NCBI GenBank assembly: GCA_024349765.1
Contig: AP026073.1
Span: 5,146,001-5,210,000 of the forward strand
From: Streptomyces nigrescens
GTDB lineage: Bacteria > Actinomycetota > Actinomycetes > Streptomycetales > Streptomycetaceae
DNA: 64,000 nt
Direction: 5' to 3'
Shown here piece by piece: positions 1-64,000 of the stretch; positions within the stretch are counted from its first letter, which is position 1, and each line of letters starts with the position of its first letter. The notes below the pieces were generated by a model. That model was not told where the DNA came from, made no database searches, and worked only from the letters and a program-made list of their open reading frames with translations. Position numbers and translations under genes: made by a program.

Positions 1-399
1 CGCGGCCCGGCCCGGCACCTGGAGGAGGTGGCGCTGACGGCCCTGCACTTCTACCGGCGCTCGTTCCCGATCGCCGCCTCGCTGTTCGCCAGCCCCGAGC
101 TGCTGGACACCCACCGGCGCAAGCTGGACGAACTGGGCACCGACGGGCCGCAGAACGCCGTCCAGCACCTGGCCGCCTACCTGACGGCCGAGCAGAAGCT
201 GGGCCGGATCACCTCCGGCATCGACCCGCACGCGGCCGCCACGCTGCTCGTTGGCGCCTGCTTCCACCGCGCCTTCCTCGACCTGTTCTTCGACGCCAAG
301 GCGCCCGCCGGCGCGCTACTCCCCCAGGACGAGCGGGAGTTCGCGACCGAAACCGTCCGCGCACTGCTGGACGGCCTCCGGCCACCGGGTGCCCGGTAG
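1..399 (+). CDS. TetR-family regulator, C-terminal part (5' end outside window)
   Basis: The reading frame is open from base 1 and ends at 399, giving 132 visible residues. The DNA-binding domain lies off the window. What is seen is an all-helical, Leu/Ala-rich ligand-binding segment, with a helix around FYRRSFPIAASLFASPELL and a late HAAATLLVGACFHRAFLDLF helix. This pattern is usual for TetR C-terminal domains of the AcrR type that sense small hydrophobic ligands. The target gene cannot be told; no neighbour on the visible side looks like an obvious regulon partner. Family call moderate, function unknown. Confidence 0.6.
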   Translation, partial: RGPARHLEEVALTALHFYRRSFPIAASLFASPELLDTHRRKLDELGTDGPQNAVQHLAAYLTAEQKLGRITSGIDPHAAATLLVGACFHRAFLDLFFDAKAPAGALLPQDEREFATETVRALLDGLRPPGAR

Positions 400-410
400 G
401 AACCGCTGCC

Positions 411-597
411 GGGTGCGCCGCAGGACCCCACGTGCACCGCAAGGTCCGCCGCCGGGTGCGCCGCAGGGCCCCGCCTGCACCGTCAGGTCCACCGCCGGGT
501 GCGCCGCAGGGCCCCGCCTGCACCGTCAGGTCCACCGCCGGGTGCGCCGCAGGGCCCCGCCTGCACCGTCAGGCCCGCCGCCGGGTGCGCCGCAGGG
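411..597. repeat. 43-bp tandem repeat, about 4.3 copies
   Basis: Units begin at 411, 454, 497, 540 and 583, each opening with GGGTGCGCCGCAGG. The copies at 454 and 497 are identical, the copy at 540 differs at two bases, the copy at 411 is more diverged, and the last unit decays after about 15 bases. The period is not a multiple of three and the array starts just after the TetR stop codon, so it is not a coding repeat. The rest of the gene-free stretch 400-758 holds degenerate GCCGGGTGC fragments and no recognisable gene. Confidence 0.85.
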
Positions 598-758
598 ACC
601 GTTGCCGGGTGCCGTGGAGGGACCACCGCCAACGGAATGCGCCGCACCCCCACCGCGTTGTGGCCCCGCAGGGGGTGCCTGCGTCCCCTAGTAGGTGATC
701 TGTTCGCCCGCCCCCTAACTAAGGCCCCGTCACCCTCCCGAGCCCGCCGCGGCCCCCG

Positions 759-1313
759 TCAGCCGCAGGCCGCCTCCGGGAAGAGTCCCTCCTCCGCCCG
801 TTCGAAGGTCAGCAGCCGTCGCTTGCGGTCCAGGCCGCCGCCGTAGCCGGTCAGGCTGCCGTCGGCGCCGACCACACGGTGGCAGGGGACGATGATGCCG
901 ACCGGGTTGCGCCCGTTGGCCAGGCCGACCGCGCGGGCCGCGCCGGGCGTGCCCAGCTGCGCGGCGAGCTGCCCGTACGTCCGGGTCTCCCCGTAAGGGA
1001 TCGTGCACAGCGCCGCCCAGACGCGCCGTTGGAACGGTGTGCCGCGCAGTGCCAGCGGCAGGTCGAAGGTGGTCAGCTCACCGCGGAAGTACGCGCGGAG
1101 CTGGGCGGCGGCCGCGGCGAACGGCGGGTCGTCGGGGTCCGCCGGCACGCCGAAGGTCTCCTGGGGCGGGCGGTGGCGCTGGTCGGTCATGTAGAGGCCG
1201 GTGAGGGCGTCGCCGGCGGCGACGAGGGTGAGCGGACCCACCGGGGTGTCGTCGAGGACGGTGTGGGTCAGGGGCGCGTCGGGCGCGGGGGCGTGCACGG
1301 TCATGGCAGTCAT
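759..1313 (-). CDS. ogt: Methylated-DNA--protein-cysteine methyltransferase
   Basis: Suicide repair enzyme that takes the methyl group from O6-methylguanine (and O4-methylthymine) onto its own cysteine. The protein is 184 aa, the usual Ogt length. The active-site motif is I-V-P-C-H-R-V with the acceptor Cys at 144, preceded by the helix-turn-helix segment [10 protein letters not shown] and the Asn hinge at LANGRNP. It lies 10 bases after the Ada-AlkA gene on the same strand, so the two probably form an alkylation-repair operon. A second in-frame ATG three codons in is an alternative start. Confidence 0.93.
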
Positions 1314-1323
1314 GTCAGCGGGC

Positions 1324-2796
1324 TCAGTCCTTCGGGAGGTGGTTGATGGGGTGGTCGTCGGTCGCCCAGAGGTACTGGACGGCGTAGGCGCGCCAGGGCC
1401 GCCAGATCGCGGAGTGCCGGATGAGGGCGGCTGGGGTGTGCGGCAGGCCCAGTCCGGCGGCCGCGCGGCGCAGGCCGAGGTCGGTGGGGGTGAAGGCGTC
1501 CGGGTCGCCGAGCGCGCGCATGGCGATGCATTCGACGGTCCAGGGGCCGACGCCGGGCAGCGCGGCGAGCCGGGCGCGGGCCTCCTCGCGGTCGCTGCCG
1601 ACGCCGAGTTGCAGTTCCCCGGAGGCGAGCGCGGCGATGACGCCGAGGAGGGTGGCCCGGCGGGTCCGCGGCATGGCCAGCGACTCCGGGTCCAGTCCGG
1701 CGAGCGCGGTGGCGGGCGGGAAGAGGTGGGTCAGCCCGCCGCCCGGGTCCTCGACCGGGGTGCCGTGCGCGCGGACCAGCCGTCCGGCGTGCGTACGGGC
1801 GGCCGCGGTGGAGACCTGCTGGCCGAGGACCGCGCGGACGGCGAACTCGTCGGCGTCGACGGTACGCGGCACCCGGCGGCCGGGCGCCTTGTCGACCAGT
1901 GGTGCCAGCCCGGGGTCCTCGCGCAGCAGCCCGTCGACGGCCTCCGGGTCCGCGTCCAGGTCGAGCAGCCGGCGGCAGCGGGCGATGGCGCCCGCCAGGT
2001 CGCGCAGATCGGTGAGGGCGAGCCGGCAGTCGATGTGGTCGGGGCGGGGCGCGAGGGCGACGATGCCGTGCCCGTAGGGAAGGCGCAGGGTGCGGCGGTA
2101 GGCACCGTCGCGCCACTCCTCGACTCCCGGTACGGCGGTGGCGGCGAGGTGCCCGAAGAGGTTGTCGGGGTTGAGCGGCCGGCGGAACGGCAGCCGCAGC
2201 GCGAGCGTGCCCGGGACGACCGCCCGGCGGTCCGGCCGGGCGCGCTGCCGCAGTTCGGTCGGGGCGAGCGCGAAGACCTCCCGGACCGTCTCGTTGAAGC
2301 TGCGGATGCTGGCGAATCCGGCGGCGAAGGCGACCTCGGCCATCGGCAGCTGCGTCGTCTCCACCAGCAGCCGGGCGGTCTGCGCCCGCTGGGCCCGGGC
2401 CAGGGCGAGCGGCCCGGCACCCAGCTCGGCGAGCAGCTGGCGTTCGATCTGCCGGGTGCTGTAGCCGAGCCGGGACGCGAGGCCGGGGACGCCCTCGCGG
2501 TCGACGATGCCGTCGGCGATCAGGCGCATGGCGCGGGCGACGAGGTCGGCCCGCTCGTCCCACTGCGGCGACCCGGGGCTGGCGTCCGGCCGGCAGCGCT
2601 TGCAGGCCCGGAAACCGGCCTGCTGCGCCGCGGCCGCGCTCGGGTAGAAGCGCATGTTCCGGGGCTTGGGCGGCACCACGGGACAGCTGGGCCGGCAGTA
2701 GATGCGGGTGGTGAGCACGGCCGTGTAGAACCACCCGTCGAAGCGGGCGTCCTTGGACTGAACGGCGCGCACACAGCGCTCGGTGTCGGTGTGCAT
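1324..2796 (-). CDS. alkA: Ada-AlkA fusion: methyl-sensing regulator / 3-methyladenine DNA glycosylase
   Basis: A 490-aa fusion. Residues 1-75 are an Ada-type zinc domain with four cysteines (C34, C38, C65, C68), where methyl phosphotriesters would be transferred. An AraC-type helix-turn-helix follows at about 85-185 (motif [16 protein letters not shown]). The second half is an AlkA glycosylase with the HhH-GPD stretch [19 protein letters not shown] and the catalytic Asp in TPTDLG. The fusion senses alkyl damage, activates transcription and excises alkylated bases. It is upstream of ogt in the same direction. This architecture is common in actinobacteria. Confidence 0.93.
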
Positions 2797-2955
2797 GCCT
2801 TCAGGATTCCGCAGCGAGGAGGCCCGGGCTGGCGGAAATCCGACATCAACGTCGGGCTACCAGGACCGCCGCAGATCGCTCGCCCCTCGCGGAACCCTGT
2901 GCCTCCGGCCCACCACGCGAAACGATCGGGCCCCACCGCACGAGGCGATCGGGAT

Positions 2956-3954
2956 TCACCGCGCGAAGCGGTCCAGCGCCCCGATCACCTCGGCGCGGGT
3001 CCGCCCGCTCCCCTTGTGCCCGGCGTCGTCGATCACGATAAGCCGGGCGTCGGTCCAGGTCCGGGCCAGCTCCCAGGCGGTGTCCAGCGGACTGCTCAGG
3101 TCCTGGCGGCCGTGGATGAGCACCCCGGGGATGCCCGCGAGCCGCCCCGCCTCGCGCAGCAGCACGCCCTCCTCCAGCCACGCACCGTGCGAGAAGTAGT
3201 GCGCGCAGATCCGGACCAGTGCCAGCCGCGCGGCCGTGGGCCGGTCCCCGTAAGGGTTGGCGGAGCCGTGCGGCTCCATGGAGAGCACCGCGTCCTCCCA
3301 GGCACACCAGTCCGCGGCGGCCCGCTCCCGTACGCCCGGATCGGGATCGTCCATCAGCCGCGCATACGCCGCGACCAGATCCCCGCCCCCGGCACCCGCA
3401 CTCTCCACCCGGTCCCCGCACCGCGCTCCCTGCGCCGCCCCGTCCCGGAAGCGTTCCCACGCCTCGGGGAAGAACCGGCCGACGCCCCGGTACAGCCAGT
3501 CGGTCTCCGAGCGCCGGGTCGTGGTGACACCCGGGATGACGATCTCCGAGACCCGTTCCGGGTGCCGTTGGGCGTACGCCAGGATCAGCGTGGAGCCCCA
3601 TGACCCGCCGAACAGCAGCCAGCGCTCGATGCCCAGGTGCCGGCGGAGCCGTTCCATGTCGGAGAGCAGATGGGGGGTGGTGTTGTGCCGCAGGTCCGTC
3701 GCCGGGTCGCCGGCGTGCGGGGTGGAACGCCCGCACCCGCGCTGGTCGAAGAGCACCACCCGATAGCGGTCCGGGTCGAAGTACTGGCGCGCCGAGGCCT
3801 TGCACCCCGAACCCGGCCCGCCGTGGACGACCAGCGCGGGCTTCCCCCGCGGGTTGCCGCACGCTTCCCAGTACACGAGGTTGCCGTCGCCGACGTCGAG
3901 CATCCCGGCGTCGTACGGCTCGATGGGCGGATAGGGCTCGCTCGGTGGACGCAT
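2956..3954 (-). CDS. pip: Proline iminopeptidase (alpha/beta hydrolase, S33)
   Basis: Cytosolic aminopeptidase that removes N-terminal proline from peptides. The 332-aa sequence has the oxyanion-hole segment VHGGPGSG, the FDQRGCGRS motif typical of Pip, the nucleophile elbow GGSWGS, and a C-terminal DDAGHKGSG carrying the catalytic His. Length and order fit the family. It stands alone, with 159 bases to the Ada-AlkA gene. Substrate assignment rests on family similarity only. Confidence 0.88.
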   Translation of the reverse strand: MRPPSEPYPPIEPYDAGMLDVGDGNLVYWEACGNPRGKPALVVHGGPGSGCKASARQYFDPDRYRVVLFDQRGCGRSTPHAGDPATDLRHNTTPHLLSDMERLRRHLGIERWLLFGGSWGSTLILAYAQRHPERVSEIVIPGVTTTRRSETDWLYRGVGRFFPEAWERFRDGAAQGARCGDRVESAGAGGGDLVAAYARLMDDPDPGVRERAAADWCAWEDAVLSMEPHGSANPYGDRPTAARLALVRICAHYFSHGAWLEEGVLLREAGRLAGIPGVLIHGRQDLSSPLDTAWELARTWTDARLIVIDDAGHKGSGRTRAEVIGALDRFAR

Positions 3955-3963
3955 GGCGGCACG

Positions 3964-4230
3964 CTAGCGGGCCCGGACCGGGGTCCACGTCTCGGCGTCG
4001 CTGTCGGGTTCGTCCCGCCTCGCCTGCAGGTAGCTGCGGAGGGTGGCGGGCGCCGGGTGTCGGTTGTCGCTGCGCCAGATCAGGGAGTGCGGGTAGACCG
4101 GCGCCGGGTCCTGCACGGGAATGCGGCGGAGGTCCTGGCGGCGGGCCGGACGAGGCGGGTCCGCGCGGCGACGAAGGTGGCCGGGACCGTGGAGTCGGCG
4201 ACACCTGCTGCGGCGTGTTCAACCCCGTAT
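3964..4230 (-). pseudogene. Remnant of a LysR-family regulator (C-terminal fragment)
   Basis: Read on the minus strand, the bases before the stop at 3964-3966 encode VYPHSLIWRSDNRHPAPATL and then a short tail, the characteristic end of a LysR effector-binding domain. The frame opens only around 4130. The upstream piece, about 4140-4230, encodes VPATFVAARTRL in a different frame, so at least one frameshift separates them. No DNA-binding domain, start codon or RBS is present. I read it as a decayed gene that was probably divergent from, or co-directional with, the adjacent NmrA-like reductase. Confidence 0.55.
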
Positions 4231-4272
4231 GCGCCACCTACCGGCTCGGCCACACGGACACCGACCGGGGGC

Positions 4273-5106
4273 TCACGCCGGTGCGAAGTCGGCACGGTGG
4301 TCGGCCACCCACTGCGCGAAGGTGCGGGCGGGTCGGCCCGTCACCTCGGTCGCCGTGGGACCCACGACAGCGTGCTCCGCGGGGGGCTGGGTCAGCCAGT
4401 CCGCCACCTCGGCCGGCACGCCGCGGTCCAGCCAGCGCTGCCGGGCCTGCTGGGGGGTCAGTTCCTCGAACACGATGTCCCGGTCCAGCACTTCGGCCAG
4501 CGTGCGCACCTGGTCCCTCTTGGTCAGGACCTGCGGGCCGGTGAGGGAGTACACCGCACCGGCGTGCCCCTCCCCCGTCAGCGCCTCGACGGCCACCTCG
4601 GCGATGTCCGCCTCGTGAACCATCACCGAGGGGGCCTCTCCGAACGGCTCGCGGACCACGTTTTCGTCCTGGACGGCCGGCGCCCAGTTCACCACGTTGG
4701 CCATGAATTCGCCGGGACGGACATGGGTCCACTCCAGGCCGGAGGCCTCCACCGCCTTCTCCACCGCCCGATGATGGTCGCCGCTGAAGTCGCCGCTGTT
4801 GTACCCGGCCGAGATCGACGACAACGTCACGATGTGCCGCACGCCTGCCTCCCGGGCCATGCCGGCCACGGCCTCCGCGGTTTCGGGCACCGGAAAGAGG
4901 TACAAACGGTCGACCCCGGACAGCGCGGTCCGCAGGGTGTCCGGGTCCTCCAGGTCACCGCGGAACACCGTCACACCGGCCGGCAGCCCGGCGCGCTCGG
5001 GCGTCCGGGTCAGCGCGTGCACCGAAGCACCTGCGCGCACGAGGCCGTCGACCACATGCCGTCCGACCGTTCCCGTCGCCCCTGTCACCAGGACCGCCAC
5101 GCTCAC
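4273..5106 (-). CDS. NmrA/SDR-a type NAD(P)-binding protein
   Basis: A 277-aa atypical short-chain dehydrogenase. The N-terminus has the dinucleotide motif VTGATGTVGRH, followed by FRGDLEDPDTL and the strand IVTLSSISAG; no classical YxxxK pair is evident. Homologues are quinone-reductase- or regulator-like proteins (YtfG/QorB, NmrA). It is transcribed away from the PKS ketoreductase, with 258 bases between them. The GTG at 5106 may not be the true start: a GAGGT sequence is better spaced for the GTG two codons later (5100). Whether it belongs to the cluster is unclear; I take it as the left boundary. Confidence 0.7.
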   Translation of the reverse strand: MSVAVLVTGATGTVGRHVVDGLVRAGASVHALTRTPERAGLPAGVTVFRGDLEDPDTLRTALSGVDRLYLFPVPETAEAVAGMAREAGVRHIVTLSSISAGYNSGDFSGDHHRAVEKAVEASGLEWTHVRPGEFMANVVNWAPAVQDENVVREPFGEAPSVMVHEADIAEVAVEALTGEGHAGAVYSLTGPQVLTKRDQVRTLAEVLDRDIVFEELTPQQARQRWLDRGVPAEVADWLTQPPAEHAVVGPTATEVTGRPARTFAQWVADHRADFAPA

Positions 5107-5364
5107 TCACCTCATCGTCCCGACCGTGTGGATTCCGGCGCACCACTGTTGCTGACCATTCAGGGCGCCATCGGTCGGTGAGTCTATTGGCCGGTGTGTC
5201 GCAGGCGATCGTGAAGCGCTCAAATTCCGCTGGTCTGCCGTGGCGTGGGGCGGTGCGGGAGATCAAGCGACTCGCGAGGCGCAAGTGCCAGGGTGCACCC
5301 GGGAAACGAAGCGCGATGTGGCGGCATCGCACGGAATTCTCATCGATGGTTTCGAGGAGGGCTT
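5107..5364. promoter_or_regulatory. Divergent intergenic region at the left end of the gene cluster
   Basis: This 258-base gap separates the NmrA-like gene (leftward) from the ketoreductase gene (rightward), so it should hold at least the promoter for the ketoreductase/aromatase/glycosyltransferase operon. The ketoreductase RBS is GAGGAGG at 5354-5360. I could not find a -35/-10 pair that is clearly better than background, and I could not confirm a SARP direct repeat. Confidence 0.4.
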
Positions 5365-6150
5365 ATGACCGGCGGAGACCGGCGGGTTGCCATTGTCACC
5401 GGTGCCACCAGCGGTATTGGGCGGGCGACTGCCGGCCACTTGGCCGCACTCGGCCTGCGGGTATTCATCTGCGCACGCAACGGCGACGCCGTGACCGACA
5501 CGGTCAAGCAGCTGCGGGACGCGGGCCACGAGGTGTCGGGAACGGCCTGCGATGTGCGTTCCACCAGTGAGGTGGGCGCGTTCGTGCGGGCCGCCGTGGA
5601 CCGGTTCGGCCCCGTTGATGTGCTGGTCAACAATGCCGGCCGCAGCGGTGGCGGGCCCACCGCGCAGATCACCGATGAATTGTGGCTGGATGTCATCGAC
5701 ACCAACCTGCACAGCGTGCTGCGGGTGAGCCGGGAAACCCTCACCACCGGAGGAATGCTCGACCGGGGGCACGGCCGGATCATCAACATCGCGTCCACCG
5801 GCGGAAAGCAGGGCGTCGTGCTCGGGGCTCCGTACTCCGCTTCCAAGCACGGTGTCATCGGTTTCACCAAGGCCCTCGGACTGGAATTGGCCAAGACCGG
5901 AATCACGGTCAATGCGGTATGCCCCGGATATGTCGAGACGCCGATGGCGCAACGGGTGCGGGAAGGGTACGCGAAGGTCTGGAACACCACCGAGGACGCC
6001 GTACTCGAACGGTTCGAGGCGAAGATCCCGCTCGGCCGCTACAGCACTCCGGAGGAAGTCGCCGGGCTGGTCGGCTACTTGATCAGCGAGGCCGCCGCCC
6101 CCATCACCGCACAGGCGATGAACGTCTGTGGCGGGCTGGGGAATTACTGA
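5365..6150 (+). CDS. Polyketide ketoreductase (act-type C-9 ketoreductase)
   Basis: Reduces one carbonyl (C-9 in reducing aromatic systems) of the nascent poly-beta-ketone using NADPH, and so directs first-ring folding. At 261 aa it has the length of ActIII. Visible motifs are the Rossmann TGATSGIG (12-19), NNAG (89-92), catalytic S144, Y157 and K161 (APYSASKHG), and the C-terminal NVCGGLGNY. The groove motif that is PGG at 94-96 in ActIII reads SGG here. ATG 5365 is chosen for the strong RBS GAGGAGG four bases upstream. It is first in an operon with the aromatase and three glycosyltransferases. Confidence 0.93.
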   Translation: MTGGDRRVAIVTGATSGIGRATAGHLAALGLRVFICARNGDAVTDTVKQLRDAGHEVSGTACDVRSTSEVGAFVRAAVDRFGPVDVLVNNAGRSGGGPTAQITDELWLDVIDTNLHSVLRVSRETLTTGGMLDRGHGRIINIASTGGKQGVVLGAPYSASKHGVIGFTKALGLELAKTGITVNAVCPGYVETPMAQRVREGYAKVWNTTEDAVLERFEAKIPLGRYSTPEEVAGLVGYLISEAAAPITAQAMNVCGGLGNY

Positions 6151-6188
6151 CACCCGATCACGCACCTCGACGCCCGGACGGGAGGACC

Positions 6189-7160
6189 ATGTCTCACCCT
6201 GCACCGCACCGAGCCGAGCACGGCATCTCGGTGGCCGCTCCTGCGCAACGGGTCTTCGACCTGATCGCGGAGGTCGGCAACTGGCCCCGGATATTCCCGC
6301 CGACGGTGTACGTGGAGTACGCCGAGCACGGCCCGACCGAGGAGCGGATACGGATCTGGGCCACCGCCAATGACGAGGTCAAGTCCTGGACCTCGCACCG
6401 CGTGCTCGACCGTGACCGGCTGGTGATCGGGTTTCGTCAAGAGGTGTCCCAGCCGCCGGTCGCGAGCATGGGTGGGCAGTGGCTCATCGAGCCGCTGGCC
6501 GCGGACCGCACCCAGGTCACGCTGCTGCACGACTACCGAGCGGTCGGCGACGACCCCGCCAACGTGGACTGGATCGAGCGTGCCGTCGACCGCAACAGCC
6601 GGGCCGAACTGGCCGCTCTGCGTGCCGCGGCGGAGCGGTCGGGGAGCCCGGACGGTCCGGAGTTCTCGTTCGAGGACGCGGTGCACGTGGCCGGCTCGGC
6701 CACGGACGTCTATGCCTTCCTCCACGCGGCAGAAGGCTGGCAGGAGCGGCTGCCGCATGTCCGCCGGGTCGTGCTCCAGGAGGACGTCCCGAATGTGCAG
6801 ACGCTGGAAATGGACACCGCCGCGCCGGACGGCTCGATCCACACCACGAAGTCCGTGCGGGTCTGCTTCCCCTTGGAGCGGATCGTCTACAAGCAGTTGC
6901 AGACGCCGGCCCTGATGTCCGTGCACACCGGTGAGTGGCGGGTCCGCGAGGAACGGGACCAGCTCGTCGTGACCTCGGCGCACACGGTGGTCATCCGGCC
7001 CGAAGCAATTCCCCAGGTCCTCGGGGAGGGTGCGACGGTCGGCGATGCCCGTGCCTTCGTCCGTGCCGCCCTGAGCCGCAACAGCACCGCCACGCTGCAT
7101 CTGGCGAAGGAGCACGCCGAGCGCCTCGCCCGGCCGGCCGGCAGCCCCGACCGGTCGTGA
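6189..7160 (+). CDS. Polyketide aromatase/cyclase, didomain
   Basis: Catalyses C7-C12 cyclisation and dehydration/aromatisation of the first ring of a C-9-reduced polyketide on the ACP. The 323-aa protein has two SRPBCC (START-like) halves: residues about 1-150, with HGISVAAPAQRVFDLIAEV and NWPRIFPPT, and about 160-310, with HVAGSATDVYAFLHAAEGWQ and ERLPHV. This is the layout of didomain ARO/CYCs that work with act-type ketoreductases (ActVII, DpsF). It starts 38 bases after the ketoreductase with RBS GGAGG. Pairing with the ketoreductase supports a reduced anthracycline- or actinorhodin-like first ring. Confidence 0.93.
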   Translation: MSHPAPHRAEHGISVAAPAQRVFDLIAEVGNWPRIFPPTVYVEYAEHGPTEERIRIWATANDEVKSWTSHRVLDRDRLVIGFRQEVSQPPVASMGGQWLIEPLAADRTQVTLLHDYRAVGDDPANVDWIERAVDRNSRAELAALRAAAERSGSPDGPEFSFEDAVHVAGSATDVYAFLHAAEGWQERLPHVRRVVLQEDVPNVQTLEMDTAAPDGSIHTTKSVRVCFPLERIVYKQLQTPALMSVHTGEWRVREERDQLVVTSAHTVVIRPEAIPQVLGEGATVGDARAFVRAALSRNSTATLHLAKEHAERLARPAGSPDRS

Positions 7161-7194
7161 TCAGCCCTGCCCTACGGCCGTCCAGGAGGACAGT

Positions 7195-8499
7195 GTGCGC
7201 GTCTTGTTCACCTCGCTGCCCTTCAAGGCGCACCTCTACCCACGGGTACCGGTGGCGTGGGCGCTGCGAGCCGCGGGCCACGAGATATGCGTCGCCAGCA
7301 GTCCGGACCTCTTGGAGGACATCACCGACGCGGGTCTGCCGGGCGTGGGCATCGGGCCGCCGCTGGCGCCCGCGGAGACAATGGCCGCGATCCGGGAACG
7401 GCAGGAGGCGGCCGAGCGGCAGCCGGACGGGGCACCGGACCCCGAAGTGCTGCTCCGGATCGAGGAGACCCGCCCCGATCGGCTGACGTACGACTCCATG
7501 CACGGGCTGTTCACGGTGATGACCACGCTCGTCTTCCGCAACCACTCCCAGCCCCGGTTCACCGAGGAACTGGTGGCGTTCGCCCGTCGCTGGCGCCCCG
7601 ATCTGGTCATCTGGGACCCCTTGGGCTTCGCCGGGCCGGTGGCCGCCAAAGCGGTGGGCGCCGCGCACGCACGGCTCATGTACGGCCTGGACCTGATCGG
7701 CCAGATGCGCGAGCGGTACCTGCGGGCCCTGCATGCGCGGCCGACGCCGCTGCGTGAGGACCCGTTGGAGGAGTGGCTGGCCCCGGTGCTCGCCGAGCAC
7801 GGCAGTGCGTTCGGCGAAGACGTCGTCACCGGCCAGTGGACGATCGACCCGGGGCCGTCCTGGATGCGCCTGCCGGTCAACCGGCGCTGCGTGCCGGTGC
7901 AACATGTGTCGTACAACGGGCGGGCCGTGGTGCCCGAATGGGTCAAACAACCCTCGCAGCGGCGCCGGGTATGTCTGACGCTCGGTCTGTCGCACCGCGA
8001 GGTGCTCGGCGGCAACCGGCTCTCCGTTGCCACGCTGCTCGACGCGGTGGCCGACGTGGACGCCGAAGTGGTGGCGACGCTGAGTGCCGATCAGCTGGGC
8101 TCGGTGACGCAGGTGCCCGACAACGTACGGGTGGTGGACTTCGTGCCACTGAACGAGCTGCTGCCCTCGTGTTCCGCGGTCATCCACCAAGGAGGCACCG
8201 GAACGATGCAGACGGCACTCGCGCTCGGGGTTCCCCAGGTGATCGTCCCGGGGGACCTGTGGGACACCAAGCTCAAGGCGCAACGACTGCACGACTCGGG
8301 AGCGGGCCTCGCGGCGACCGACGCGTCCCGGATCTCCGCGAAGGAGCTGCGGGACATGCTGGTCAGGGTGCTTGAGGAGCCTTCTTTCGCCCGGACGGCA
8401 TCGGAGCTGCGCAGGCGGTCGCTGGCGGTGCCCACCCCGGCCGGCATCGTGCCCGTGCTGGAGAGGCTCACCGCGCTCCATCGCCGTCCCGCCGGCTGA
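7195..8499 (+). CDS. Glycosyltransferase 1 (GT1/GT-B, natural-product type)
   Basis: Transfers a dTDP-deoxysugar to the aglycone or a growing sugar chain. The 434-aa protein opens with MRVLFTSLPFKAHLYP, which places a candidate catalytic His at 13, and carries the donor pyrophosphate loop VIHQGGTGTMQTA followed by ALGVPQVIVPGDLWD. GTG 7195 follows RBS AGGAGG. It belongs to a paralogous set with glycosyltransferases 2, 3 and 7, which share the WTIDP, MRLPV and YNG segments. Acceptor and sugar cannot be read from sequence. Confidence 0.9.
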   Translation: MRVLFTSLPFKAHLYPRVPVAWALRAAGHEICVASSPDLLEDITDAGLPGVGIGPPLAPAETMAAIRERQEAAERQPDGAPDPEVLLRIEETRPDRLTYDSMHGLFTVMTTLVFRNHSQPRFTEELVAFARRWRPDLVIWDPLGFAGPVAAKAVGAAHARLMYGLDLIGQMRERYLRALHARPTPLREDPLEEWLAPVLAEHGSAFGEDVVTGQWTIDPGPSWMRLPVNRRCVPVQHVSYNGRAVVPEWVKQPSQRRRVCLTLGLSHREVLGGNRLSVATLLDAVADVDAEVVATLSADQLGSVTQVPDNVRVVDFVPLNELLPSCSAVIHQGGTGTMQTALALGVPQVIVPGDLWDTKLKAQRLHDSGAGLAATDASRISAKELRDMLVRVLEEPSFARTASELRRRSLAVPTPAGIVPVLERLTALHRRPAG

Positions 8500-8547
8500 A
8501 CTCGGCGCCCACTTCGGAAGTCCACCACAGAAGGGCAAGGCGGCACC

Positions 8548-9900
8548 ATGCGCGTTCTGTTCACGACGGTCCCCACGAAGGCTCCGGGCTTTCACCGGAC
8601 CGCGCTGGCGTGGGCCCTGCGAGCGGCGGGGCACGAGGTGTGCCTGGCCAACCGTCCCAATCTCGTGGAGGACATCACCCGTACCGGCCTGACCGCGGTG
8701 CCGGTGGGCACGCCGTTCCACCCGGACGACTACCTCGCGGACAGCGAGCGACAGCTCGCCGAAGCAGGGGGCGAGGGGGATTACCCGGACCCGGAGCAGC
8801 TCATGCACATGGACGAGCTCCGGCCGGAGCTGCTCGACTACACCTACATGCAGGGCGTCTTCACCACCATGACGACGTTGGTCTTCCGTCCCTTCTGCCC
8901 CACCGAAGTAGTCGACGAGCTGGTGTCCTTCGCCCGTGAATGGCGTCCCGATCTGGTGCTCTGGGATCCCTTCGTGTTCGCCGGGCCGGTGGTGGCCAAG
9001 GCGGTCGGTGCGGCCCACGCCCGGTTGCTGTACGGGCTCGACCTGATCGGGCACATGCGGGAGCACTACCTGGACGCGGTGCGCAAGCGGCCGGCGGAGC
9101 TGCGCGAGGACCCGGTCGAGGAATGGCTCGGCCCGGTCCTCGACCGCTACGACACCGCCTTCAGCGAGGACGTCGTCACCGGCCAGTGGACCATCGACCC
9201 GGTCCCCACCTCCATGCGACTACCGGTCGACCTCCCCTACCTCCCCATGCGCCACATCCCCTACAACGGCCGCGCCGTCATCCCCCACTGGCTCACCGAA
9301 CCCCCCGAACGCCCCCGGGTGTGCCTGACCCTCGGGCTGCCGCATCCAGAAGTGACCGGCGGAGACCGGCTGCCGGTCGAGCCGGTGCTGGAAGCGATGG
9401 CCGGTGTGGACGCCGAAGTGATCGCGGTGTCCGAGACCGGGCGCCTGGCAGGGGTGAGGGCCGTCCCGGACAACGTCCGGCTGGTCGACCATGTGCCGCT
9501 CAACGAGTTGCTGCCGAGTTGCTCGGCGATTGTTCACCAGGGCGATGTGTGGACCCTCCACACCGCGTTCGCGCACGGTGTTCCGCAGGTCGTACTGCCG
9601 GGTGACCTCTGGGACATCCCCATGAGGGCGGACCAGGTGCAGGAGGCGGGGGTCGGTCTGCGGCCCTTGGACGTCGCGGGAGTCACGGCCGGGGAGGTGC
9701 GCGAGATGGTCGTCCGGGTCCTGACCGATCCCGCGTTCGCACGCCGTGCCGCCGCACTGCGCGACGAGATGGTGGCCACTCCGGCACCCCGCGACCTCGT
9801 GCCCGTACTGGAGAAACTGACCGCCGAACACCGAGGCGGTGGGCGCCCGCACGGCGACCGGGGCCGCCGGAAGGGAACAACGTGCGAGTCCTCTTCTTGA
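8548..9900 (+). CDS. Glycosyltransferase 2, probably catalytically degenerate
   Basis: A 450-aa member of the same GT-B family as its neighbours, with altered catalytic sites. The N-terminal segment reads TKAPGFHRTALAW where glycosyltransferases 1, 3 and 7 read KAHLY; the His at position 13 is Pro, and a His appears at 16. The donor loop, HQGGxGT in the paralogues, reads HQGDVWT, losing a glycine and the loop pattern. The rest of the fold is intact and the frame is open, so it is not a simple pseudogene. A 237-bp block (9100-9336) is almost identical to glycosyltransferase 3. Its last 19 bases overlap the next gene. It could be inactive, structural, or use another base. Confidence 0.85.
   Translation: MRVLFTTVPTKAPGFHRTALAWALRAAGHEVCLANRPNLVEDITRTGLTAVPVGTPFHPDDYLADSERQLAEAGGEGDYPDPEQLMHMDELRPELLDYTYMQGVFTTMTTLVFRPFCPTEVVDELVSFAREWRPDLVLWDPFVFAGPVVAKAVGAAHARLLYGLDLIGHMREHYLDAVRKRPAELREDPVEEWLGPVLDRYDTAFSEDVVTGQWTIDPVPTSMRLPVDLPYLPMRHIPYNGRAVIPHWLTEPPERPRVCLTLGLPHPEVTGGDRLPVEPVLEAMAGVDAEVIAVSETGRLAGVRAVPDNVRLVDHVPLNELLPSCSAIVHQGDVWTLHTAFAHGVPQVVLPGDLWDIPMRADQVQEAGVGLRPLDVAGVTAGEVREMVVRVLTDPAFARRAAALRDEMVATPAPRDLVPVLEKLTAEHRGGGRPHGDRGRRKGTTCESSS
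9100..9336 (+). repeat. Near-identical block shared with 10437-10673 (copy 1)
   Basis: 237 bases match 10437-10673 with one mismatch (9131 G versus 10468 C), at a constant offset of 1337. A further 81 bases upstream (8983-9063 versus 10320-10400) match with two mismatches, separated by a 36-base divergent patch. Outside the block the two genes differ much more. The tract covers the inter-domain region of the glycosyltransferase, from LREDPVEEWL to VCLTLGL. Pattern as expected from gene conversion or a very recent partial duplication. Confidence 0.9.
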
Positions 9901-11192
9901 CCCTGCCGGCCAAGGCCCATCTCTATCCACAAGTACCGCTGGCCTGGGCGCTGCGGGCCGCCGGGCACGAGGTGTGCATCGCCGGCAACCCCGACCTGAC
10001 CGCGGAGATCGCCCGCACCGGCCTGACCGCGGTGCCGGTGGGGGCCGCGCTCGACCAGGCGGGCATGGTCGAGCGGAACCAGGAGCGGGAGCGGGAGCAG
10101 TCGGCACTCAGCGGGGATGGTCCGGATCCCGAAGAGCTGTTGAAATGGACCGAGTTGGAGCCCGGCGCCCTGGACCACACCGCGCTTCAGGGACTCTTCA
10201 CCGTGGCCACCACTTTGGTGTTCCGCACCTACTCGCCCGATCGCACACTGGACGAGTTGGTGGCCTTCGCCCGTGAGTGGCGCCCGGACCTGGTCATCTG
10301 GGACACGCTGGTGCTGGCGGGGCCGGTGGTGGCCAAGGCGGTCGGTGCGGCACACGCCCGGTTGCTGTACGGGCTCGATCTGATCGGGCACATGCGGGAG
10401 CAGTACCTCCACGGTCTTGATGCCCGGCCGTTGCCGCTGCGCGAGGACCCGGTCGAGGAATGGCTCGCCCCGGTCCTCGACCGCTACGACACCGCCTTCA
10501 GCGAGGACGTCGTCACCGGCCAGTGGACCATCGACCCGGTCCCCACCTCCATGCGACTACCGGTCGACCTCCCCTACCTCCCCATGCGCCACATCCCCTA
10601 CAACGGCCGCGCCGTCATCCCCCACTGGCTCACCGAACCCCCCGAACGCCCCCGGGTGTGCCTGACCCTCGGGTTGTCGTTGCGCGAGGTGCTGGGGGGT
10701 GACCGTGCTTCGGTACGGACTCTGCTGGACGCCGTGGCGGATCTGGACCTGGAGGTGGTCGCGACCTTGGACGCCGAGCAGCTGTCGGGGGTGTCCCGTC
10801 TGCCGGACAACGTCCGGGCGTTCGACTTCGTCCCTCTCAACGAGCTGCTGCCGAGCTGCTCGGCGATCGTGCATCAAGGAGGCTTCGGCCAGGTGCAGAC
10901 CGCGCTGGCGCATGGCGTCCCTCAGCTGAGTCTGCCCAACGGGCAGTGGGACACGGTGCCGCGCGCACAACAGATACAGGACAGCGGAGTGGGACTGCGC
11001 GCGGCGGACGTGGACCACTGCGAGGCCGGAGATCTGCGGCAGATGCTGGTCCGCCTGGTGGAGGAGCCGGCGTTCGCCCGCACCGCCGCCGCCGTGCGGG
11101 GCGAGATGCTGGCCACCCCCGCCCCTCACGACATCGTGCCCGTACTGGAGCGGCTCTCCGCGGAACACCGCCTGCCGGCGGGACCGGCCTGA
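9882..11192 (+). CDS. Glycosyltransferase 3 (GT1/GT-B, natural-product type)
   Basis: A 436-aa glycosyltransferase with His13 in AKAHLYPQVP and the donor loop IVHQGGFGQVQTA. The GTG start at 9882 lies inside the end of glycosyltransferase 2, behind GGAAGGGAAC, which suggests translational coupling. The middle of the gene (10437-10673) repeats glycosyltransferase 2 with one mismatch. It ends one base before the stop of the convergent SDR gene. Loop residue Q replaces the usual Thr/Ser after GGFG, a milder change than in its neighbour. Sugar and acceptor unknown. Confidence 0.9.
   Translation: MRVLFLTLPAKAHLYPQVPLAWALRAAGHEVCIAGNPDLTAEIARTGLTAVPVGAALDQAGMVERNQEREREQSALSGDGPDPEELLKWTELEPGALDHTALQGLFTVATTLVFRTYSPDRTLDELVAFAREWRPDLVIWDTLVLAGPVVAKAVGAAHARLLYGLDLIGHMREQYLHGLDARPLPLREDPVEEWLAPVLDRYDTAFSEDVVTGQWTIDPVPTSMRLPVDLPYLPMRHIPYNGRAVIPHWLTEPPERPRVCLTLGLSLREVLGGDRASVRTLLDAVADLDLEVVATLDAEQLSGVSRLPDNVRAFDFVPLNELLPSCSAIVHQGGFGQVQTALAHGVPQLSLPNGQWDTVPRAQQIQDSGVGLRAADVDHCEAGDLRQMLVRLVEEPAFARTAAAVRGEMLATPAPHDIVPVLERLSAEHRLPAGPA
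10437..10673 (+). repeat. Near-identical block shared with 9100-9336 (copy 2)
   Basis: Second copy of the 237-base block, in glycosyltransferase 3. Codons inside the block are strongly C-ending (runs such as CCCCCCGAACGCCCCC), unlike the G/T-mixed codons just after it, which suggests that the block has its own history. Confidence 0.9.
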
Positions 11193-11957
11193 TCACCCGG
11201 CCGGGCCCGGGACAGCGGCCCATTGGCCCGTCTCCCGCAGGTAGCGCTCGATCGCGAGCCGGTGGTAGCCGGGCCCGAACCGCAGGTCCCAGGCCTCCGG
11301 CACCAGCCTCTTCAGCTTGGCGACCGAGGCGCAGTAGGAGAGCGCTTGCGCCTCGACGATGCGGTGCTCGGCCACGACGCCCAGACAGCGCTCGACGTAG
11401 TCGATGACCTGAGCGATGTCGGCGCAGTCACCGGAGGCCACATTGACCACCTCGTTGCGGATCCCCGCCCGCAGCAGGCGTTCGAAGAGGATCACGAAGT
11501 CCGCGACGTGCAGCATGTCCCGGCGTGCCCCGCGATGGACGTCGACGCGGCCGCTGCGGATCTGCCGGATCAGCGCAGGCAGCAGCCGGAAATCGGGACC
11601 GTACGGCCCCATGACGTAGGCCAGCCGCAGGATCAGGTGGTCCACCCCGGAAGCCCGTACGACGCCCTCCAACTCGTACTTGTGCCGTCCGTACCGCGTG
11701 GAGGGGACGACCGGATCGTCCTCGCGCCCGCGGCAGCCCGGCCCGCCGTACATGCTGACCGTCGACAGGAACACCAGGGTGCGGCCACCGGACCGGCATG
11801 CCCGCACCACGTCCCGGACCAGGGCGGCCTCGCGCTCGTGCGCCGAGTCGGGGAGGTGGTGTCGGGGCACACCGGCCGCCACCACACTCACCTGCGGATA
11901 CGCGGCCCGCAGCGGTGCGAGGTGCCGCGCCAGGAACCCATTCCCGATGATCTCCAT
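11193..11957 (-). CDS. NAD-dependent epimerase/dehydratase-like SDR (sugar nucleotide enzyme)
   Basis: A 254-aa extended-SDR-like protein. The N-terminus MEIIGNGFLARHL is a variant dinucleotide motif, the strand LVFLSTVSMYGG carries the Ser, and the catalytic pair is Y89/K93 in RYGRHKYELE. A domain of about 130 residues follows, with LRLAYVMGPYGP. It is short for a sugar epimerase/ketoreductase, which usually runs to 300 aa or more. It converges on glycosyltransferase 3 with no gap and is divergent from the 4-ketoreductase at 12135. A role in deoxysugar supply is inferred from position; the specific reaction is not recognisable. Confidence 0.7.
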   Translation of the reverse strand: MEIIGNGFLARHLAPLRAAYPQVSVVAAGVPRHHLPDSAHEREAALVRDVVRACRSGGRTLVFLSTVSMYGGPGCRGREDDPVVPSTRYGRHKYELEGVVRASGVDHLILRLAYVMGPYGPDFRLLPALIRQIRSGRVDVHRGARRDMLHVADFVILFERLLRAGIRNEVVNVASGDCADIAQVIDYVERCLGVVAEHRIVEAQALSYCASVAKLKRLVPEAWDLRFGPGYHRLAIERYLRETGQWAAVPGPAG

Positions 11958-12134
11958 ATGGCCGCCCACCATGCCGGTCCGACTGTCGGGCGCCACGCTA
12001 GGGCGGAGCAGTAGCGCGGCACTTGGCTTCCCCTCGCAGGCCGATGGGGCGGCGGTCGGCCCCCGTTCCAGTGAGCTGCGAGCGGTCACCAGGATGCTGG
12101 TCCCCGCGATCGCCCGACGTCTCCGGAGAATTCC
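11958..12134. promoter_or_regulatory. Divergent intergenic region between two sugar SDR genes
   Basis: 177 bases separate the leftward SDR (start 11957) from the rightward 4-ketoreductase (start 12135, RBS GGAG six bases upstream). Promoters for both must lie here or in the coding ends. No convincing hexamer pair was identified by eye. Confidence 0.35.
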
Positions 12135-13130
12135 ATGCAAAATCGGCCTAGACAGCCCAGGAACGCCGTGGTGTTGGGCGGCACGGGCTGGGTCGGCAGG
12201 CACATCGTCGATGCCCTCAGAGCACGCGGGGACCACGTCCTCGTCGTGGCCCGCCACCGGGCCCCGCACGTTCCGGAGGGCATGTTCAGGGCGTTCGACC
12301 TCGCCACGGCGACACCCGGGACGATCGCGGACCTCCTGCGCCGCACCCGGGCAGGTGTGGTGATCAATGCCACCGACGGGGCCAACACGAACGACGGCTG
12401 GGACCGGCCGGAGAGCGCCCTGGCCCGCGTCAACGTGCACGCGGTGCACTGCTTGCTGGCCGGAATCGGCCTGCTGCGCCGGCGGCCACGCCTGGTGCAG
12501 ATCGGGACGATTCACGAGTACGGCCCGGTCGCCCCGGGGACGCTCATCGACGAGACCGTGCCGCCGAGGCCGTCCAGTGTGTATGCAGCCACCAAGCTCG
12601 CCGGCTCGACAGCGGTGCTGGAAGCGGCCCGCAGCGGAGCCGTGGACGGTCTGGTGCTGCGCCTGGCCAATGTGTGCGGCCCGCACCCGTCCCCCGCGTC
12701 CTTCCCGGGGAAGCTGCTGCGCCTGGTGCTCTCGGCGGGTGCGGGAGCTGAGGTCACGCTGCCGCTCGCGGCCGCCAGTCGCGACTTCATCGACGTCCGG
12801 GACGTGGCGGTGGCGTCACTCAGGGCCGCGGACGCCGGGGCGACCGGCCGGGCACTCAACATCGGCAGCGGGGTGGCAGTGGAGATCCGGGACTTCGTCG
12901 CCCGCTTCCTCGCGGTCGCCGGACTGCGACCGGGCGCGCTCAACGAAGAACAGCTTCCCGTACCGAGCATGGGAGGGGACTGGGTCAGGACCGACATCCG
13001 CCTGGCGGAGCAACTGCTGGGCTGGCGACCGCAGATCGGTCTCGAGGACTCCCTGCGCGAGATGTGGGAGGCAGCCCGTCCCGGTTCGCACACCGAGGTC
13101 CGGCCTTCCGCCCGGAGAGCCGGGCGGTGA
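12135..13130 (+). CDS. dTDP-4-keto-6-deoxyhexose 4-ketoreductase (copy 1)
   Basis: Last step of a dTDP-deoxysugar pathway: reduces the C-4 keto group before transfer. The 331-aa extended SDR has VVLGGTGWVGRHI at the N-terminus, the family signature QIGTIHEYGPV, and the catalytic YAATKLAGS with the Tyr/Lys pair. Closest known families are EryBIV, TylCII, UrdR and DnmV. It is followed after 23 bases by the first PhyH gene, so the two are likely co-transcribed. A paralogue lies at 17375; the two presumably set different C-4 configurations or serve different sugars. Confidence 0.88.
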   Translation: MQNRPRQPRNAVVLGGTGWVGRHIVDALRARGDHVLVVARHRAPHVPEGMFRAFDLATATPGTIADLLRRTRAGVVINATDGANTNDGWDRPESALARVNVHAVHCLLAGIGLLRRRPRLVQIGTIHEYGPVAPGTLIDETVPPRPSSVYAATKLAGSTAVLEAARSGAVDGLVLRLANVCGPHPSPASFPGKLLRLVLSAGAGAEVTLPLAAASRDFIDVRDVAVASLRAADAGATGRALNIGSGVAVEIRDFVARFLAVAGLRPGALNEEQLPVPSMGGDWVRTDIRLAEQLLGWRPQIGLEDSLREMWEAARPGSHTEVRPSARRAGR

Positions 13131-13153
13131 CCGCCACGAAGGGAGGCACCACT

Positions 13154-13954
13154 GTGGACGGCAACGCGCCCACCAGCGCCGAGGATCTGTCCCCGGAATG
13201 CGTCGAACGGTACCGCCGCGAGGGCTTCGTCCATGTGCCGGGTGTGCTCACCCCGGCAGAGGTCGAGGAGTTCCGCACCGGCGGGACGGAGCTCCTGGGC
13301 CAGGACGACAAGACCCATTGGGGGGACCGGAGCGGCACCGTTCTCGACTTCGTGGAGCATGCCCAGCTCCGCAGTGCGGCGATGCTGCGGCTCGCCCTGC
13401 ATCCCCGTGTGGCGAGCCTCGCGGAGCGCCTGGCAGGCACCTCGCTGCGGCTCTTCAAGCTCGAACTGCTGCGCAAGGGGACCGGAAGGTCCAAGCCCAC
13501 CGAGCCGCACTTCGACGCGTTCGCACTCCCCGTGGACGAGGCGCCGGCGACGCTGACGGCATGGGTGGCACTCGTGGACGTGCCGGTCGAGCGCGGCTGC
13601 ATGACCTTTGTGCCGGGCTCCCATCTGCTGCCTCCGCCGGAGGTGACGGCCCATGCCTGGGCGGCGTACGACCGGCCCGAGGTGGCCTGGCTCCCCCGGG
13701 TCACGGTCCCGCTGCGAGCCGGTGACTGCACCTTCCACCACGCGCGTACGGTCCATGCGGCCGGCGCCAATGCGTCGGACGCCCCGCGCATCTCGGCGAC
13801 CACGGTCTATGCGGACGCCGGCGCCGTCTACCGCCCCACCGGGAACCAGGGGCTCGACGAGCTGCCCGGCGCCGGCCTCCTCGTACCGGGACAGCGGCTC
13901 GACGACGACCGTTTCCCGCTGCTGAGCCCCGGTGTGCACCGGCCGGCCGACTGA
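13154..13954 (+). CDS. PhyH-family Fe(II)/2-oxoglutarate dioxygenase (copy 1)
   Basis: A 266-aa phytanoyl-CoA-dioxygenase-fold enzyme. The iron triad is visible: H119-x-D121 in EPHFDAF and H201 in ARTVHAAGAN, with the 2-oxoglutarate-binding Arg at 212 (APRIS). The family signature ERGCMTFVPGSH is present. GTG 13154 is chosen because GGGAGG lies eight bases upstream. In nogalamycin biosynthesis, relatives SnoK and SnoN form a carbon-carbon bond to an amino sugar and epimerise it; hydroxylation is the other common role. It converges on the nitrososynthase gene with a strong hairpin between them. Confidence 0.87.
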   Translation: MDGNAPTSAEDLSPECVERYRREGFVHVPGVLTPAEVEEFRTGGTELLGQDDKTHWGDRSGTVLDFVEHAQLRSAAMLRLALHPRVASLAERLAGTSLRLFKLELLRKGTGRSKPTEPHFDAFALPVDEAPATLTAWVALVDVPVERGCMTFVPGSHLLPPPEVTAHAWAAYDRPEVAWLPRVTVPLRAGDCTFHHARTVHAAGANASDAPRISATTVYADAGAVYRPTGNQGLDELPGAGLLVPGQRLDDDRFPLLSPGVHRPAD

Positions 13955-13997
13955 CCGGGATCGGTGCGGGACCACGGGCGTCGGGGCGTACTCCCGG

Positions 13998-14040
13998 GCG
14001 GTGTGCGGCGGGTGCCGGGGCGGCACCCGCCGCACACCGC
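13998..14040. terminator. Perfect 20-bp hairpin between convergent genes
   Basis: The arm 13998-14017 is the exact reverse complement of 14021-14040, with a three-base GGG loop. It sits between the PhyH gene (rightward, ends 13954) and the nitrososynthase gene (leftward, ends 14054), so it can end transcription in both directions. There is no U-tract, which is usual for actinobacterial terminators. Confidence 0.85.
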
Positions 14041-14053
14041 CTTCACAGGCCGT

Positions 14054-15280
14054 TCAGCCGTCGTACCGGCCGGTTTCGACCGCCTCGGTGCTGAGGTATT
14101 CCACGGCATCCGGGTAGGTGAAGGGGTGCATGAAGCTGCCGGCCCGCACATCGCGGTAGAGCCGCGACAGGGGGTTGGCGCCGGCGTAGGAGGCGCCACC
14201 GATCACCGTCAGACAGTCCGCGACGATGTCGGGCGCGAGCTTGTTGACCATCAACTTCGCCCGCTGGAAGGCGAACATCATGCGCCGCCCGCGTACCGCC
14301 GGGTCACCGGCGTACTCGTAGGAGAGGTAGTCCGCGGTGCCGAGCGCCGCGCCGACCGTGGTGCGCAAGGCGTACAGCCTGGCCTCCGTCTCCGCCACGA
14401 GGGCCTTGGCTCCCGCCGGGGTCCTCCCCCGCCTGGCAAGCGTGGAGACCGTGTAGTCCCGGGCCGCCTGGGCGATGCCCGTGTAGATCCCCAGCATCGT
14501 GACCGAACTGACCGTCCGGCCCGCGAGCTGGGCGTCGTCGTGGGCGTCGACGGCCCCGCGGAGGAAGACGTCGCCTTCGGGGACGTGGCAGTCCTCCAGC
14601 ACGATGTCCACGCTGCCGGAGGCCCGCATGCCCAGCCCGTCCCAGTTGTCCAGGACGGTGAGGCCGGCTGTCTGCCCGGACACCACGGCGGCGGCCTGAG
14701 CGGGTGGCCGGCCGGGCTCCTCGGTCCGGGCCGACACCACGAAGTGGGTGGCGATCGGCGCCATGCTGGCCAGGGTCTTGCGGCCGGTCAGCCGCCAGCC
14801 GCCGACCGGGTCCGGGGTCAGCGAGGTGGGTGGCCCGGCACCGGCGTCCTTGACGGTGGTGCACACCACGGCGGCGCCCGATCCCATGCCCCGCAGCAGC
14901 CGTTCGGCGAGCTGTTGACGCGCTGCGTCACCGTGCTGCCACTCATAGGTGAGCGTCAGGCCTCTGCTGAGCTGCATGTGCAGCGCGAGCGCGGTGGACG
15001 CGTCGGCCTCGGCGACGGTCAGCAGGGCCAGGCACACGTCGTAGAGGCTCGTCACGCCGAGTCCGCCCAGTTCCCGGGGCACGGTGGCGCCGAGCACGCC
15101 GTCCTTCCGGAATCCGGTGAAGACGTCGAACGGGAAGGCACCCGCCCGATCGTTCTCCCGGGCGCACTCGCGTATCGCCGCCAGGTGATTGCCGATCAGG
15201 CTGAGCAAGGCGCGACCGGCGGGAGTCGTCGGTTCGCGGAGTTCTGCCGTCGACGACGGGTCATCGCCGTGCGCTGCCAT
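14054..15280 (-). CDS. Flavin-dependent nitrososynthase-like (acyl-CoA dehydrogenase fold)
   Basis: Predicted to N-oxidise a dTDP-3-amino-2,3,6-trideoxysugar to the nitroso/nitro sugar, as do KijD3, DnmZ, RubN8 and ORF36. The protein is about 408 aa, with an acyl-CoA dehydrogenase fold: an N-terminal helical part (VPRELGGLGV), the middle beta domain (RASGSVDIVLEDCHVPEGDV) and the C-terminal helices. The end reads YRDVRAGSFMHPFT, resembling the nitrososynthase tail rather than that of fatty-acid dehydrogenases. ATG 15280 follows GGGGAA; an upstream ATG at 15313 has no RBS. Genes for its expected substrate (2,3-dehydratase, aminotransferase, C-methyltransferase) are all nearby. Confidence 0.78.
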   Translation of the reverse strand: MAAHGDDPSSTAELREPTTPAGRALLSLIGNHLAAIRECARENDRAGAFPFDVFTGFRKDGVLGATVPRELGGLGVTSLYDVCLALLTVAEADASTALALHMQLSRGLTLTYEWQHGDAARQQLAERLLRGMGSGAAVVCTTVKDAGAGPPTSLTPDPVGGWRLTGRKTLASMAPIATHFVVSARTEEPGRPPAQAAAVVSGQTAGLTVLDNWDGLGMRASGSVDIVLEDCHVPEGDVFLRGAVDAHDDAQLAGRTVSSVTMLGIYTGIAQAARDYTVSTLARRGRTPAGAKALVAETEARLYALRTTVGAALGTADYLSYEYAGDPAVRGRRMMFAFQRAKLMVNKLAPDIVADCLTVIGGASYAGANPLSRLYRDVRAGSFMHPFTYPDAVEYLSTEAVETGRYDG

Positions 15281-15467
15281 CGCGTTCCCCGCATTCTCCG
15301 TGTCATCATCCATCAATGCCGGCCGGTTGGGGGCCGACAAGTCGCATACTTTCGCGCCGGCTTCGAGATCCACTAGAAGCGGGCGGTCCAGCGGCACTCC
15401 AACGTTTTTCAAGCGTCCGCGACAAACATCGTGCCGGCGGAGCCAACCCATCCCATGGAGTGCAGCT

Positions 15468-16706
15468 GTGTCACTTCCCCATGAATCCGAGGAAGGCCGG
15501 GCCTGCCGTGTCTGCGGCGGGCCGGTGCATGAGTTCTTCGATTTTGGGCGTCAGCCTTTGTCCGATGCCTTTCGGGACCCCCGGGACACGAGTCCTGAAT
15601 ACTTCTTCCGACTCGCCGTGGGGATCTGCGAATCCTGCACGATGGCTCAGCTCGTCGAAGAGGTCGACCGGGACCGGATGTTCCATGACGCCTACCCGTA
15701 CCACTCTTCGGGATCGGTGTACATGCGCCGGCATTTCGAAGAGACCGCCCACCGCTTCCTCACCGATGCGCTCACCGGCCCCGACCCGTTCGTCGTCGAG
15801 ATCGGCAGCAACGACGGTGTCATGCTGAAGACGGTCGGCAAGGCCGGAGTCCGGCACCTGGGGGTCGAGCCGTGCCGCGGCGTGGCCGAACTGGCCCGGT
15901 CGCAAGGGGTCCGGGTGCGCACCGACTTCTTCGAGGCTTCCGTCGCGGCCGAGATCGTGGCGGCCGAAGGGCCCGCCGACCTCATCTACGCGGCCAACAC
16001 GATCTGCCACATCCCGTACATCGGGTCGATCTTCCGGGGCGTGGATGCGCTGCTCGCGGAGGACGGGGTGTTCGTCTTCGAGGACCCGTACCTGGGCGAC
16101 ATCATCGATCGAAACACCTTCGACCAGATCTACGACGAGCACTTCTTCTTCTTCACGGTGCGCTCGGTAGGTGCCGCCGCGGCGCGGTTCGGCTTCCAAC
16201 TGGTCGACGTGGAACGCCTGGGCGTGCACGGGGGTGAGCTGCGGTACACGATCGCCCGGGCCGGCCGGCGGGAGCCGAGTCCGGCGGTCGCGGAGCTGGC
16301 GGCGACCGAGCAGCGGCTGTCGGACCGGGCCACGCTGGCCGGCTTCGCGGCCGGTGTGGACCGGATCCGGGACGATGTGCTGGAGCTGCTGCACCGGTTG
16401 CGCGCGAAGGGGAAGCGGGTGGTGGGCTACGGGGCGACGGCCAAGAGCGCAACCCTGCTCAACTACTGCGGTATCGGACCGGATCTGGTCTCCGTCGTCT
16501 TCGACGCCACACCGGCCAAGAGCGGCCGGCTGATGCCTGGCTCGCACATCCCCGTCCGGCCCCCCGAGGAAATGGCGGACGCCGATCCGGATTACGCGGT
16601 GCTGTTCGCCTGGAATCACGCAGAGGAAATCATGACCAAGGAACGGGCCTTCCGGGATTCCGGTGGCCGCTGGATCCTGTATGTGCCCGATGTGCACATC
16701 GTCTGA
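15468..16706 (+). CDS. NDP-hexose C-methyltransferase (NovU/TylC3/EvaC type), copy 1
   Basis: SAM-dependent enzyme that puts a methyl branch on a 3-keto (or 5-) carbon of a 4-keto-deoxysugar. The 412-aa protein has the three-part family layout: an N-terminal zinc-binding domain (CRVCGG ... CESC), the SAM-binding core with VVEIGSNDGVML, and a C-terminal Rossmann domain with VGYGATAKSATLLNYCGI. GTG 15468 is preceded by GGAG. It opens a rightward run of sugar genes (C-methyltransferase, epimerase, 4-ketoreductase, 2,3-dehydratase). A second copy lies at 21226, so two branched sugars, or one branched sugar plus another methylation, are plausible. Confidence 0.9.
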   Translation: MSLPHESEEGRACRVCGGPVHEFFDFGRQPLSDAFRDPRDTSPEYFFRLAVGICESCTMAQLVEEVDRDRMFHDAYPYHSSGSVYMRRHFEETAHRFLTDALTGPDPFVVEIGSNDGVMLKTVGKAGVRHLGVEPCRGVAELARSQGVRVRTDFFEASVAAEIVAAEGPADLIYAANTICHIPYIGSIFRGVDALLAEDGVFVFEDPYLGDIIDRNTFDQIYDEHFFFFTVRSVGAAAARFGFQLVDVERLGVHGGELRYTIARAGRREPSPAVAELAATEQRLSDRATLAGFAAGVDRIRDDVLELLHRLRAKGKRVVGYGATAKSATLLNYCGIGPDLVSVVFDATPAKSGRLMPGSHIPVRPPEEMADADPDYAVLFAWNHAEEIMTKERAFRDSGGRWILYVPDVHIV

Positions 16707-16766
16707 CTCTTGGACCGTGGCACCAGACAGCGAAGTCACCCACATACGAGTGCTGAGGACATGAAC

Positions 16767-17378
16767 ATGGAGTCGCGGAATCTCGCCGTCGCGGGCGCTT
16801 TCGAGTTCCGGCCGCGGGTATTCACCGATGACCGTGGAATATTCGTCTCGCCGTTCCAGGAAACCGCGGCGCACACCGCTCTCGGGCGGCCGCTGTTCCC
16901 CGTCAGACAGACCAACCACAGCCGCTCACGCCGCGGTGTGGTGCGCGGTGCCCATTTCACCCTGACGCCTCCCGGCTGCGCCAAGTACGTGTACTGCGCC
17001 CAGGGCAAGGCGCTGGACATCGTCATCGACATCAGGGTGGGCTCGCCGACGTACCGCCGGTGGGATGCGGTCACGCTCGACCCGGTGGAATTCCGCGCCG
17101 TCTATTTCCCGGTCGGTGTGGCGCACGCCTTCGTGGCGCTGGCGGACGACACGGTCATGTCCTACATGCTGTCGGGCGAGTACGTACCGCAGAACGAGCT
17201 GGCGTTGTCGGTGTTCGACGAGACCCTGGGCCTGCCGATTCCGAAGGGCATCGAACCGGTGCTGTCCGAACGGGACGACGGCGCACCCTCGCTCGCCGAG
17301 CTGGAGGCCTCCGGGACCCTGCCCCGGTACGCCCACTGCCTGGAGCTCGAAGCGGCACTGGACGCCGGTGACCGGTGA
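16767..17378 (+). CDS. dTDP-4-keto-6-deoxyhexose 3,5- (or 5-) epimerase
   Basis: RmlC-like cupin that epimerises C-5 (and possibly C-3) of the 4-keto sugar, giving the L-series. The 203-aa protein shows TDDRGIF, RQTNHSRSRRGVVRGAHF with the catalytic His, and YFPVGVAHAFVALADD. ATG 16767 is preferred because GAGGAC is eight bases upstream; the ATG two codons earlier is too close. Its stop overlaps the next start (GTGA). Relatives are EvaD, TylK, DnmU and SnogF. Only one such epimerase is seen, so it probably serves all L-sugars made here. Confidence 0.9.
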   Translation: MESRNLAVAGAFEFRPRVFTDDRGIFVSPFQETAAHTALGRPLFPVRQTNHSRSRRGVVRGAHFTLTPPGCAKYVYCAQGKALDIVIDIRVGSPTYRRWDAVTLDPVEFRAVYFPVGVAHAFVALADDTVMSYMLSGEYVPQNELALSVFDETLGLPIPKGIEPVLSERDDGAPSLAELEASGTLPRYAHCLELEAALDAGDR

Positions 17379-18349
17379 CCGGCCCCGGACAGCCTCGCCC
17401 GGCGGCCGCGGCGTCGCCACGGCCGCCGCGGCGCCACCGGCGGGTGGTCGCCGTGCTGGGAGCCACCGGCTGTGTCGGCACCGGTGTCTGCGCGGCGTTC
17501 GCGTCCGCGGGCTATGAGGTCCTCGCAGTCGCCCGGCGCCGTCCCTCCGGTTCCGTCGGCGACATGTTCGTCCCGCTCGACGTCTCCACGGCCGACCCGG
17601 CCGGCCTCGCCGGTCTCCTGGACGGGGCCGGTGTACAGGTGGTCGTCAATGCCACGGGGGGCTGGCTCACGTCGGAGGACGGGAACGAGCGCCATCACGT
17701 CCGGCTCGTGGAACGTCTGCTCACCGCCGCGGAGCTCTGCTCATCGGTGCCGCGCGTCGTGCAGATCGGCTCCATCCACGAGTACGGGCCGGTGCCGTAC
17801 GGGAGCGCGATCGATGAGTCCGTCGTGCCCAGACCGACCACGCCCTACGCCCGGACGAAACTCGCCGGCTCCCGATTGGTGCTCCAGGCGGCCCGAGCCG
17901 GCCGGGTGCCCGCGGTGGTGCTGCGCGCCGTCAATGTCCTGGGGCCGGGCGTGGCCACCGCCAGCTTCCTCGGTTCGGTCGTCCTCCGGTTGCGCGAGTT
18001 GCCTCCCGGGGGCCGGTTGCCGCTCTCCATCGGCGACTTTGAACGGGACTTCATCGATGTCCGGGACCTGGCCGACGCGGCGGTACGGGCCGCCGAGGCC
18101 CCGCTCACGGGGGAGGTGCTCAACATCGGCCTGGGCCGAGCCGTCGGTATCCGCACGATCCTCTCGCTCCTGCTCCGCGCAGCCGGGCGGGACGCGGAGA
18201 CGATCGACGAAGGGGGCGAGCCGGTGACGTCGCGTGGTGGCGACTGGACGCTGGCCGACACCCGGCTCGCCCGGCGACTGCTCGGCTGGGCCCCGCGCAT
18301 CGGCCTGCAGCAATCCGTACGGGACATGTGGGAAGCGGCAGGACGCTGA
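17375..18349 (+). CDS. dTDP-4-keto-6-deoxyhexose 4-ketoreductase (copy 2)
   Basis: A 324-aa extended SDR, paralogous to the protein at 12135: VVAVLGATGCVGTGV at the N-terminus, QIGSIHEYGPV, and YARTKLAGS with the catalytic Tyr/Lys. It starts with GTG overlapping the epimerase stop by four bases, a sign of translational coupling. Coupling to the epimerase suggests that it reduces the L-configured 4-keto sugar. The two copies differ enough across the protein to have distinct substrates. Confidence 0.88.
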   Translation: MTGPGQPRPAAAASPRPPRRHRRVVAVLGATGCVGTGVCAAFASAGYEVLAVARRRPSGSVGDMFVPLDVSTADPAGLAGLLDGAGVQVVVNATGGWLTSEDGNERHHVRLVERLLTAAELCSSVPRVVQIGSIHEYGPVPYGSAIDESVVPRPTTPYARTKLAGSRLVLQAARAGRVPAVVLRAVNVLGPGVATASFLGSVVLRLRELPPGGRLPLSIGDFERDFIDVRDLADAAVRAAEAPLTGEVLNIGLGRAVGIRTILSLLLRAAGRDAETIDEGGEPVTSRGGDWTLADTRLARRLLGWAPRIGLQQSVRDMWEAAGR

Positions 18350-18381
18350 TTCCCGCACCGGCAGCAGGCAGGAGCATTTTC

Positions 18382-19845
18382 ATGACGGACACCTTCCGGA
18401 ACCGGCCGAGCCTCGCCCTCCGGCGCCGTCGCCCGATCGCCCTGCGTCTCGCCGAGTCGGCGGCGGCGGGCGCCTTTGCCGACACCGCCGATGTGGTCCG
18501 ATGGTTCGCCGAGTACGGGAAGCGGGCCTACACCCGCACCGAACGGGTCCCCCTGGAAGAGCTGAAGGACTGGAAGCAGGACCCCGGCACCGGGGACATC
18601 AGTCATCACAGCGGAAAGTTCTTCTCCATAGAAGGAGTTGAGGTCCACGTTCCGGGCGCCCCGGTGGCCCACTGGAGTCAGCCGATCATCAACCAGCCCG
18701 AGGTCGGCATCCTCGGGATCCTGGCCAAGGAATTCGACGGGGTGCTGCACTTCCTGATGCAGGCCAAGGTCGAACCGGGAAACGTCGGCGGACTCCAGCT
18801 GTCCCCCACCGTGCAGGCGACGCGTAGCAATTACACCCGGGTGCACGGTGGCAGGCCGGTGCCGTACCTCGAATACTTCCTGGACACCGAGGACCACCAC
18901 ATCGTCGCCGACGTACGCCAGTCCGAGCAGGGATCGGCCTTCCTGCGCAAACGGAACCGCAACATGGTCGTGGAGACCGCCGACGACGTCCACGTACGGG
19001 ACGGCTTCCGATGGCTGACCCTCGGTCAGCTGCACCGGCTGCTCGCCCTCGACGACCTGCTCAACATGGATGCCCGCACCGTGCTGGCCTGTCTGCCGCT
19101 CGCCCACCCCGAGTTGCCCTCGGTACACGGGCGACCGGACGAAGGATTCCGGGACGCGCTGCTGCGGTCCGCCGGCGCACCGAGCGGCACCCTGCACACA
19201 CTGGGTGAACTGTTGAGCTGGATCACACAGGCACGCTCCCGGACGGACGTGCGCACGGCCCGGGTCCCGCTGGCCGGGCTGCCGGGCTGGCAGCACAGGG
19301 ACGGCCGGATCTCGCATGAGAGCGGCCGGTTCTTCGATGTCGTCGGGGTGTCTGTGGAAGCCGGCGGCCGCGAGGTGGCCCGCTGGTCACAGCCCATGAT
19401 CGCGCCGTACGGAACCGGTGTCGCAGCCTTCCTGGTCCGACGCTTCCGCGGAGTGCTGCACATCCTGGCCCACACCCGCGTCGAGGCGGGCTATCTCGAC
19501 GTGATCGAGCTTGCGCCCACGGTGCAGTGCACGCCGGCGAACTACGAGCTGCTGCCGCCGGAGGCACGTCCGCGCTTCCTCGACACCGTGCTGGGCGCAC
19601 CGCGGGAGAGCATCCGCTACGACACCGTCCTCTCGGAGGAGGGCGGCCGCTTCCACCATGCGCGCAACCGCTATCTGATCGTCGAAACGGACGCCGAGGT
19701 CCGGCCGGACGACCCCGAATTCCGCTGGTGTTCCCTTCACCAGTTGGTTGAGCTGCTCCGGCACAGCCACTACCTCAACGTCCAGGCCCGCTCTCTGGTG
19801 GCCTGCCTGCACAGCCTGCTGTCGGGACCGGCCGCCCGGCCGTGA
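18382..19845 (+). CDS. dTDP-4-keto-6-deoxyglucose 2,3-dehydratase
   Basis: Removes the C-2 hydroxyl, committing the sugar to the 2-deoxy series (TylX3, EryBVI, EvaA, KijD10). The 487-aa protein is a tandem of two related halves. FADTADVVRWFAEYGKRAYT and SHHSGKFFSIEGVEV in the first match LLSWITQARSRTDVRTARV and SHESGRFFDVVGVSVEA in the second, as usual for this family. ATG 18382 follows GGAG at good spacing. The product, a 2,6-dideoxy-3,4-diketo sugar, is the branch point for amino and nitro sugars; the aminotransferase lies at 39166. Confidence 0.92.
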   Translation: MTDTFRNRPSLALRRRRPIALRLAESAAAGAFADTADVVRWFAEYGKRAYTRTERVPLEELKDWKQDPGTGDISHHSGKFFSIEGVEVHVPGAPVAHWSQPIINQPEVGILGILAKEFDGVLHFLMQAKVEPGNVGGLQLSPTVQATRSNYTRVHGGRPVPYLEYFLDTEDHHIVADVRQSEQGSAFLRKRNRNMVVETADDVHVRDGFRWLTLGQLHRLLALDDLLNMDARTVLACLPLAHPELPSVHGRPDEGFRDALLRSAGAPSGTLHTLGELLSWITQARSRTDVRTARVPLAGLPGWQHRDGRISHESGRFFDVVGVSVEAGGREVARWSQPMIAPYGTGVAAFLVRRFRGVLHILAHTRVEAGYLDVIELAPTVQCTPANYELLPPEARPRFLDTVLGAPRESIRYDTVLSEEGGRFHHARNRYLIVETDAEVRPDDPEFRWCSLHQLVELLRHSHYLNVQARSLVACLHSLLSGPAARP

Positions 19846-19880
19846 CCGCGCCGTGGACAGCCCCGTGGGTGTAGGGGAGT

Positions 19881-19912
19881 TTGAGGGAAGCTATAGGGCG
19901 TTCGCCTAACTT
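19881..19912 (+). promoter_or_regulatory. Possible promoter of a leaderless transcript
   Basis: TTGAGG at 19881-19886 and TAACTT at 19907-19912 resemble -35 and -10 hexamers, although the 20-base spacing is long. The next gene's ATG at 19920 has no Shine-Dalgarno sequence, so transcription could begin at or very near the start codon. Weak visual evidence only. Confidence 0.25.
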
Positions 19913-19919
19913 ATCGATC

Positions 19920-21194
19920 ATGGTGATGACCAAATCGGACACCGAATTGGGTGGAGATCTCCTCGCACTCCGCGGGGTCCAGTGGATCATGGGTACGAAG
20001 AACGACCCGTACGCGCTGCTGCTGCGCGGGGCCGATGACGACCCCCATGCACTCGGCCGCGGAATACGCGAACGTGGTGCCCTCTACCGGAGTCACGCCG
20101 AGGCGTGGGTCACTGCTGACCACGCCATGGCCGAAGCGATCCTGAATGATCCCCGGCTCGGCCCCGGGCATCCCGACGCCGCACCGGCGGAGGGCGGGGG
20201 CCACGAACCGGACGAAGAGCACGAACCGATGCCCTGGGACTTCCCGGCGCTGCGCGATGTGCTGCCGCTCGACGACGCCTGCCTGTCCCTGCCGCGAGCG
20301 GAGTACGAGCGGGTGAACGCGGCGGGGGCGGCGATCCTCGGCGCGCCGGCCCTGGCCCCCCTGGCCGAGGGCCTCACGGCCGGCTGCGCGCTCCGGCTGC
20401 GAGGCCTGTCGGACCGATTCGACCTCATGGCCGAGTACGCCCACCGCTGTGCCGCGGACGCCGCCGCGGAAGTCCTCGGTCTGCCCGCCGAGCAGCGGGA
20501 CCGTTTCACCGACCTGTGCGCGCGGGCCGCCGGCACGCTGGACGCCACTCTCTGTCCGCCCCGCCTCGACGTGGCCCGGCGCCTGCTGGGCTCCGTGGCG
20601 GAGCTGCGTGCGCTGTTGGCCGGGACGGTGCCGGCGGAGGGCGCCGGAGCGGTACTTGCGCCCGAGGACGCGCTGACCGCGGGCGTCCTCACCGCGGTCG
20701 CCGGTGTCGAGCTGACCGCCACCCTGATCTGCAACACGGTGGCCGTGCTGCTCGACCATCCGGAAGCGTGGGCCGTGGTGTGCGAAGCACCGGAGGAGAC
20801 CGCCGGCCAGGCGGTCGACGAGACGCTGCGCTATCTGCCGCCGGTACGTCTGCACAGGCTGTACGCGCAGAGCGACCTTGCGCTGGGCGGGCACGAGGTG
20901 GAGCGCGGCGCGGAAGTGGTGGTCGCGGCGGAGGCCGCGCTGCGGGACCCCGCCGTGTACCCCGACCCGGAGCGCTTCCGGCTCGGCCGCCCGGCCGCCG
21001 GATCGGCCGGCCTGCCGCTTTCCGCGGCACCGCACCTGGCGCTCGTCGCACCCCTGGTCCGGCTCCAGGCCGTCTGCGCGGTGCGGGCCCTGGCGGCGCG
21101 GTTCCCCGGCCTCAGCCGCACGGAGCCGGTGTTGCGCCGCCTGCGCTCGCCGATCACCGCCGCAGTGCTGCACCTTCCCCTCACCGTCCGCTGA
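19920..21194 (+). CDS. P450-like glycosyltransferase auxiliary protein (EryCII/DesVIII type), copy 1
   Basis: A 424-aa protein with the cytochrome P450 fold but without the heme-ligand loop: where FGxGxHxCxG would be, the sequence runs GLPLSAAPHLALVAPLVRLQ. Members (EryCII, DesVIII, TylM3, DnrQ, AknT) bind and activate a partner glycosyltransferase for amino-deoxysugar transfer. The helix-I-like GVLTAVAGVELTATLI and the DETLRYLPPVR segment (ExxR) show the origin. No RBS precedes ATG 19920. It is not adjacent to a glycosyltransferase, so its partner is uncertain. Confidence 0.85.
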   Translation: MVMTKSDTELGGDLLALRGVQWIMGTKNDPYALLLRGADDDPHALGRGIRERGALYRSHAEAWVTADHAMAEAILNDPRLGPGHPDAAPAEGGGHEPDEEHEPMPWDFPALRDVLPLDDACLSLPRAEYERVNAAGAAILGAPALAPLAEGLTAGCALRLRGLSDRFDLMAEYAHRCAADAAAEVLGLPAEQRDRFTDLCARAAGTLDATLCPPRLDVARRLLGSVAELRALLAGTVPAEGAGAVLAPEDALTAGVLTAVAGVELTATLICNTVAVLLDHPEAWAVVCEAPEETAGQAVDETLRYLPPVRLHRLYAQSDLALGGHEVERGAEVVVAAEAALRDPAVYPDPERFRLGRPAAGSAGLPLSAAPHLALVAPLVRLQAVCAVRALAARFPGLSRTEPVLRRLRSPITAAVLHLPLTVR

Positions 21195-21225
21195 CGACCG
21201 TCTGCCTGAAGAGAAAGGGCCGTGC

Positions 21226-22506
21226 ATGGAAACGAGCGGACGCTCTCGCCTGGTCACCCACTGCCGGGTGTGTGGCGCTGCCGATTGGCAGGAAGTGGTT
21301 TCCTTCGGCTCCGTGCCCCTCGCCAATGCCTTTCTGGATCCCGCGACGTCCTACGAGGACGAGGCGCGCTTCCCCCTGGGGGTGATCTCCTGCCGCTCCT
21401 GCCGGCTGATGAGCCTGACACATGTGGTCGACCCCGAGGTCATGTACCGGACCTACTTCTATGTGACCTCGGACTCCGAGTCCATCACCCGCCACATGCG
21501 GTACGTGGCACAGACGTGCACCAGCCGCTTCGCACTCGGAGAGGACGAGCTCGTCGTCGAGATGGGCAGCAACACCGGGGCCCAGCTGCTCGCCTTCCGC
21601 CCCGGCGGGCAACGGGTCCTGGGCGTTGATCCGGCACTGAACCTGGCCGCGACCGCCAACGCGCACGGGGTGCTGACGCTGCCGGAGTACTTCTCCGACC
21701 GCACGGCGGCCCGCATCAGGAACGGACACGGTCAGGCCCGGCTGATCCTGGGACGGCACGTCTTCGCGCACGTGGACGACCTGGCCGACGTCGCCGCCGG
21801 GGTCCGTCGACTGCTCGCCCGGGACGGTGTGTTCGCCATCGAAGTGCCCTACGCCCTCGACCTCGTGGAGCGGGTCGCCTTCGACACCGTTTACCACGAG
21901 CACCTGTCGTACTTCCTGGTCGGCACCCTCGCCGAACTCTTCGACCGGCACGGCCTGCGGCTCTTCGACGTGGAACGACTGCCCGTGCACGGCGGCTCCA
22001 TCCTGGCCTTCGTCGGTCTGCGCGAAGGCCCCTGGGAGCAACAGGGCTCGGTGGCGGAGCTGTTCGCCGCCGAGCAGGCCGCGGGACTGCATCAGGACGC
22101 CGCGTACGGGGAGTTCGCGCACAAGGTGGCGCGAGTACGGCAGGAGCTCCCCCGGCTCGTCCGTGGCCTGGTGGCCCAAGGCGCCCGGGTCGCCGGCTAC
22201 GGGGCGTCGGCGAAGGGCACGACGCTGCTCAACATCTGCGGAATCGGCGCTGACGAATTGCAGTTCTGCAGCGACACCACCGTGCTGAAGCAGGGCAAGG
22301 TGCTGCCCGGCACACATGTCCCGGTGTGCTCCCCGCAGTCCGCCGCGGCGGAACCACCGGATTACTACCTGCTCCTGGCATGGAACTACGCGGACGAGAT
22401 CCTGGAGAAGGAGCGACGGTTCCTCGACAACGGCGGCCGGTTCATCCTGCCGGTGCCGGAACCGGTCGTGCTGTCGGCCGGTGCCCGGGCCACCACCCCG
22501 ACCTGA
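21226..22506 (+). CDS. NDP-hexose C-methyltransferase (NovU/TylC3/EvaC type), copy 2
   Basis: A 426-aa SAM enzyme with the same three-part layout as the gene at 15468: zinc domain (CRVCGA ... CRSCRL), SAM core VVEMGSNTGAQLL, and C-terminal VAGYGASAKGTTLLNICGI. It is clearly diverged from copy 1, so not a recent duplicate. ATG 21226 follows AAAGGG. It is downstream of the auxiliary P450-like gene and ends at a hairpin. In nitrosugar pathways one such enzyme methylates C-3 of the amino sugar; the other copy could serve a second branched sugar. Confidence 0.9.
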   Translation: METSGRSRLVTHCRVCGAADWQEVVSFGSVPLANAFLDPATSYEDEARFPLGVISCRSCRLMSLTHVVDPEVMYRTYFYVTSDSESITRHMRYVAQTCTSRFALGEDELVVEMGSNTGAQLLAFRPGGQRVLGVDPALNLAATANAHGVLTLPEYFSDRTAARIRNGHGQARLILGRHVFAHVDDLADVAAGVRRLLARDGVFAIEVPYALDLVERVAFDTVYHEHLSYFLVGTLAELFDRHGLRLFDVERLPVHGGSILAFVGLREGPWEQQGSVAELFAAEQAAGLHQDAAYGEFAHKVARVRQELPRLVRGLVAQGARVAGYGASAKGTTLLNICGIGADELQFCSDTTVLKQGKVLPGTHVPVCSPQSAAAEPPDYYLLLAWNYADEILEKERRFLDNGGRFILPVPEPVVLSAGARATTPT

Positions 22507-22519
22507 CCCCGGTACCGCA

Positions 22520-22553
22520 GCCGGGCCCGGACCGCGCGCGAGCCGGGCCCGGC
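22520..22553. terminator. Hairpin between convergent methyltransferase genes
   Basis: GCCGGGCCCGG (22520-22530) pairs exactly with CCGGGCCCGGC (22543-22553) across a 12-base loop. It lies between the C-methyltransferase (ends 22506) and the leftward methyltransferase (ends 22572), a position suited to a two-way terminator. Confidence 0.7.
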
Positions 22554-22571
22554 CTTGCCGCGCCCTGCGGG

Positions 22572-23396
22572 TCAGGACCCGCCGGTCCGCTCGGCGGTCA
22601 CGATCGAGTAGCCCAGGCCGGCCGCCTCGAGCGAAGTGGTGGCCGCCTCCACCTGCTCGACCATCCTGCTCCCGTAGGCCGCGACCAGCTCCTCGCGCCG
22701 TTTCTCGATCCCGTGGTGAATGGACGCAAGGGAGCGCGGCACGGTGTGCGCGGTGATGTCGAGCGCCTCGATCTCCACCAGACCGGCCCGTTGCAGCAGC
22801 GCCTGGTAGTCACCGATCCGCATCGACTCGCCGAAGAGCGAGGCGTAGGGAAGGTCGTCCCTCTCGGGGGTCCCGCTGTTGTCCAGCACGTCGGTGAGGG
22901 CGAGCCGGCCGCCCGGCCGGAGCACCGCCGCCGCCTGCCGTAGCGGCTCCAGCCGGTTGGGCATGTGGAAGACCGACTCGAAGAGCCACACACCGTCGAA
23001 GGAGTCCGGCTGGAAGGGCAGTTTCATCGCATCCGCATGCCGGAAGGACACCAGATCGGCCATCCCGGCGGCCGCCGCATGGGCGTTCGCCCGCTCCACC
23101 TGCACGGCGCTGATGGTGATGCCCACGACCTGAGCACCGGTGGCCCGGGCGAGCCGGATCGCCGGTTCACCGGTGCCACAGCCGATGTCCAGGACCCGGT
23201 CGCCCGGCCCGACCCGGACCCGCTCGATCATCATGTCGGTGAGCCGCTGCGACGCCGGCCCCATGGCGGACCGGTCCGACGGACCGGTCCAGTAACCGAA
23301 GTGCAGGCTTCCGCCGGTGACTTCGGCGAGGAACCGGCTGGACTCGTCGTAGAAGTCCGCGACCTCCTGTTGCTGGGGTGCTGAGGTGTCAGTCAT
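22572..23396 (-). CDS. SAM-dependent methyltransferase, RebM-like (probable sugar O-methyltransferase)
   Basis: A 274-aa class I methyltransferase. The N-terminal cap VADFYDESSRFLAEVTGGS with LHFGYW is typical of RebM/UbiE-like enzymes that methylate sugar hydroxyls or small aromatics. The SAM motif is VLDIGCGTGEPAIRLA, with ITISAVQVERAN and the acidic strand LALTDVLDN. ATG 23396 has AAAGGA upstream. It is transcribed with rmlD and rmlB, consistent with deoxysugar decoration. C- or N-methylation cannot be excluded. Confidence 0.78.
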   Translation of the reverse strand: MTDTSAPQQQEVADFYDESSRFLAEVTGGSLHFGYWTGPSDRSAMGPASQRLTDMMIERVRVGPGDRVLDIGCGTGEPAIRLARATGAQVVGITISAVQVERANAHAAAAGMADLVSFRHADAMKLPFQPDSFDGVWLFESVFHMPNRLEPLRQAAAVLRPGGRLALTDVLDNSGTPERDDLPYASLFGESMRIGDYQALLQRAGLVEIEALDITAHTVPRSLASIHHGIEKRREELVAAYGSRMVEQVEAATTSLEAAGLGYSIVTAERTGGS

Positions 23397-23485
23397 TCCG
23401 CTCGTCCTTTCTCGGGCCGGGCCGTCCGGCGGGCGGCCCGGGCGGGGCATGGTGGTGCCGGCCGGTGCCCGGTCGGGGCGACCGA

Positions 23486-24346
23486 TCACCGGAGGTGGTC
23501 CAGGGCGTGCCGCAGTGCCGTGCGCCAATGGCGCAGCGGAGCGATTCCCCACTCCTGCCAGCGGTCGTGTCCCAGGACGGTGTAGGCGGGGCGACGTGCC
23601 GGCCCGGCGTATTCGGCACTGGAGATGGCATGCACCCGGCCGGGGTCCGCGTCGAGCGCTCGGTAGATCTCGCTGGCCAGCTCGTGCCAGGTCGCCACTC
23701 CGGCGTTGGTGGCGTGGAACACTCCGCCGGCTCCGGACGCACGGCCCAGCACGACGATCCGTGCGGCGGTGTCCGTGGCCCAGGTGGGTTGCCCGTACTG
23801 GTCGGCGACGACCCTGACGGTCTTCCCTCGGCGGGCCGCCTCGACCATGGTGCGGACGAAGCTGCGCCCGTGGGCTCCGTACAGCCACGCGGTGCGGACC
23901 ACGGTGAACGGGGGGAGGTGCGCGGCGAGGACGGCTCGTTCCCCGGCCGCCTTGCTGCGGCCGTAGGCGGTGCGCGGCGCAGGCGGGCTGTCCTCCCCGT
24001 ACGGCGAACGGGCGTCACCGGAGAACACGTAGTCCGTGGAGACGTGGATCAGCCGGATGCCGTACTCGGCACAGGCCGCTGCGAGGTGTCCGGGCCCCGC
24101 ACCGTTGACCGCCCAGGCGGCGGCCTCGTCGGACTCCGCGGCCTCCACGGCGGTGTACGCGGCGCAGTTGACGACCACGTCCGGTCGGTACCGGTTCAGC
24201 GCCGCGAAGACCGCCGTCCGCTGTGTCACGTCCAGCGCGGACCGGTCCAGGGCGATCACCCGGTCGTTCCCGCATCCGGCGGCGGTGAGCCGCGCCACGA
24301 GTTCCCTGCCGAGCATGCCGCCGGCACCGGTGATCAGCCACCTCAT
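23486..24346 (-). CDS. rmlD: dTDP-4-dehydrorhamnose reductase (RmlD family)
   Basis: Reduces C-4 of dTDP-4-keto-L-rhamnose with NAD(P)H. The 286-aa SDR shows LITGAGGMLGREL, the conserved VNCAAYTAVEAAE, STDYVFSGD, and YGRSKAAGE with the catalytic Tyr/Lys. The start overlaps the rmlB stop (ATGA). Together with rmlA, rmlB and the epimerase this could give L-rhamnose; alternatively it is a 4-ketoreductase in another deoxysugar route, as seen in several gene clusters. Confidence 0.87.
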   Translation of the reverse strand: MRWLITGAGGMLGRELVARLTAAGCGNDRVIALDRSALDVTQRTAVFAALNRYRPDVVVNCAAYTAVEAAESDEAAAWAVNGAGPGHLAAACAEYGIRLIHVSTDYVFSGDARSPYGEDSPPAPRTAYGRSKAAGERAVLAAHLPPFTVVRTAWLYGAHGRSFVRTMVEAARRGKTVRVVADQYGQPTWATDTAARIVVLGRASGAGGVFHATNAGVATWHELASEIYRALDADPGRVHAISSAEYAGPARRPAYTVLGHDRWQEWGIAPLRHWRTALRHALDHLR

Positions 24347-25341
24347 GCCGGGGCCCGGTCCGTACGACCGTCGATGCCCCGCGGCCGGTCCGTCAGCTGC
24401 CGCCACCACTCCTGGTGCTCCCGGTACCACGCGACGGTGGCGTTGAGCCCGGCGGCGAACGCGGTCCGTGGCCGGTAGCCGAGTTCGGTACGGGCCTTGC
24501 TGTCGTCGAGCGCATAGCGGCGGTCGTGTCCCTTGCGGTCCTCGACGTATTCGACCTGGCTCCAGTCGGCTCCACAGGCGTCCAGCAGGCGCTCGGTGAG
24601 CTCCAGGTTGGTCATCTCGGCGCCTCCTCCGAGGTGGTAGACCTCTCCGGCCCGCCCACGGGTCCGCACCAGTTCCACGCCGTGGCAGTGGTCCTCCACG
24701 TGCAGCCACTCACGGACGTTGAGCCCGTCCCCGTAGAGCGGGACCTTTCTCCCGTCCAGCAGGTGGGTGATGAAGAGCGGGACGACCTTCTCGGGGAACT
24801 GCCGCGGGCCGTAGTTGTTGCTGCACCGGGTGATCCGTACGTCCAGGCCGTGTGTGCGATGGCAAGCCAGCGCGAACAGATCGGCGGACGCCTTTGACGC
24901 GGAATAGGGGGAGTTGGGGCGCAGCGGGGCGTCCTCCTGCCAGGCACCGCCGGCAAGGGACCCGTAGACCTCGTCCGTGGAGACCTGGACGAAGGGCTCC
25001 GTCCGGTGCCGCACGGCGGCGGCCAACAGGGTCTGGGTGCCGACCACGTTGGTGCGGGCGAAGAGGTCCGCGCCGGAGATCGAGCGGTCCACGTGCGACT
25101 CGGCCGCGAAGTGCACCACTTGATCCGCCTCTGCCATCAGCCGGTCCACCAGGGCGCCATCGCAGATGTCGCCCTGGACGAACTCCAGCCGGGGGTGGTT
25201 GAGGTCGAGGTTGCGGGTGCTGCCCGCATAGGTGAGCTTGTCCAGCACGGTGACCCGTAGCCCCGGCTCCTTCTGCGCCAGCAGCGCACGGACATAGGCG
25301 CACCCGATGAAACCCGCCGCGCCGGTGACCAGAACATTCAT
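24343..25341 (-). CDS. rmlB: dTDP-glucose 4,6-dehydratase
   Basis: Converts dTDP-glucose to dTDP-4-keto-6-deoxyglucose, the shared precursor of all deoxysugars here. The 332-aa protein has VTGAAGFIGCAYVRAL, FAAESHVDRSI, STDEVYGSL and the catalytic YSASKASADL, plus NNYGPRQFPEKVVPLFI, which is diagnostic of RmlB. It is the first gene of a leftward unit with rmlD and the methyltransferase. The paired RmlA lies 13 kb away at 38111. Confidence 0.95.
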   Translation of the reverse strand: MNVLVTGAAGFIGCAYVRALLAQKEPGLRVTVLDKLTYAGSTRNLDLNHPRLEFVQGDICDGALVDRLMAEADQVVHFAAESHVDRSISGADLFARTNVVGTQTLLAAAVRHRTEPFVQVSTDEVYGSLAGGAWQEDAPLRPNSPYSASKASADLFALACHRTHGLDVRITRCSNNYGPRQFPEKVVPLFITHLLDGRKVPLYGDGLNVREWLHVEDHCHGVELVRTRGRAGEVYHLGGGAEMTNLELTERLLDACGADWSQVEYVEDRKGHDRRYALDDSKARTELGYRPRTAFAAGLNATVAWYREHQEWWRQLTDRPRGIDGRTDRAPA

Positions 25342-25493
25342 GCCGAGCAGCCTTCCGGGCTGTCTTGGAGAATCGCTGGAAGGGCGGTTCCCTCCCGGCG
25401 CACCGGCTCCATGCGCTCTCCATGGGATGACGATCGGGGCTCGTGACACTTGCGGAGTTCCTGTCAGGCATCCGGCACGAGAGGAGCCACGTC

Positions 25494-25787
25494 ATGGCTC
25501 TGTTCGCGGTTCTCGCAACACAGGCACCCCACGGCATCAGCGGGGACGAATTCCGGCAGCGGCTGCCCGAGGGCTTCTCCTACACCAAGACCTTGGTCGA
25601 CAAGGGCTTCATCAAGCACAGTTGGGTCCGTGTCGGTGCCGCCGGCGGGCTGAACATCTACGAGGTTGATTCGCACGAGCAGTTGCTGACGCTCCTCTAC
25701 GACAACCCGGTCAGCCCGCACCTGCGGTTCGAGGTCATCCCGCTCGCCCGTCCGGACGCCTTCGACCCGCTGGCCTTCCGGAAGTGA
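25494..25787 (+). CDS. Muconolactone-isomerase-fold small protein
   Basis: A 97-aa protein matching the muconolactone delta-isomerase (CatC) fold: the late segment NIYEVDSHEQLLTLLYDNPV followed by RFEVIPLARP is the family hallmark (VFDVESxxELHxLLxxLP ... VTPLA). ATG 25494 is chosen because GAGAGGAG is eight bases upstream; an upstream GTG at 25443 has no RBS. No other muconate-pathway gene is present, so a catabolic role is unlikely. Small ferredoxin-like proteins of this kind in polyketide clusters act as cyclases or isomerases, but no specific role can be assigned. It is the only rightward gene in a leftward block. Confidence 0.7.
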   Translation: MALFAVLATQAPHGISGDEFRQRLPEGFSYTKTLVDKGFIKHSWVRVGAAGGLNIYEVDSHEQLLTLLYDNPVSPHLRFEVIPLARPDAFDPLAFRK

Positions 25788-25811
25788 GCCGTCCCGGGCC
25801 GGGCCCCCGCT

Positions 25812-27011
25812 TCACAGGGCGCCCGGCCAGTCGGCGTCGTCCCGTACGAACGCGCGGGCCAGCCCTCGGTAGAACGCCAGGACTCCGGGTTCCTTGGGGC
25901 TGAGGTGCCCGCGCCCGGCAAACCGGGAACCCACCACCCGCTGCACGCGCTCCAGACCCCACCGGTCCTCGCCGTTGACCACCCCCGCGTCCTCCTCGGT
26001 CTGCTTGCGCAGCGCCTCACGATCGGCTGCCGCGACCTGGGACGCCGGCATGAGGATGCCGCCCCGCACTTGGGTGCGGTCGACGGACAGCGGGATGAAG
26101 CTGATCCAGACGACCGAGTCGCCGAAGGTCGCCAGACTGCTGGAGGGAAAGACACAGCAGTTGTACATGAACGCCAGTTGTTCTTCGCTCAGGTCCAGGG
26201 CCGTGGTGTCGAGGGGCTCCTTGAAGGGACTGCGCAGCCTCAGGACCCAGGGTGTGTCGACGCGTACGTCCATGTCGGCACCGCGTGGGGTGATCAGCGC
26301 GACCGTGTTCGGATGCAATCCCATGACGTGGTAGTTCTCATGGGAATTCTCCACCGCCAGCTTCCAGTTGACCTGCCACTCCTCGACATATGCGCCGACC
26401 TGCACCATCTCCTCGAGCCGGTAGGCCGCGAGTTCCCCGCCGATGTGCCGTTCCAGATGCGCTGACACCGGTTCGGCCTGCGGGGCGAAGTTGAGGTACA
26501 CGAAGCCGCGCCACTCCTCGACGGCGAACTCCGGTAACCGGCAGGTGTCGGGGTCGAAGGCGGGATTACCGCGCATGTGGGTCGCTCCGGAAAGCCGGCC
26601 GTCCAGCCCGTAGCGCCACAGGTGATAGGGGCAGGTGAAGGCGTCGGTGCGGCCGGCGCCCGGTTCCACCACCGGCATCATGCGGTGCCGGCACACCGGT
26701 GACAGGGCGTGCAGGGTGCCGCTCCGGTCACGTACCACGGTCACCGGCTCGCCGGCCACCTCCAGCGACACGTAGTCGCCGGGGACCGCGAGTTGGTCGG
26801 CGTGGGCGACCAGCAGCCAGGAACGTCCGAAGATCCGGGAGCGCTCGAACTCGTACAGGGCGGACGAGTGGTAGGCGGACGGCGGCATGCTGACCGCGGG
26901 CGCGTCGGGTTCGAGGTATCGGCTCAACTCCCTTACCAGTGAGGTCACTTCGTGGTCCGGAACCTGCTCGGGGAGGCTGCTCGTGTGGCCGGTGGCTGGT
27001 CGCTGGGTCAT
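25812..27011 (-). CDS. Rieske non-heme iron oxygenase, alpha subunit type
   Basis: A 399-aa oxygenase expected to hydroxylate or otherwise oxidise the aromatic aglycone or a sugar. The Rieske [2Fe-2S] ligands are C107/H109 (VCRHRM) and C127/H130 (CPYHLW). The mononuclear iron site is in ENSHENYHVMGLHP (H228, H233). No ferredoxin or reductase gene is nearby, so electrons would come from general cellular partners. The start overlaps the preceding glycosyltransferase stop by four bases (ATGA), with RBS GGAGGAACG. With no true P450 or FAD hydroxylase in the cluster, this is a main oxidative tailoring enzyme. Confidence 0.9.
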   Translation of the reverse strand: MTQRPATGHTSSLPEQVPDHEVTSLVRELSRYLEPDAPAVSMPPSAYHSSALYEFERSRIFGRSWLLVAHADQLAVPGDYVSLEVAGEPVTVVRDRSGTLHALSPVCRHRMMPVVEPGAGRTDAFTCPYHLWRYGLDGRLSGATHMRGNPAFDPDTCRLPEFAVEEWRGFVYLNFAPQAEPVSAHLERHIGGELAAYRLEEMVQVGAYVEEWQVNWKLAVENSHENYHVMGLHPNTVALITPRGADMDVRVDTPWVLRLRSPFKEPLDTTALDLSEEQLAFMYNCCVFPSSSLATFGDSVVWISFIPLSVDRTQVRGGILMPASQVAAADREALRKQTEEDAGVVNGEDRWGLERVQRVVGSRFAGRGHLSPKEPGVLAFYRGLARAFVRDDADWPGAL

Positions 27012-28306
27012 CGTTCCTCCTTGGCCGCCGGAGAGGGCCGGTAGCGTGCCGTCCTCTCCTCGACGGTCGCGATGATGTCGTTCGGTGTGGGCATGGCGAG
27101 GATCTCCTTGCGCAGCCGCCGCGCGGTCTCCCGGAACGACCGGTCGTGCAACACCCGCACCAGGTGGGTGCGGACGGTCTCGGGGGTGAACTCCCGGAGC
27201 GGAACCGCCACCAGGGCGCTCTGCTGTGCGTAGGTCTCGCCCATCCCCTCGCTGACCCACTCCCAGCCGGTGAGGATGATCTGGGGAACTCCGTGCAGCT
27301 CAGCGGTCGCCTTCGTCTGGTAGCCGCCGTGATGGACGACGGCCGCGCACGTCGGGAGCAAGTCGTTGAGGGGAACGAAGTCCACGGTACGGACGTTCTC
27401 CGGCAGGTCCGGCAGCTGTGCGCGCTGTTCCGGGGCGATCGCCGCGATGACCTCGATGTCGAGTTCCGCCATCGACACCAGGAGGCCCGCGAGCATCGTG
27501 TCCAGGTCGAACATCGCGTAATCGGCGGTGATGCTCGTCCCCAACGTGAGGCACACCCTCGGCCGGTCGGCGGGCCGCCGCAGCCAGTCCGGCACCACGG
27601 AGCGACCGTTGTAGGGCACGTACCGCATGGCGACAGAGTCCACTCCCAGGTCCTCGCGTACGCGGGCCGGCCGGGTGTCGATCGTCCACTGGCCGGTCAG
27701 CATGGTCTCGTCGAAGCGGCGTGCACAGCCCAGGCGCTCCAGGTGCCAGTCGAACCATTCAGCGGTGGGGTCTTCTCGGTGCTCGGGCGGGAGCTCACGC
27801 CCGATGCGCGTGAACATCGCCCGCGGACGCATCTGGAGGGCGAGGTCGGGACCGCACACCAGACGGGCATGGCTCGCACCCACCACCGCCGCCGCTATCG
27901 GGCCCACCATGCAGAAGGTCTCCCACAGCACCAGGTCGGGTCGCCAGGCGCGGGCGAAGTCCACCACCCCGTCGACCATCTCCTCGTGGTTCAGCGGTGC
28001 CCAGAGCGCGGGTACCACGAGGTTTTCGTAGGCGAGCAGGGTCTCCCACGCCGGCTGTCCCCGCTCCAGTTCGGTCGTCTCGATCTGGTTGCACAGCGGG
28101 ATGGCTTCCTCGTGGAATCGGCCCAGGGCCTCCTGCCACGGCGGGCAAGGGATCGGAACCGCGGTCAGACCGGCCTGAGTGATGCCGTCGACGAGGTCGG
28201 GCTTGCAGGCCACCCGGACCTCGTGGCCCGCGGTCCTGAGCGACCAGGCAAGCGGGACCATGAGCTGGAAGTGACTGCCCTCCAGCGACGTGAACAAGAC
28301 CTTCAT
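27008..28306 (-). CDS. Glycosyltransferase 4 (GT1/GT-B, amino-deoxysugar type)
   Basis: A 432-aa GT-B enzyme with His12 in LEGSHFQLMVPLAW and donor loop VVHHGGYQTKATA. The N-terminus resembles the AknS/DnrS/EryCIII group, which needs a P450-like partner. Such a partner (28346-29563) is directly upstream, 39 bases away, so the two probably act as a pair that transfers an amino or dimethylamino sugar. ATG 28306 is preceded by GAGGAGG. It is clearly a different subfamily from glycosyltransferases 1-3 and 7. Confidence 0.9.
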   Translation of the reverse strand: MKVLFTSLEGSHFQLMVPLAWSLRTAGHEVRVACKPDLVDGITQAGLTAVPIPCPPWQEALGRFHEEAIPLCNQIETTELERGQPAWETLLAYENLVVPALWAPLNHEEMVDGVVDFARAWRPDLVLWETFCMVGPIAAAVVGASHARLVCGPDLALQMRPRAMFTRIGRELPPEHREDPTAEWFDWHLERLGCARRFDETMLTGQWTIDTRPARVREDLGVDSVAMRYVPYNGRSVVPDWLRRPADRPRVCLTLGTSITADYAMFDLDTMLAGLLVSMAELDIEVIAAIAPEQRAQLPDLPENVRTVDFVPLNDLLPTCAAVVHHGGYQTKATAELHGVPQIILTGWEWVSEGMGETYAQQSALVAVPLREFTPETVRTHLVRVLHDRSFRETARRLRKEILAMPTPNDIIATVEERTARYRPSPAAKEER

Positions 28307-28345
28307 CCGTGCCCCTCCTCTCGTGCGCACGGCCGCGGGCGGCGA

Positions 28346-29563
28346 TCACACCACCGCCACCGGGGAGCGCCACAGCGCCTGTGTGACGGGGGCCCGGCGG
28401 TGCGGCAGGGCCGGGCCTCGGGAACGCAGCCCGGGAAGGCGGGCCGTCGTGATCCGTGTCGCGACCGCCGCCAGCGTCCCGAAGAGATCAGCGGCCGGCC
28501 GGACGGGGAATCCCGGCAGCAGCGGCCGCGGAACCGACGACGGCCGGCCGGGACGGGAACCGCCGGGGAGCGGGTGGATGTGCGGGTCCCGGTTGGCGGC
28601 CGCCAGGAGTACGGCCAGCCGTTCTCCGGCGGTCAGCCGGAAGCCGAGGACTTCACAGTCCTCCCGCGCCACCAGCGGAACGATGCGGACGGGCGGCTCG
28701 TGTCGCCAGGTCTCGTCGATGACCGCGGCGGCGCCGGGCGGGTCGGCGGCCGCGGCCCACAGTTCGGGCCGGTCCACCAGAGTGAGCAGCGCCCGCCCGA
28801 TGAGGGCCGTGCCGATGCGCACGCCCACGACGGCCTGCAGCACGGCCAGGGCCCGCAGTTCCCCGTCCTCCGCCGGGACCCCGGGGTCGACCGGGTACAG
28901 GGCGTCGAGCCCGTCGTGGAGCCGCTGCTCGGCGAGCTCGCCGAGCAGCGCACCCACCTCGTCGGCCGCTGCGACCAGGCGGCGCGAGACCTCCAGTCGC
29001 TGCGGGCACAGCTGGGCGTCGAGCAGGGCACCGGCCGCGGTGACCCCGGCCGCCAGGCGGGAGCTCTGCGCCGCGGTCAGCCCGAACAAGCCGACCACAA
29101 ATCCCGTGGCAACGGGTGCCGCGAGGTCGTCGACGAGGTCGAAGGACGGGCCGAGCCCGTCGAGCACGGCCTCGCACACCGACTCCATCAGCGCATGGAG
29201 GGGCCCGGTGCCCGGTCCCGTTGCGGCGAACGCGCCCGGCCGGTGACGCGCGGCCCGCTCCGCATGGTCGAATGCCGCGTCAAGGTGGCGCAGACCGCTG
29301 GTGCCGGGGCTTTCGGCGAATCTCTGGGGGCCGAGCGCCGGATGGCCGAGCAGTTGCTCCGCCAGACGGCGGTCGACCGTGACCCGGGTACCCGTGCGGC
29401 TCGACGAGAGCGCCCCGCGCCCGCGCAGTTCTTCGTGGGCCGGGGACGGGTCGCCGAGTCCGCAGAGCACTCTCGCGTACGGGTCGCCCTTGCAGCGGTG
29501 CAGCCACAGTTCTCCGTGGGCCAGATGCAGGGGGTGTCCCGCGGTGCGGGTGGTCGTGGCCAC
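28346..29563 (-). CDS. P450-like glycosyltransferase auxiliary protein (EryCII/DesVIII type), copy 2
   Basis: A 405-aa P450-fold protein without a heme-binding Cys: the end reads RPLLPGFPVRPAADLFG where the FGxGxHxCxG loop should be. The helix-I region (VLQAVVGVRIGTALIG) and DETWRHEPPVR are recognisable. GTG 29563 follows AAGGAGGA. It is immediately upstream of glycosyltransferase 4, as EryCII is to EryCIII and DesVIII to DesVII. Likely role: stabilise and activate that enzyme for aminosugar transfer. It shares the HDPYA(R/L)-like N-terminal segment (KGDPYARVL) with copy 1. Confidence 0.87.
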   Translation of the reverse strand: MATTTRTAGHPLHLAHGELWLHRCKGDPYARVLCGLGDPSPAHEELRGRGALSSSRTGTRVTVDRRLAEQLLGHPALGPQRFAESPGTSGLRHLDAAFDHAERAARHRPGAFAATGPGTGPLHALMESVCEAVLDGLGPSFDLVDDLAAPVATGFVVGLFGLTAAQSSRLAAGVTAAGALLDAQLCPQRLEVSRRLVAAADEVGALLGELAEQRLHDGLDALYPVDPGVPAEDGELRALAVLQAVVGVRIGTALIGRALLTLVDRPELWAAAADPPGAAAVIDETWRHEPPVRIVPLVAREDCEVLGFRLTAGERLAVLLAAANRDPHIHPLPGGSRPGRPSSVPRPLLPGFPVRPAADLFGTLAAVATRITTARLPGLRSRGPALPHRRAPVTQALWRSPVAVV

Positions 29564-29573
29564 ACGTCCTCCT

Positions 29574-30362
29574 TCATCCGATGGACGGGAACGTATCGCC
29601 GCCGAGCGGCTGTCCCGGGCGCAGTCCGGAGAGGTGGTGGTCCTGCACCCCGGGCCGGTAGGCGGCACCGTCGTCCATGTAGATGACGCCGTTGGCCAAC
29701 CGCGGTTCGCCTGTGGTGTTCGCGCCGGCCATGTGGACGGTGCGGAAGTGGTGGAAGGTGACGTCCCCCGCCCGTACGGGCACCGCCACCCGCGGCTGCC
29801 AGATGAAGTCCGGCCAGATCTCCGCCATCGGCCGGTACTCGTCGAAACTCATCATGTGGATCTGCCGTTCGGCGTCCGCCCGCAGATGGGAGCCGGGCAC
29901 GTATTCCAGACAGCCCCGCTCGACGGGCACATCCGTGAGTGCGATCCATGCCGTCAGGGTCTGCGAGAGCTCGGCCAGCGGCAGCCCCGCCTCATCGTCG
30001 TGGATCATGGTCGGCAGGGCCTTGTACGGCTTCTTGAGCAGGATGTCACTGCTGTAGAGGCGCAGCGGCACACCGGCCAGCCGCCGGGCGATCCCGGTCA
30101 CCGCGGGGTGCAGCGCCAGGGAGCGCAGCGCCTCGCTCTTGAGCCAGGCTTCCTCGACGTAGTGCACCTGTGTGACGGACTCCGACTCGCCCCAGATCAC
30201 CGGGACTTCGCGCTCCAGGAGTGCCTCGGCGGCAGCGCGGTGGTCCGCGACTTCCTGGGGGGTGAGCACCTGGCGCAGGTGGAGGTAGCCCTGTTCGCGG
30301 TAGCGCCGGACGTCGTCGTCCGTCAGCGGCTCCGCCGAGGGGGGTGTGGTGGGGTCAGGCAT
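29574..30362 (-). CDS. PhyH-family Fe(II)/2-oxoglutarate dioxygenase (copy 2)
   Basis: A 262-aa PhyH-fold enzyme. The iron ligands are H121-x-D123 (MIHDDEAG) and H210 (FRTVHMAGAN), with R221 for 2-oxoglutarate; the signature ERGCLEYVPGSH is present. It is packed between a glycosyltransferase (8 bases upstream) and the auxiliary protein (10 bases downstream), so it is co-transcribed with sugar-transfer genes. SnoK/SnoN of nogalamycin, which build and epimerise the bicyclic sugar attachment, are the nearest functional precedents; plain hydroxylation remains possible. Confidence 0.87.
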   Translation of the reverse strand: MPDPTTPPSAEPLTDDDVRRYREQGYLHLRQVLTPQEVADHRAAAEALLEREVPVIWGESESVTQVHYVEEAWLKSEALRSLALHPAVTGIARRLAGVPLRLYSSDILLKKPYKALPTMIHDDEAGLPLAELSQTLTAWIALTDVPVERGCLEYVPGSHLRADAERQIHMMSFDEYRPMAEIWPDFIWQPRVAVPVRAGDVTFHHFRTVHMAGANTTGEPRLANGVIYMDDGAAYRPGVQDHHLSGLRPGQPLGGDTFPSIG

Positions 30363-30369
30363 CCGGGTG

Positions 30370-31536
30370 TCACCCCTCTTCGCTGGTGGCGGGCCGGGGT
30401 CCGGCGAGTGCGGCCAGCCGCGGTACGAGCTCGGCGGGTGCGGGCATCGTCAGAAGTTCCTCGCGGGCGCGTGCCGCCGCCTTCCGCATGCCCTCGTCCG
30501 TCAGCAGCGTCCGGCACTCCCGGGCGCCCAGGGTCTCTGCCTCGGCGACGATGCCGGTCCCCAGCCGTGCCACCACGCCGACGTCGGTGTGCTGATAGGA
30601 GCCCTGCGGAATGACGCACTGCGGAATTCCGGCGGCGATCGCGGTCATCGTCGTGCCGCTCCCACCGTGGTGGATGATGGCGGTGCAGGTCTCCAGCAGC
30701 GCATCGAGCGGGGCCCACTCCACGGTGCGTACGTTGTCCGGGAGGTCCCCCAGCAACGCCACGTCCCCGCCTCCCAGGGTGACGACGAATTCGGCGTCCA
30801 CTCCGCCGGCGGCGGTCATCAGTGGGGAGAGCATCGCGATGCCTCCCCACTGCGCCTCTATCGTGCCCAGGGTGACGGCGATCCTCGGCCGGTCCGGACG
30901 GCGGCGCAGCCAGTCGGGGAGCACGAAGCCACCGTTGTACGGCACCCAACGCATGGGCCAGGCCCCCTCGTTGCGGCGTTCGGGCGGCAGCAGCTCGGCG
31001 AAGGAGGGGGGCATCATGCTGAGCCGCACCGTCGCCCGGGCATCGGCCGAGACGGAGTGCCGGTCGTAGTCCGCACGCATCGCCTCCCTGATCATGTCGC
31101 CGAGGTCGTGCCGGCTGTCGTAGACGCCGACCGGCATCTCGACGAGCGGTGTGCCGGTGGCCGCGGCCACCAGTGGTCCGGCGCCCTGGAGTACCGGCGA
31201 GAAGATCAAATCCGGTGACCAGGACCGGGCCACGTCGAGCGCACCGTCGACCATGACGCTCGACACCCGGCCGAAGAGCCGGGCCAGCAGTTCGTCCTCG
31301 GGATCGTCGGCGTGGATGGGGCGGCGGTTGTCGTCCCCGCCCACGGACATGTAGATCTCGCCGTAGTCGAGCCCCGGGGTGACGTCGACGACGTTCATCC
31401 CGGCATCTGTTGCCGACAGCCCGAGTCCGCCGGTCGCGAAGCGCACTTCGTGCCCGGCCGCGCGGAAGGCGTGAGCGAGGGGCACGGTCGGGAAGAGGTG
31501 GCCGAGCCCCGGAGAGGCAATGACGAGTACGCGCAT
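30370..31536 (-). CDS. Glycosyltransferase 5 (SnogD/UrdGT2-like GT-B)
   Basis: A 388-aa enzyme, shorter than the other six. It begins MRVLVIASPGLGHLFPTVPL, with His13, and has donor loop IIHHGGSGTTMTA and IPQGSYQHTDVGVV. The N-terminal style and length match glycosyltransferases that act first on aromatic aglycones (SnogD, UrdGT2). ATG 31536 follows GGGGAA. It is grouped tightly with the PhyH gene downstream. A role in attaching the first sugar to the aglycone is inference from length and family. Confidence 0.88.
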   Translation of the reverse strand: MRVLVIASPGLGHLFPTVPLAHAFRAAGHEVRFATGGLGLSATDAGMNVVDVTPGLDYGEIYMSVGGDDNRRPIHADDPEDELLARLFGRVSSVMVDGALDVARSWSPDLIFSPVLQGAGPLVAAATGTPLVEMPVGVYDSRHDLGDMIREAMRADYDRHSVSADARATVRLSMMPPSFAELLPPERRNEGAWPMRWVPYNGGFVLPDWLRRRPDRPRIAVTLGTIEAQWGGIAMLSPLMTAAGGVDAEFVVTLGGGDVALLGDLPDNVRTVEWAPLDALLETCTAIIHHGGSGTTMTAIAAGIPQCVIPQGSYQHTDVGVVARLGTGIVAEAETLGARECRTLLTDEGMRKAAARAREELLTMPAPAELVPRLAALAGPRPATSEEG

Positions 31537-31643
31537 GGATTCCCCAAGGTGGAAGAGGGTGTTGTCGGGCACGGTGTCAGCACCGGCTCGCCGTCCGATC
31601 GACGGAGAGTGGAGCCGCGCGGGGACCGCATGGCCAGCGGGTC

Positions 31644-32423
31644 TCAAGTGAGGGACAGGCCGCCGTCGACGGGCAACACCACACCGGTCGCGTGGCGTGC
31701 CTCCGGACGCGTCAACTGGCAGATCCACCAGGCGATCTCGTCGGGGGTGCCGACCCGGCCGGCGGGGGTGCGGTCGGCCAGCTGGGTGAGGAAACCGTCA
31801 TAGGCCTGCTCGGTCATGCCGAGCCGCGGACCCGAGCGGGTGTCGGTGACGCCCGGAGCGATTCCGACCACCTGGATGCCCCGGGGCGCCAGTTCCACCG
31901 CCCACGTCCTCGTGAGGAAGTCGAGGGCCGCCTTGGCCGCACCGTACAGGCCGTTCTCGGGCCAGGCACGCTCGCCCCTGGCTCCGGAAGAGCTCACGTT
32001 CACCACGGTGCCGCCGCCGGCTTCGAGGGCGCCCAGCGCACTTCTGGTCAGCAGCACGGGAGCGCGCAGGTTGGTCCCCCATTGCTCGTCGAGCAGCTCC
32101 CGGTCGGTGTCGGCCAGTCGCCGGTAGCCGTGCGCGACCGCGTTGTTGATCAGCACGTCGATCCGCCCGAACGCGCGCAGGGCCGTGTCGACGACACGGT
32201 CAGGGGCGTCCGGTTCCGCGATGTCGGCGGCCAGCACCCGGATACCGTCATGGCCCTCGGCGGTGGCGTCGAGGGCGGCCGGGGTGCGGCCGACGACGAG
32301 CACCCGATCGCCCTGTTCGGCGAAGGCGCGCGCCGTGGCCCGGCCGATGCCGGTGCCACCGCCGGTGACGATCACGCCCCGCGGTCCTGCCGCCTGATCT
32401 GCGGTGATGTGGTGGGAGGTCAT
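31644..32423 (-). CDS. Short-chain dehydrogenase/reductase (classical SDR)
   Basis: A 259-aa classical SDR: VIVTGGGTGIGRATA for cofactor binding, INNAV, VVNVSSSG with the catalytic Ser, and YGAAKAALD with Tyr/Lys, ending VLPVDGGLSL. The Gly-rich motif (TGGGTGIG) fits NAD(P) binding. It could reduce a carbonyl of the aglycone or a sugar, perhaps C-3 of a deoxysugar, since no Gfo/Idh-type 3-ketoreductase is visible. It is one of three genes (SDR, DsbA-like, aldehyde dehydrogenase) upstream of glycosyltransferase 5. Substrate unknown. Confidence 0.83.
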   Translation of the reverse strand: MTSHHITADQAAGPRGVIVTGGGTGIGRATARAFAEQGDRVLVVGRTPAALDATAEGHDGIRVLAADIAEPDAPDRVVDTALRAFGRIDVLINNAVAHGYRRLADTDRELLDEQWGTNLRAPVLLTRSALGALEAGGGTVVNVSSSGARGERAWPENGLYGAAKAALDFLTRTWAVELAPRGIQVVGIAPGVTDTRSGPRLGMTEQAYDGFLTQLADRTPAGRVGTPDEIAWWICQLTRPEARHATGVVLPVDGGLSLT

Positions 32424-32479
32424 CCGGGCACCGTAGGCACCCGCACTCGACACGTAATCGATCCCCGCGCACCGCCGGC

Positions 32480-33127
32480 TCAGTGGTGCGCGGTGAAATC
32501 GGGTTCTTCGGGCGGGGTCCCGGCCAGCTGGTGGAATCCCGGTGTGCCGGCGAGGAGCAGTACCGCGTCCCACTGGCGCCCCGCCTCCTCGCCGGTGGCG
32601 ACCCGGGACAGGACCGGGCCGAAGAACGCCGTGCGCGGCCCGGACCCGGCTTCGTCCGGGTGGCTCACCCCGATCACCGGCGTGCCCGTGCGCCCCCGGA
32701 GCAGACGCACGCCTTGGTCGTGCGAGGCGCGGACGGCGTCGTCGACGCTGCTGTCCGAACCAACGGCCCCCACCTCGCGGGGCAGTTCGGACTCGTCCAG
32801 TGCCTCGGCGAGTACGGTTTCCCAGTTCCATTCGCCCCGCTCGTGGATACGGGTTCCCAGCGCGGTGTAGAGCCTGCCGAGTGACTGGTGCCCGTAGCGC
32901 TCCATGACCGTGGCGCAGACCCGCACCGGCACCCGGAGATAGCCCTCCGGGTCACCTTCGGGGTCGTCGGCACGTCCCTCGTTGAGGATCGACAGGCTCA
33001 TCACCCGCCAACGGACCGTGACCGGCCGGACCTTTGCCACTTCCAGCAGCCATCGGGAGGTGAGCCAGGTGTAGGGGCACGAAGGGTCGAACCAGAAATC
33101 GGCCGTGAGTGTGCCGTTCGCGCTCAT
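32480..33127 (-). CDS. DsbA-family mycothiol-dependent nitroreductase-like protein (Rv2466c family)
   Basis: A 215-aa thioredoxin-fold protein. The start FWFDPSCPYTWLTSRWLLEV and the segment RWRVMSLSILNE, plus the late AFFGPVLSR and GEEAGRQWDA, follow Mycobacterium Rv2466c closely. Rv2466c has CPWC; here the motif is CPYT (C17, T20), keeping only the first Cys, as in many actinobacterial relatives. Rv2466c reduces nitro drugs with mycothiol. In this cluster, which also encodes a nitrososynthase, it could act on a nitro or nitroso sugar or protect the host; both are inference. Confidence 0.8.
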   Translation of the reverse strand: MSANGTLTADFWFDPSCPYTWLTSRWLLEVAKVRPVTVRWRVMSLSILNEGRADDPEGDPEGYLRVPVRVCATVMERYGHQSLGRLYTALGTRIHERGEWNWETVLAEALDESELPREVGAVGSDSSVDDAVRASHDQGVRLLRGRTGTPVIGVSHPDEAGSGPRTAFFGPVLSRVATGEEAGRQWDAVLLLAGTPGFHQLAGTPPEEPDFTAHH

Positions 33128-33155
33128 GTGGGCCCGCCTTTCCCTTGCCAGTAGG

Positions 33156-34637
33156 TCACAGCAAGACCGTAACGGCCTTGGTCTCGGTGAGGTCCTCGAT
33201 TCCCGGACGGCCGAGTTCGCGGCCGAGACCGCTCTGCTTCGCGCCGCCCCACGGCAGCGAGGCATCCATGGCTCCCCATCCGTTGACCCACACCGAACCC
33301 GCCCTGATGTCCCGGGCCAGTCGGTGGGCGCGGGAGACGTCCCGGGTCCAGATGGTCGCGGCCAGCCCGTAACTGGAGTCGTTCGCGAGGGCGACCGCCT
33401 CCTCTTCGGTGTCGAAAGGGATGACGGTGCCGACCGGCCCGAAGATCTCCTCGCGGGCGATCGTCATGTCGTTGGTCGCGTCGGCGAAGATCGCGGGCCG
33501 GACGAAGTATCCGCGGTCACGCACCCGCTCTCCGCCGGCCACCAGCCGTGCGCCTTCCTCTCGTCCCGTTTCGACGTAGCCCAGCACCCGGTCCAGTTGT
33601 GCCCGGCTGATGAGCGGCCCCATGTCGGTGTCCGGCTGCCGGGGGTCGCCGAGCCGCACCGACCCGGCGGCGCCGGCCAGCGCGGTGACGACCGCGTCGT
33701 GGACCGGGCGCTGGACGAGAATCCGCGACGCTGCCGCGCACACCTGGCCCTGGTTGGCGAACAGCCCGCCGACGGTCCCCGCGACGGCCGCGTCGAGGTC
33801 GGCGTCGGCGAAGAGGAGTTGCGGCGACTTGCCGCCCAGCTCCAGGGTGGTGCGGGTGAAGTGGTCACTCGCCGCTCGATGGATCAACCGGCCCACCTCC
33901 CGGCTGCCGGTGAAGGAGAGGTGGTCGACCGCGGGGTGCCCGGCGAGCCGGGCACCGGCCACCGGGCCGGTCCCGGGGACGATGTTCACCACGCCCGGCG
34001 GCAGTCCGGCCTCGACCGTCAACGCCCCCAGGTGCAGCACGGTCAACTGCGCCTCCTCCGCGGGTTTGACGACCACGGTGCATCCCACGGCCAGGGCCGG
34101 AGCGATCTTGTTGACGGCCGCCGTCAGCGGCGCGTTCCAGGGAATGATGGCTCCGACGACGCCCACCGGCTCCCGCACCGCATACGCGTGGGTGGGCCGC
34201 CCGTGACACTCCGCGGGAATGACGACTCCCTCGGTCTTGTCCGCCCAGCCGGCGTAGTAGCGCAGGGTCCGTACGGCGCCACCGACGTCGAAGGCCAGGG
34301 CGGCCTGCTCCGACACGCCGTTCTCCGCGGCCTGGACGCGTGCCAGGAGCGCGCCGTCCCGTTCGACGAGGTCCGCGAGGCGCCACAGCAAGAGGCCGCG
34401 CTGCGATCCCGGTGTCCTGGACCAGGATCCGTCGTCGAACCGCAGCCGTGCGGCCTGTACGGCGGCGTCCACATCCGCCGGCGTCGCGGCGGCGACCGTG
34501 GCCAGCACGCGCTCGTCCACCGGATCGATGTTGTCGAGCGTGCCACCGTCCGACGCAGCCTGCCATGCTCCGTCAACGAGCAATCCGGTCGGCAGGCCCT
34601 CGGCCGCTGCCAGGCCGGTCCGTACGCTCGATGCCAT
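33156..34637 (-). CDS. NAD(P)-dependent aldehyde dehydrogenase
   Basis: Oxidises an aldehyde to an acid. The 493-aa protein is of family length, with the cofactor region IIPWNAPLTAAVNKIAPALA, the general base in LELGGKSPQ, the nucleophile in NQGQVCAAASR, and EEIFGPVGTVIPF. It is the first gene of the leftward block that runs to the Rieske oxygenase. No aldehyde substrate in the pathway is obvious; it might process an oxidised side chain or detoxify. The downstream LuxR-type regulator ends 54 bases before... in the opposite sense it lies just upstream (34692-35747), co-directional. Confidence 0.9.
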   Translation of the reverse strand: MASSVRTGLAAAEGLPTGLLVDGAWQAASDGGTLDNIDPVDERVLATVAAATPADVDAAVQAARLRFDDGSWSRTPGSQRGLLLWRLADLVERDGALLARVQAAENGVSEQAALAFDVGGAVRTLRYYAGWADKTEGVVIPAECHGRPTHAYAVREPVGVVGAIIPWNAPLTAAVNKIAPALAVGCTVVVKPAEEAQLTVLHLGALTVEAGLPPGVVNIVPGTGPVAGARLAGHPAVDHLSFTGSREVGRLIHRAASDHFTRTTLELGGKSPQLLFADADLDAAVAGTVGGLFANQGQVCAAASRILVQRPVHDAVVTALAGAAGSVRLGDPRQPDTDMGPLISRAQLDRVLGYVETGREEGARLVAGGERVRDRGYFVRPAIFADATNDMTIAREEIFGPVGTVIPFDTEEEAVALANDSSYGLAATIWTRDVSRAHRLARDIRAGSVWVNGWGAMDASLPWGGAKQSGLGRELGRPGIEDLTETKAVTVLL

Positions 34638-34691
34638 GGTGTGCTCCCTTCACGGTGTCCGTGGATGAAAACAGTTGCCCGGTGGGCGGGT

Positions 34692-35747
34692 TCAGCACCG
34701 TGGCGACGCCTGGAGCCTGCCGCTCGCAGTTCGCTCGACACCGGCTCGCCGGCTCCTCCCGTCGTTCCACACCCAGCCCCGGGCGGCGGCGCGCACGCCG
34801 GCCTGGAACCTGCTGTGGGCGTCCAGGCGCAGCATCAGTCCCGACACCATGCGCCGGATGGTGCGCACGGACAGGCCGAGCTCGCGCGCCACGACCTGAT
34901 CGGTCTGTCCTTCGGCCAATGCCCGCAGCACCTTGCGTTCCGGTCCGGAGAGCCCGTCGTCGTCGTAGGCGGGCTCCAGGGCGAAGGGCTCCGCGGCGGC
35001 CCACAGGTGCTCGAACCACGAGGTGAGGAACCCGACGACCGCAGTACCGCGGACCTCCAGCGCGCCCGCGTGCGCCTCGCCGTCGTCCACGAAGACCAAG
35101 GCGATCGCCCGGTCCACGATGAGCAGCGACGGGGGTACGGAGGCCAGGGTCCGGATCTGGCCGCCGCTCCGGGTCAGCCGGTCGACGAACGGGGAGACAC
35201 CGGCGCGGTTGCGGATGCTGTCGCGGCCGACGACCCGGGCGGCCAGGTCTCTGCCGGACAGGAACCGGTCCGCGGCGCGGGAGTTCAGCGCGATCTGCTC
35301 GCCGGCCGGGTCGGCGATGATCAGCAGCATCTCGACCTGTGTCTGCTGCACCAGCTCCTTCAGCCGGGCGAACGCCGAACAGGGGACGGACAGGGTATGG
35401 ATCGTCTCGAGCTCCGCCGTGTGGTCGTCGTCGCTCTCCCGGGCCACCAGCTCGATGGCCTTCCGCGTCTCCTCCAGGTTCCTCTGGCGTACTGCCAGTT
35501 CCCACTGCTTCTTCGCCAGCAGCATGTTCAGGCCGGTCACCGGACGAACCGGCCGCTGCCGCCCGTAGACATCGGCGGGCTGGATGAGCGAGAGCCGCGA
35601 CAACCGGTGCAGCGCGCTCCTGACCACATCCGGGGGCATCCGTAATTCGTTGGCGAGTGCCGGGACCGTGGAGTTCGCGTGCCCGGTCTTGATCAGTGCG
35701 CGGTAGACACGTTCTGCCACCGGGTCGATACCTAGGTTCTCCAGCAT
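34692..35747 (-). CDS. LuxR-type transcriptional regulator with TrmB-like N-terminus
   Basis: A 351-aa regulator. Residues about 1-65 form a TrmB-like winged helix (ERVYRALIKTGHANSTVPAL, LHRLSRLSLI), the middle carries an effector-like domain (EMLLIIADPAGEQIALNSRA), and the C-terminus has a LuxR helix-turn-helix (LSGPERKVLRALAEGQTDQV, ELGLSVRTIRRMVSGLM). Such regulators occur as pathway-specific factors in Streptomyces gene clusters. ATG 35747 is preceded by AGGAGG; the ATG 17 codons earlier has no RBS. It is upstream of and co-directional with the aldehyde dehydrogenase gene. Confidence 0.82.
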   Translation of the reverse strand: MLENLGIDPVAERVYRALIKTGHANSTVPALANELRMPPDVVRSALHRLSRLSLIQPADVYGRQRPVRPVTGLNMLLAKKQWELAVRQRNLEETRKAIELVARESDDDHTAELETIHTLSVPCSAFARLKELVQQTQVEMLLIIADPAGEQIALNSRAADRFLSGRDLAARVVGRDSIRNRAGVSPFVDRLTRSGGQIRTLASVPPSLLIVDRAIALVFVDDGEAHAGALEVRGTAVVGFLTSWFEHLWAAAEPFALEPAYDDDGLSGPERKVLRALAEGQTDQVVARELGLSVRTIRRMVSGLMLRLDAHSRFQAGVRAAARGWVWNDGRSRRAGVERTASGRLQASPRC

Positions 35748-35892
35748 GCCGCCTCCTGATTGGGCATCCCATTCGGTCCAAGGCAAAAACTTTGCCATTC
35801 ATGGGAACACGGCATCTGGCATGTGCCGTGGGCCGGTTGGCCGGTCAGGTACCCCTGAAAAGGCGTTGTGGCGGGGTGCGTCCGCGGGCCGG

Positions 35893-36360
35893 TCAGCCCC
35901 TGTCGTCCCGCGTGACCCTGCGCTCCCGCACCCGCAACGTGCCGTCCCTGCGTACCAGTACGTCCTCGCACACGCACATGAGATGCAACCGGGGCTGCCC
36001 GTTCCGCGGGGTGGCGATGATCTGCGCATAGCTGCGGACGAGCAGCTCGCCATCGGCGCCGACGTCGACCGCATGGGTGCCCAGCAGGTGTCGGTGCCGT
36101 TCCCCGGCCTCGGCCAGTTCTGCTGCCGCACGGCGTACACCGGCCGCCAACTGAGCCCGTCCCCGTATGGGTTCGGGCAGCGAGGGCGGCGCGAAGCTGC
36201 CGTCCTCGGTGAAGGTGGCTGCCCATGCCTCGGCCTCACCCGCGTCCAGGAGCTGCATGTGCCGTGCGTAGAACTGCTGGATCTCGGCGTAGGCGTCGGC
36301 CGACAGCGGTGTCGCCGCCGCGGCGCTCTCCGTGCCCTCCGGCACTGTTGTCCCTGCCAC
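35893..36360 (-). CDS. SnoaL/NTF2-fold protein
   Basis: A 155-aa cone-shaped NTF2-like protein: helix AYAEIQQFYARHMQLLDAGE, then AWAATFTEDGSFAPPS, with strands HLLGTHAVDVGADGELLVRS and PRLHLMCVCEDVLVR. Members in aromatic polyketide clusters are either fourth-ring cyclases (SnoaL, AknH) or hydroxylase/beta-subunit-like proteins. The sequence looks closer to the SnoaL_4/beta-subunit type than to SnoaL itself, so the cyclase role is uncertain. GTG 36360 follows GGAGAG. It diverges from the PF04199 cyclase gene, with 166 bases between. Confidence 0.7.
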   Translation of the reverse strand: MAGTTVPEGTESAAAATPLSADAYAEIQQFYARHMQLLDAGEAEAWAATFTEDGSFAPPSLPEPIRGRAQLAAGVRRAAAELAEAGERHRHLLGTHAVDVGADGELLVRSYAQIIATPRNGQPRLHLMCVCEDVLVRRDGTLRVRERRVTRDDRG

Positions 36361-36526
36361 TGCGCTCTCCTTCCGTCACTGGCCGCACCCTTCCACCGGG
36401 GAATCGAGAACGTCTGGAGCGCCCGCACGGCCGGAGAGTTCGAGTGAGCCTCCAATGCTTCTCCCGCGGCCCGGGCCAGGGTTCTCCCACGTCCTTCCCC
36501 AGAACGGCCGAAAAGCGGAGGTGGCG
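36361..36526. promoter_or_regulatory. Divergent intergenic region between two cyclase-type genes
   Basis: 166 bases separate the leftward SnoaL-fold gene from the rightward polyketide cyclase gene, so promoters for both should be here. No clear hexamers or operators were identified by eye. Confidence 0.35.
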
Positions 36527-37306
36527 ATGCGCCTCATCGATCTGTCCGCACCCGTGGATGCGTCAGGCTACGAGCCGGATCCCGTGACCCATCACGTCCT
36601 GACCCCGCGGCAGGGTGCCGTGCACATGAGCGAGGAGATGGCCCGGCACTTCGGGATCGACTTCGACCCCGACGACCTGCCGGACGGGGAGTTCCTGTCG
36701 CTCGACACACTCACCCTCAGCACCCACACGGGAACGCATGTCGACGCACCGTCCCACTACGGCACCCGGGCCTCCTACTCTGACTGTGCGCCGCGGAACA
36801 TCGACGAGTTGCCGCTGGAGTGGTTCTTCCGGCCGGGGCTCCTGCTCGACGTGAGCGACGTGGGGACGGGGGTGATCGGTACGGCCCGGCTGGAGAAGGA
36901 GTTCGCCCGCATCGGCCGGACGCCCGCTCCGCTGGACATCGTGCTGCTCCGCACCGGAGCGACCCGCCACCTGGGGACGCAGAAGTACTTCACCGACTTC
37001 GCGGGGCTGGACGGGCCGGCGGTTCATCTGCTGCTCGACCTGGGCGTGCGGGTGATCGGAACGGACGCCTTCAGCCTGGACGCGCCGTTCGGCGACATCC
37101 TGGCGCGATACCGGAGGACGGGTGACCGCTCCGTGCTGTGGCCCGCGCATGTGGCAGGACGCGACCGTGAGTACTGCCAGATCGAGCGGCTGGCCCATCT
37201 GGAAGCGCTTCCCGCCCCTCACGGGTTCCGGGTCGCGTGTTTCCCGGTGAAGATCACCGGCGCCGGCGCGGGCTGGGCCCGGGCGGTCGGCATCATCGAC
37301 GACTGA
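36527..37306 (+). CDS. Polyketide cyclase, PF04199 (kynurenine formamidase-like) family
   Basis: A 259-aa member of the cyclase family that includes DpsY, AknW, SnoaM, MtmX and OxyN, which close the later rings of anthracyclines, aureolic acids and tetracyclines. The metal-binding signature HTGTHVDAPSHY is complete, and IGTDAFSLDAPFG follows. ATG 36527 is preceded by GGAGGTG. A housekeeping kynurenine formamidase is unlikely, given the cluster setting and length. It is followed after 44 bases by the N-methyltransferase gene in the same direction. Confidence 0.85.
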   Translation: MRLIDLSAPVDASGYEPDPVTHHVLTPRQGAVHMSEEMARHFGIDFDPDDLPDGEFLSLDTLTLSTHTGTHVDAPSHYGTRASYSDCAPRNIDELPLEWFFRPGLLLDVSDVGTGVIGTARLEKEFARIGRTPAPLDIVLLRTGATRHLGTQKYFTDFAGLDGPAVHLLLDLGVRVIGTDAFSLDAPFGDILARYRRTGDRSVLWPAHVAGRDREYCQIERLAHLEALPAPHGFRVACFPVKITGAGAGWARAVGIIDD

Positions 37307-37350
37307 CGGCGACGGGCCGGACAATCCAACTCGTAGGGCAGGGAGAGCCG

Positions 37351-38061
37351 ATGTTCAGCGACGATCTCGCGACCGTCTACGAAATGATCTACCGGAGTCG
37401 CGGCAAGGACTGGTCCGCCGAGGCGCGGACCATGGCCCGCATCATCAAGTCCCGTTCCCCCGGCGCCGATTCGCTGCTCGACGTCGCCTGCGGCACCGGA
37501 GCCCATCTGGAGACGTTCCGTACGCTCTTCGGGCACGTGGCGGGCCTGGAGTTGGCCGATCCGATGCGGGAGCGGGCCGTCAAGCGGCTGCCGGGCGTGC
37601 CCGTGCACGCGGGGGACATGCGCGACTTCGCCCTGGGGCAGTCCTTCGACGCCGTGGTGTGCCTGTTCACCGCGATCGGTTATGCGGGCGGCCTGGAGGA
37701 CATGCGGGCAGCGGTGCGGTGCATGGCCGGCCACCTGTCGCGGGGCGGTGTGCTGCTCGTGGAACCCTGGTGGTTCCCGGAGACGTTCCTCGACGGTTAT
37801 GTCGCCGGGGACCTGGCGCGCGGCCCGGACCGTACGGTGGCCCGGGTCTCCCACTCCACACGGCAGGGCCGCACCACCCGCATGGAGGTGCGCTTCGTGG
37901 TGGGCAGCGCCCGGGGAATCACCGAATTCACCGAGATCGACGAACTCTCGCTCTTCACAGAGGAGGAGTACCTGGCGGCCTTCGCCGACGCGGGGTGCCG
38001 GGCCGAGTTCGTCAAAGGCGGCTCATGGGGCCGGGGACTGTTCATCGGTACCCGGGTCTGA
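37351..38061 (+). CDS. dTDP-aminosugar N-methyltransferase (TylM1/DesVI type)
   Basis: Methylates the 3-amino group of a dTDP-amino-deoxysugar, normally twice. The 236-aa protein matches the family in length and in its start (MFSDDLATVYEMIYRSRGKD), the SAM motif LLDVACGTGAHLE, CLFTAIGYAG and LLVEPWWFPE. RBS GGGAGAG precedes ATG 37351. Its presence implies an N,N-dimethylamino sugar such as rhodosamine- or nogalamine-type. It would draw on the same 3-aminotransferase (39166) as the nitrosugar branch. Confidence 0.9.
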   Translation: MFSDDLATVYEMIYRSRGKDWSAEARTMARIIKSRSPGADSLLDVACGTGAHLETFRTLFGHVAGLELADPMRERAVKRLPGVPVHAGDMRDFALGQSFDAVVCLFTAIGYAGGLEDMRAAVRCMAGHLSRGGVLLVEPWWFPETFLDGYVAGDLARGPDRTVARVSHSTRQGRTTRMEVRFVVGSARGITEFTEIDELSLFTEEEYLAAFADAGCRAEFVKGGSWGRGLFIGTRV

Positions 38062-38078
38062 CCACCGGGCCGGCGGGT

Positions 38079-38110
38079 GCACGGGAGGACCGCGCGTGGT
38101 CGTCCCGTGC
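38079..38110. terminator. Hairpin between convergent N-methyltransferase and rmlA genes
   Basis: GCACGGGA (38079-38086) pairs with TCCCGTGC (38103-38110), and an inner GACC/GGTC stem extends it across one G-G mismatch. It ends one base before the rmlA stop codon and 18 bases after the N-methyltransferase stop. Confidence 0.65.
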
Positions 38111-38992
38111 TCAGCCGGCCTCCGACAACTCGTCGGCCATCATCACCACGTACTTCCCGTACTCGGAGTTGGCGCTGCGTGCGCCCAGCCGGCGGCACTG
38201 CTCGGCATCGATGAACCCCCTGCGCAAGGCGATTTCCTCTATGCATGCGATGCGTACGCCCTGCCGTTTCTCGAGCGTCCAGATGTACTGACCCGCCGCC
38301 AGCAACGATTCCGGGGTTCCGGTGTCGAGCCAGGCGAAGCCGCGGCCCAGATCCACCAGTCGGGCAGTGCCCCGCTCCACATAGGCACGGTTCACATCGG
38401 TGATCTCCAATTCCCCACGTGCCGATGTCCTCAGGTTCTTGGCTATGTCGACCGCGTCGCTGTCGTAGAAGTACAGGCCGGTTATGGCACGGTTGGAGCG
38501 CGGCCTGGCCGGCTTCTCCTCGATGGACCGGAGCCTTCCGTGCGCATCAACCTCGCCGACGCCATAGCGTTCTGGATCCTGCACGGCATATCCGAACAGG
38601 ACGCAGCCCTTGAAGTCCCGGCTCTCCCGGGCAAGGACGTCGGAGAACGAGTTGCCGTGGAAAATGTTGTCGCCGAGGATCAGCGCGACCTGGTCCCTGC
38701 CGATATGGTCGGCGCCGATGATCAGGGCCTCGGCGATGCCCCGCGGCTCATTCTGCTCCGCGTAGCTGATCCGCAGCCCGAGCTCCGCGCCGTCGCCGAG
38801 CAACCGGCGGAACGGGTCGAGGTCGGTCGGGGCGGTGATGACGAGGATGTCCCGGATTCCGGCCAGCATCAGCACGGACAACGGGTAATAGATCATGGGC
38901 TTGTCGCCCACCGGCAACAACTGTTTCGAAACGGCCCGGGTTACCGGATGAAGACGGGTGCCGGACCCGCCGGCCAGGATGATCCCCTTCAT
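38111..38992 (-). CDS. rmlA: Glucose-1-phosphate thymidylyltransferase
   Basis: Makes dTDP-glucose from dTTP and glucose-1-phosphate, the entry to every deoxysugar here. The 293-aa protein has the nucleotidyltransferase signature GIILAGGSGTRLHPVT, the KQLLPVGDKPMIYYPLS segment, LGDNIFHG with the metal-binding Asp, and EEKPARPRSN. ATG 38992 lies downstream of a plausible promoter at 39025-39054. It is divergent from the aminotransferase gene. Confidence 0.95.
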   Translation of the reverse strand: MKGIILAGGSGTRLHPVTRAVSKQLLPVGDKPMIYYPLSVLMLAGIRDILVITAPTDLDPFRRLLGDGAELGLRISYAEQNEPRGIAEALIIGADHIGRDQVALILGDNIFHGNSFSDVLARESRDFKGCVLFGYAVQDPERYGVGEVDAHGRLRSIEEKPARPRSNRAITGLYFYDSDAVDIAKNLRTSARGELEITDVNRAYVERGTARLVDLGRGFAWLDTGTPESLLAAGQYIWTLEKRQGVRIACIEEIALRRGFIDAEQCRRLGARSANSEYGKYVVMMADELSEAG

Positions 38993-39024
38993 ATTTCCCC
39001 ACTTCCGAGAATGCGAATGACGAC

Positions 39025-39054
39025 ATACTAGGTCGGCCGGCGACGGCCGGGTAA
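39025..39054 (-). promoter_or_regulatory. Possible rmlA promoter
   Basis: On the minus strand, TAGTAT (39025-39030) resembles a -10 box, with TTACCC (39049-39054) as a weak -35 at 18-base spacing. The start codon of rmlA is 32 bases downstream. The -10 is good and the -35 poor, so this is a visual call only. Confidence 0.35.
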
Positions 39055-39165
39055 GGGAGTTCAGGCCGGATTGACGGGATTTCGAGGAATTCGCGAGGCC
39101 ACCGCAGTGTGATGCAACGTAACTTCCATCGACCACTGACCGATCCTCTGGGAGGCGGCCCGACA

Positions 39166-40275
39166 ATGACCACTCGCGTATGGGACTATCTGGCGGAGTA
39201 CGAAAAAGAACGTCCGGAAATCCTGGATGCGGTCGAGAAGGTGTTCAGCTCCGGGCGGCTCATACTCGGCGAAAGCGTCCGGGGATTCGAGGAGGAATTC
39301 GCCGCCTACCACGGCGTGCGGCACTGCGTGGGGGTCGACAACGGTACGAACGCGGTCAAGCTCGCGCTCCAGGCACTGGGGATCGGCCCCGGCGACGAGG
39401 TGATCACCGTTTCGAACACCGCGGCGCCCACCGTCGTCGCCATCGACGCGGTGGGAGCGGTCCCGGTCTTCGTCGACGTGAACGAAACCGACTTCCTGAT
39501 GGACACCACACAGGTCGCGGCAGCCATCACACCGCGCACCCGCTGTCTGCTGCCGGTGCACCTGTACGGGCAATGCGTCGACATGGCACCCATGCGATCA
39601 CTGGCGAACGAGCACGGCCTGAAGCTGCTGGAGGACTGCGCGCAGGCCCACGGCGCACGGCAGAACGGCCGGCTCGCCGGCACCTGGGGCGATGCCGCCG
39701 CCTACTCCTTCTACCCGACCAAGGTGCTCGGCGCCTACGGCGACGGGGGCGCCGTCCTCACCAACGACGACGGTGTCGACCGCGCCCTGCGCCGCCTGCG
39801 CTACTACGGCATGGAGGAGCGCTACTACGTGGTCGGGACGCCCGGTCACAACAGCCGCCTCGACGAGGTGCAGGCGGAGATCCTGCGTCGCAAACTCCCG
39901 CGACTGGCGAGCTACGTCGACGGCCGTCGCGCCATCGCCCGGCGCTACGAGGAAGGTCTCGCCGACACGGCACTCCGGCTCCCCGCCACCGTGCCGGGCA
40001 ACGACCACGTCCATTACGTCTACGTGGTGCGTCATCCACGGCGCGACGAGATCATCGAGGCGCTCGCCGCCCAGGACATCTCACTGAACATCAGCTATCC
40101 GTGGCCGGTCCACACCATGTCCGGCTTCGCACGCTTCGCCTATCCGACGGGCTCGCTCCCGGTCACCGAGGGCCTGGCCCGGGAGATCTTCTCGCTGCCG
40201 ATGTACCCGTCGTTGCCCGCCACGGTCCAGGGCAAGGTGATCGGCGCACTGCGCGAGGTGCTCAGCACGCTGTGA
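39166..40275 (+). CDS. dTDP-3-keto-6-deoxyhexose 3-aminotransferase (DegT/DnrJ/EryC1 family)
   Basis: PLP enzyme that installs the amino group at C-3 of the keto sugar, using glutamate. The 369-aa protein has the family order: [39 protein letters not shown], and the PLP Lys at 186 in [24 protein letters not shown] precedes ATG 39166. Relatives include TylB, DesV, SnogI and KijD2. It is the only sugar aminotransferase seen, so it probably feeds both the N,N-dimethyl sugar and the nitrosugar. Confidence 0.92.
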
Positions 40276-40281
40276 ACACCG

Positions 40282-40330
40282 GGTCGGGTCCGCCGGAACC
40301 CCGTTGCGGGGACGTCCGGCGGACCCGACC
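40282..40330. terminator. Long hairpin between aminotransferase and ACP genes
   Basis: A 16-base arm (40282-40297) is the exact reverse complement of 40315-40330, and the loop holds a smaller CCCC/GGGG stem. It lies between the convergent aminotransferase (ends 40275) and ACP (ends 40353) genes, well placed as a bidirectional terminator. Confidence 0.8.
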
Positions 40331-40352
40331 GTGAAACCGTGTACCGGGGCCC

Positions 40353-40610
40353 TCACACAACCTCGCTGATGGTGCGGTTCACCAACGAGAGCAGTGCCCC
40401 GGGCGTCTTCGCCTCGGTCACCGTCTCGTCGCCGAGCCGCACCTGGTATTCCCGCTCGATGCGGGCCGCCGTCTCCAGCAGCGCGAGCGAGTCGTAGCCG
40501 AGTGCCGCGAACTCCGTATCCCCGATGTCGCCGCCGGCGTTCGCTCCTTCCTCCTCACCGGCGCACTCCCGCATGATCTCCATGAGTCGGTCCAGCGTCA
40601 GCGTTTCCAT
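40353..40610 (-). CDS. Type II PKS acyl carrier protein
   Basis: Carries the growing polyketide on a phosphopantetheine arm. The protein is 85 aa and acidic, with the modification site in LGYDSLALLE (Ser41). ATG 40610 is preceded by AGGTGGAG. An earlier ATG at 40637 would overlap the KS-beta stop but lacks an RBS. It is the last gene of the monooxygenase, KS-alpha, KS-beta, ACP operon, and ends at a strong hairpin. Confidence 0.95.
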   Translation of the reverse strand: METLTLDRLMEIMRECAGEEEGANAGGDIGDTEFAALGYDSLALLETAARIEREYQVRLGDETVTEAKTPGALLSLVNRTISEVV

Positions 40611-40633
40611 CGCTCCACCTCCGGTCTTGCCGC

Positions 40634-41851
40634 TCATCGGCGTTCTCGGCCCACGACCATCGCCGCATTGAACCCACCGTGGCCGCGGGCCAGTACGAGT
40701 GCGGCCGACAGCGTCGCCCGCCGCGGCCGCGTCACGAGGTCCAGTCGGTAATCGGGCAGCGGGCGCGTCACGTTCACGGTCGGCGGGATCACACCGTGCC
40801 GGATCGCCAGCAGGGCGGTGGCGACGTCGAGGGACGCACCGCCGGCGGCCAGCCGCCCGGTCATGGTCTTGGGCGCCGTGACGGGTACCGCGCACCCGCC
40901 GAAGACCTCGGCCAGCGTCTGCGCCTCGGCCCGGTCGAGGTCCGGCAGCCCGGCGGCGTCGGCGAACACCACATCGATGTCCCGCGCCTCGACACCGGCG
41001 TCCCGCAGTGCCAGTTCAGCGGCCCGGCGCAGCGTCGACGGGCCGGCGGAGCCGGGGGGCGGGTCGAAGGTGGCCGCATACCCGAGGAGCGCTCCGTACA
41101 CCTCGGCGCCACGCGCCCGGGCGTCGTCGGCGGACTCCAGCACGAGCAGGGCGCCCCCCTCGCCGGGCACCTGCCCACAGGCCCCCGCGTCGAACGGCAA
41201 ATAGGCCCGGTCGGGCGCCTGCGCGGTGCTCAGCCTGCCTCCCGTCTGCTGGGCGACCCATCCCCATGCGCAGAGCGAGCCGTCCACCCCACCGCCGATC
41301 ATGGCCCGAGTGCCCTGGCGCACCTGGCGCCGGGCCTGGGCCAGTGCGTCGAGCCCGCCGGCCTGTTCGGTCACCAGCACGCCGCTGGGGCCGCGCAGGC
41401 CGTGGCGGATGGAGATCTGTCCGGTGTTGACGGCGTAGAACCAGGCGAATGACTGGTAGGCGCTGACGTGTTCCGGCCCCTTGCTCCACAGCTTCTCCAG
41501 CTCCCGGTGGCCGAAGTCGAAGCCGCCGGCCGAACTCGCCGTCACCACTCCCACACCGAACTCGGGGAGCGAGGGGACATCCAGGTCCGCGTTCTGCAGC
41601 GCCTGGTCCGCCGCCACGAGGGCGAGCCGGGTCATGTGGTCGGTCTGCGGTATCAGCCGGCTCGGCAGATGCTCCTCCGGTACAAACCCCGGAACCTCTG
41701 CCGCGAGCGTGCTGCGATAGGGCGTCGGATCGAAGCGGCTGACCCGGTCGATGGCGCAGGTCCCCCGCAGGGTGGCGGCCCAGTGCTCGTCCACGCCGAT
41801 CCCGGTGGGAGCCACCACGCCCATCCCGGTCACCACCACCGTGGAGGTCAC
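40634..41851 (-). CDS. Ketosynthase chain-length factor (KS-beta)
   Basis: Partner of KS-alpha; sets chain length and decarboxylates the primer. The 405-aa protein has Gln163 in place of the active Cys ([11 protein letters not shown]), the standard CLF change. Aligned to the actinorhodin CLF, the channel segment [17 protein letters not shown] keeps Phe at the '109' position but has Gly and Leu where actinorhodin has Thr112 and Phe116. This would open the channel for a longer chain, as in decaketide systems. The GTG start overlaps the KS-alpha stop (GTGA), so the two are translationally coupled. Confidence 0.95.
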
Positions 41852-43116
41852 CCGGCCACCTCCCCGGCCCCGCACAGCACCATCGCGCTCTGGAAACCGC
41901 CGAATCCGCTGCCGATGGTGAGCACCGTGTCCAGCTCCTTCCGCCTGGCACGAAGCGGCACATAGTCCAGATCGCACTCCGGGTCCGGCTCATGCAGATT
42001 GGCGGTGGGAGGTATGAGGCCGTTGCGCATGGCGAGGGCGCAGGCGGCAATCTCCAACGATCCGATCGCGCCGAGCGAGTGACCGATCATCGATTTGATT
42101 CCGCTCACCGGAACCCGGTGCGCATGCTCGCCCAGGCTGCGTTTGAGCGCCGCCGTCTCGTGCCGGTCGTTCTGTTTGGTGCCGGAGCCGTGCGCATTGA
42201 CGTAGTCGACGTCCGAGGGCGCCCGGTGCGCCTGCCGGAGAGCGGCGCGGATGGCCTCCGCCTGTTCCCTGCCGTCGGGGCGCAGCCCGGTCATGTGGAA
42301 CGCGTTGGAGCGGGTTGCGAACCCGGCGACCTCCGCGTAGATGTGTGCGCCTCGCTGACGGGCATGGCGGAGTTCCTCCACGACGAACATCGCGGCACCC
42401 TCCCCCAGCACGAAGCCGTTCCTCGTCCGGTCGAACGGCCGGGAGGCGTGTGCGGGGTCGTCGTTGCGCGGGGTGGTCGCCTTGATGGCGTCGAAGCAGG
42501 CGACGGTGATGGGCGAGATCGGTGCGTCGGTCGCCCCGGTCACCATCACGTCCGCCGAACCTTCGCGCACCAGGTCCACGGCATGGCCCACGGCGTCCAG
42601 CCCGGAGGTGCAGCCGGTGGACACCGTGGCAACGGGCCCGTTGGCCGCGACGTCCCAGGCGACCTCGGCCGCGAAGCTGCTCGGCACAAAGGAGTTGAAC
42701 AGGTGGGGGACGGCGTACTGCTCGTCCACCAACCGCAGACGACCGCCGTCGCTGACCACCACGTATTCCTCTTCGAGCGACATCGTGCTGCCCACGGCGG
42801 TGCCGATGACGACGCCGACCCGCGACCGGTGCAGCCGGTCGAGGTCGAGGCCGCTGTCGCCGAGGCTCTCGCGCGCACTGACCACGGCGAACTGTGCGGC
42901 CCGGTCCATCCGGCGGATCTGCTGGGCGGAGAGCCCTTCCCGCGTGGGGTCGAAGTCGCATTCCGCGGCGATCTGCGACCGAAAGGGGGAGGGGTCGAAG
43001 AAGCTGATCCGCCTGGTCGCCGTGCGCCCCTCGGACAGCAACTCCCAGTAGCGCTTGAGGCCGATGGCGTCCGGCGCGACCACTCCGATCCCGGTGATGA
43101 CTGCCCGTCGCGTCAT
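41848..43116 (-). CDS. Beta-ketoacyl synthase alpha (KS-alpha)
   Basis: Condensing subunit of the type II PKS. In 422 aa the catalytic set is complete: C169 ([12 protein letters not shown]), H309 (NAHGSGT), K341 and H346 ([16 protein letters not shown]). Extended features such as [13 protein letters not shown] and [18 protein letters not shown] fit aromatic PKS alpha subunits. The start overlaps the upstream monooxygenase stop by four bases (ATGA), and the stop overlaps the CLF start. No KSIII or AT is linked, which suggests that priming by malonyl decarboxylation gives an acetate starter. Confidence 0.97.
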
Positions 43117-43475
43117 GGACGGTCCTGGCCCGCGCCATGATGCTGCCGTTCCGCCGCAAAGGCGAGCCGTGGCAGGTACAGTCCCGGTTCGCTCGTGGCC
43201 AGCTTGCGCATGGCGGCCACATGGTGGTCGAAATCGTCACCGACGGTCGCCCGCCGGAAGGCACCGACATCGCGCCATCGCGCGACATTGAGGAATGCGG
43301 TCTCTTCCTCCGCGTGCTGCAACAGAGTGCATTCGAGGAAACCGCTCTTCGCCCGCAGGAATGCGGCAGCCTGCTGAAAGGCCCGCTGGAACTCCCCCGG
43401 TTCTCCGTGCACGGTAAATCGATTGACGAAGGTGACTTCGGCGGTCCTGTCCATGCCCTGGTCGTTGGCCGGCAC
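43113..43475 (-). CDS. Antibiotic biosynthesis monooxygenase (ABM) domain protein
   Basis: A 120-aa ferredoxin-like fold protein of the ABM family (ActVA-Orf6, TcmH, SnoaB, AknX). Visible segments are [30 protein letters not shown] and [17 protein letters not shown]. These small cofactor-free enzymes oxidise an anthrone to the quinone; a cyclase role is the alternative. GTG 43475 is chosen for GGGAGAG seven bases upstream; a later ATG at 43454 has no RBS. It is the first gene of the minimal PKS operon. A TAGTTT sequence 68 bases upstream (minus strand, 43543-43548) might be a -10 box. Confidence 0.82.
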
Positions 43476-43774
43476 TCGCCACTCTCCCTTCCGCTTGCGT
43501 CCCGTCGCGGACACGACGCAAACACGCCGCCGTTCCAAGATCGAAACTAGGCCGCGGGCCTCGCGGCACGCTCTAGAACCGCTGGACGCGGAATTCAGCG
43601 GCCCGCCGGACGAACGGCCCCGGCGGAATGGGTGGGCCGGGCCGCTCCCCCGTACCCAGCATTCCTTGAGTCGATTCCGAACCGGTACCGAGACGCTCGA
43701 CCCGACACCATGCGGTGCCGGGTCCCTTCGGGGCCGGCCGTCGGTGAACTCCCGAACGGAAGTGAGGTGGCAGT
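43476..43774. promoter_or_regulatory. Divergent intergenic region upstream of the minimal PKS operon
   Basis: 299 bases separate the leftward PKS operon from the rightward O-methyltransferase gene. It must hold the PKS promoter. A -10-like TAGTTT occurs on the minus strand at 43543-43548, with a G/C-rich imperfect repeat just upstream, where a SARP would bind, but no clear 11-bp-spaced heptamers could be confirmed. Confidence 0.35.
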
Positions 43775-44947
43775 GTGGGTAGGGACAACCTGACCGAACG
43801 GCTCGTCCACGCCGGAACCGCGCCGGACGCCGAGATCGACGAGCTGATCGAGGCGACGGGCCTCGACACCGTCGTCCAGGCGCTCGTCGCGGAGATCGTC
43901 TTCCGCTGCGAGCGGCCCGAGAACGTCAAGCCGGTCAATGTGGCGCTGGAACTGACGCATGGACAGAAGCAGTCCCGGGTCGTCCTCCAGGCCCGGCGCG
44001 GGGAGCCCGTCCGGGTGCTCGACGATCCCGACCCGGTGATCTGGTCGCTCCTGCGCATCCGCGTCACGGACATGATCCGGCGTCTGTACGGGCGCACCTC
44101 GCACCGCCGCAACGGCGACTTCCACAACGCGTTTCTGCAGGAAGCACCGTCGCCCGAAAGCATGTTCTTCGAGCTTCCCGAGATCATGCGCTCGGCGGCC
44201 CTGGCGACCGGCACCGTGATCTCCGGATGTGCCTCGTACCAGGGAGAGTTGGGCGCCTTGTCGCTGCGCCACGACTCCGACAAATGGGCCAGCTTCCACT
44301 GGTACACCCCGCACTACGAGCGGCACTTCGCACCCTTCCGTGAGGAAGCCGTGCGGGTGCTGGAAATCGGCATCGGCGGTTACGACGAAGAGATCGGCGG
44401 CGGCTCGCTGAAGATGTGGAAGAGGTATTTCCACCGGGGGTTGATCGTGGGCCTCGACATCTTCGACAAGACCGAGCTGACCGAGCCGCGCCTCACCGCG
44501 CTGAAGGGCGATCAGAACGACCCCGAGTTCCTGGTCGCCATGGCCAGGGAACACGGCCCGTTCGACATCATCATCGACGACGGCAGCCATATGAACGAGC
44601 ATGTTCACACCTCGTTCCACACGCTGTTCCCGCTCCTCCGGGACGGCGGTGTCTATGTGATCGAGGATCTGCAGACGTCCTACTTCCCGAGCTTCGGCGG
44701 CAGTTCCGGCCGGCAGGCCGCGCCGCACACCTCCGTCGGTCTGGTCAAGGGCCTGCTGGACGACCTGCACCACCAGGAGTTCGACCAGCCGGTTCAGGGT
44801 GCACTGAGCCCGACCCAGGCGGCGGTGACGGGAGTTCACGCCTACCACAACGTGGTCTTCATCGAGAAGGGCGTCAACGGGGAGGACGGGCTGCCCGCGT
44901 GGATGAACGAGGCCGCCTGGGAGGCGCTGGGAGCGACCGACACCTGA
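43775..44947 (+). CDS. MycE/TylE-type sugar O-methyltransferase
   Basis: A 390-aa metal-dependent methyltransferase of the MycE/ElmM/SnogL group, which methylates hydroxyls of an attached sugar. The N-terminal third is the family's auxiliary domain (VISGCASYQGELGALSLRHD). The SAM core has RVLEIGIGGYDEEIGGGSL, VGLDIFDK and FDIIIDDGSHMNEHVH (metal/catalytic region), then GGVYVIEDLQTSYF. GTG 43775 is behind AGTGAGGTGG. It is followed after 46 bases by glycosyltransferase 6, so it probably methylates a sugar in the glycan. Confidence 0.88.
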   Translation: MGRDNLTERLVHAGTAPDAEIDELIEATGLDTVVQALVAEIVFRCERPENVKPVNVALELTHGQKQSRVVLQARRGEPVRVLDDPDPVIWSLLRIRVTDMIRRLYGRTSHRRNGDFHNAFLQEAPSPESMFFELPEIMRSAALATGTVISGCASYQGELGALSLRHDSDKWASFHWYTPHYERHFAPFREEAVRVLEIGIGGYDEEIGGGSLKMWKRYFHRGLIVGLDIFDKTELTEPRLTALKGDQNDPEFLVAMAREHGPFDIIIDDGSHMNEHVHTSFHTLFPLLRDGGVYVIEDLQTSYFPSFGGSSGRQAAPHTSVGLVKGLLDDLHHQEFDQPVQGALSPTQAAVTGVHAYHNVVFIEKGVNGEDGLPAWMNEAAWEALGATDT

Positions 44948-44993
44948 TCCCGGCCGCTCGCCCCTCCCCCGCTCCCGGACCGAGGAGACATCC

Positions 44994-46217
44994 GTGCGCG
45001 TACTGCTGACCCTTTCCTCATGGCCGACGCACTACTCCGCGATGGTCCCGCTCGCCTGGGCGCTGCAAGCGGCCGGGCACGAGCTGCGGGTGCTGTGCGC
45101 ACCCTCGCAGTCCGGCCCGGTGAGCGCGGCGGGGCTCAATCCGACTCCGGTTCTCGACGGCATGGAGGTGGAGACGCGGCTGCGACTCCAGTACTACGCG
45201 GAGGCCCACAGCGGAATCTGGCCCTACCCGTGGCTGCCGCCTCACCCGCTCACCGGTGAACGTCTCCGCGCCCTGGAGGACTTCGACCTCGACCACTTCC
45301 GCCGGCACATCGCTCCCGGCCTGGCGGCGCGGACGGCCGCCGGCATGGACGAGGCCGTCCGCTGTGCCCGCGCCTGGCAGCCGCAGCTCGTCCTGCACGA
45401 CCCGGCCTCCCTGGAAGGGCTGCTGGCGGCGCGGGTGATCGGGGTGCCGTCGGCGATGTGCCTGTGGGGCCCGGTCGGGACGCACGAACCGGAGCACATG
45501 CGGATCGTGCCCCCGGACGACAGTGCGTCGTTCCCCCGCTACGGCCTCGGCGAGATGCGCCTCGACCTCATCGAGCATGTGGTGGATCCCTGCCCGTCCG
45601 CGCTGACGCCGCCCACCCGGGCGGCGCACCTGCCGGTCCGCTTCGTGCCGTACAACGGCAGCACGCCCGCTCCCGCCGTGCTGCCCGAGCCGCGGCAGGG
45701 GCGGCCCCGGGTGTGCGTGACCTGGTCGACCGCGCTCTCAAAGGTCTCCGGGCCCGACTCCTACCTGCTCCCGGCGGTGCTTGACGGTCTGGCGGACCTG
45801 GACTGTGACGTGCTGGTCACGGCCACCGCCCAGGACGTGGCCACGCTGGGCCGGACGCCGCCGTCGGTACGGGTCATGGAACACGTCCCCTTGCGGCTGC
45901 TGCTCCCCACCAGCAGCGTCGTGGTGCACCACGGCGGCAGCGGCAGCATCCTGACCGCACTGTGGGCGGGCGTTCCCCAGCTCCTCCTCACCTTCGCCGC
46001 CGAGCAGTCCGCGGCCGGCGAACGCACCGCGGCCGCCGGTGCCGGCATCCACCGGCTGGGCCACCTCGCCGAGCCGTCGGTGATCCGCGAGGACGTGCGC
46101 CGGCTGCTGGACGAAGGCTCCTACCGGCGCTCCGCCGCCGCCCTGCGCGAGGAGGTCCTGTCCCGGCCGACTCCTGCCGCGCTGGTCGCCGACCTGGAGG
46201 CGCTCGCCGGTGTGTGA
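44994..46217 (+). CDS. Glycosyltransferase 6 (GT1/GT-B)
   Basis: A 407-aa GT-B enzyme with His13 in SSWPTHYSAMVPLAW and donor loop VVHHGGSGSILTALWAGVPQ. GTG 44994 follows GAGGAGAC. It is a separate subfamily from glycosyltransferases 1-3 and 7. It is paired with the upstream O-methyltransferase, and its end meets the end of the convergent sugar oxidase gene, leaving only one base between the stop codons. A role late in chain elongation is possible but not shown. Confidence 0.9.
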   Translation: MRVLLTLSSWPTHYSAMVPLAWALQAAGHELRVLCAPSQSGPVSAAGLNPTPVLDGMEVETRLRLQYYAEAHSGIWPYPWLPPHPLTGERLRALEDFDLDHFRRHIAPGLAARTAAGMDEAVRCARAWQPQLVLHDPASLEGLLAARVIGVPSAMCLWGPVGTHEPEHMRIVPPDDSASFPRYGLGEMRLDLIEHVVDPCPSALTPPTRAAHLPVRFVPYNGSTPAPAVLPEPRQGRPRVCVTWSTALSKVSGPDSYLLPAVLDGLADLDCDVLVTATAQDVATLGRTPPSVRVMEHVPLRLLLPTSSVVVHHGGSGSILTALWAGVPQLLLTFAAEQSAAGERTAAAGAGIHRLGHLAEPSVIREDVRRLLDEGSYRRSAAALREEVLSRPTPAALVADLEALAGV

Positions 46218-46218
46218 G

Positions 46219-47835
46219 TCACCCCGCCCGCTCGACCGACAGTGCGTGACGGAACACGTCCAGCGGGTCCCACCGCTTCTTGGCCCGCTGGAGCCGTCGG
46301 TAGTTGTCCCCGTAGTACAGGGCGTGCCACGGCACCCCTGATGTGTTCCACTGCGGGTCCGCCAGGTCCGTGTCGGGGTAGTTGATGTAGGCGCCGCCGT
46401 TGCGGTCGTCGGGCACCGGAACTCCGCCGCTGTCGGAGAAGAGGTCCCGGTAGAAACCGCGGATCCAGGCCAACTGGCCGTCCCGGCCGCGCGGATCGCC
46501 CCAGCACGTCTCGTACACCGCGCTGAACAGTGCGTCGCGGTGCGGCATCGCGGTCGCTGTGGAAGGCACCGAGTTCATCCTTCCGCCGACCGACGTCAGC
46601 GTCACGGCCGTGCCCCAGCGTTCACCGCCGCTCTGGTTGAGGAAGCGCCAGATGACGTCGACCTGCCCGTCCGTCCAGGGCCTGCGGAGGAAGCCGGCCT
46701 TCGTCTTGAACTCCACCCTTTGCAGACTCTGGGGCACCGAGAGCGTGTTCCTCAGCCAGCTGACCGTGGACCTCTCGACGCGGGACGGTATGCCGAGGTC
46801 CTGGGTCAGTTCCTCGGCGTAGCGGTCGAGCAGACGGGCGGCCCCGGACCGACCGGCGTCCAGGGACGCGTTCACGGTGATCGGCCCGGCTTCACGGTGT
46901 CCCAATGTCAGCCCGCTGGCCAGGTCGGCGTAGGGCGAGTCACTGCCCGCGTGGCTTTGGTGCCACTGCCCGTATCTGCGCACGACGGCGCGGAACGCCT
47001 CCTGGGACATCTTGTCCCACTCCCAGGTGATGGCGACGTTGTGCAGGGCCCCGGGCGGACGGGGCAGCAGCGCGGCCGGGTCGGTACCGCGGGCGTGGGG
47101 GGACCGGAACCAATAGCGGGTGACGATCCCGAAATTGCCTCCGCCGCCTCCCGTGTGCGCCCACCACAGCTCTCTGTTGGGGTCGTCGACGGCGCCGGTG
47201 GCCGTCACCCGGTGGGCGCGCCCGGAGGCGTCCACGACGACGACCTCGACGGCGTGCAGATGGTCGACCGCCAGCCCGTACTGCCGCGACAGCGGCCCGT
47301 ATCCGCCTCCCGTCACATGCCCGCCGACCCCGACGTCGGGGCACGCGCCACCGGGTACGGTCACGCCCCAGCCGAGGAACAACGTCCGGTAGAGCTGCCC
47401 GAGGGTGGCGCCCGACTCCACGGCGAAGGCACTCCGCCGCTCGTCGAAGCGCACCTCCGCCATCTCCGACACGTCCAGCAGTACCTGGACGGCCGGGTCG
47501 TCGACGAAGTTCTCGTAGCAGTGCCCCCCACTGCGCACCGCGATCCGCCGGCCGGCCCGTACCGCGTCCTGGACCACCCGCTCCGTCTGCTCGGCCGAGC
47601 CGACCACATGGATGACGCCGGGATGCCCGACGAACCGGCTGTTTCGACCTCGGCTCGCCAGATCCTGATAGCGGATGTCGCCTTCGACGACTTCGGCACC
47701 ACCGAACGGAGAGTCGCATTCCACATTGGCGACCGTCGCCGCGTTTACCGGAAATGTCCCGCTACCCAGAAATAACCCGCCCACAGCGGCAGTTCCACCG
47801 ACAAAGCCGCGCCGCGTCACCCCGTCCTTCATCAT
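46219..47835 (-). CDS. Exported FAD-dependent sugar oxidase (AknOx-like, BBE family)
   Basis: A 538-aa flavoprotein with a twin-arginine signal (TRRGFVGGTAAVGGLFLGSG), so it is probably exported folded. The vanillyl-alcohol-oxidase-type FAD domain carries two expected covalent FAD links: His105 in RSGGHCYENF and Cys165 in PGGACPDVGVGGHVTGGG, 60 residues apart as in aclacinomycin oxidoreductase (H70/C130). The C-terminus has YINYPDTDL with the likely catalytic Tyr and KKRWDPLDVFRHAL. AknOx oxidises the terminal rhodinose of aclacinomycin in two steps. Here it may oxidise a terminal sugar outside the cell. ATG 47835 lies behind GGGGGAGG. Confidence 0.87.
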   Translation of the reverse strand: MMKDGVTRRGFVGGTAAVGGLFLGSGTFPVNAATVANVECDSPFGGAEVVEGDIRYQDLASRGRNSRFVGHPGVIHVVGSAEQTERVVQDAVRAGRRIAVRSGGHCYENFVDDPAVQVLLDVSEMAEVRFDERRSAFAVESGATLGQLYRTLFLGWGVTVPGGACPDVGVGGHVTGGGYGPLSRQYGLAVDHLHAVEVVVVDASGRAHRVTATGAVDDPNRELWWAHTGGGGGNFGIVTRYWFRSPHARGTDPAALLPRPPGALHNVAITWEWDKMSQEAFRAVVRRYGQWHQSHAGSDSPYADLASGLTLGHREAGPITVNASLDAGRSGAARLLDRYAEELTQDLGIPSRVERSTVSWLRNTLSVPQSLQRVEFKTKAGFLRRPWTDGQVDVIWRFLNQSGGERWGTAVTLTSVGGRMNSVPSTATAMPHRDALFSAVYETCWGDPRGRDGQLAWIRGFYRDLFSDSGGVPVPDDRNGGAYINYPDTDLADPQWNTSGVPWHALYYGDNYRRLQRAKKRWDPLDVFRHALSVERAG

Positions 47836-48150
47836 GTCCTCCCCCAAACGGCATGCTGTGAACTCATACGCCGGACAGCGTCAACAGCACCCCTCGGCAC
47901 GGACTCAAATCTCGGTGGAGGGCGGGCCCGGGAAGGCCCTGGGCTCGGCACCCCTGGCAGCAAGCGGTCAGGACGAAAGCTGCCACACGGTACTAGTGAC
48001 AAGCGCCGTTAACATTTGGCACCATTTAGGGGCCTATTCGCGACATCATTCCCTGATCGACACCCATCGAGATTCCTTCGATCAGCTGGCAGTTCAGCGC
48101 CACTCGGCACGGAAAGGTACGTCGAACCGAAACCACGGGGTGCATGGTAA
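47836..48150. promoter_or_regulatory. Divergent intergenic region with an inverted repeat
   Basis: About 315 bases between the sugar oxidase (leftward) and the histidine kinase (rightward); visibly less GC-rich than the genes. TGATCGA at 48054-48060 and TCGATCA at 48078-48084 form a perfect inverted repeat with a 17-base gap, a candidate operator. No convincing -35/-10 pair was found on either strand. No gene is seen here. Confidence 0.4.
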
Positions 48151-49227
48151 GTGTCATCCGATTTAGCGTCGTTCCTGGAAGATCACGAAGACGGAATCCT
48201 GCATGCCTATCGCACAGCATTGAAGGCCACGGGCCATCCGGCGGCCGAGGATGCGGCGAAAGAAAAGCAACTCACCGTACATTCCCGTAGCGTAATTTCC
48301 GACGTCATCGGCGAGCTGCGCTTCTCCCCACCGCGGGGCGACTCCCCACCCGGCCGTCCCCACGACTCCGCGCCCGATCCGGGAACGGCGGAGCGCGAGC
48401 GGGGGCCCGAGGCCGTGCCCGCGGAAACCCTGATCTTCGACCTGGTGCTGCACAAGCTGGTCCAGCACGTCGCGCCCCACGGTGAACAGACCCACCACCT
48501 GGAGCACGCCGTACGCACCCTCTACCGGAGGCTCACCGACGACCTGCGCGCCGAATCCGCCGCCCGGTACGACAAGTTGCTCGCCGAGCTGTACGACGCC
48601 CAGACCGCCGAGCGGGCCCGGCTCGCGCGCGAGCTCCACGACCGTGCGGGCTACTGGCTGAGCGTGGCCCACCGCGGGATGGAGGAGCTGTGCTCCCCGG
48701 CCCCCGGTGCGCCGGCACCGCTCCCGGCGCGCGCCGCGGACGCGGTGGAAGGGGCGCACTCCGCCGTCCTCGAAGCCATGCACAGCCTGCGTGCCACCAC
48801 CACGAGCCTTCGGCTGACCGAACCGGTGACCAGCCTGGAGACGGCGCTGGAGGCCGCATTGGCCGCGCTGTCCACGGAGGTCACCGTGCGGCTGCAGATG
48901 ACCGGGGACGAAGCCTGGGCACCACCCGACGTCAAGGACGAGATCTTCCTCATCGTGCGCGAGGCGGTCCGCAACGCCGTGGTGCACGGAAGCCCCGGGC
49001 TCGTCGTGGTCGGCGTACAGATCGCGCCGCACGAGCTGCGGGCCCACGTCGACGACGACGGCCGTGGTTTCGCGCACCAGGTCCGGCACAGCACCGACGG
49101 GGTCGGACTGGCGACCATGCAGGAACGGGCCGAAGCCCTCAACGGGCGGTGCACGGTGACCTCCGCGGTCGGCCGGGGGACCCGGGTGGAGATCTGCATC
49201 CCCCTCCAGGAGCAGACCGATGCATAA
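48151..49227 (+). CDS. Soluble NarL-type sensor histidine kinase
   Basis: A 358-aa kinase with no membrane segment. Residues 1-140 resemble the RsbRD-type helical sensor domain (HEDGILHAYRTALKA, HKLVQHVAPHGEQTHHLEHA). The HisKA_3 phospho-acceptor is H163 in RARLARELHDRAGYWL. The HATPase domain shows VREAVRNAVVHG, DDDGRGF and GVGLATMQERA. It overlaps the response regulator gene by eight bases, so the pair is coupled. The GTG start has only a weak RBS. The signal is presumably cytosolic. Given its place inside the cluster it may be pathway-specific. Confidence 0.88.
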   Translation: MSSDLASFLEDHEDGILHAYRTALKATGHPAAEDAAKEKQLTVHSRSVISDVIGELRFSPPRGDSPPGRPHDSAPDPGTAERERGPEAVPAETLIFDLVLHKLVQHVAPHGEQTHHLEHAVRTLYRRLTDDLRAESAARYDKLLAELYDAQTAERARLARELHDRAGYWLSVAHRGMEELCSPAPGAPAPLPARAADAVEGAHSAVLEAMHSLRATTTSLRLTEPVTSLETALEAALAALSTEVTVRLQMTGDEAWAPPDVKDEIFLIVREAVRNAVVHGSPGLVVVGVQIAPHELRAHVDDDGRGFAHQVRHSTDGVGLATMQERAEALNGRCTVTSAVGRGTRVEICIPLQEQTDA

Positions 49228-50026
49228 CGGCAACGAACCGATATCCGTCCTGCTCGCGGACGATCATGCACTGCTGCGCGAGGGCGTCCGGGAGATGCTG
49301 GAGGCCCAGGACGACGTGACCGTCGTCGGGGAGGCCAGCGACAGCTGGAGCGCCGTGGAACTCGCCACCGAACTGCGCCCGCGCATCATGCTGCTGGACA
49401 TCGAGATGCCGGGAGAGGACGCCGCCAGCACGATCACGCGGGTCCGGAAGCTGTCGCCGGGAACCGCCGTCATCATCCTGAGCATGTTCGAAGGACCGCA
49501 GCTGCTGCGCAGTCTGATGGCGACCGGCATCCGCGGCTACCTCCTCAAGAGCTCCACCCGGCAGGAGCTGGTCTCCGCCATCCGCAGCATCGCCGGCGAC
49601 GACAAACGCGTGGTGCTCTCCGTCTCGCACGAGACCCTCGCGCTCGTGCAACGCCCCGGAGACATCGCGCTGTCCCCACGAGAGCGGGAAATCCTGCAGC
49701 TCACCGCGGAAGCCCTGAGCAACCGGCAGATAGCGGCCCGACTGCGACTGTCCGAGGCCACGGTGAAACGGAACCTGCGAAGCATCTTCACCAAGCTCGG
49801 TGCCGCCTCCCGTATCGACGCGGTCAACAAGGCCGTCAGCGCGTCCCTCATCGCCGTGAACGGCTCGGGTACGGCCGCGGACCCGCCGACGGCCGGCCCG
49901 GGATCCCCCGGCGCCTCTCTCCGGGACGGGCATCAGGGGAGTCACGAGGGGCTCCAGCAGTCCTCCAGCAATGGCGCCCGGCGGGCCCTCCGCTGCGCGG
50001 GGACGTCCCCTCCGGACGGCGGCTGA
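49220..50026 (+). CDS. NarL/FixJ-family response regulator
   Basis: A 268-aa two-domain regulator. The receiver domain has the acidic pair DD (14-15), phospho-acceptor D60 in LLDIEMPG, and the Lys in YLLKSS. The LuxR-type helix-turn-helix is SPREREILQLTAEALSNRQI to KRNLRSIFTKLGA. A Ser/Gly/Pro-rich tail of about 50 residues follows the DNA-binding domain, longer than usual. It is the partner of the overlapping kinase and ends before a hairpin at 50049-50078. Confidence 0.92.
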   Translation: MHNGNEPISVLLADDHALLREGVREMLEAQDDVTVVGEASDSWSAVELATELRPRIMLLDIEMPGEDAASTITRVRKLSPGTAVIILSMFEGPQLLRSLMATGIRGYLLKSSTRQELVSAIRSIAGDDKRVVLSVSHETLALVQRPGDIALSPREREILQLTAEALSNRQIAARLRLSEATVKRNLRSIFTKLGAASRIDAVNKAVSASLIAVNGSGTAADPPTAGPGSPGASLRDGHQGSHEGLQQSSSNGARRALRCAGTSPPDGG

Positions 50027-50048
50027 CACCGGCGCAGCTCCCCTCGGG

Positions 50049-50078
50049 CCGCCGCCCGGCCAGGTGACCGGGCGGCGG
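50049..50078 (+). terminator. Hairpin after the two-component operon
   Basis: CCGCCGCCCGG (50049-50059) pairs exactly with CCGGGCGGCGG (50068-50078) over an eight-base loop, 22 bases after the response regulator stop. It should separate the kinase/regulator unit from the SARP gene downstream. Confidence 0.75.
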
Positions 50079-50257
50079 ACGGGCACAGCGCGACGGCCCG
50101 GACCGGATCCCACCGGATCACCGGGCCATCCCTTTCGATCGGCCTCGTGATCCTTCCGGATCCCGGCACCGGACTTTGGGCTTGGTGGTCTTGGCCGGGC
50201 CGGAATCAGCGAGTTAGTTTCAGCTCCGACTACAGCGATCGTTGAGCGGGGGAACAC

Positions 50258-52246
50258 ATGGATTTACGCGTCCTCGGCCCGGTGGAAATGATTCACGACG
50301 GACGCAATATTGTGCCGACGGCTCCCAAGCCTCGGCAGGTCATATCTCTTCTGCTGCTCCGCAGAAACACGGTGGTCCGCACCGAGGAGCTCATCGACGA
50401 ACTGTGGGAGGGCGACGGCGGCCCACCCACCAGCGCCATGACCACGCTGCAGACCTACGTTTACAAGCTCCGCAAAATTCTGGTGGCGCACGAGGCGGGA
50501 AACGTACTGCGCACGAGACCTGGTGGATACCTGCTCGCAGTGCCGAACTCCGCACTCGACCTGTGCCGATTCGAGCAGGCGGCCTGCGAGGGGCAAGCAC
50601 TGCTGGAATCCGACCATCCGGCCCAAGCGTCCGAAAAGCTTGCGGGCGCGCTGGCACTCTGGCGCGGCCAGGCACTGGCCGATGTGGTGCAGGGCGCGCT
50701 GTTGTCGTCGTACGCCACGCGGCTCGAGGAACTCCGCTCCCGTGCCCTGGAATTGCGCATCGAAGCGGACCTCCGGCTCGGCCAGCATCGGGAACTCATC
50801 AGCGAGTTGAAGGCGCTGGTGCTCACCAAACCGCTGCACGAACATCTGCACGCCTCGCTGATGATCGCGCTGCATCGCTCCGGCCGGCGGCACGAGGCCC
50901 TCGAAACGTACCGCACGTTGCGGCGCAACATGATCGACGAACTCGGCCTGGAGCCGGGTGCCGAACTCCAGGAAGTCCACCAGGCGTTGCTGTCCGACTC
51001 CGCCCTCCACCGCACCCCGGGACCCTCGGCGTTCGACCCCGTCGACCGGGAGCGCACGACCCTGCCACCGGTACCCGCTCCCGCCGCGTCCGACGAACCC
51101 TTGCCGCAGGCTACCTCCCCGGTGCCCCTCGTGGCTCCTGAACACATCCCGTCCCAAATCCCCGCCGACACACCGGACTTCTGCGGCCGGCAGGGTGCGA
51201 TCGAGGAATTGACCAGCCGGCTGGCCCCGCCGGAAACCGGTACGCAGCGCACCGCCACACCCATCGTGACGATCAGCGGATTGCCCGGGGTGGGAAAGAC
51301 CGCGCTCGCCGTCCACCTCGCGCACCGTATCCGCGCACGGTTCGACGGCGGTCAGCTCTACGCCCGGCTGGAGGGCTCCAGCACCGCCCCGCGCGACCCC
51401 GCCGACGTGCTCGACGGCTTTCTGCGCGCCCTGGGCATTGCGCCACGGCGGATCCCCGAGGGCCTGGAGGAACGCGGGGCGGCCCTTCGCTCCGCCACTG
51501 CGGGGCGGCGCGTGCTGCTGGTCCTGGACGACGTCGCGTCCTGGGCCGATGCGCGGGCACTGCTGCCCGGCGACGCCGGGTGTGCCGTCATCATCACCGG
51601 TCGGCGGAGGTTCCACGGACCGGCCGGATCCGCCGGTGTGGATCTCGACCCCATGGGACGGGCGGACAGCGTACGGCTGCTGACCCGGCTGGTGGGACCC
51701 GATCGCGCCCAACGCGAACAGCAGGCGATCGACCGGCTGGCCGCGCTGAGCGACGGTCTGCCGCTCGCCCTGCGCTGTCTCGGCGGACGGCTCGCCACCC
51801 TCCCGGAGCTCTCCGTCGCAGAGCTGGTGGACCAGCTGGCCGACGCCGAAGCACCACTGGAGCTGATGCGCATCGGCGACCTCGATGTGCGATCGGGCTT
51901 CGACACCGGCTACGCAGGTCTCAACCGGTTGCAGCAAGGGGTCTTCCGCCTGCTTGCCATGCTGCCTGCCGAGGGCTTCACCACGGAGGCGGCGAGTGAA
52001 CTGCTCGGCTGGGAGCCGTCCGACGTGGCCCGGGTGCTCGACCGGCTCGCGGACGAACACCTGATCAAGGCCGTGCGCCAAGCCGACGGCCACCTGGGCT
52101 ACGCCTTCCCTCCGCTGGTGCTCGGTTACGCACGGGAGCGGCTGATGTCCGCCCTGGCAGGTGGACAGCGGGCCCCGTGGACGGGGGACGGCCCGACCGC
52201 CGGTGAGCACCACCCCTGGAGCGGGAACCAGTTGACGATGGCCTGA
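50258..52246 (+). CDS. SARP-family activator with NB-ARC domain (AfsR-like, short)
   Basis: A 662-aa regulator. Residues 1-95 are an OmpR-like winged helix (MDLRVLGPVEM, TAMTTLQTYVYKLRK-type segment, RTRPGGYLLAV); about 100-245 is the bacterial transcriptional activation domain (LHEHLHASLMIALHRSGRRH, EALETYRTLRR). After a Pro-rich linker comes an NB-ARC ATPase with Walker A GLPGVGKTAL (about 341-350) and Walker B VLLVLDDV, then an arm domain to about 630. The TPR domain of AfsR is missing. SARPs activate antibiotic clusters by binding direct repeats near -10/-35. RBS GGGGGAAC precedes the ATG. Confidence 0.93.
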   Translation: MDLRVLGPVEMIHDGRNIVPTAPKPRQVISLLLLRRNTVVRTEELIDELWEGDGGPPTSAMTTLQTYVYKLRKILVAHEAGNVLRTRPGGYLLAVPNSALDLCRFEQAACEGQALLESDHPAQASEKLAGALALWRGQALADVVQGALLSSYATRLEELRSRALELRIEADLRLGQHRELISELKALVLTKPLHEHLHASLMIALHRSGRRHEALETYRTLRRNMIDELGLEPGAELQEVHQALLSDSALHRTPGPSAFDPVDRERTTLPPVPAPAASDEPLPQATSPVPLVAPEHIPSQIPADTPDFCGRQGAIEELTSRLAPPETGTQRTATPIVTISGLPGVGKTALAVHLAHRIRARFDGGQLYARLEGSSTAPRDPADVLDGFLRALGIAPRRIPEGLEERGAALRSATAGRRVLLVLDDVASWADARALLPGDAGCAVIITGRRRFHGPAGSAGVDLDPMGRADSVRLLTRLVGPDRAQREQQAIDRLAALSDGLPLALRCLGGRLATLPELSVAELVDQLADAEAPLELMRIGDLDVRSGFDTGYAGLNRLQQGVFRLLAMLPAEGFTTEAASELLGWEPSDVARVLDRLADEHLIKAVRQADGHLGYAFPPLVLGYARERLMSALAGGQRAPWTGDGPTAGEHHPWSGNQLTMA

Positions 52247-52349
52247 GGAACGCCGTCCGCGACCGGAGCCGACCCTCGCCCGGGCGCGGCCCAGGGCGAC
52301 ATCCTCGGCACGGACGGCCGCCACGGAATCGCGGCTCGGAGGAGATCTG

Positions 52350-53654
52350 ATGAGAGTGCTGTTCACCTCACCGCCGGCCAAGGCGCACCTCTACGCGCAG
52401 GTGCCGCTGGCCTGGGCACTGCGCACGGCCGGTCATGAGGTGGTGATGGCCAATCGGCCCAACATGGCGGCGGAGATCACCCGGACCGGGCTCACGGCAG
52501 TACCCGTAGGGCCGGCCTTCGACCCGAGCGCCTACATCCCCCGGGACGGCGAGGCGGAGAAACCGTCGCGCGCCACCGCTCCCTGGGCGTCGTGGGACCA
52601 GGACCTGGAATTCGCCGAACTGCGGCCCGAGCGGCTGACACACGACTACATGCAGGCCGTGCACGCCGCCTGGACCGTCATGTTCCAGGGTGTGTCGCCG
52701 CTGCCGCTCATCGATGATCTGGTCGGCTTCGCCCGCTGGTGGCGACCAGACCTGGTCATCTGGGACACCATGGCGTTCGCCGCTCCGGTGGCCGCCCGGG
52801 TCTGCGGCGCGGCGCACGCCCGCGCACTGTTCGGGCTCGACCTGATCGCCCACATGCGCTCCACCTACCTCCACGAGCAGGCCAGGCGGCCGCGGCAGCT
52901 GCGCGACGATCCCCTGGAGGAATGGCTGGAGCCGATTCTCGCGCAGTACGGCCACTCCTTCGACGAGGAAATGGTCGTGGGGCAGTGGACCATCGATCCA
53001 CTGCTCCCGTCGATGCGCCTCCCGGTACGCCACCCCTACATGTCGGTCCGCTACGTCCCGTACAACGGCCAGGCGGTCGTTCCGGACCTGCTGCGGAAGC
53101 CACCGGCCGGGCGCCGCGTGTGCCTGACGCTCGGGCTGACGGCACGGGAGGTGCTCAACGCCGACCGGGTCCCGGTCGACACCGTGCTCCAGGCGGTGGC
53201 CGGGCTCGACGCGGAGGTGATCGCGACCCTCAACGCCGATCAGCTGGCAACGATCTCCCGGGTGCCGGACAACGTACGCACGATCGACTTCGTGCCCATG
53301 AACGAACTCCTGCCGAGCTGTTCCGCCGTCATCCACCAAGGTGGCTTCGGCACCCTGCAGACCGCCGTGGCGCACGGCGTGCCCCAGGTCATCCTCCCGC
53401 CCCGGGCCGGCGACTGGGACAGCATGGTGTGGGCGCGCAAGGTCGAGGAGTCGGGAGCCGGCGTGTGTGTGCCGAACACGGAGCGGGTCACTGCCCAGGA
53501 GCTGCGCGGCACACTGGACGCCGTACTGGAGCAGCCGTCGTTCCGGCGGGCGGCAGCCGGCCTACGGGCCGAGATGCTGGGTACGCCCTCTCCGCTCGAT
53601 ATCGTCCCCCTGATCGAGGAGAGGGTGGCCGCCCACCGGACCGATGCCCGGTGA
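52350..53654 (+). CDS. Glycosyltransferase 7 (GT1/GT-B, paralogue of 1-3)
   Basis: A 434-aa enzyme with His13 in AKAHLYAQVPLAW and donor loop VIHQGGFGTLQTAVAHGVPQ. It shares the WTIDP, MRLPV, YNG and LTLGL landmarks of glycosyltransferases 1-3 although it lies 41 kb away, pointing to duplication and relocation. RBS GGAGGAG precedes ATG 52350. It follows the SARP gene by 103 bases and converges on the ABC permease gene, seven bases apart. Confidence 0.9.
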   Translation: MRVLFTSPPAKAHLYAQVPLAWALRTAGHEVVMANRPNMAAEITRTGLTAVPVGPAFDPSAYIPRDGEAEKPSRATAPWASWDQDLEFAELRPERLTHDYMQAVHAAWTVMFQGVSPLPLIDDLVGFARWWRPDLVIWDTMAFAAPVAARVCGAAHARALFGLDLIAHMRSTYLHEQARRPRQLRDDPLEEWLEPILAQYGHSFDEEMVVGQWTIDPLLPSMRLPVRHPYMSVRYVPYNGQAVVPDLLRKPPAGRRVCLTLGLTAREVLNADRVPVDTVLQAVAGLDAEVIATLNADQLATISRVPDNVRTIDFVPMNELLPSCSAVIHQGGFGTLQTAVAHGVPQVILPPRAGDWDSMVWARKVEESGAGVCVPNTERVTAQELRGTLDAVLEQPSFRRAAAGLRAEMLGTPSPLDIVPLIEERVAAHRTDAR

Positions 53655-53661
53655 TCCCGCC

Positions 53662-54513
53662 TCAGGCCACCACGCGGCGGGTGAACGACCGCATCCCGAA
53701 CCACCCCACCACCAGGGTCCCCACCACAAGCACGGTGACCGTGAGAGCGGCCGGCATGTGGGCGATCTGCGGGGTCAGTGCCGCGCGCAGGCCTTCGCTG
53801 AGATAGACCATCGGGTTGACCAGGACGAGGATCTGCAGCCACGCGATGCTGCTCATGGCACTCCATGAGTAATAGACGCAGCCCAGCATGGTCATGGGCA
53901 GCAGCACCACGGTGAAGAGCATCTGGACCTTCTCCGGGGAGATGAGCGTACCCATCAGCAGGCCGGTGGCGGCGGCCAGCAGGGATCCGGCCACCAACAC
54001 GACAAGGAACAAGGGCCAGTTGGCGATCTCGATATCGGGCGCCTGCCCCTCCGCGTGGATGAACACCACGGCGGGCAGGACCAGCAACCCGCCCAACAGC
54101 CCCTGGAGCCCCGCTGCCAGCGTCTTCTGGATCCCCAGCAGCGGAATCGACAGGGGCGCGAGCGCCCGTTCAGTGATCGAGCGCTGCCAGGACAGCTCCA
54201 TCATCAGGGGCATGACGGCCGCCATCATGGCCTGCATCACCACCGATGACCCGATCAGGCCGGGGACCAACACGGTGGAGTAGGTCGGGCCGTTTCCCCG
54301 CCCGGAGAACATCCCGCCGTCGGCGCTCCCCAATTTCGGCAGCACATAGGCGAACACGAAGACGAAGAACAGCGGCTGGCTCAGCACCCGGACGAAGGTG
54401 GAAGCAAAGTTCCGCCGCATCACCCGCAGTTCGCGAGCCATCATCGCGAGAAAGGTGCGAGCGGTCGTGGGGCGAACGGCCAACTGATCGGTCAGGAGGG
54501 AAGAGGTGGTCAT
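53662..54513 (-). CDS. drrB: ABC-2 type permease of a drug exporter (DrrB-like)
   Basis: A 283-aa membrane protein with about six transmembrane helices (PLFFVFVFAYVLP, STVLVPGLIGSSVVMQAMM, LLGGLLVLPAVVFI, LFLVVLVAGSLLAAATGLLM, LFTVVLLPMTMLGCVYYSW, ALTVTVLVVGTLVVGWF), the layout of DrrB. It pairs with the ATPase just upstream (ATGA overlap) to export the product and give self-resistance. Located at the right edge of the cluster. Confidence 0.92.
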   Translation of the reverse strand: MTTSSLLTDQLAVRPTTARTFLAMMARELRVMRRNFASTFVRVLSQPLFFVFVFAYVLPKLGSADGGMFSGRGNGPTYSTVLVPGLIGSSVVMQAMMAAVMPLMMELSWQRSITERALAPLSIPLLGIQKTLAAGLQGLLGGLLVLPAVVFIHAEGQAPDIEIANWPLFLVVLVAGSLLAAATGLLMGTLISPEKVQMLFTVVLLPMTMLGCVYYSWSAMSSIAWLQILVLVNPMVYLSEGLRAALTPQIAHMPAALTVTVLVVGTLVVGWFGMRSFTRRVVA

Positions 54514-55472
54514 TCGCGGAACTCCCGTCCGGTGAGGCTGAGGAAGGCGGTCTCCAGACTGGGCTGGGTCCGGGTGATGTCGGTGATGCCCACCGAGGCG
54601 TCGTTGCCGATGGCGACGAGCTCTCCCATCAGCCCATCCGCGGACCGGGTGAACACCCGCGCCTGATTGCCGGTGGTCTCCACCCCTTGAACCCCTGGCC
54701 GGTCCTTGAGCCCGTGGACGCCCTCCGGTGCCGGCCCGTCGTAGGTCACCGTGACCACGGTGTCCGCCCCCGACGTCTCCTTCAGCCCGGCCACGGTGCC
54801 GCTGGCGAGGACCGCACCGTGGTCGATGATCGCCACCTGCTCACAGAGCTCTTCGGCCTCCTCCATGTAGTGCGTGGTGAGCAGGATCGTCTGCCCACCG
54901 GCCTGGAGCTCGCGCAGAACCTTCCACAGGTTGACGCGGGTGTGCGGGTCAAGGCCGGCGGTCGGCTCGTCCAGGAAGAGGACCTCGGGACGGTGTACCA
55001 GGGCCCGGCAGATCATGAGGCGCTTGGCCTGGCCGCCCGAGAGTTCGAAGGGATTGGCCTTGCGCCGGTCGGCCAGGTCGAACAGCTCCAGCAGGCTCTC
55101 GGCCCGGCGCCGCGCGTCCCGCTTCCCGAGTCCGAAGTACCGGCCGCGGAATTCCAGGTTCTCGATCGCCGTGAGGTCGCTGTCCAGCGAATTGTGCTGC
55201 GACACCATACCGATGAGTCGTTTGACGGCGACCGGCTGCCGGACGACGTCGTACCCGCAGACGGTGGCCGCTCCCGCCGTGGGAATGACCAAGGTGGTGA
55301 GCATGCCGATCGTCGTCGATTTACCCGCCCCGTTGGGCCCTAATAAACCGAAGAACTCGCCACGTGGCACGGTCAGATCGACACCGCGTACGGCGGACAC
55401 CTCACCCCCCTTGCTCACATAGGTCTTTCGTAGGTTCGCCGTCCGGACAGCGAACTCAGATTCCGAAGGCAC
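54510..55472 (-). CDS. drrA: ABC transporter ATPase (DrrA-like)
   Basis: A 320-aa ATPase powering the DrrB-like permease. Walker A LLGPNGAGKSTTIGML, signature LSGGQAKRLMICRAL, Walker B VLFLDEPTAGLD and the switch His region LLTTHYMEEAEELC are intact; the C-terminal extension (about 235-320) resembles the DrrA regulatory tail. The start is set at GTG 55472, behind AAAGGGGAAG; an upstream GTG at 55511 has no RBS. The preferred substrate is presumably the glycosylated polyketide. Confidence 0.92.
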   Translation of the reverse strand: MPSESEFAVRTANLRKTYVSKGGEVSAVRGVDLTVPRGEFFGLLGPNGAGKSTTIGMLTTLVIPTAGAATVCGYDVVRQPVAVKRLIGMVSQHNSLDSDLTAIENLEFRGRYFGLGKRDARRRAESLLELFDLADRRKANPFELSGGQAKRLMICRALVHRPEVLFLDEPTAGLDPHTRVNLWKVLRELQAGGQTILLTTHYMEEAEELCEQVAIIDHGAVLASGTVAGLKETSGADTVVTVTYDGPAPEGVHGLKDRPGVQGVETTGNQARVFTRSADGLMGELVAIGNDASVGITDITRTQPSLETAFLSLTGREFRE

Positions 55473-55826
55473 AACTTCCCCTTTCTCGACAACCGAACTC
55501 GTCGGACGCACTCAGGCGGAACAGGGGGAGGACAACTCGACGGCCGCCTCCCGGCCCCTGGAACGGCAGCGGGCGCCGCGCCCGACGGCCGTACGACGCA
55601 TCCCGCCCGACGTCCAGCGTAGGACCGGGCTCGGACGGGCATCCGCAAAGGACCGGAGCCACGCCACTTTCCGCCCGAAGCCGGGGAAATGACGTCCTGT
55701 TTGTGACCTGAAAGGTTGGCGTCCCTTCCTATCCCGGGCAGGACGCAGGTGCCTGGATGCCACTCGTGGACGGCACGAGAACCGGTGGAACCGCGCACGA
55801 GGGCGGACCACGCCACGGTGCCGAGG
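55473..55826. other. Gene-free stretch at the right edge of the cluster
   Basis: 354 bases between the drrA start and the macrodomain stop, both leftward. The drrAB promoter should be here. A short hairpin, CTCGTG/CACGAG, occurs at about 55764-55780. I see no gene, no tRNA and no attachment-site repeat. It marks the likely boundary between cluster and chromosome. Confidence 0.5.
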
Positions 55827-56363
55827 TCACTCCATCCGGGCAGCGAACGCCGCGTAGGCACGCTCGTCGAAGAGCACGAACCGGACCTCTTCGACGGCCG
55901 TGTCCGCGGCCCGCACCGTTTCCACCGCGATCCGGGCGGCCTCCTCGATCGGCCATCCGTAGACGCCGGTGGAGATGGCCGGGAAGGCGACCGTGCGGGC
56001 GCCCAGTTCGTCGGCCACCCGGAGCGATTCACGGTGGCAGGAGGCCAGCAGGTCGCTGCGGTCCTCGGACGCGGAGTGGACCGGGCCGACGGTGTGGATG
56101 ACCCAGCGGGCGGGCAGTCGGCCGGCGGTGGTGGCGACGGCCTGGCCGGTGGGCAGGCCGCGGCCGTAGTGGGAGGCGCGCAGGGCGCGGCACTCGGCCA
56201 GGATGTCCGGGCCGCCGCGCCGGTGGATGGCGCCGTCCACTCCCCCGCCGCCGAGCAGCGAGGAGTTGGCGGCGTTCACCACGGCGTCGACGGCCTGTTC
56301 GGTGATGTCGCCCTGGACGAGGGTGAGGCGGGGAGCGCGGGCTGCGGCGCGGTCGGAGCTCAT
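55827..56363 (-). CDS. Macrodomain protein (O-acetyl-ADP-ribose deacetylase type)
   Basis: A 178-aa macrodomain that hydrolyses ADP-ribose derivatives. Signature segments are [36 protein letters not shown] and [13 protein letters not shown], which fit the YmdB/MacroD class. It lies 31 bases after the FAD oxidoreductase gene, co-directional. It is likely housekeeping and outside the biosynthetic cluster. Confidence 0.93.
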
Positions 56364-56394
56364 GGGGCGAGCGTACGGCGCGGAGCCGCCCGGG

Positions 56395-57816
56395 TCAGCG
56401 ACGGTTCGCGCGGAGGCGGCGCCAGACCGCCTTGGCGGCGTAGTGGCCCGACATGCCGTGGACGCCGGGGCCGGGCGGGGTGGCCTGGGAGCAGAGGAAG
56501 ACCGCGGGGTGGGCGGTCTCGTAAGGGATGCGGGCGAGCTTGGGGCGGATGAGCAGGCGCAGGCCGGCCGCGGAGCCGGTGGCCGTGTCGCCGCCGACGT
56601 AATTGGCGTTGCGGGCGGCGATCTCCGGCGGACCGGCGACCGCCCGGGCCAGCACGAGGTCGCGGAAGCCGGGGGCGAAACGTTCGATCTGCCGCTCGAC
56701 GAGCTCCGTGGCGTCGCCCTCCCAGCCGTTGGGGACGTGGCCGTACGCCCAGAAGACGTGCTTGCCCTCGGGGGCGCGGGTGTCGTCGATCAGGCTGGGC
56801 TGAGCGGTGATCAGGAACGGGACGGACGGGTCCTGGCCGTGGACGGCGGCGCTGAGCGCGGCGCCGATCTCGGCGCTGGTGGGGCCGATGTGGACGGTGC
56901 CGGCCCGGCGGGCGGCCGGGGCCGTCCACGGCACCGGCTCCGCCATGGCGTAATCGATCTTGAAGACGCTGGGGCCGTACGTGACGTCGCGGTAGGCGTT
57001 GCCCAGGCCGGCGATCCGGGCCAGCGCGGTCGGCGAGGTGTCGAAGACGTACGCGCGGGCCGGCGGCAGGTCGTCCAGCCGCTTGACCTCGAAGTCGGTG
57101 TGCACCACCCCGCCGTGCGCCCGCAGCAGCCCGGCCAGCGCGTCGGAGATGGCCTGCGAGCCGCCGCGCGCGACCGGCCAGCCGTTGGCGTGCGCGGCGA
57201 GCGCGAACATCAGGGCGATGCCGGAGGTCCCCAGCCCGCCGAGCGGCGAGATGGCGTGCGCCGCGAGGCCGGCCATCAGGGCGCGGGCCTTCTCGCCCTG
57301 GAAGCGGCGGTTGAGGAGGGTGACCGGCTGCGCGGCGACCAGGCCGAAGCGGGCGTAGGTCAGCGGGTCGGAGGGGACCCCGAGCCACTGCGTCCGCAGG
57401 AAGTCCTGGGCCATGGCGTCCCACCGGCCGATGAACGGCGCCACCAGCCGGCGGTACGCGCCGGCGTCGCGCGGGCCGAACGACATCGCGGTCTCGCCGA
57501 CGGAGTGCGCGAGCACCGCGGCCGTACCGTCCGGGAACGGGTGCGCCATCGGCAGCTCGGGGTGCACCCATTCCAGGCCGTAGCGGTCCAGCGGCATCTT
57601 CGTGAAGGCCGGCGAGCCGGCACCGGTCGGGTGCACCGCCGAGCAGGGGTCGTGGCGGAAACCGGGGAGCGTCAGCTCCTCCGTACGGGCGCCGCCGCCG
57701 ATGGTGTCGCGGGCCTCGAAGACCTCGACGGACATTCCCCGCCGGGCCAGTTCGACGGCCGCCGTCAGGCCGTTGGGTCCTGCCCCGATCACCACGGCAT
57801 CGAGCATCCTCGGCAC
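56395..57816 (-). CDS. FAD-dependent NAD(P)/phytoene-desaturase-like oxidoreductase
   Basis: A 473-aa flavoprotein of the amine-oxidase/CrtI-like superfamily (PYROXD2-type). The N-terminal FAD motif is [20 protein letters not shown] with [17 protein letters not shown]; the C-terminus has [12 protein letters not shown] and [13 protein letters not shown]-like residues ([19 protein letters not shown]). GTG 57816 follows GAGGGGAG; an ATG three codons on is the alternative. No carotenoid genes are nearby, so the substrate is unknown. Probably chromosomal rather than part of the cluster. Confidence 0.85.
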
Positions 57817-57856
57817 CTGCGCCACTCCCCTCACGTCCGACCCTCGTCGGTGAGGA

Positions 57857-58834
57857 TCAGTTGGCGGCTGCCAGCAGTCCGAGGATACGCCGCGCGGTTT
57901 CGGCGTCACGGGCCGCGGTGAAGGGCAGCGCATTGCCGCCGGTTATCCGGAACGGCTGGCCGGTGACCGTACCGCTGGCGCCGCCCGCCTCGTGGACCAG
58001 CAGCAGCCCGGCGGCGTGGTCCCAGGCGTTCTCCCAGCTGAAGGCCGTGGCGTCGAGGTCCCCGCGGGCTATGTGCAGATACTCCAGGCCGGCCGAACCG
58101 CAGGGCCGGGGGGCGATCCCGCCGGTGTCGAGGGCGGCCAGCACCCGCTTCTGGTCGTTGTCGGTGAAGTCGTAGTGGGACGTCGCCACGTCCAGGATCG
58201 CGTCCGGGGCGGGGCTGCCGGTGCGCAGCGGGACGCCGTTCAGCTCGGCGCCGGCGCCGCGGCGGGCGACGGCCATCAGGCCGAGCGCGGGGGCGTACGT
58301 CCAGGAGGCGAGCACCTCTCCGCGGTGGGCGAGCGCGACGAGGGTGGCGAAGCCGGGGTCGCCGTGGACGAACTGGCGGGTGCCGTCGACCGGGTCGACG
58401 ATCCAGACGGGGGCGTCGCCGTGCAGGGCGTCGAGCACGCCCGGGTCGGCGTGCACCGCCTCCTCGCCGACCACCCGGGAGCCGGGCAGCAAGGCGGTCA
58501 GGGCGGCGGTCAGGTGCTCCTCGGCGCGGCGGTCGGCGATGGTGACGAGGTCGTGCGGGCCGTTCTTCTCGACGATGTCCTCGGCGGCGAGCTGCCGGAA
58601 GCGGGGCATGATCTCGTCGGCCGCGGCACGGCGGACGGCGGCGTCGACGGCCGCCAGGTCCAGCCCGGACAGGTCCGGCGAGAGGGTCATGGGGCCGCCC
58701 GCCGGATCGGCGACACCGGCGGCGCCGGCATCGGTGACATCGACATCGGTGACATCGGTGACGTTCGCGACGGCAGCGGCATCGGTGATGTTCGTGGTGT
58801 CTCCCGGTTCTTGGGTACGAAGTGCTTCGATCAT
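57857..58834 (-). CDS. Inositol-monophosphatase-family phosphatase (HisN/IMPase-like)
   Basis: A 325-aa metal-dependent phosphatase. The family motifs are [26 protein letters not shown] (the DPxDGT metal site) and [16 protein letters not shown]. Candidates are inositol-1-phosphatase or histidinol-phosphatase; sequence alone does not decide. The first 48 residues are a low-complexity extension rich in V-T-D, encoded by a 9-bp repeat, and may be an overlong N-terminus; ATG 58690 is the alternative start, but neither has a good RBS. Confidence 0.87.
58729..58788. repeat. Imperfect CATCGGTGA (9-bp) repeat in a coding N-terminus
   Basis: CATCGGTGA occurs at 58729-58737, 58744-58752, 58753-58761 and 58780-58788, with a truncated CATCGA at 58738-58743. 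Read on the minus strand it gives the V-T-D-rich leader of the phosphatase. Changes in copy number would stay in frame. Confidence 0.7.
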
Positions 58835-58916
58835 GTGTCCATCGAACCACGAGCCACTGACACAGCAGCCGGCCGCAAGATGAACTCCGGGTGCCGCGGG
58901 GTGTACGACCAGGTGC

Positions 58917-60776
58917 TCAGCGCCCGACCGCGTACCCCTGCATCCCGCGCGGATTCGCCGCCGCGGACAGCACCCCGGTCTCCGGGTCCCGCGCCACGGC
59001 GCACAGCCGCCCCTCGGACCAGGCGTCGCCGACCGTGACCAGATGTCCGCGCCGCCGCAGCGCCTCGACGGTCGCCGTGCCGATCCGGGATTCCACGGTC
59101 ACGCTCCCCGGCCGCATCCCGCGCGGGAAGAAGGACCCCGGGAAGGAGTCGTTGTGCCAGTTCGGGGCGTCGATGGCGCCCTGCAGGTCGAGGCCGCCGC
59201 GGACCTGCGGGCGCAGCGCCACCGCCAGGAAGAAGTGCAGCTGCCACTGGTCCTGCTGATCGCCGCCCGGTGTGCCGAAGGCCATCACCGGCACGCCGTC
59301 GCGCAGCGCCAGGGAGGGGGTGAGGGTGGTGCGGGGGCGGCGCCCCGGGGTGAGCGAGTTCGGCAGGCCCTCCTCCAGCCAGGCCATCTGCAACCGGGTG
59401 CCGAGCGGGAAGCCGAGGGCCGGGACGACGGGGTTGGACTGCAGCCAGCCGCCCGAAGGGGTGGCGGAGACGAGGTTGCCCCAGCGGTCGGCGACGTCGA
59501 GATGGCAGGTGTCGCCCCGGGTGGCGCCCCTGCGGTCCACCTCGGGCGCGACGTCCGCGGGCGCCCGGCCTCCTACGGTCGGCTCGCCCGCTCCCCTCAC
59601 GGAGAGGCCGCTCACGGCCCCGGGAACCGCCGGCCCGCCGTACCCGTCCTCGCCGGCCGCCACCGCCGTCGCGTGCTTGCTGAGCCGCGGCGCACGGCCG
59701 TCCGGGCTGCCGGGCCGCAGCTCGTACGAGGCGTGCTCGCCGATGAGGGCCCGGCGGGCGGCGTTGTACCCGTCGCCGAGCAGGGTGCCGAGCGGCACCT
59801 CGTCCGCGTCGCCGTACCAGGCTTCCCGGTCCGCCATCGCCAGCTTGCAGCCCTCGATGAGCAGGTGGACGTACTCGGGGCTGCCGTACGCGGGCAACTC
59901 GTCCGGAAGCAGGGCGAGTTGTTGCAGGAAGGCGGGCCCCTGCGACCAGCCGCCCGCCTTGGCCACGGTCCAGCCGTTCCAGTCGTGGGTGACCGGCGCC
60001 TCGTACGTGGCGGAGAAGGCGGCCAGGTCGTCGCCGGTGAGGGTGCCGGCGTGCCGTTCGCCGCTGGTGTCCATGGCCGGGCGGGCCGCGAAATCGGCCA
60101 GGGCCGCGCCGATGAAGCCCTCGCGCCAGATACGGCGGGCCGCCTCGATCTGCGCCTCGCGCCCGGCCGAGGCGGCCTCGGCCTCCGCGATGAGCCGCCG
60201 CCAGGTGGCGGCCAGCGGCCGGTTCCTGAGCAGACCGCCCGGGGCGGGCGCCTTACCACCGGGCAGGTAGATCTCGGCGGACGACGTCCACTCCGTCTCG
60301 AAGAGTTCCCGGACGGTTTCGACGGTGTGGCCGATCCGCTCGACGGCGGGGTGCCCGTGCTCGGCGTAGCCGAGGGCGTACCGCAGGACCTCGGCGAGCG
60401 ATTTCGTGCCGTGGTCGCGGAGCAGCAGCATCCAGGCGTCGAAGGCCCCGGGGACGGCGGCGGCGAGCGGCCCGGTGCCCGGTACGAGCGCCAGCCCCAG
60501 CGAGGTGTAGTGCGCCACGCTCGCCCCGGCCGGTGCCGGTCCCTGCCCGCACAGCACGCGCACCGGCCCGCCGGCGGGCGCCAGCAGAATCGGCACCTCG
60601 CCCGCCGGCCCGTTCAGATGCGGCTCGACGACCTGCAGCACGAACCCGGCCGCCACCGCCGCGTCGAAGGCGTTACCGCCGTCCTCCAGCACCGCCATCG
60701 CCGACTGCGAGGCCAGCCAGTGCGTGCTGGAGACCATTCCGAAGGTGCCCTGAAGGGTGGGCCGGGTGCTGAACAC
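58917..60776 (-). CDS. Gamma-glutamyltransferase family protein
   Basis: A 619-aa Ntn-hydrolase. The precursor is expected to self-cleave before the nucleophile Thr in RGDTCHLDVADRWGNLVSAT; the small subunit follows with MAFGTPGGDQQDQ. The N-terminal part has SSTHWLASQSAMAVLEDGGN, typical of the family. GTG 60776 is chosen for AGGAG ten bases upstream. No clear signal peptide is seen, so it is probably the cytosolic actinobacterial type. Likely role: hydrolysis of gamma-glutamyl compounds. Outside the cluster. Confidence 0.88.
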   Translation of the reverse strand: MFSTRPTLQGTFGMVSSTHWLASQSAMAVLEDGGNAFDAAVAAGFVLQVVEPHLNGPAGEVPILLAPAGGPVRVLCGQGPAPAGASVAHYTSLGLALVPGTGPLAAAVPGAFDAWMLLLRDHGTKSLAEVLRYALGYAEHGHPAVERIGHTVETVRELFETEWTSSAEIYLPGGKAPAPGGLLRNRPLAATWRRLIAEAEAASAGREAQIEAARRIWREGFIGAALADFAARPAMDTSGERHAGTLTGDDLAAFSATYEAPVTHDWNGWTVAKAGGWSQGPAFLQQLALLPDELPAYGSPEYVHLLIEGCKLAMADREAWYGDADEVPLGTLLGDGYNAARRALIGEHASYELRPGSPDGRAPRLSKHATAVAAGEDGYGGPAVPGAVSGLSVRGAGEPTVGGRAPADVAPEVDRRGATRGDTCHLDVADRWGNLVSATPSGGWLQSNPVVPALGFPLGTRLQMAWLEEGLPNSLTPGRRPRTTLTPSLALRDGVPVMAFGTPGGDQQDQWQLHFFLAVALRPQVRGGLDLQGAIDAPNWHNDSFPGSFFPRGMRPGSVTVESRIGTATVEALRRRGHLVTVGDAWSEGRLCAVARDPETGVLSAAANPRGMQGYAVGR

Positions 60777-60964
60777 GTCGCCGCGACTCCTCTGCTCTCC
60801 CACGTCCCGCGGACCCGCTCCGCCCCTGCCCGGCCGGAGCCCGCCCGCACCCACGCCGCCGATCCGTACCCGCCCCACTCTCTCCCCATGCCGGCGCACG
60901 GAACAGCCCCGCCCCACCCTCAATTCCCTCGCCGACGGCCGGCCCCCTGCGTACCCTCGGCCCC

Positions 60965-61732
60965 ATGAGCAGCGGTGGTGCAGGGGGCGGGGGCCGGGGG
61001 CGGCGGGTGTTGGTCGGGATCTTGAGCGGGGCGGGGATTTCCACGGATTCGGGGATTCCTGACTACCGGGGGCCGAACGGGCTCTGGCGGCGGAATCCGG
61101 AGGCCGAGAAGCTCGTGACGTACGACGCGTACATGGGCGATCCGGAGATCCGGCGGCGGTCGTGGCAGATGCGGCGGGAGAGTCCGGCGTTCCGGGCGAA
61201 GCCGAATGTGGCGCACGAGGCGGTGGCCCGGCTCGAACGGTCGGGGACGCCGGTGCGGGTGATCACGCAGAACGTGGACGGGCTGCACCAGCTCGCGGGG
61301 GTGCCCGAGCGCAAGGTGCTGGAGCTGCACGGCACGGTGCGGGCGGTGACCTGTACGCGGTGTCATGCGCGGTCCTCGATGGCGGACGCGCTGGCGCGGG
61401 TGACGGCGGGCGAGCCCGATCCGGACTGTCTGGTGTGCGGCGGGATCCTGAAGTCGGCGACGGTGATGTTCGGCGAGCGGCTCGATCCGCAGGTGCTGGG
61501 AACGGCGCTGGGCGTGGCCAAGGCCGCCGAGGTGTTCATCGCCGTCGGGACCACGCTCCAGGTCCAGCCGGCGGCCTCGCTCGCCGGCGTCGCGGCGGAG
61601 CACGGGGCGCGGCTGATCATCGTCAACGCCGAGCCGACGCCCTACGACCCGCTCGCGGACGAGGTCATCCGGGAGCCGATCGGGACGGCGCTACCCAGGT
61701 TGCTGGCGGGGCTGGCGGAGCCGGCGGGGTAA
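60965..61732 (+). CDS. Sirtuin (Sir2-family NAD-dependent deacylase)
   Basis: A 255-aa sirtuin. NAD-binding motifs are GILSGAGISTDSGIPDYRG and ITQNVDGLHQ, the catalytic His is in LELHGTVRAVTC, and the zinc knuckle is CTRC ... CLVCGG. VGTTLQVQPAASL and VNAEPTP complete the fold. The catalytic His is intact, unlike in the macrodomain-linked SirTM class. The lipoate ligase gene starts 30 bases downstream on the same strand, so the pair is likely an operon. Confidence 0.93.
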   Translation: MSSGGAGGGGRGRRVLVGILSGAGISTDSGIPDYRGPNGLWRRNPEAEKLVTYDAYMGDPEIRRRSWQMRRESPAFRAKPNVAHEAVARLERSGTPVRVITQNVDGLHQLAGVPERKVLELHGTVRAVTCTRCHARSSMADALARVTAGEPDPDCLVCGGILKSATVMFGERLDPQVLGTALGVAKAAEVFIAVGTTLQVQPAASLAGVAAEHGARLIIVNAEPTPYDPLADEVIREPIGTALPRLLAGLAEPAG

Positions 61733-61762
61733 AGCAGCGGCGGAGCGAGGGCCGGGAGAGGA

Positions 61763-62836
61763 GTGGCTGTGCGGGGCGCGCATCACGGTGAGTACAAGGT
61801 GCCGGGCGGGAAGCTGGTGGTCGTCGACCTGGAGGTGGCCGACGGCACGCTGCGCCGGGTACGGGTGGCCGGGGACTTCTTCCTGGAGCCGGACGAGGCG
61901 CTGGACGCCATCAACGGGGCGTTGGAGGGCGCACCGGCCGACACCGACGCCCGCGGGCTCGCGGCCCGGATCGACGCGGCGCTGCCGGCCGGTGCGGTGC
62001 TGGTCGGGTTCAGCAGCGAGGCGGTGGGCATCGCGGTCCGGCGGGCGGTGGCGGACGCCGCCGACTGGACGGATTTCGGCTGGCAGATCATCCATGAGGG
62101 TCCGCAGTCGCCCGCGCTGCACATGGCGCTGGACGAGGTGCTGACCGATGAGGTCGCGGCGGGACGGCGGCCGCCGACGCTGCGGGTGTGGGAGTGGGAC
62201 CGGCCGGCCGTGATCATCGGCAGCTTCCAGTCGCTGCGCAACGAGGTCGACGGAGCGGGCGCCGAGCGGCACGGGGTGACCGTGGTGCGGCGGATCAGCG
62301 GGGGCGGCGCGATGTTCGTCGAGCCGGGGAACACCATCACCTACTCGCTGTGTGTGCCGCAGTCGCTGGTGCAGGGGCTGACCTTCGCCGAGAGTTACGC
62401 GTATCTGGACGACTGGGTGCTGGCGGCGCTGGGCGACATGGGGGTCAGGGCCTGGTACAAGCCGCTGAACGACATCGCGACGGAGGCCGGGAAGATCGCC
62501 GGGGCCGCGCAGAAGCGCGTGGTGGTGGGGGCCGGCGCGGTGCTGCACCACGTGACGATGTCGTACGACATCGACGCGCAGAAGATGACCGAGGTGCTGC
62601 GGATCGGCAAGGAGAAGCTCTCCGACAAGGGCATCCGCAGCGCGAAGAAGCGGGTGGACCCCTTGCGGCGGCAGACCGGGCTGTCCCGCGCCGAGGTCAT
62701 CACCCGGATGATCGCCTCCTTCCGGTCCCGCTACGGCGGGACGGACGGCACGGTCAGCGAGCAGGAGCTGGTCCGGGCGCGGGAGTTGGCGGAGGGGAAG
62801 TTCAGCTCGGCACGGTGGCTGGCACGGGTGCCCTGA
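61763..62836 (+). CDS. Lipoate-protein ligase A with N-terminal accessory domain
   Basis: A 357-aa ligase that attaches lipoate to E2/GcvH proteins. Residues 1-105 match the small accessory (LplB/lip_prot_lig_C) domain: EYKVPGGKLVVVDLEVADG and VAGDFFLEPDEALDAI. Residues about 115-357 are the catalytic LplA domain, with RRISGGGAMFVEPGNTITYS and KPLNDIATEAGKIAGAAQK. In E. coli LplA the accessory domain is at the C-terminus, so the order is swapped here. A GTG six bases later (61769) is an alternative start. Confidence 0.87.
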   Translation: MAVRGAHHGEYKVPGGKLVVVDLEVADGTLRRVRVAGDFFLEPDEALDAINGALEGAPADTDARGLAARIDAALPAGAVLVGFSSEAVGIAVRRAVADAADWTDFGWQIIHEGPQSPALHMALDEVLTDEVAAGRRPPTLRVWEWDRPAVIIGSFQSLRNEVDGAGAERHGVTVVRRISGGGAMFVEPGNTITYSLCVPQSLVQGLTFAESYAYLDDWVLAALGDMGVRAWYKPLNDIATEAGKIAGAAQKRVVVGAGAVLHHVTMSYDIDAQKMTEVLRIGKEKLSDKGIRSAKKRVDPLRRQTGLSRAEVITRMIASFRSRYGGTDGTVSEQELVRARELAEGKFSSARWLARVP

Positions 62837-62845
62837 GGCACGCCG

Positions 62846-63853
62846 CTACGACTCGGTGAACGCCGGGATGATGTCCGTCCCGTAGGCGTCGAGGGTGGCT
62901 TCCTTGGCGTCGTGCATGGCGTAGACGGCGAACTGGTCGACGCCCAGGGCCTTGAGCGCCCGGAGCTTCTCGCGGTGGGCGGCGGGCGGGCCGAGGAGGC
63001 AGAAGCGGTCGACGATGGTGTCGGGCACGAAGGCGGTGTCGGGGTTGTCGGCGCGGCCGTGGTGCGCGTAGTCGTAGCCCGTGCGGGCCTTGATGTAGTC
63101 GGTCAGTTCGTCGGGGACCATGCCGGAATGCTCGCCGTAGCGGGCGACGAGGTCGGCGACGTGGTTGCCGACCATGCCGCCGAACCAGCGGCACTGCTCG
63201 CGGGCGTGGTCGAGGTCCTCGCCCACGTACGCGGGGGCGGCGACGCAGATCGTCACGGCGGCCGGGTCGCGGCCGGCGTCCACCGCGGCCTGGCGCACCG
63301 CCTTGATCATCCACTCGGTGAGGAAGGGGTCGGCGAGCTGGAGGATGAAGCCGTCGGCCAGCCGCCCCGCCATGGCCAGGGCCTTCGGGCCGTACGCGGC
63401 CATCCACACCGGGAGGCGGCCGCCCCGGATCCACGGGATGCGGACGCGGTGGCCGCCCCCCAGGTCCGCCTCGCGGCCCTCGGCCAGGTCGCGGATGATG
63501 CCGATCGATTCACCCAGCCGGGCCAGCGTGTTGGGCCGCCGGCCCGCCACCCGCATCGCGGAGTCGCCGCGCCCGATGCCACAGACGGTGCGGTTGCCGT
63601 ACATCTCGTTGAGGGTGGCGAAGGTGGAGGCGGTGACCTCGGGGGCGCGGGTGGAGGGGTTGGTGACCATCGGGCCGACGATCAGTCGGTCGGTGTGTTC
63701 CAGGATGCGGCTGTAGAGCACGAACGGTTCCTGCCACAGGACGACCGAGTCGAAGGTCCAGCCGTAGCGGAAGCCGTTGCGCTCGGCGCGCCGCATCAGG
63801 GACACGACGGCGGAGGAGGGCGGGTCGGCCTGCAGGACAACTCCGAAGTCCAC
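62846..63853 (-). CDS. LLM-class F420-dependent oxidoreductase
   Basis: A 335-aa luciferase-like TIM-barrel protein, probably F420-dependent. It begins VDFGVVLQADPPSSAVVSLM and shows VGPMVTNPSTRAPEVTAS, NRTVCGIGRGDSAMRVAG and WMAAYGPKALAMAGRLADG. GTG 63853 is preceded by AAGGAG, which overlaps the stop of the upstream hydantoinase-like gene. That arrangement (LLM after hydantoinase/dihydropyrimidinase) suggests a pyrimidine or hydantoin catabolic operon; the substrate is inferred only. Confidence 0.87.
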   Translation of the reverse strand: MDFGVVLQADPPSSAVVSLMRRAERNGFRYGWTFDSVVLWQEPFVLYSRILEHTDRLIVGPMVTNPSTRAPEVTASTFATLNEMYGNRTVCGIGRGDSAMRVAGRRPNTLARLGESIGIIRDLAEGREADLGGGHRVRIPWIRGGRLPVWMAAYGPKALAMAGRLADGFILQLADPFLTEWMIKAVRQAAVDAGRDPAAVTICVAAPAYVGEDLDHAREQCRWFGGMVGNHVADLVARYGEHSGMVPDELTDYIKARTGYDYAHHGRADNPDTAFVPDTIVDRFCLLGPPAAHREKLRALKALGVDQFAVYAMHDAKEATLDAYGTDIIPAFTES

Positions 63854-63864
63854 GGCGGCGCTCC

Positions 63865-64000
63865 TTAGATGAGGTACTGGCACGTGCCACGCGGGATGTA
63901 CTGGCCGTGTCCCGCGTGTCCGGTGAACTCCCGGCGGTCAATGACGAGTTCGCCGCGCGAGAGGGCCGTCTCGACCCGTCCGGTGAGCTGCTTGCCCTCG
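63865..64000 (-). CDS. Hydantoinase/dihydropyrimidinase, C-terminal end (partial)
   Basis: The last 44 residues of a leftward gene that continues past the window. They read RVETALSRGELVIDRREFTG and then GQYIPRGTCQYLI before the stop at 63865-63867. The tail G-x-G-x-Y-x-P-R-x-x-x-x-Y-L resembles the conserved C-terminus of D-hydantoinases/dihydropyrimidinases. The stop codon overlaps the RBS of the LLM gene, indicating one transcript. Confidence 0.65.
   Translation of the reverse strand, partial: EGKQLTGRVETALSRGELVIDRREFTGHAGHGQYIPRGTCQYLI

Follow-up and report, generated by a model that had tools for sequence, protein, structure and literature searches.

A probable nogalamycin-type nitro-sugar glycoside pathway with a methyl-ester-independent aglycone route in Streptomyces nigrescens

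The ring-four cyclase of nogalamycin, SnoaL, belongs to the PF07366 family, and SnoaL2 has been described as cyclase-like. In PMC9764417, the known route runs in the order SnoaC, SnoaL, SnoaF, and Kyc34 is presented as a SnoaL-like cyclase of nogalonic acid methyl ester. The product of Kyc34's cluster, keyicin (kyc, Micromonospora sp. WMMB235), is a nitro-sugar nogalamycin-type compound with a long glycan, according to two reviews (PMC12187902; PMC11990799).

Here we analyzed a 64,000-nucleotide stretch of the S. nigrescens chromosome (the window; contig AP026073.1, positions 5,146,001 to 5,210,000). Like the sno cluster of Streptomyces nogalater, whose content we took from papers and general knowledge, the window has counterparts of SnoK, SnoN and SnogD, together with a ketoreductase, an aromatase, a PF04199 cyclase, an ABM oxygenase and a SnoO-like protein. 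Unlike sno, it has a nitrososynthase, seven glycosyltransferases and a muconolactone-isomerase-like protein, and its cluster has neither a SnoaC nor a SnoaL counterpart and no PF07366 protein. The product predicted from the genes shares with keyicin the nitro-sugar nogalamycin-type class and the long glycan, whereas the keyicin pathway includes a SnoaL-type cyclase, Kyc34. With a probability of about 0.68, we consider the island to be an intact-looking pathway for a nogalamycin-type nitro-sugar glycoside with a methyl-ester-independent aglycone route; this joint claim leaves aside which enzyme would close ring four. Literature searches for such a cluster found none.

The type II PKS cluster occupied 4273-55418, in an island of about 52 kb (3975-55842, no strand assigned) that is missing from the corresponding site in Streptomyces sp. 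NRRL S-337. In blastn comparisons this site had 1.69 kb in place of the island, and the flanking matches (92-96% identity) ended at 3974 and restarted at 55843. GC content was about 0.66-0.72 within the island versus 0.71-0.76 in the flanks. A sequence-only reading had set the cluster at 5365-55472; the cluster stands, but its limits move slightly, with the NmrA-like gene at 4273-5022 as a member.

Gene identities came from gene calls, Pfam, NCBIfam profiles and solved-structure matches, and the matches of the cluster genes were far beyond chance. Every part listed by the sequence-only reading was found: the minimal PKS (40353-43116), act-type ketoreductase, PF04199 cyclase, seven glycosyltransferase genes, two auxiliary proteins, two C-methyltransferases, an N-methyltransferase, a nitrososynthase-like enzyme, two PhyH enzymes, one Rieske oxygenase and an exported sugar oxidase. 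That list did not include the muconolactone-isomerase-like protein, nor did it mention that genes of the SnoaC and SnoaL types are lacking.

The minimal PKS comprised an acyl carrier protein (40353-40610, −; PF00550), a chain length factor (40634-41851, −; 482 bits to the actinorhodin CLF 1tqy_B) and a ketosynthase alpha (41848-43116, −; PF00109/PF02801). The CLF gate residues were F/G/L, compared with F/T/F in the actinorhodin CLF. An F/G/L gate goes with decaketides, which fits the decaketide anthracycline-like aglycone proposed earlier; an ordinary anthracyclinone route is not supported, as the SnoaC and SnoaL types are missing from the cluster. The ketoreductase (5365-6150, +; PF00106) had homologues of 71-81% in 11 of 13 record sets. 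The aromatase/cyclase (6231-7160, +; PF10604/PF03364) had been called didomain, which rests on its length of 309 aa; Pfam gave one polyketide-cyclase stretch. The second/third-ring cyclase (36527-37306, +; PF04199), SnoaM-type by family, was 73-80% identical to those of related clusters of both types described below. An ABM-family oxygenase (43113-43475, −; PF03992) would have the SnoaB-type role of anthrone oxygenase, and an ActVI-ORFA/SnoO-like NTF2-fold protein was encoded at 35893-36345 (−). The NmrA-like NAD(P)-binding reductase (4273-5022, −; PF13460/PF05368) was present in most related clusters, at 61-68% in type 2 clusters with contiguous sequence.

An SDR (31644-32375, −; PF13561) is a putative SnoaF-like C-7 ketoreductase, judging from its neighbours: in Micromonospora HNM0581 its homologue adjoins genes of the SnoaC and SnoaL types, in S. 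swartbergensis it adjoins SnoaL, and in genome G343 the ABM gene. The Rieske oxygenase alpha subunit (25812-27011, −; PF00355/PF00848) had the CxH..CxxH motif. Nearby were a mycothiol-dependent nitroreductase family protein, Rv2466c-like (32480-33127, −; PF22234, 185 bits), and an aldehyde dehydrogenase (33156-34637, −; PF00171) whose membership in the pathway is unsure; no full-length counterpart above 38% was found for the latter in 13 record sets, and none in three more. The counterpart of a SAM methyltransferase (22572-23396, −; PF13649) was found only in Thermomonospora echinospora (60%).

The sugar genes included a glucose-1-phosphate nucleotidylyltransferase (38111-38992, −; PF00483), an NDP-glucose 4,6-dehydratase family protein (24343-25341, −; PF16363), an NDP-hexose 2,3-dehydratase (18382-19845, +; PF03559, 538 bits), a DegT-type aminotransferase (39166-40275, +; PF01041, 355 bits) and an NDP-sugar 3,5-epimerase family protein (16767-17378, +; PF00908). 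Three NDP-sugar epimerase/ketoreductase family proteins (PF01370) lay at 11193-11972 (−), 12168-13130 (+) and 17444-18349 (+), the first with equally short counterparts (241-256 aa) in related clusters. The nitrososynthase (14054-15373, −), predicted to oxidise a 3-amino sugar towards a nitro sugar, scored 482 bits to 4kcf/3m9v, 448 to the 3mxl nitrososynthase and 439 to DnmZ; the next unrelated match had 125 bits. Both C-methyltransferases belong to PF08484. The one at 15468-16706 (+) regains its N-terminal domain with a GTG start at 15468 (automatic call, 15642); the other (21295-22506, +) was found only in type 2; the nine type 2 clusters of contiguous sequence, counting the window, have orthologues, and none of the six type 1 clusters does. 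Also confined to type 2 were an RmlD-type 4-ketoreductase (23486-24346, −; PF04321, 319 bits) and a MycE/TylE-type sugar O-methyltransferase (43775-44947, +; PF17843; 328 bits to 3ssm, 324 to 8ia9). The N-methyltransferase was a DesVI-type sugar N,N-dimethyltransferase (37351-38061, +; 294 bits to CalS10, 269 to the 3bxo N,N-dimethyltransferase).

The seven glycosyltransferases were EryCIII-type. Five belonged to the activator-dependent family TIGR04516: 7195-8499 (+, 561 bits), 8548-9900 (+, 541), 9882-11192 (+, 572), 27008-28306 (−, 550) and 52356-53654 (+, 531). Another (44994-46217, +; PF06722) reached 273 bits, below the cut-off of 440, and the one at 30370-31572 (−) was SnogD-like, with 456 bits to SnogD 4amb and 257 to the next match. 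The auxiliary proteins were P450-derived glycosyltransferase activators (19920-21194, +, and 28346-29563, −); they scored 453 and 318 bits with TIGR04515, the second below the curated cut-off of 343, and a pattern check for the heme-Cys motif found it in neither. Of the PhyH enzymes, one (13154-13954, +) was SnoN-like, a Fe(II)/2-oxoglutarate enzyme and by analogy an amino-sugar epimerase (304 bits to SnoN 5ep9, 206 to SnoK; HxD motif at 119-121). The other (29574-30362, −) was SnoK-like, by analogy a carbocyclase forming the amino sugar-aglycone C-C bond (375 bits to SnoK 5epa, 204 to SnoN), in which the HDD motif and the distal His are conserved.

The exported sugar oxidase was an FAD/BBE oxidase (46219-47835, −; PF01565/PF08031) which, with the ATG at 47835 as its start, would have a Tat-like N-terminus, MMKDGVTRRGF... 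Regulatory genes comprised a LuxR-family regulator (34692-35747, −; PF00196), for which no counterpart was found in the compared clusters, a two-component system (48151-50026, +; histidine kinase 48151-49227, LuxR-type response regulator 49220-50026; PF02518, PF00072, PF00196) and a SARP-type activator with an NB-ARC domain (50372-52246, +; PF03704). A DrrAB-type ABC transporter (53662-55418, −) had an ATPase (54510-55418) at 316 bits to TIGR01188 drrA (cut-off 312) and a membrane part (53662-54513) at 42 bits to drrB, below cut-off.

A nitrososynthase and a KS-alpha were each present in 15 of the 15 other SnoK genomes tested. This, with the specific SnoK, SnoN, SnogD and nitrososynthase matches, agrees with the earlier placement of the product among nogalamycin-area glycosides with a nitro sugar, a dimethylamino sugar and a long glycan. 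The 16 SnoK and nitrososynthase genomes compared fell into two types. Six (type 1) had a SnoaC-like methyltransferase and a SnoaL methyl-ester cyclase, the enzymes that serve ring four in the nogalamycin pathway; the other ten, among them the window, form type 2 and had neither in the cluster. Keyicin belongs with type 1, since Kyc34 is described as SnoaL-type. Of the 16 genomes, precisely the six of type 1 had a match over the cut-off of the NF033407 profile (SnoaL/DnrD methyl-ester cyclase); genome-wide, none of the ten type 2 genomes had one (best in the window genome, 49 of 200 bits). The SnoaC-like methyltransferase was at least 66% identical in the type 1 six; among the remaining 13 of 19 genomes the best match was 40%. 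On the KS/CLF tree the distribution of types needs two changes, and a single clade was not rejected (AU p 0.153).

The sequence-only reading did not recognise the enzyme combination as a described cluster. The combination is not unique, as nine other genomes have the same kind of cluster. The nearest found was that of T. echinospora (KS-alpha 81%). T. echinospora DSM 43163, Actinomadura craniellae and Actinomadura sp. KC345 resembled the window (KS-alpha 79-81%, nitrososynthase 70-72%, isomerase-like protein 76-79%) and likewise lacked the SnoaL type, but their gene order was different, and T. echinospora had a second aminotransferase-like gene and more glycosyltransferase genes. We know of no product for these three clusters. 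S. pseudovenezuelae, Kitasatospora sp. SUK 42, Streptomyces sp. NRRL S-337, C10-9-1, Root1304 and G310 had the type 2 gene set of the window with KS-alpha at 74-76% and fewer glycosyltransferase genes; gene-called members of this group (G396, G398, G402) had, unlike the window, a second N-methyltransferase and a second Rieske gene.

The muconolactone-isomerase-like protein (25494-25787, +; 97 aa; PF02426, 37.3 bits, cut-off 26.7) was encoded in all ten type 2 genomes and in none of the six of type 1, although 16 related clusters are not 16 independent events. In a phylum-wide draw, none of 395 other genomes had a homologue at E 1e-15. The nearest solved structures were 5-chloromuconolactone dehalogenases (33 bits, to 4fpi); 1mli scored 17 bits. 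The AlphaFold model was weak (pLDDT 55). The protein shares family and size with chloromuconolactone dehalogenase and muconolactone isomerase, but no catechol-pathway genes surround it and its linkage is to genes for type II PKS and Rieske enzymes. We tentatively propose it as a candidate methyl-ester-independent fourth-ring cyclase, the mechanism that we favour for the missing step, though at well below even odds when taken on its own. In T. echinospora its gene is the first of a run on one strand that also includes ABM, KS-alpha, CLF and ACP, away from the Rieske gene. It also occurs (73%) in a type II PKS cluster of G343, where SnoK, SnogD and nitrososynthase were not detected within 80 kb and the SnoaL and SnoaC types were absent genome-wide.

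The main rival, a quite plausible one although below even odds, is that this protein is not a cyclase but helps or partners the Rieske oxygenase encoded next to it, or works on what that enzyme makes; ring four would then close spontaneously or through an unrecognised step, unless the aglycone is something other than a linear tetracycle. Of six type 2 clusters inspected for gene neighbours, five have the two genes side by side (the window, A. craniellae, S. pseudovenezuelae, Kitasatospora SUK 42 and NRRL S-337); in G343 one gene separates them. Relatives (57-59%) in two Streptomyces (G300, G168) lie in surroundings that look NRPS-like and include PhyH and Rieske genes, and no type II PKS was recognised there. 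These relatives and the Rieske adjacency count against a cyclase role. The T. echinospora arrangement argues against a Rieske helper, as do four of six type 1 clusters that have a Rieske enzyme of the window's family without the isomerase-like protein.

We give a small probability to a 10-carbomethoxy aglycone of the usual nogalamycin/keyicin/arugomycin type, for which genes outside the cluster would provide the methyltransferase and the cyclase. Such help in trans is conceivable because the window genome has a SnoaC-like homologue (38%, C1:4078422) and four PF07366 matches (best C2:473908, 128 bits); against it, neither this genome nor the nine other type 2 genomes passed the NF033407 cut-off, and among those nine only one had a match to the methyltransferase at E 1e-25. 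The SnoO-like protein at 35893-36345 has the overall fold family of SnoaL and occurs in all type 2 clusters examined, yet it is an unlikely ring-four cyclase, with very little probability in our estimate: it co-occurs with a real SnoaL in five of six type 1 clusters, and its predicted model is closest to ActVI-ORFA. Homologues of ActVI-ORFA include nogalamycin SnoO, and the cavity of ActVI-ORFA is without the SnoaL residues (PMC11315284).

In the pathway that we propose, the PKS would give a tricyclic acid similar to nogalonic acid, reduced at C-9 and oxidised by the ABM enzyme. With no SnoaC or SnoaL gene in the cluster, the aglycone, unlike those of nogalamycin and keyicin, would bypass the methyl ester and the aldol closure. 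The isomerase-like protein might close ring four on the free acid, possibly with loss of CO2, leaving C-10 without a carbomethoxy group, and SDR 31644 would then reduce the C-7 ketone; it is because of this presumed SDR role that ring four is taken to be closed at all. The seven glycosyltransferases and two activators would attach deoxysugars. Specific homology suggests that a bicyclic dimethylamino sugar is built through a SnogD-type transfer, a C-C bond made as by SnoK and an epimerisation of the SnoN type. The 2,3-dehydratase, 3-aminotransferase, C-methyltransferase and nitrososynthase would produce a 3-C-methyl-3-nitro sugar, the exported FAD oxidase would act last on the outer sugars, and DrrAB would export the product. 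With the fourth-ring enzyme pair missing, another ring-closing step may operate in this island, and this can be tested.

The codon-model gene caller placed 58 genes in the window, and the cluster extends from an NmrA-like gene at 4273 to a DrrA-type ATPase gene ending at 55418. Two gene starts were revised (15642 to 15468, and 47724 to 47835), and truncation of the gene at 11193-11972 was rejected because its relatives are equally short. Gene calls, Pfam, and NCBIfam recovered every item on the gene list of the sequence-only reading. Comparison with solved structures separated a SnoK-like carbocyclase (29574-30362; 375 bits to SnoK vs. 204 to SnoN) from a SnoN-like epimerase (13154-13954; 304 bits to SnoN vs. 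206 to SnoK), and identified a sugar N,N-dimethyltransferase (37351-38061) and a MycE-type sugar O-methyltransferase (43775-44947). The glycosyltransferase at 30370-31572 is SnogD-like (456 bits to SnogD vs. 257 for the next match). The nitrososynthase at 14054-15373 belongs to the sugar subfamily, with 448 bits to 3mxl, 439 to DnmZ, and 482-483 to 4kcf and 3m9v, which we take to be KijD3; the next acyl-CoA dehydrogenase-like entry among solved structures scored far lower, at 125 bits. With a 2,3-dehydratase, an aminotransferase, and a C-methyltransferase, it completes a nitro-sugar set within one cluster. The early aglycone genes are also present (ketoreductase, first-ring aromatase, second/third-ring cyclase, and anthrone oxygenase). 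Chain length is linked to the gate residues of the CLF, small residues going with decaketides; here the nearest CLF is that of actinorhodin, and the gate reads F/G/L vs. F/T/F there. In none of the compared clusters was there a close match to the aldehyde dehydrogenase and LuxR regulator genes at 33156-35747; the dehydrogenase scored 668 bits against the phenylacetaldehyde dehydrogenase model (cut-off 800).

The SnoK, SnoN, SnogD, and nitrososynthase matches bear out the nitro-sugar, nogalamycin-type glycoside that had been proposed from the sequence; the anthracycline route through SnoaC and SnoaL is not supported, with NF033407 below its cut-off and no SnoaC type in the cluster. In nogalamycin biosynthesis, SnoaC O-methylates a tricyclic acid, SnoaL closes the ring, and SnoaF reduces C-7, and Kyc34 of keyicin performs the same closure as SnoaL (PMC9764417). 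Two papers likewise assign fourth-ring closure to cyclases of the SnoaL family that act on a methyl ester (PMC9764417, PMC12281474). No SnoaL/DnrD-type methyl-ester cyclase exceeded the NF033407 cut-off of 200 bits in the window genome, where the best score was 49 bits, outside the window. A SnoaC/DnrC-type methyltransferase was absent from the cluster; the best homologue in the genome (38% identity) stands alone about 1.07 Mb away, at 4078422-4079261 of the same contig.

Among 391 other genomes drawn from the genus, 12 had a SnoK-like protein, at 59-63% in nine of them and at 35-42% in the other three (G120, G276, and G341), and a search with an alignment of ten sequences gave 11 loci. The clusters of 15 other SnoK genomes (these 11 and four more) and of the window were compared. 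All 15 carried a close KS-alpha, and their nitrososynthase matches reached E 1e-50 or better, with one internal stop in those of G393 and of S. swartbergensis. Two types of genome were distinguished. Type 1 combines a SnoaL type over the cut-off (264-273 bits) with a SnoaC-like methyltransferase, and comprises Micromonospora HNM0581, S. glomeratus, S. swartbergensis, G090, G230, and G094. The SnoaC-like proteins of this type are 66-69% identical to the query, which we presume to be SnoaC-type from its position beside SnoaL. Type 2 consists of the window, T. echinospora, A. craniellae, Actinomadura KC345, S. pseudovenezuelae, Kitasatospora SUK 42, C10-9-1, Root1304, NRRL S-337, and G310; none of these ten genomes has an NF033407 match over the cut-off or a SnoaC-like protein above 40%. 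In T. echinospora, a SnoaC-like methyltransferase at 40% is on a separate contig. Gene content is incomplete for two of the clusters, because that of KC345 is spread across contigs and that of S. glomeratus lies on a cut contig.

Both types have the ketoreductase, aromatase, PF04199 cyclase, and ABM oxygenase genes, and by gene content type 2 has what is needed up to the tricyclic acid without the methyl-ester steps. A short-chain dehydrogenase, SnoaF-like to judge by its neighbours, is kept in type 2 (31644 in the window), and its homologue in Micromonospora HNM0581 adjoins the SnoaC- and SnoaL-type genes; we infer from this that type 2 pathways still form the C-7 ketone, and hence the fourth ring. 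The SnoO-like protein (35893-36345) was rejected as the fourth-ring cyclase since it is present with SnoaL in type 1, and model comparison and literature also argued against it. The gene at 22572-23396 was rejected as a SnoaC substitute; it lies outside the SnoaC-like orthogroup and occurs in only two type 2 clusters. No SnoaL2-type PF07366 protein, of the kind found in the two-component 1-hydroxylase, was matched inside the window, and the four PF07366 matches of the genome are all elsewhere. It may not be essential, as only one PF07366 protein was seen in the type 1 genomes G090 and G230 and on the cut contig of S. glomeratus. T. echinospora has a PF07366 match (58 bits) on the contig of the cluster, about 20 kb past its last cluster-like gene, and a match of 28 bits occurs in A. 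craniellae; neither protein gave an NF033407 match at 1e-10.

Four genes were exclusive to type 2. Three are sugar genes by family, namely a second C-methyltransferase, an RmlD-type reductase, and the MycE-type O-methyltransferase, found in all nine contiguous type 2 clusters and without type 1 orthologues. The fourth encodes a muconolactone-isomerase-like protein of 97 aa (25494-25787), present at 72-100% in 10 of 10 type 2 genomes vs. 0 of 6 in type 1; the odds of this exclusivity would be 1 in 8008 were all 16 genomes independent, but they are related. A Gfo/Idh-type oxidoreductase, which is probably a sugar 3-ketoreductase, is found in five of the six type 1 clusters. Four of the six (G230, G090, S. 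swartbergensis, and G094) pair an alpha/beta hydrolase with a DnrK/RdmB-like methyltransferase-family protein (orthogroups 41 and 42); neither had an NCBIfam name above cut-off, and presumably they resemble the RdmC/RdmB pair for removal of the C-10 ester and hydroxylation. Nitro-sugar clusters of both types (the window, six other type 2, and two type 1) have a mycothiol-dependent nitroreductase-family protein (PF22234; 32480-33127), which might serve for self-protection or act on the nitro sugar.

In the nitrososynthase tree, a branch with support of 97 sets type 1 on one side. In the KS/CLF tree the group of the window joined type 1 members (96/96), pointing to two switches between types; one single type 2 clade is compatible with the KS/CLF data (AU p 0.153). 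The window genome (9.33 Mb, two contigs) has flanks 92-96% identical to Streptomyces sp. NRRL S-337, where 1.69 kb replaces 3975-55842. That strain has its own diverged type 2 cluster about 7 kb away, replacing part of the gene at 61769-62836. Matching stretches of the two clusters are about 70-89% identical, their sites (3975-55842 and 62307-62842) are about 7 kb apart, and each strain's copy of the other's site lacks that cluster, S-337 also being without part of the gene at 61769-62836. The presence of two diverged clusters near one locus may reflect independent arrival or movement. To the right, the flanking sequence is widespread in Streptomyces, with matches in 47 of the 61 genomes searched. 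No tRNA was found within the window, and no integrase-like gene among the window genes scanned with Pfam (genes 4-53). The best SnoK match in the plasmid collection was 38%, with no cluster, and viral contigs yielded no relative.

The isomerase-like protein scored 37.3 bits against PF02426 (curated cut-off 26.7). Its 29 bits against the NCBIfam equivalog are below the cut-off of 131, and by that model it is not a catechol-pathway isomerase. Among solved structures it comes closest to 5-chloromuconolactone dehalogenases; its own predicted structure was of low confidence (pLDDT 55), and the alignment tool listed 62 invariant residues among the ten type 2 sequences. At E 1e-8 the protein was found in 8 of the 391 other genomes of the genus (five of type 2, together with G343, G300, and G168), and at E 1e-15 in none of the 395 others of a phylum-wide draw.

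In T. echinospora, the isomerase-like gene opens a series of genes on one strand that includes ABM, KS-alpha, CLF, and ACP. In G343, a homologue at 73% lies in a type II PKS cluster with PF04199 cyclase, ABM, short-chain dehydrogenase, and SnoO-like genes; SnoK, SnogD, and nitrososynthase were undetected within 80 kb, and that genome has neither a SnoaL type nor a SnoaC type. A role linked to the Rieske oxygenase instead is a live rival, because the relatives in G300 and G168 (57-59%) have NRPS-like surroundings that contain genes for AMP-ligase, carrier protein, thioesterase, PhyH, and Rieske proteins, and because a Rieske gene adjoins the isomerase-like gene in the window (25812-27011) and in four of five further type 2 clusters with genes called in this region. 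The reading that we put forward, tentatively and at a little over one chance in four, is that the protein represents a new class of fourth-ring cyclase that replaces SnoaC and SnoaL across a whole branch of nogalamycin-type pathways. It would close ring four on the free acid, possibly by a decarboxylative aldol reaction, and the product would be a nitro-sugar anthracycline without the C-10 ester. The G343 cluster (contig C8, about 94000-118000), which is smaller and combines the isomerase-like protein with a Rieske oxygenase, MycE-type O-methyltransferases, and one glycosyltransferase and its activator, offers a simpler system for testing the protein.

The glycans are reportedly the sole difference between keyicin and arugomycin (PMC11990799). 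Keyicin therefore falls outside type 2, since Kyc34 is SnoaL-like and the two compounds are said to differ in glycans only. No gene cluster was described in the accessible portions of the literature on arugomycin, viriplanin, decilorubicin, decilonitrose, cororubicin, and respinomycin, and the portions available on muconolactone isomerase with polyketides (PMC4835899 included) mention no such polyketide cyclase. We found no published account of a SnoaL-free nitro-sugar cluster of the nogalamycin type, in a search that mostly missed subscription literature and is weak evidence of novelty. The product may prove to be already known, for instance as a member of the viriplanin, decilorubicin, or respinomycin group. 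The glycoside class is already known; what is new is the methyl-ester-independent branch and its candidate cyclase. Ten genomes keep the rest of the nogalamycin-type pathway with neither the SnoaC nor the SnoaL type in the cluster, and an alternative closure can thus be put directly to the test with one 97-aa protein and substrates of a known class. If true, it would supply a further part for anthracycline engineering, and would account for variation at C-10 without later removal of the ester.
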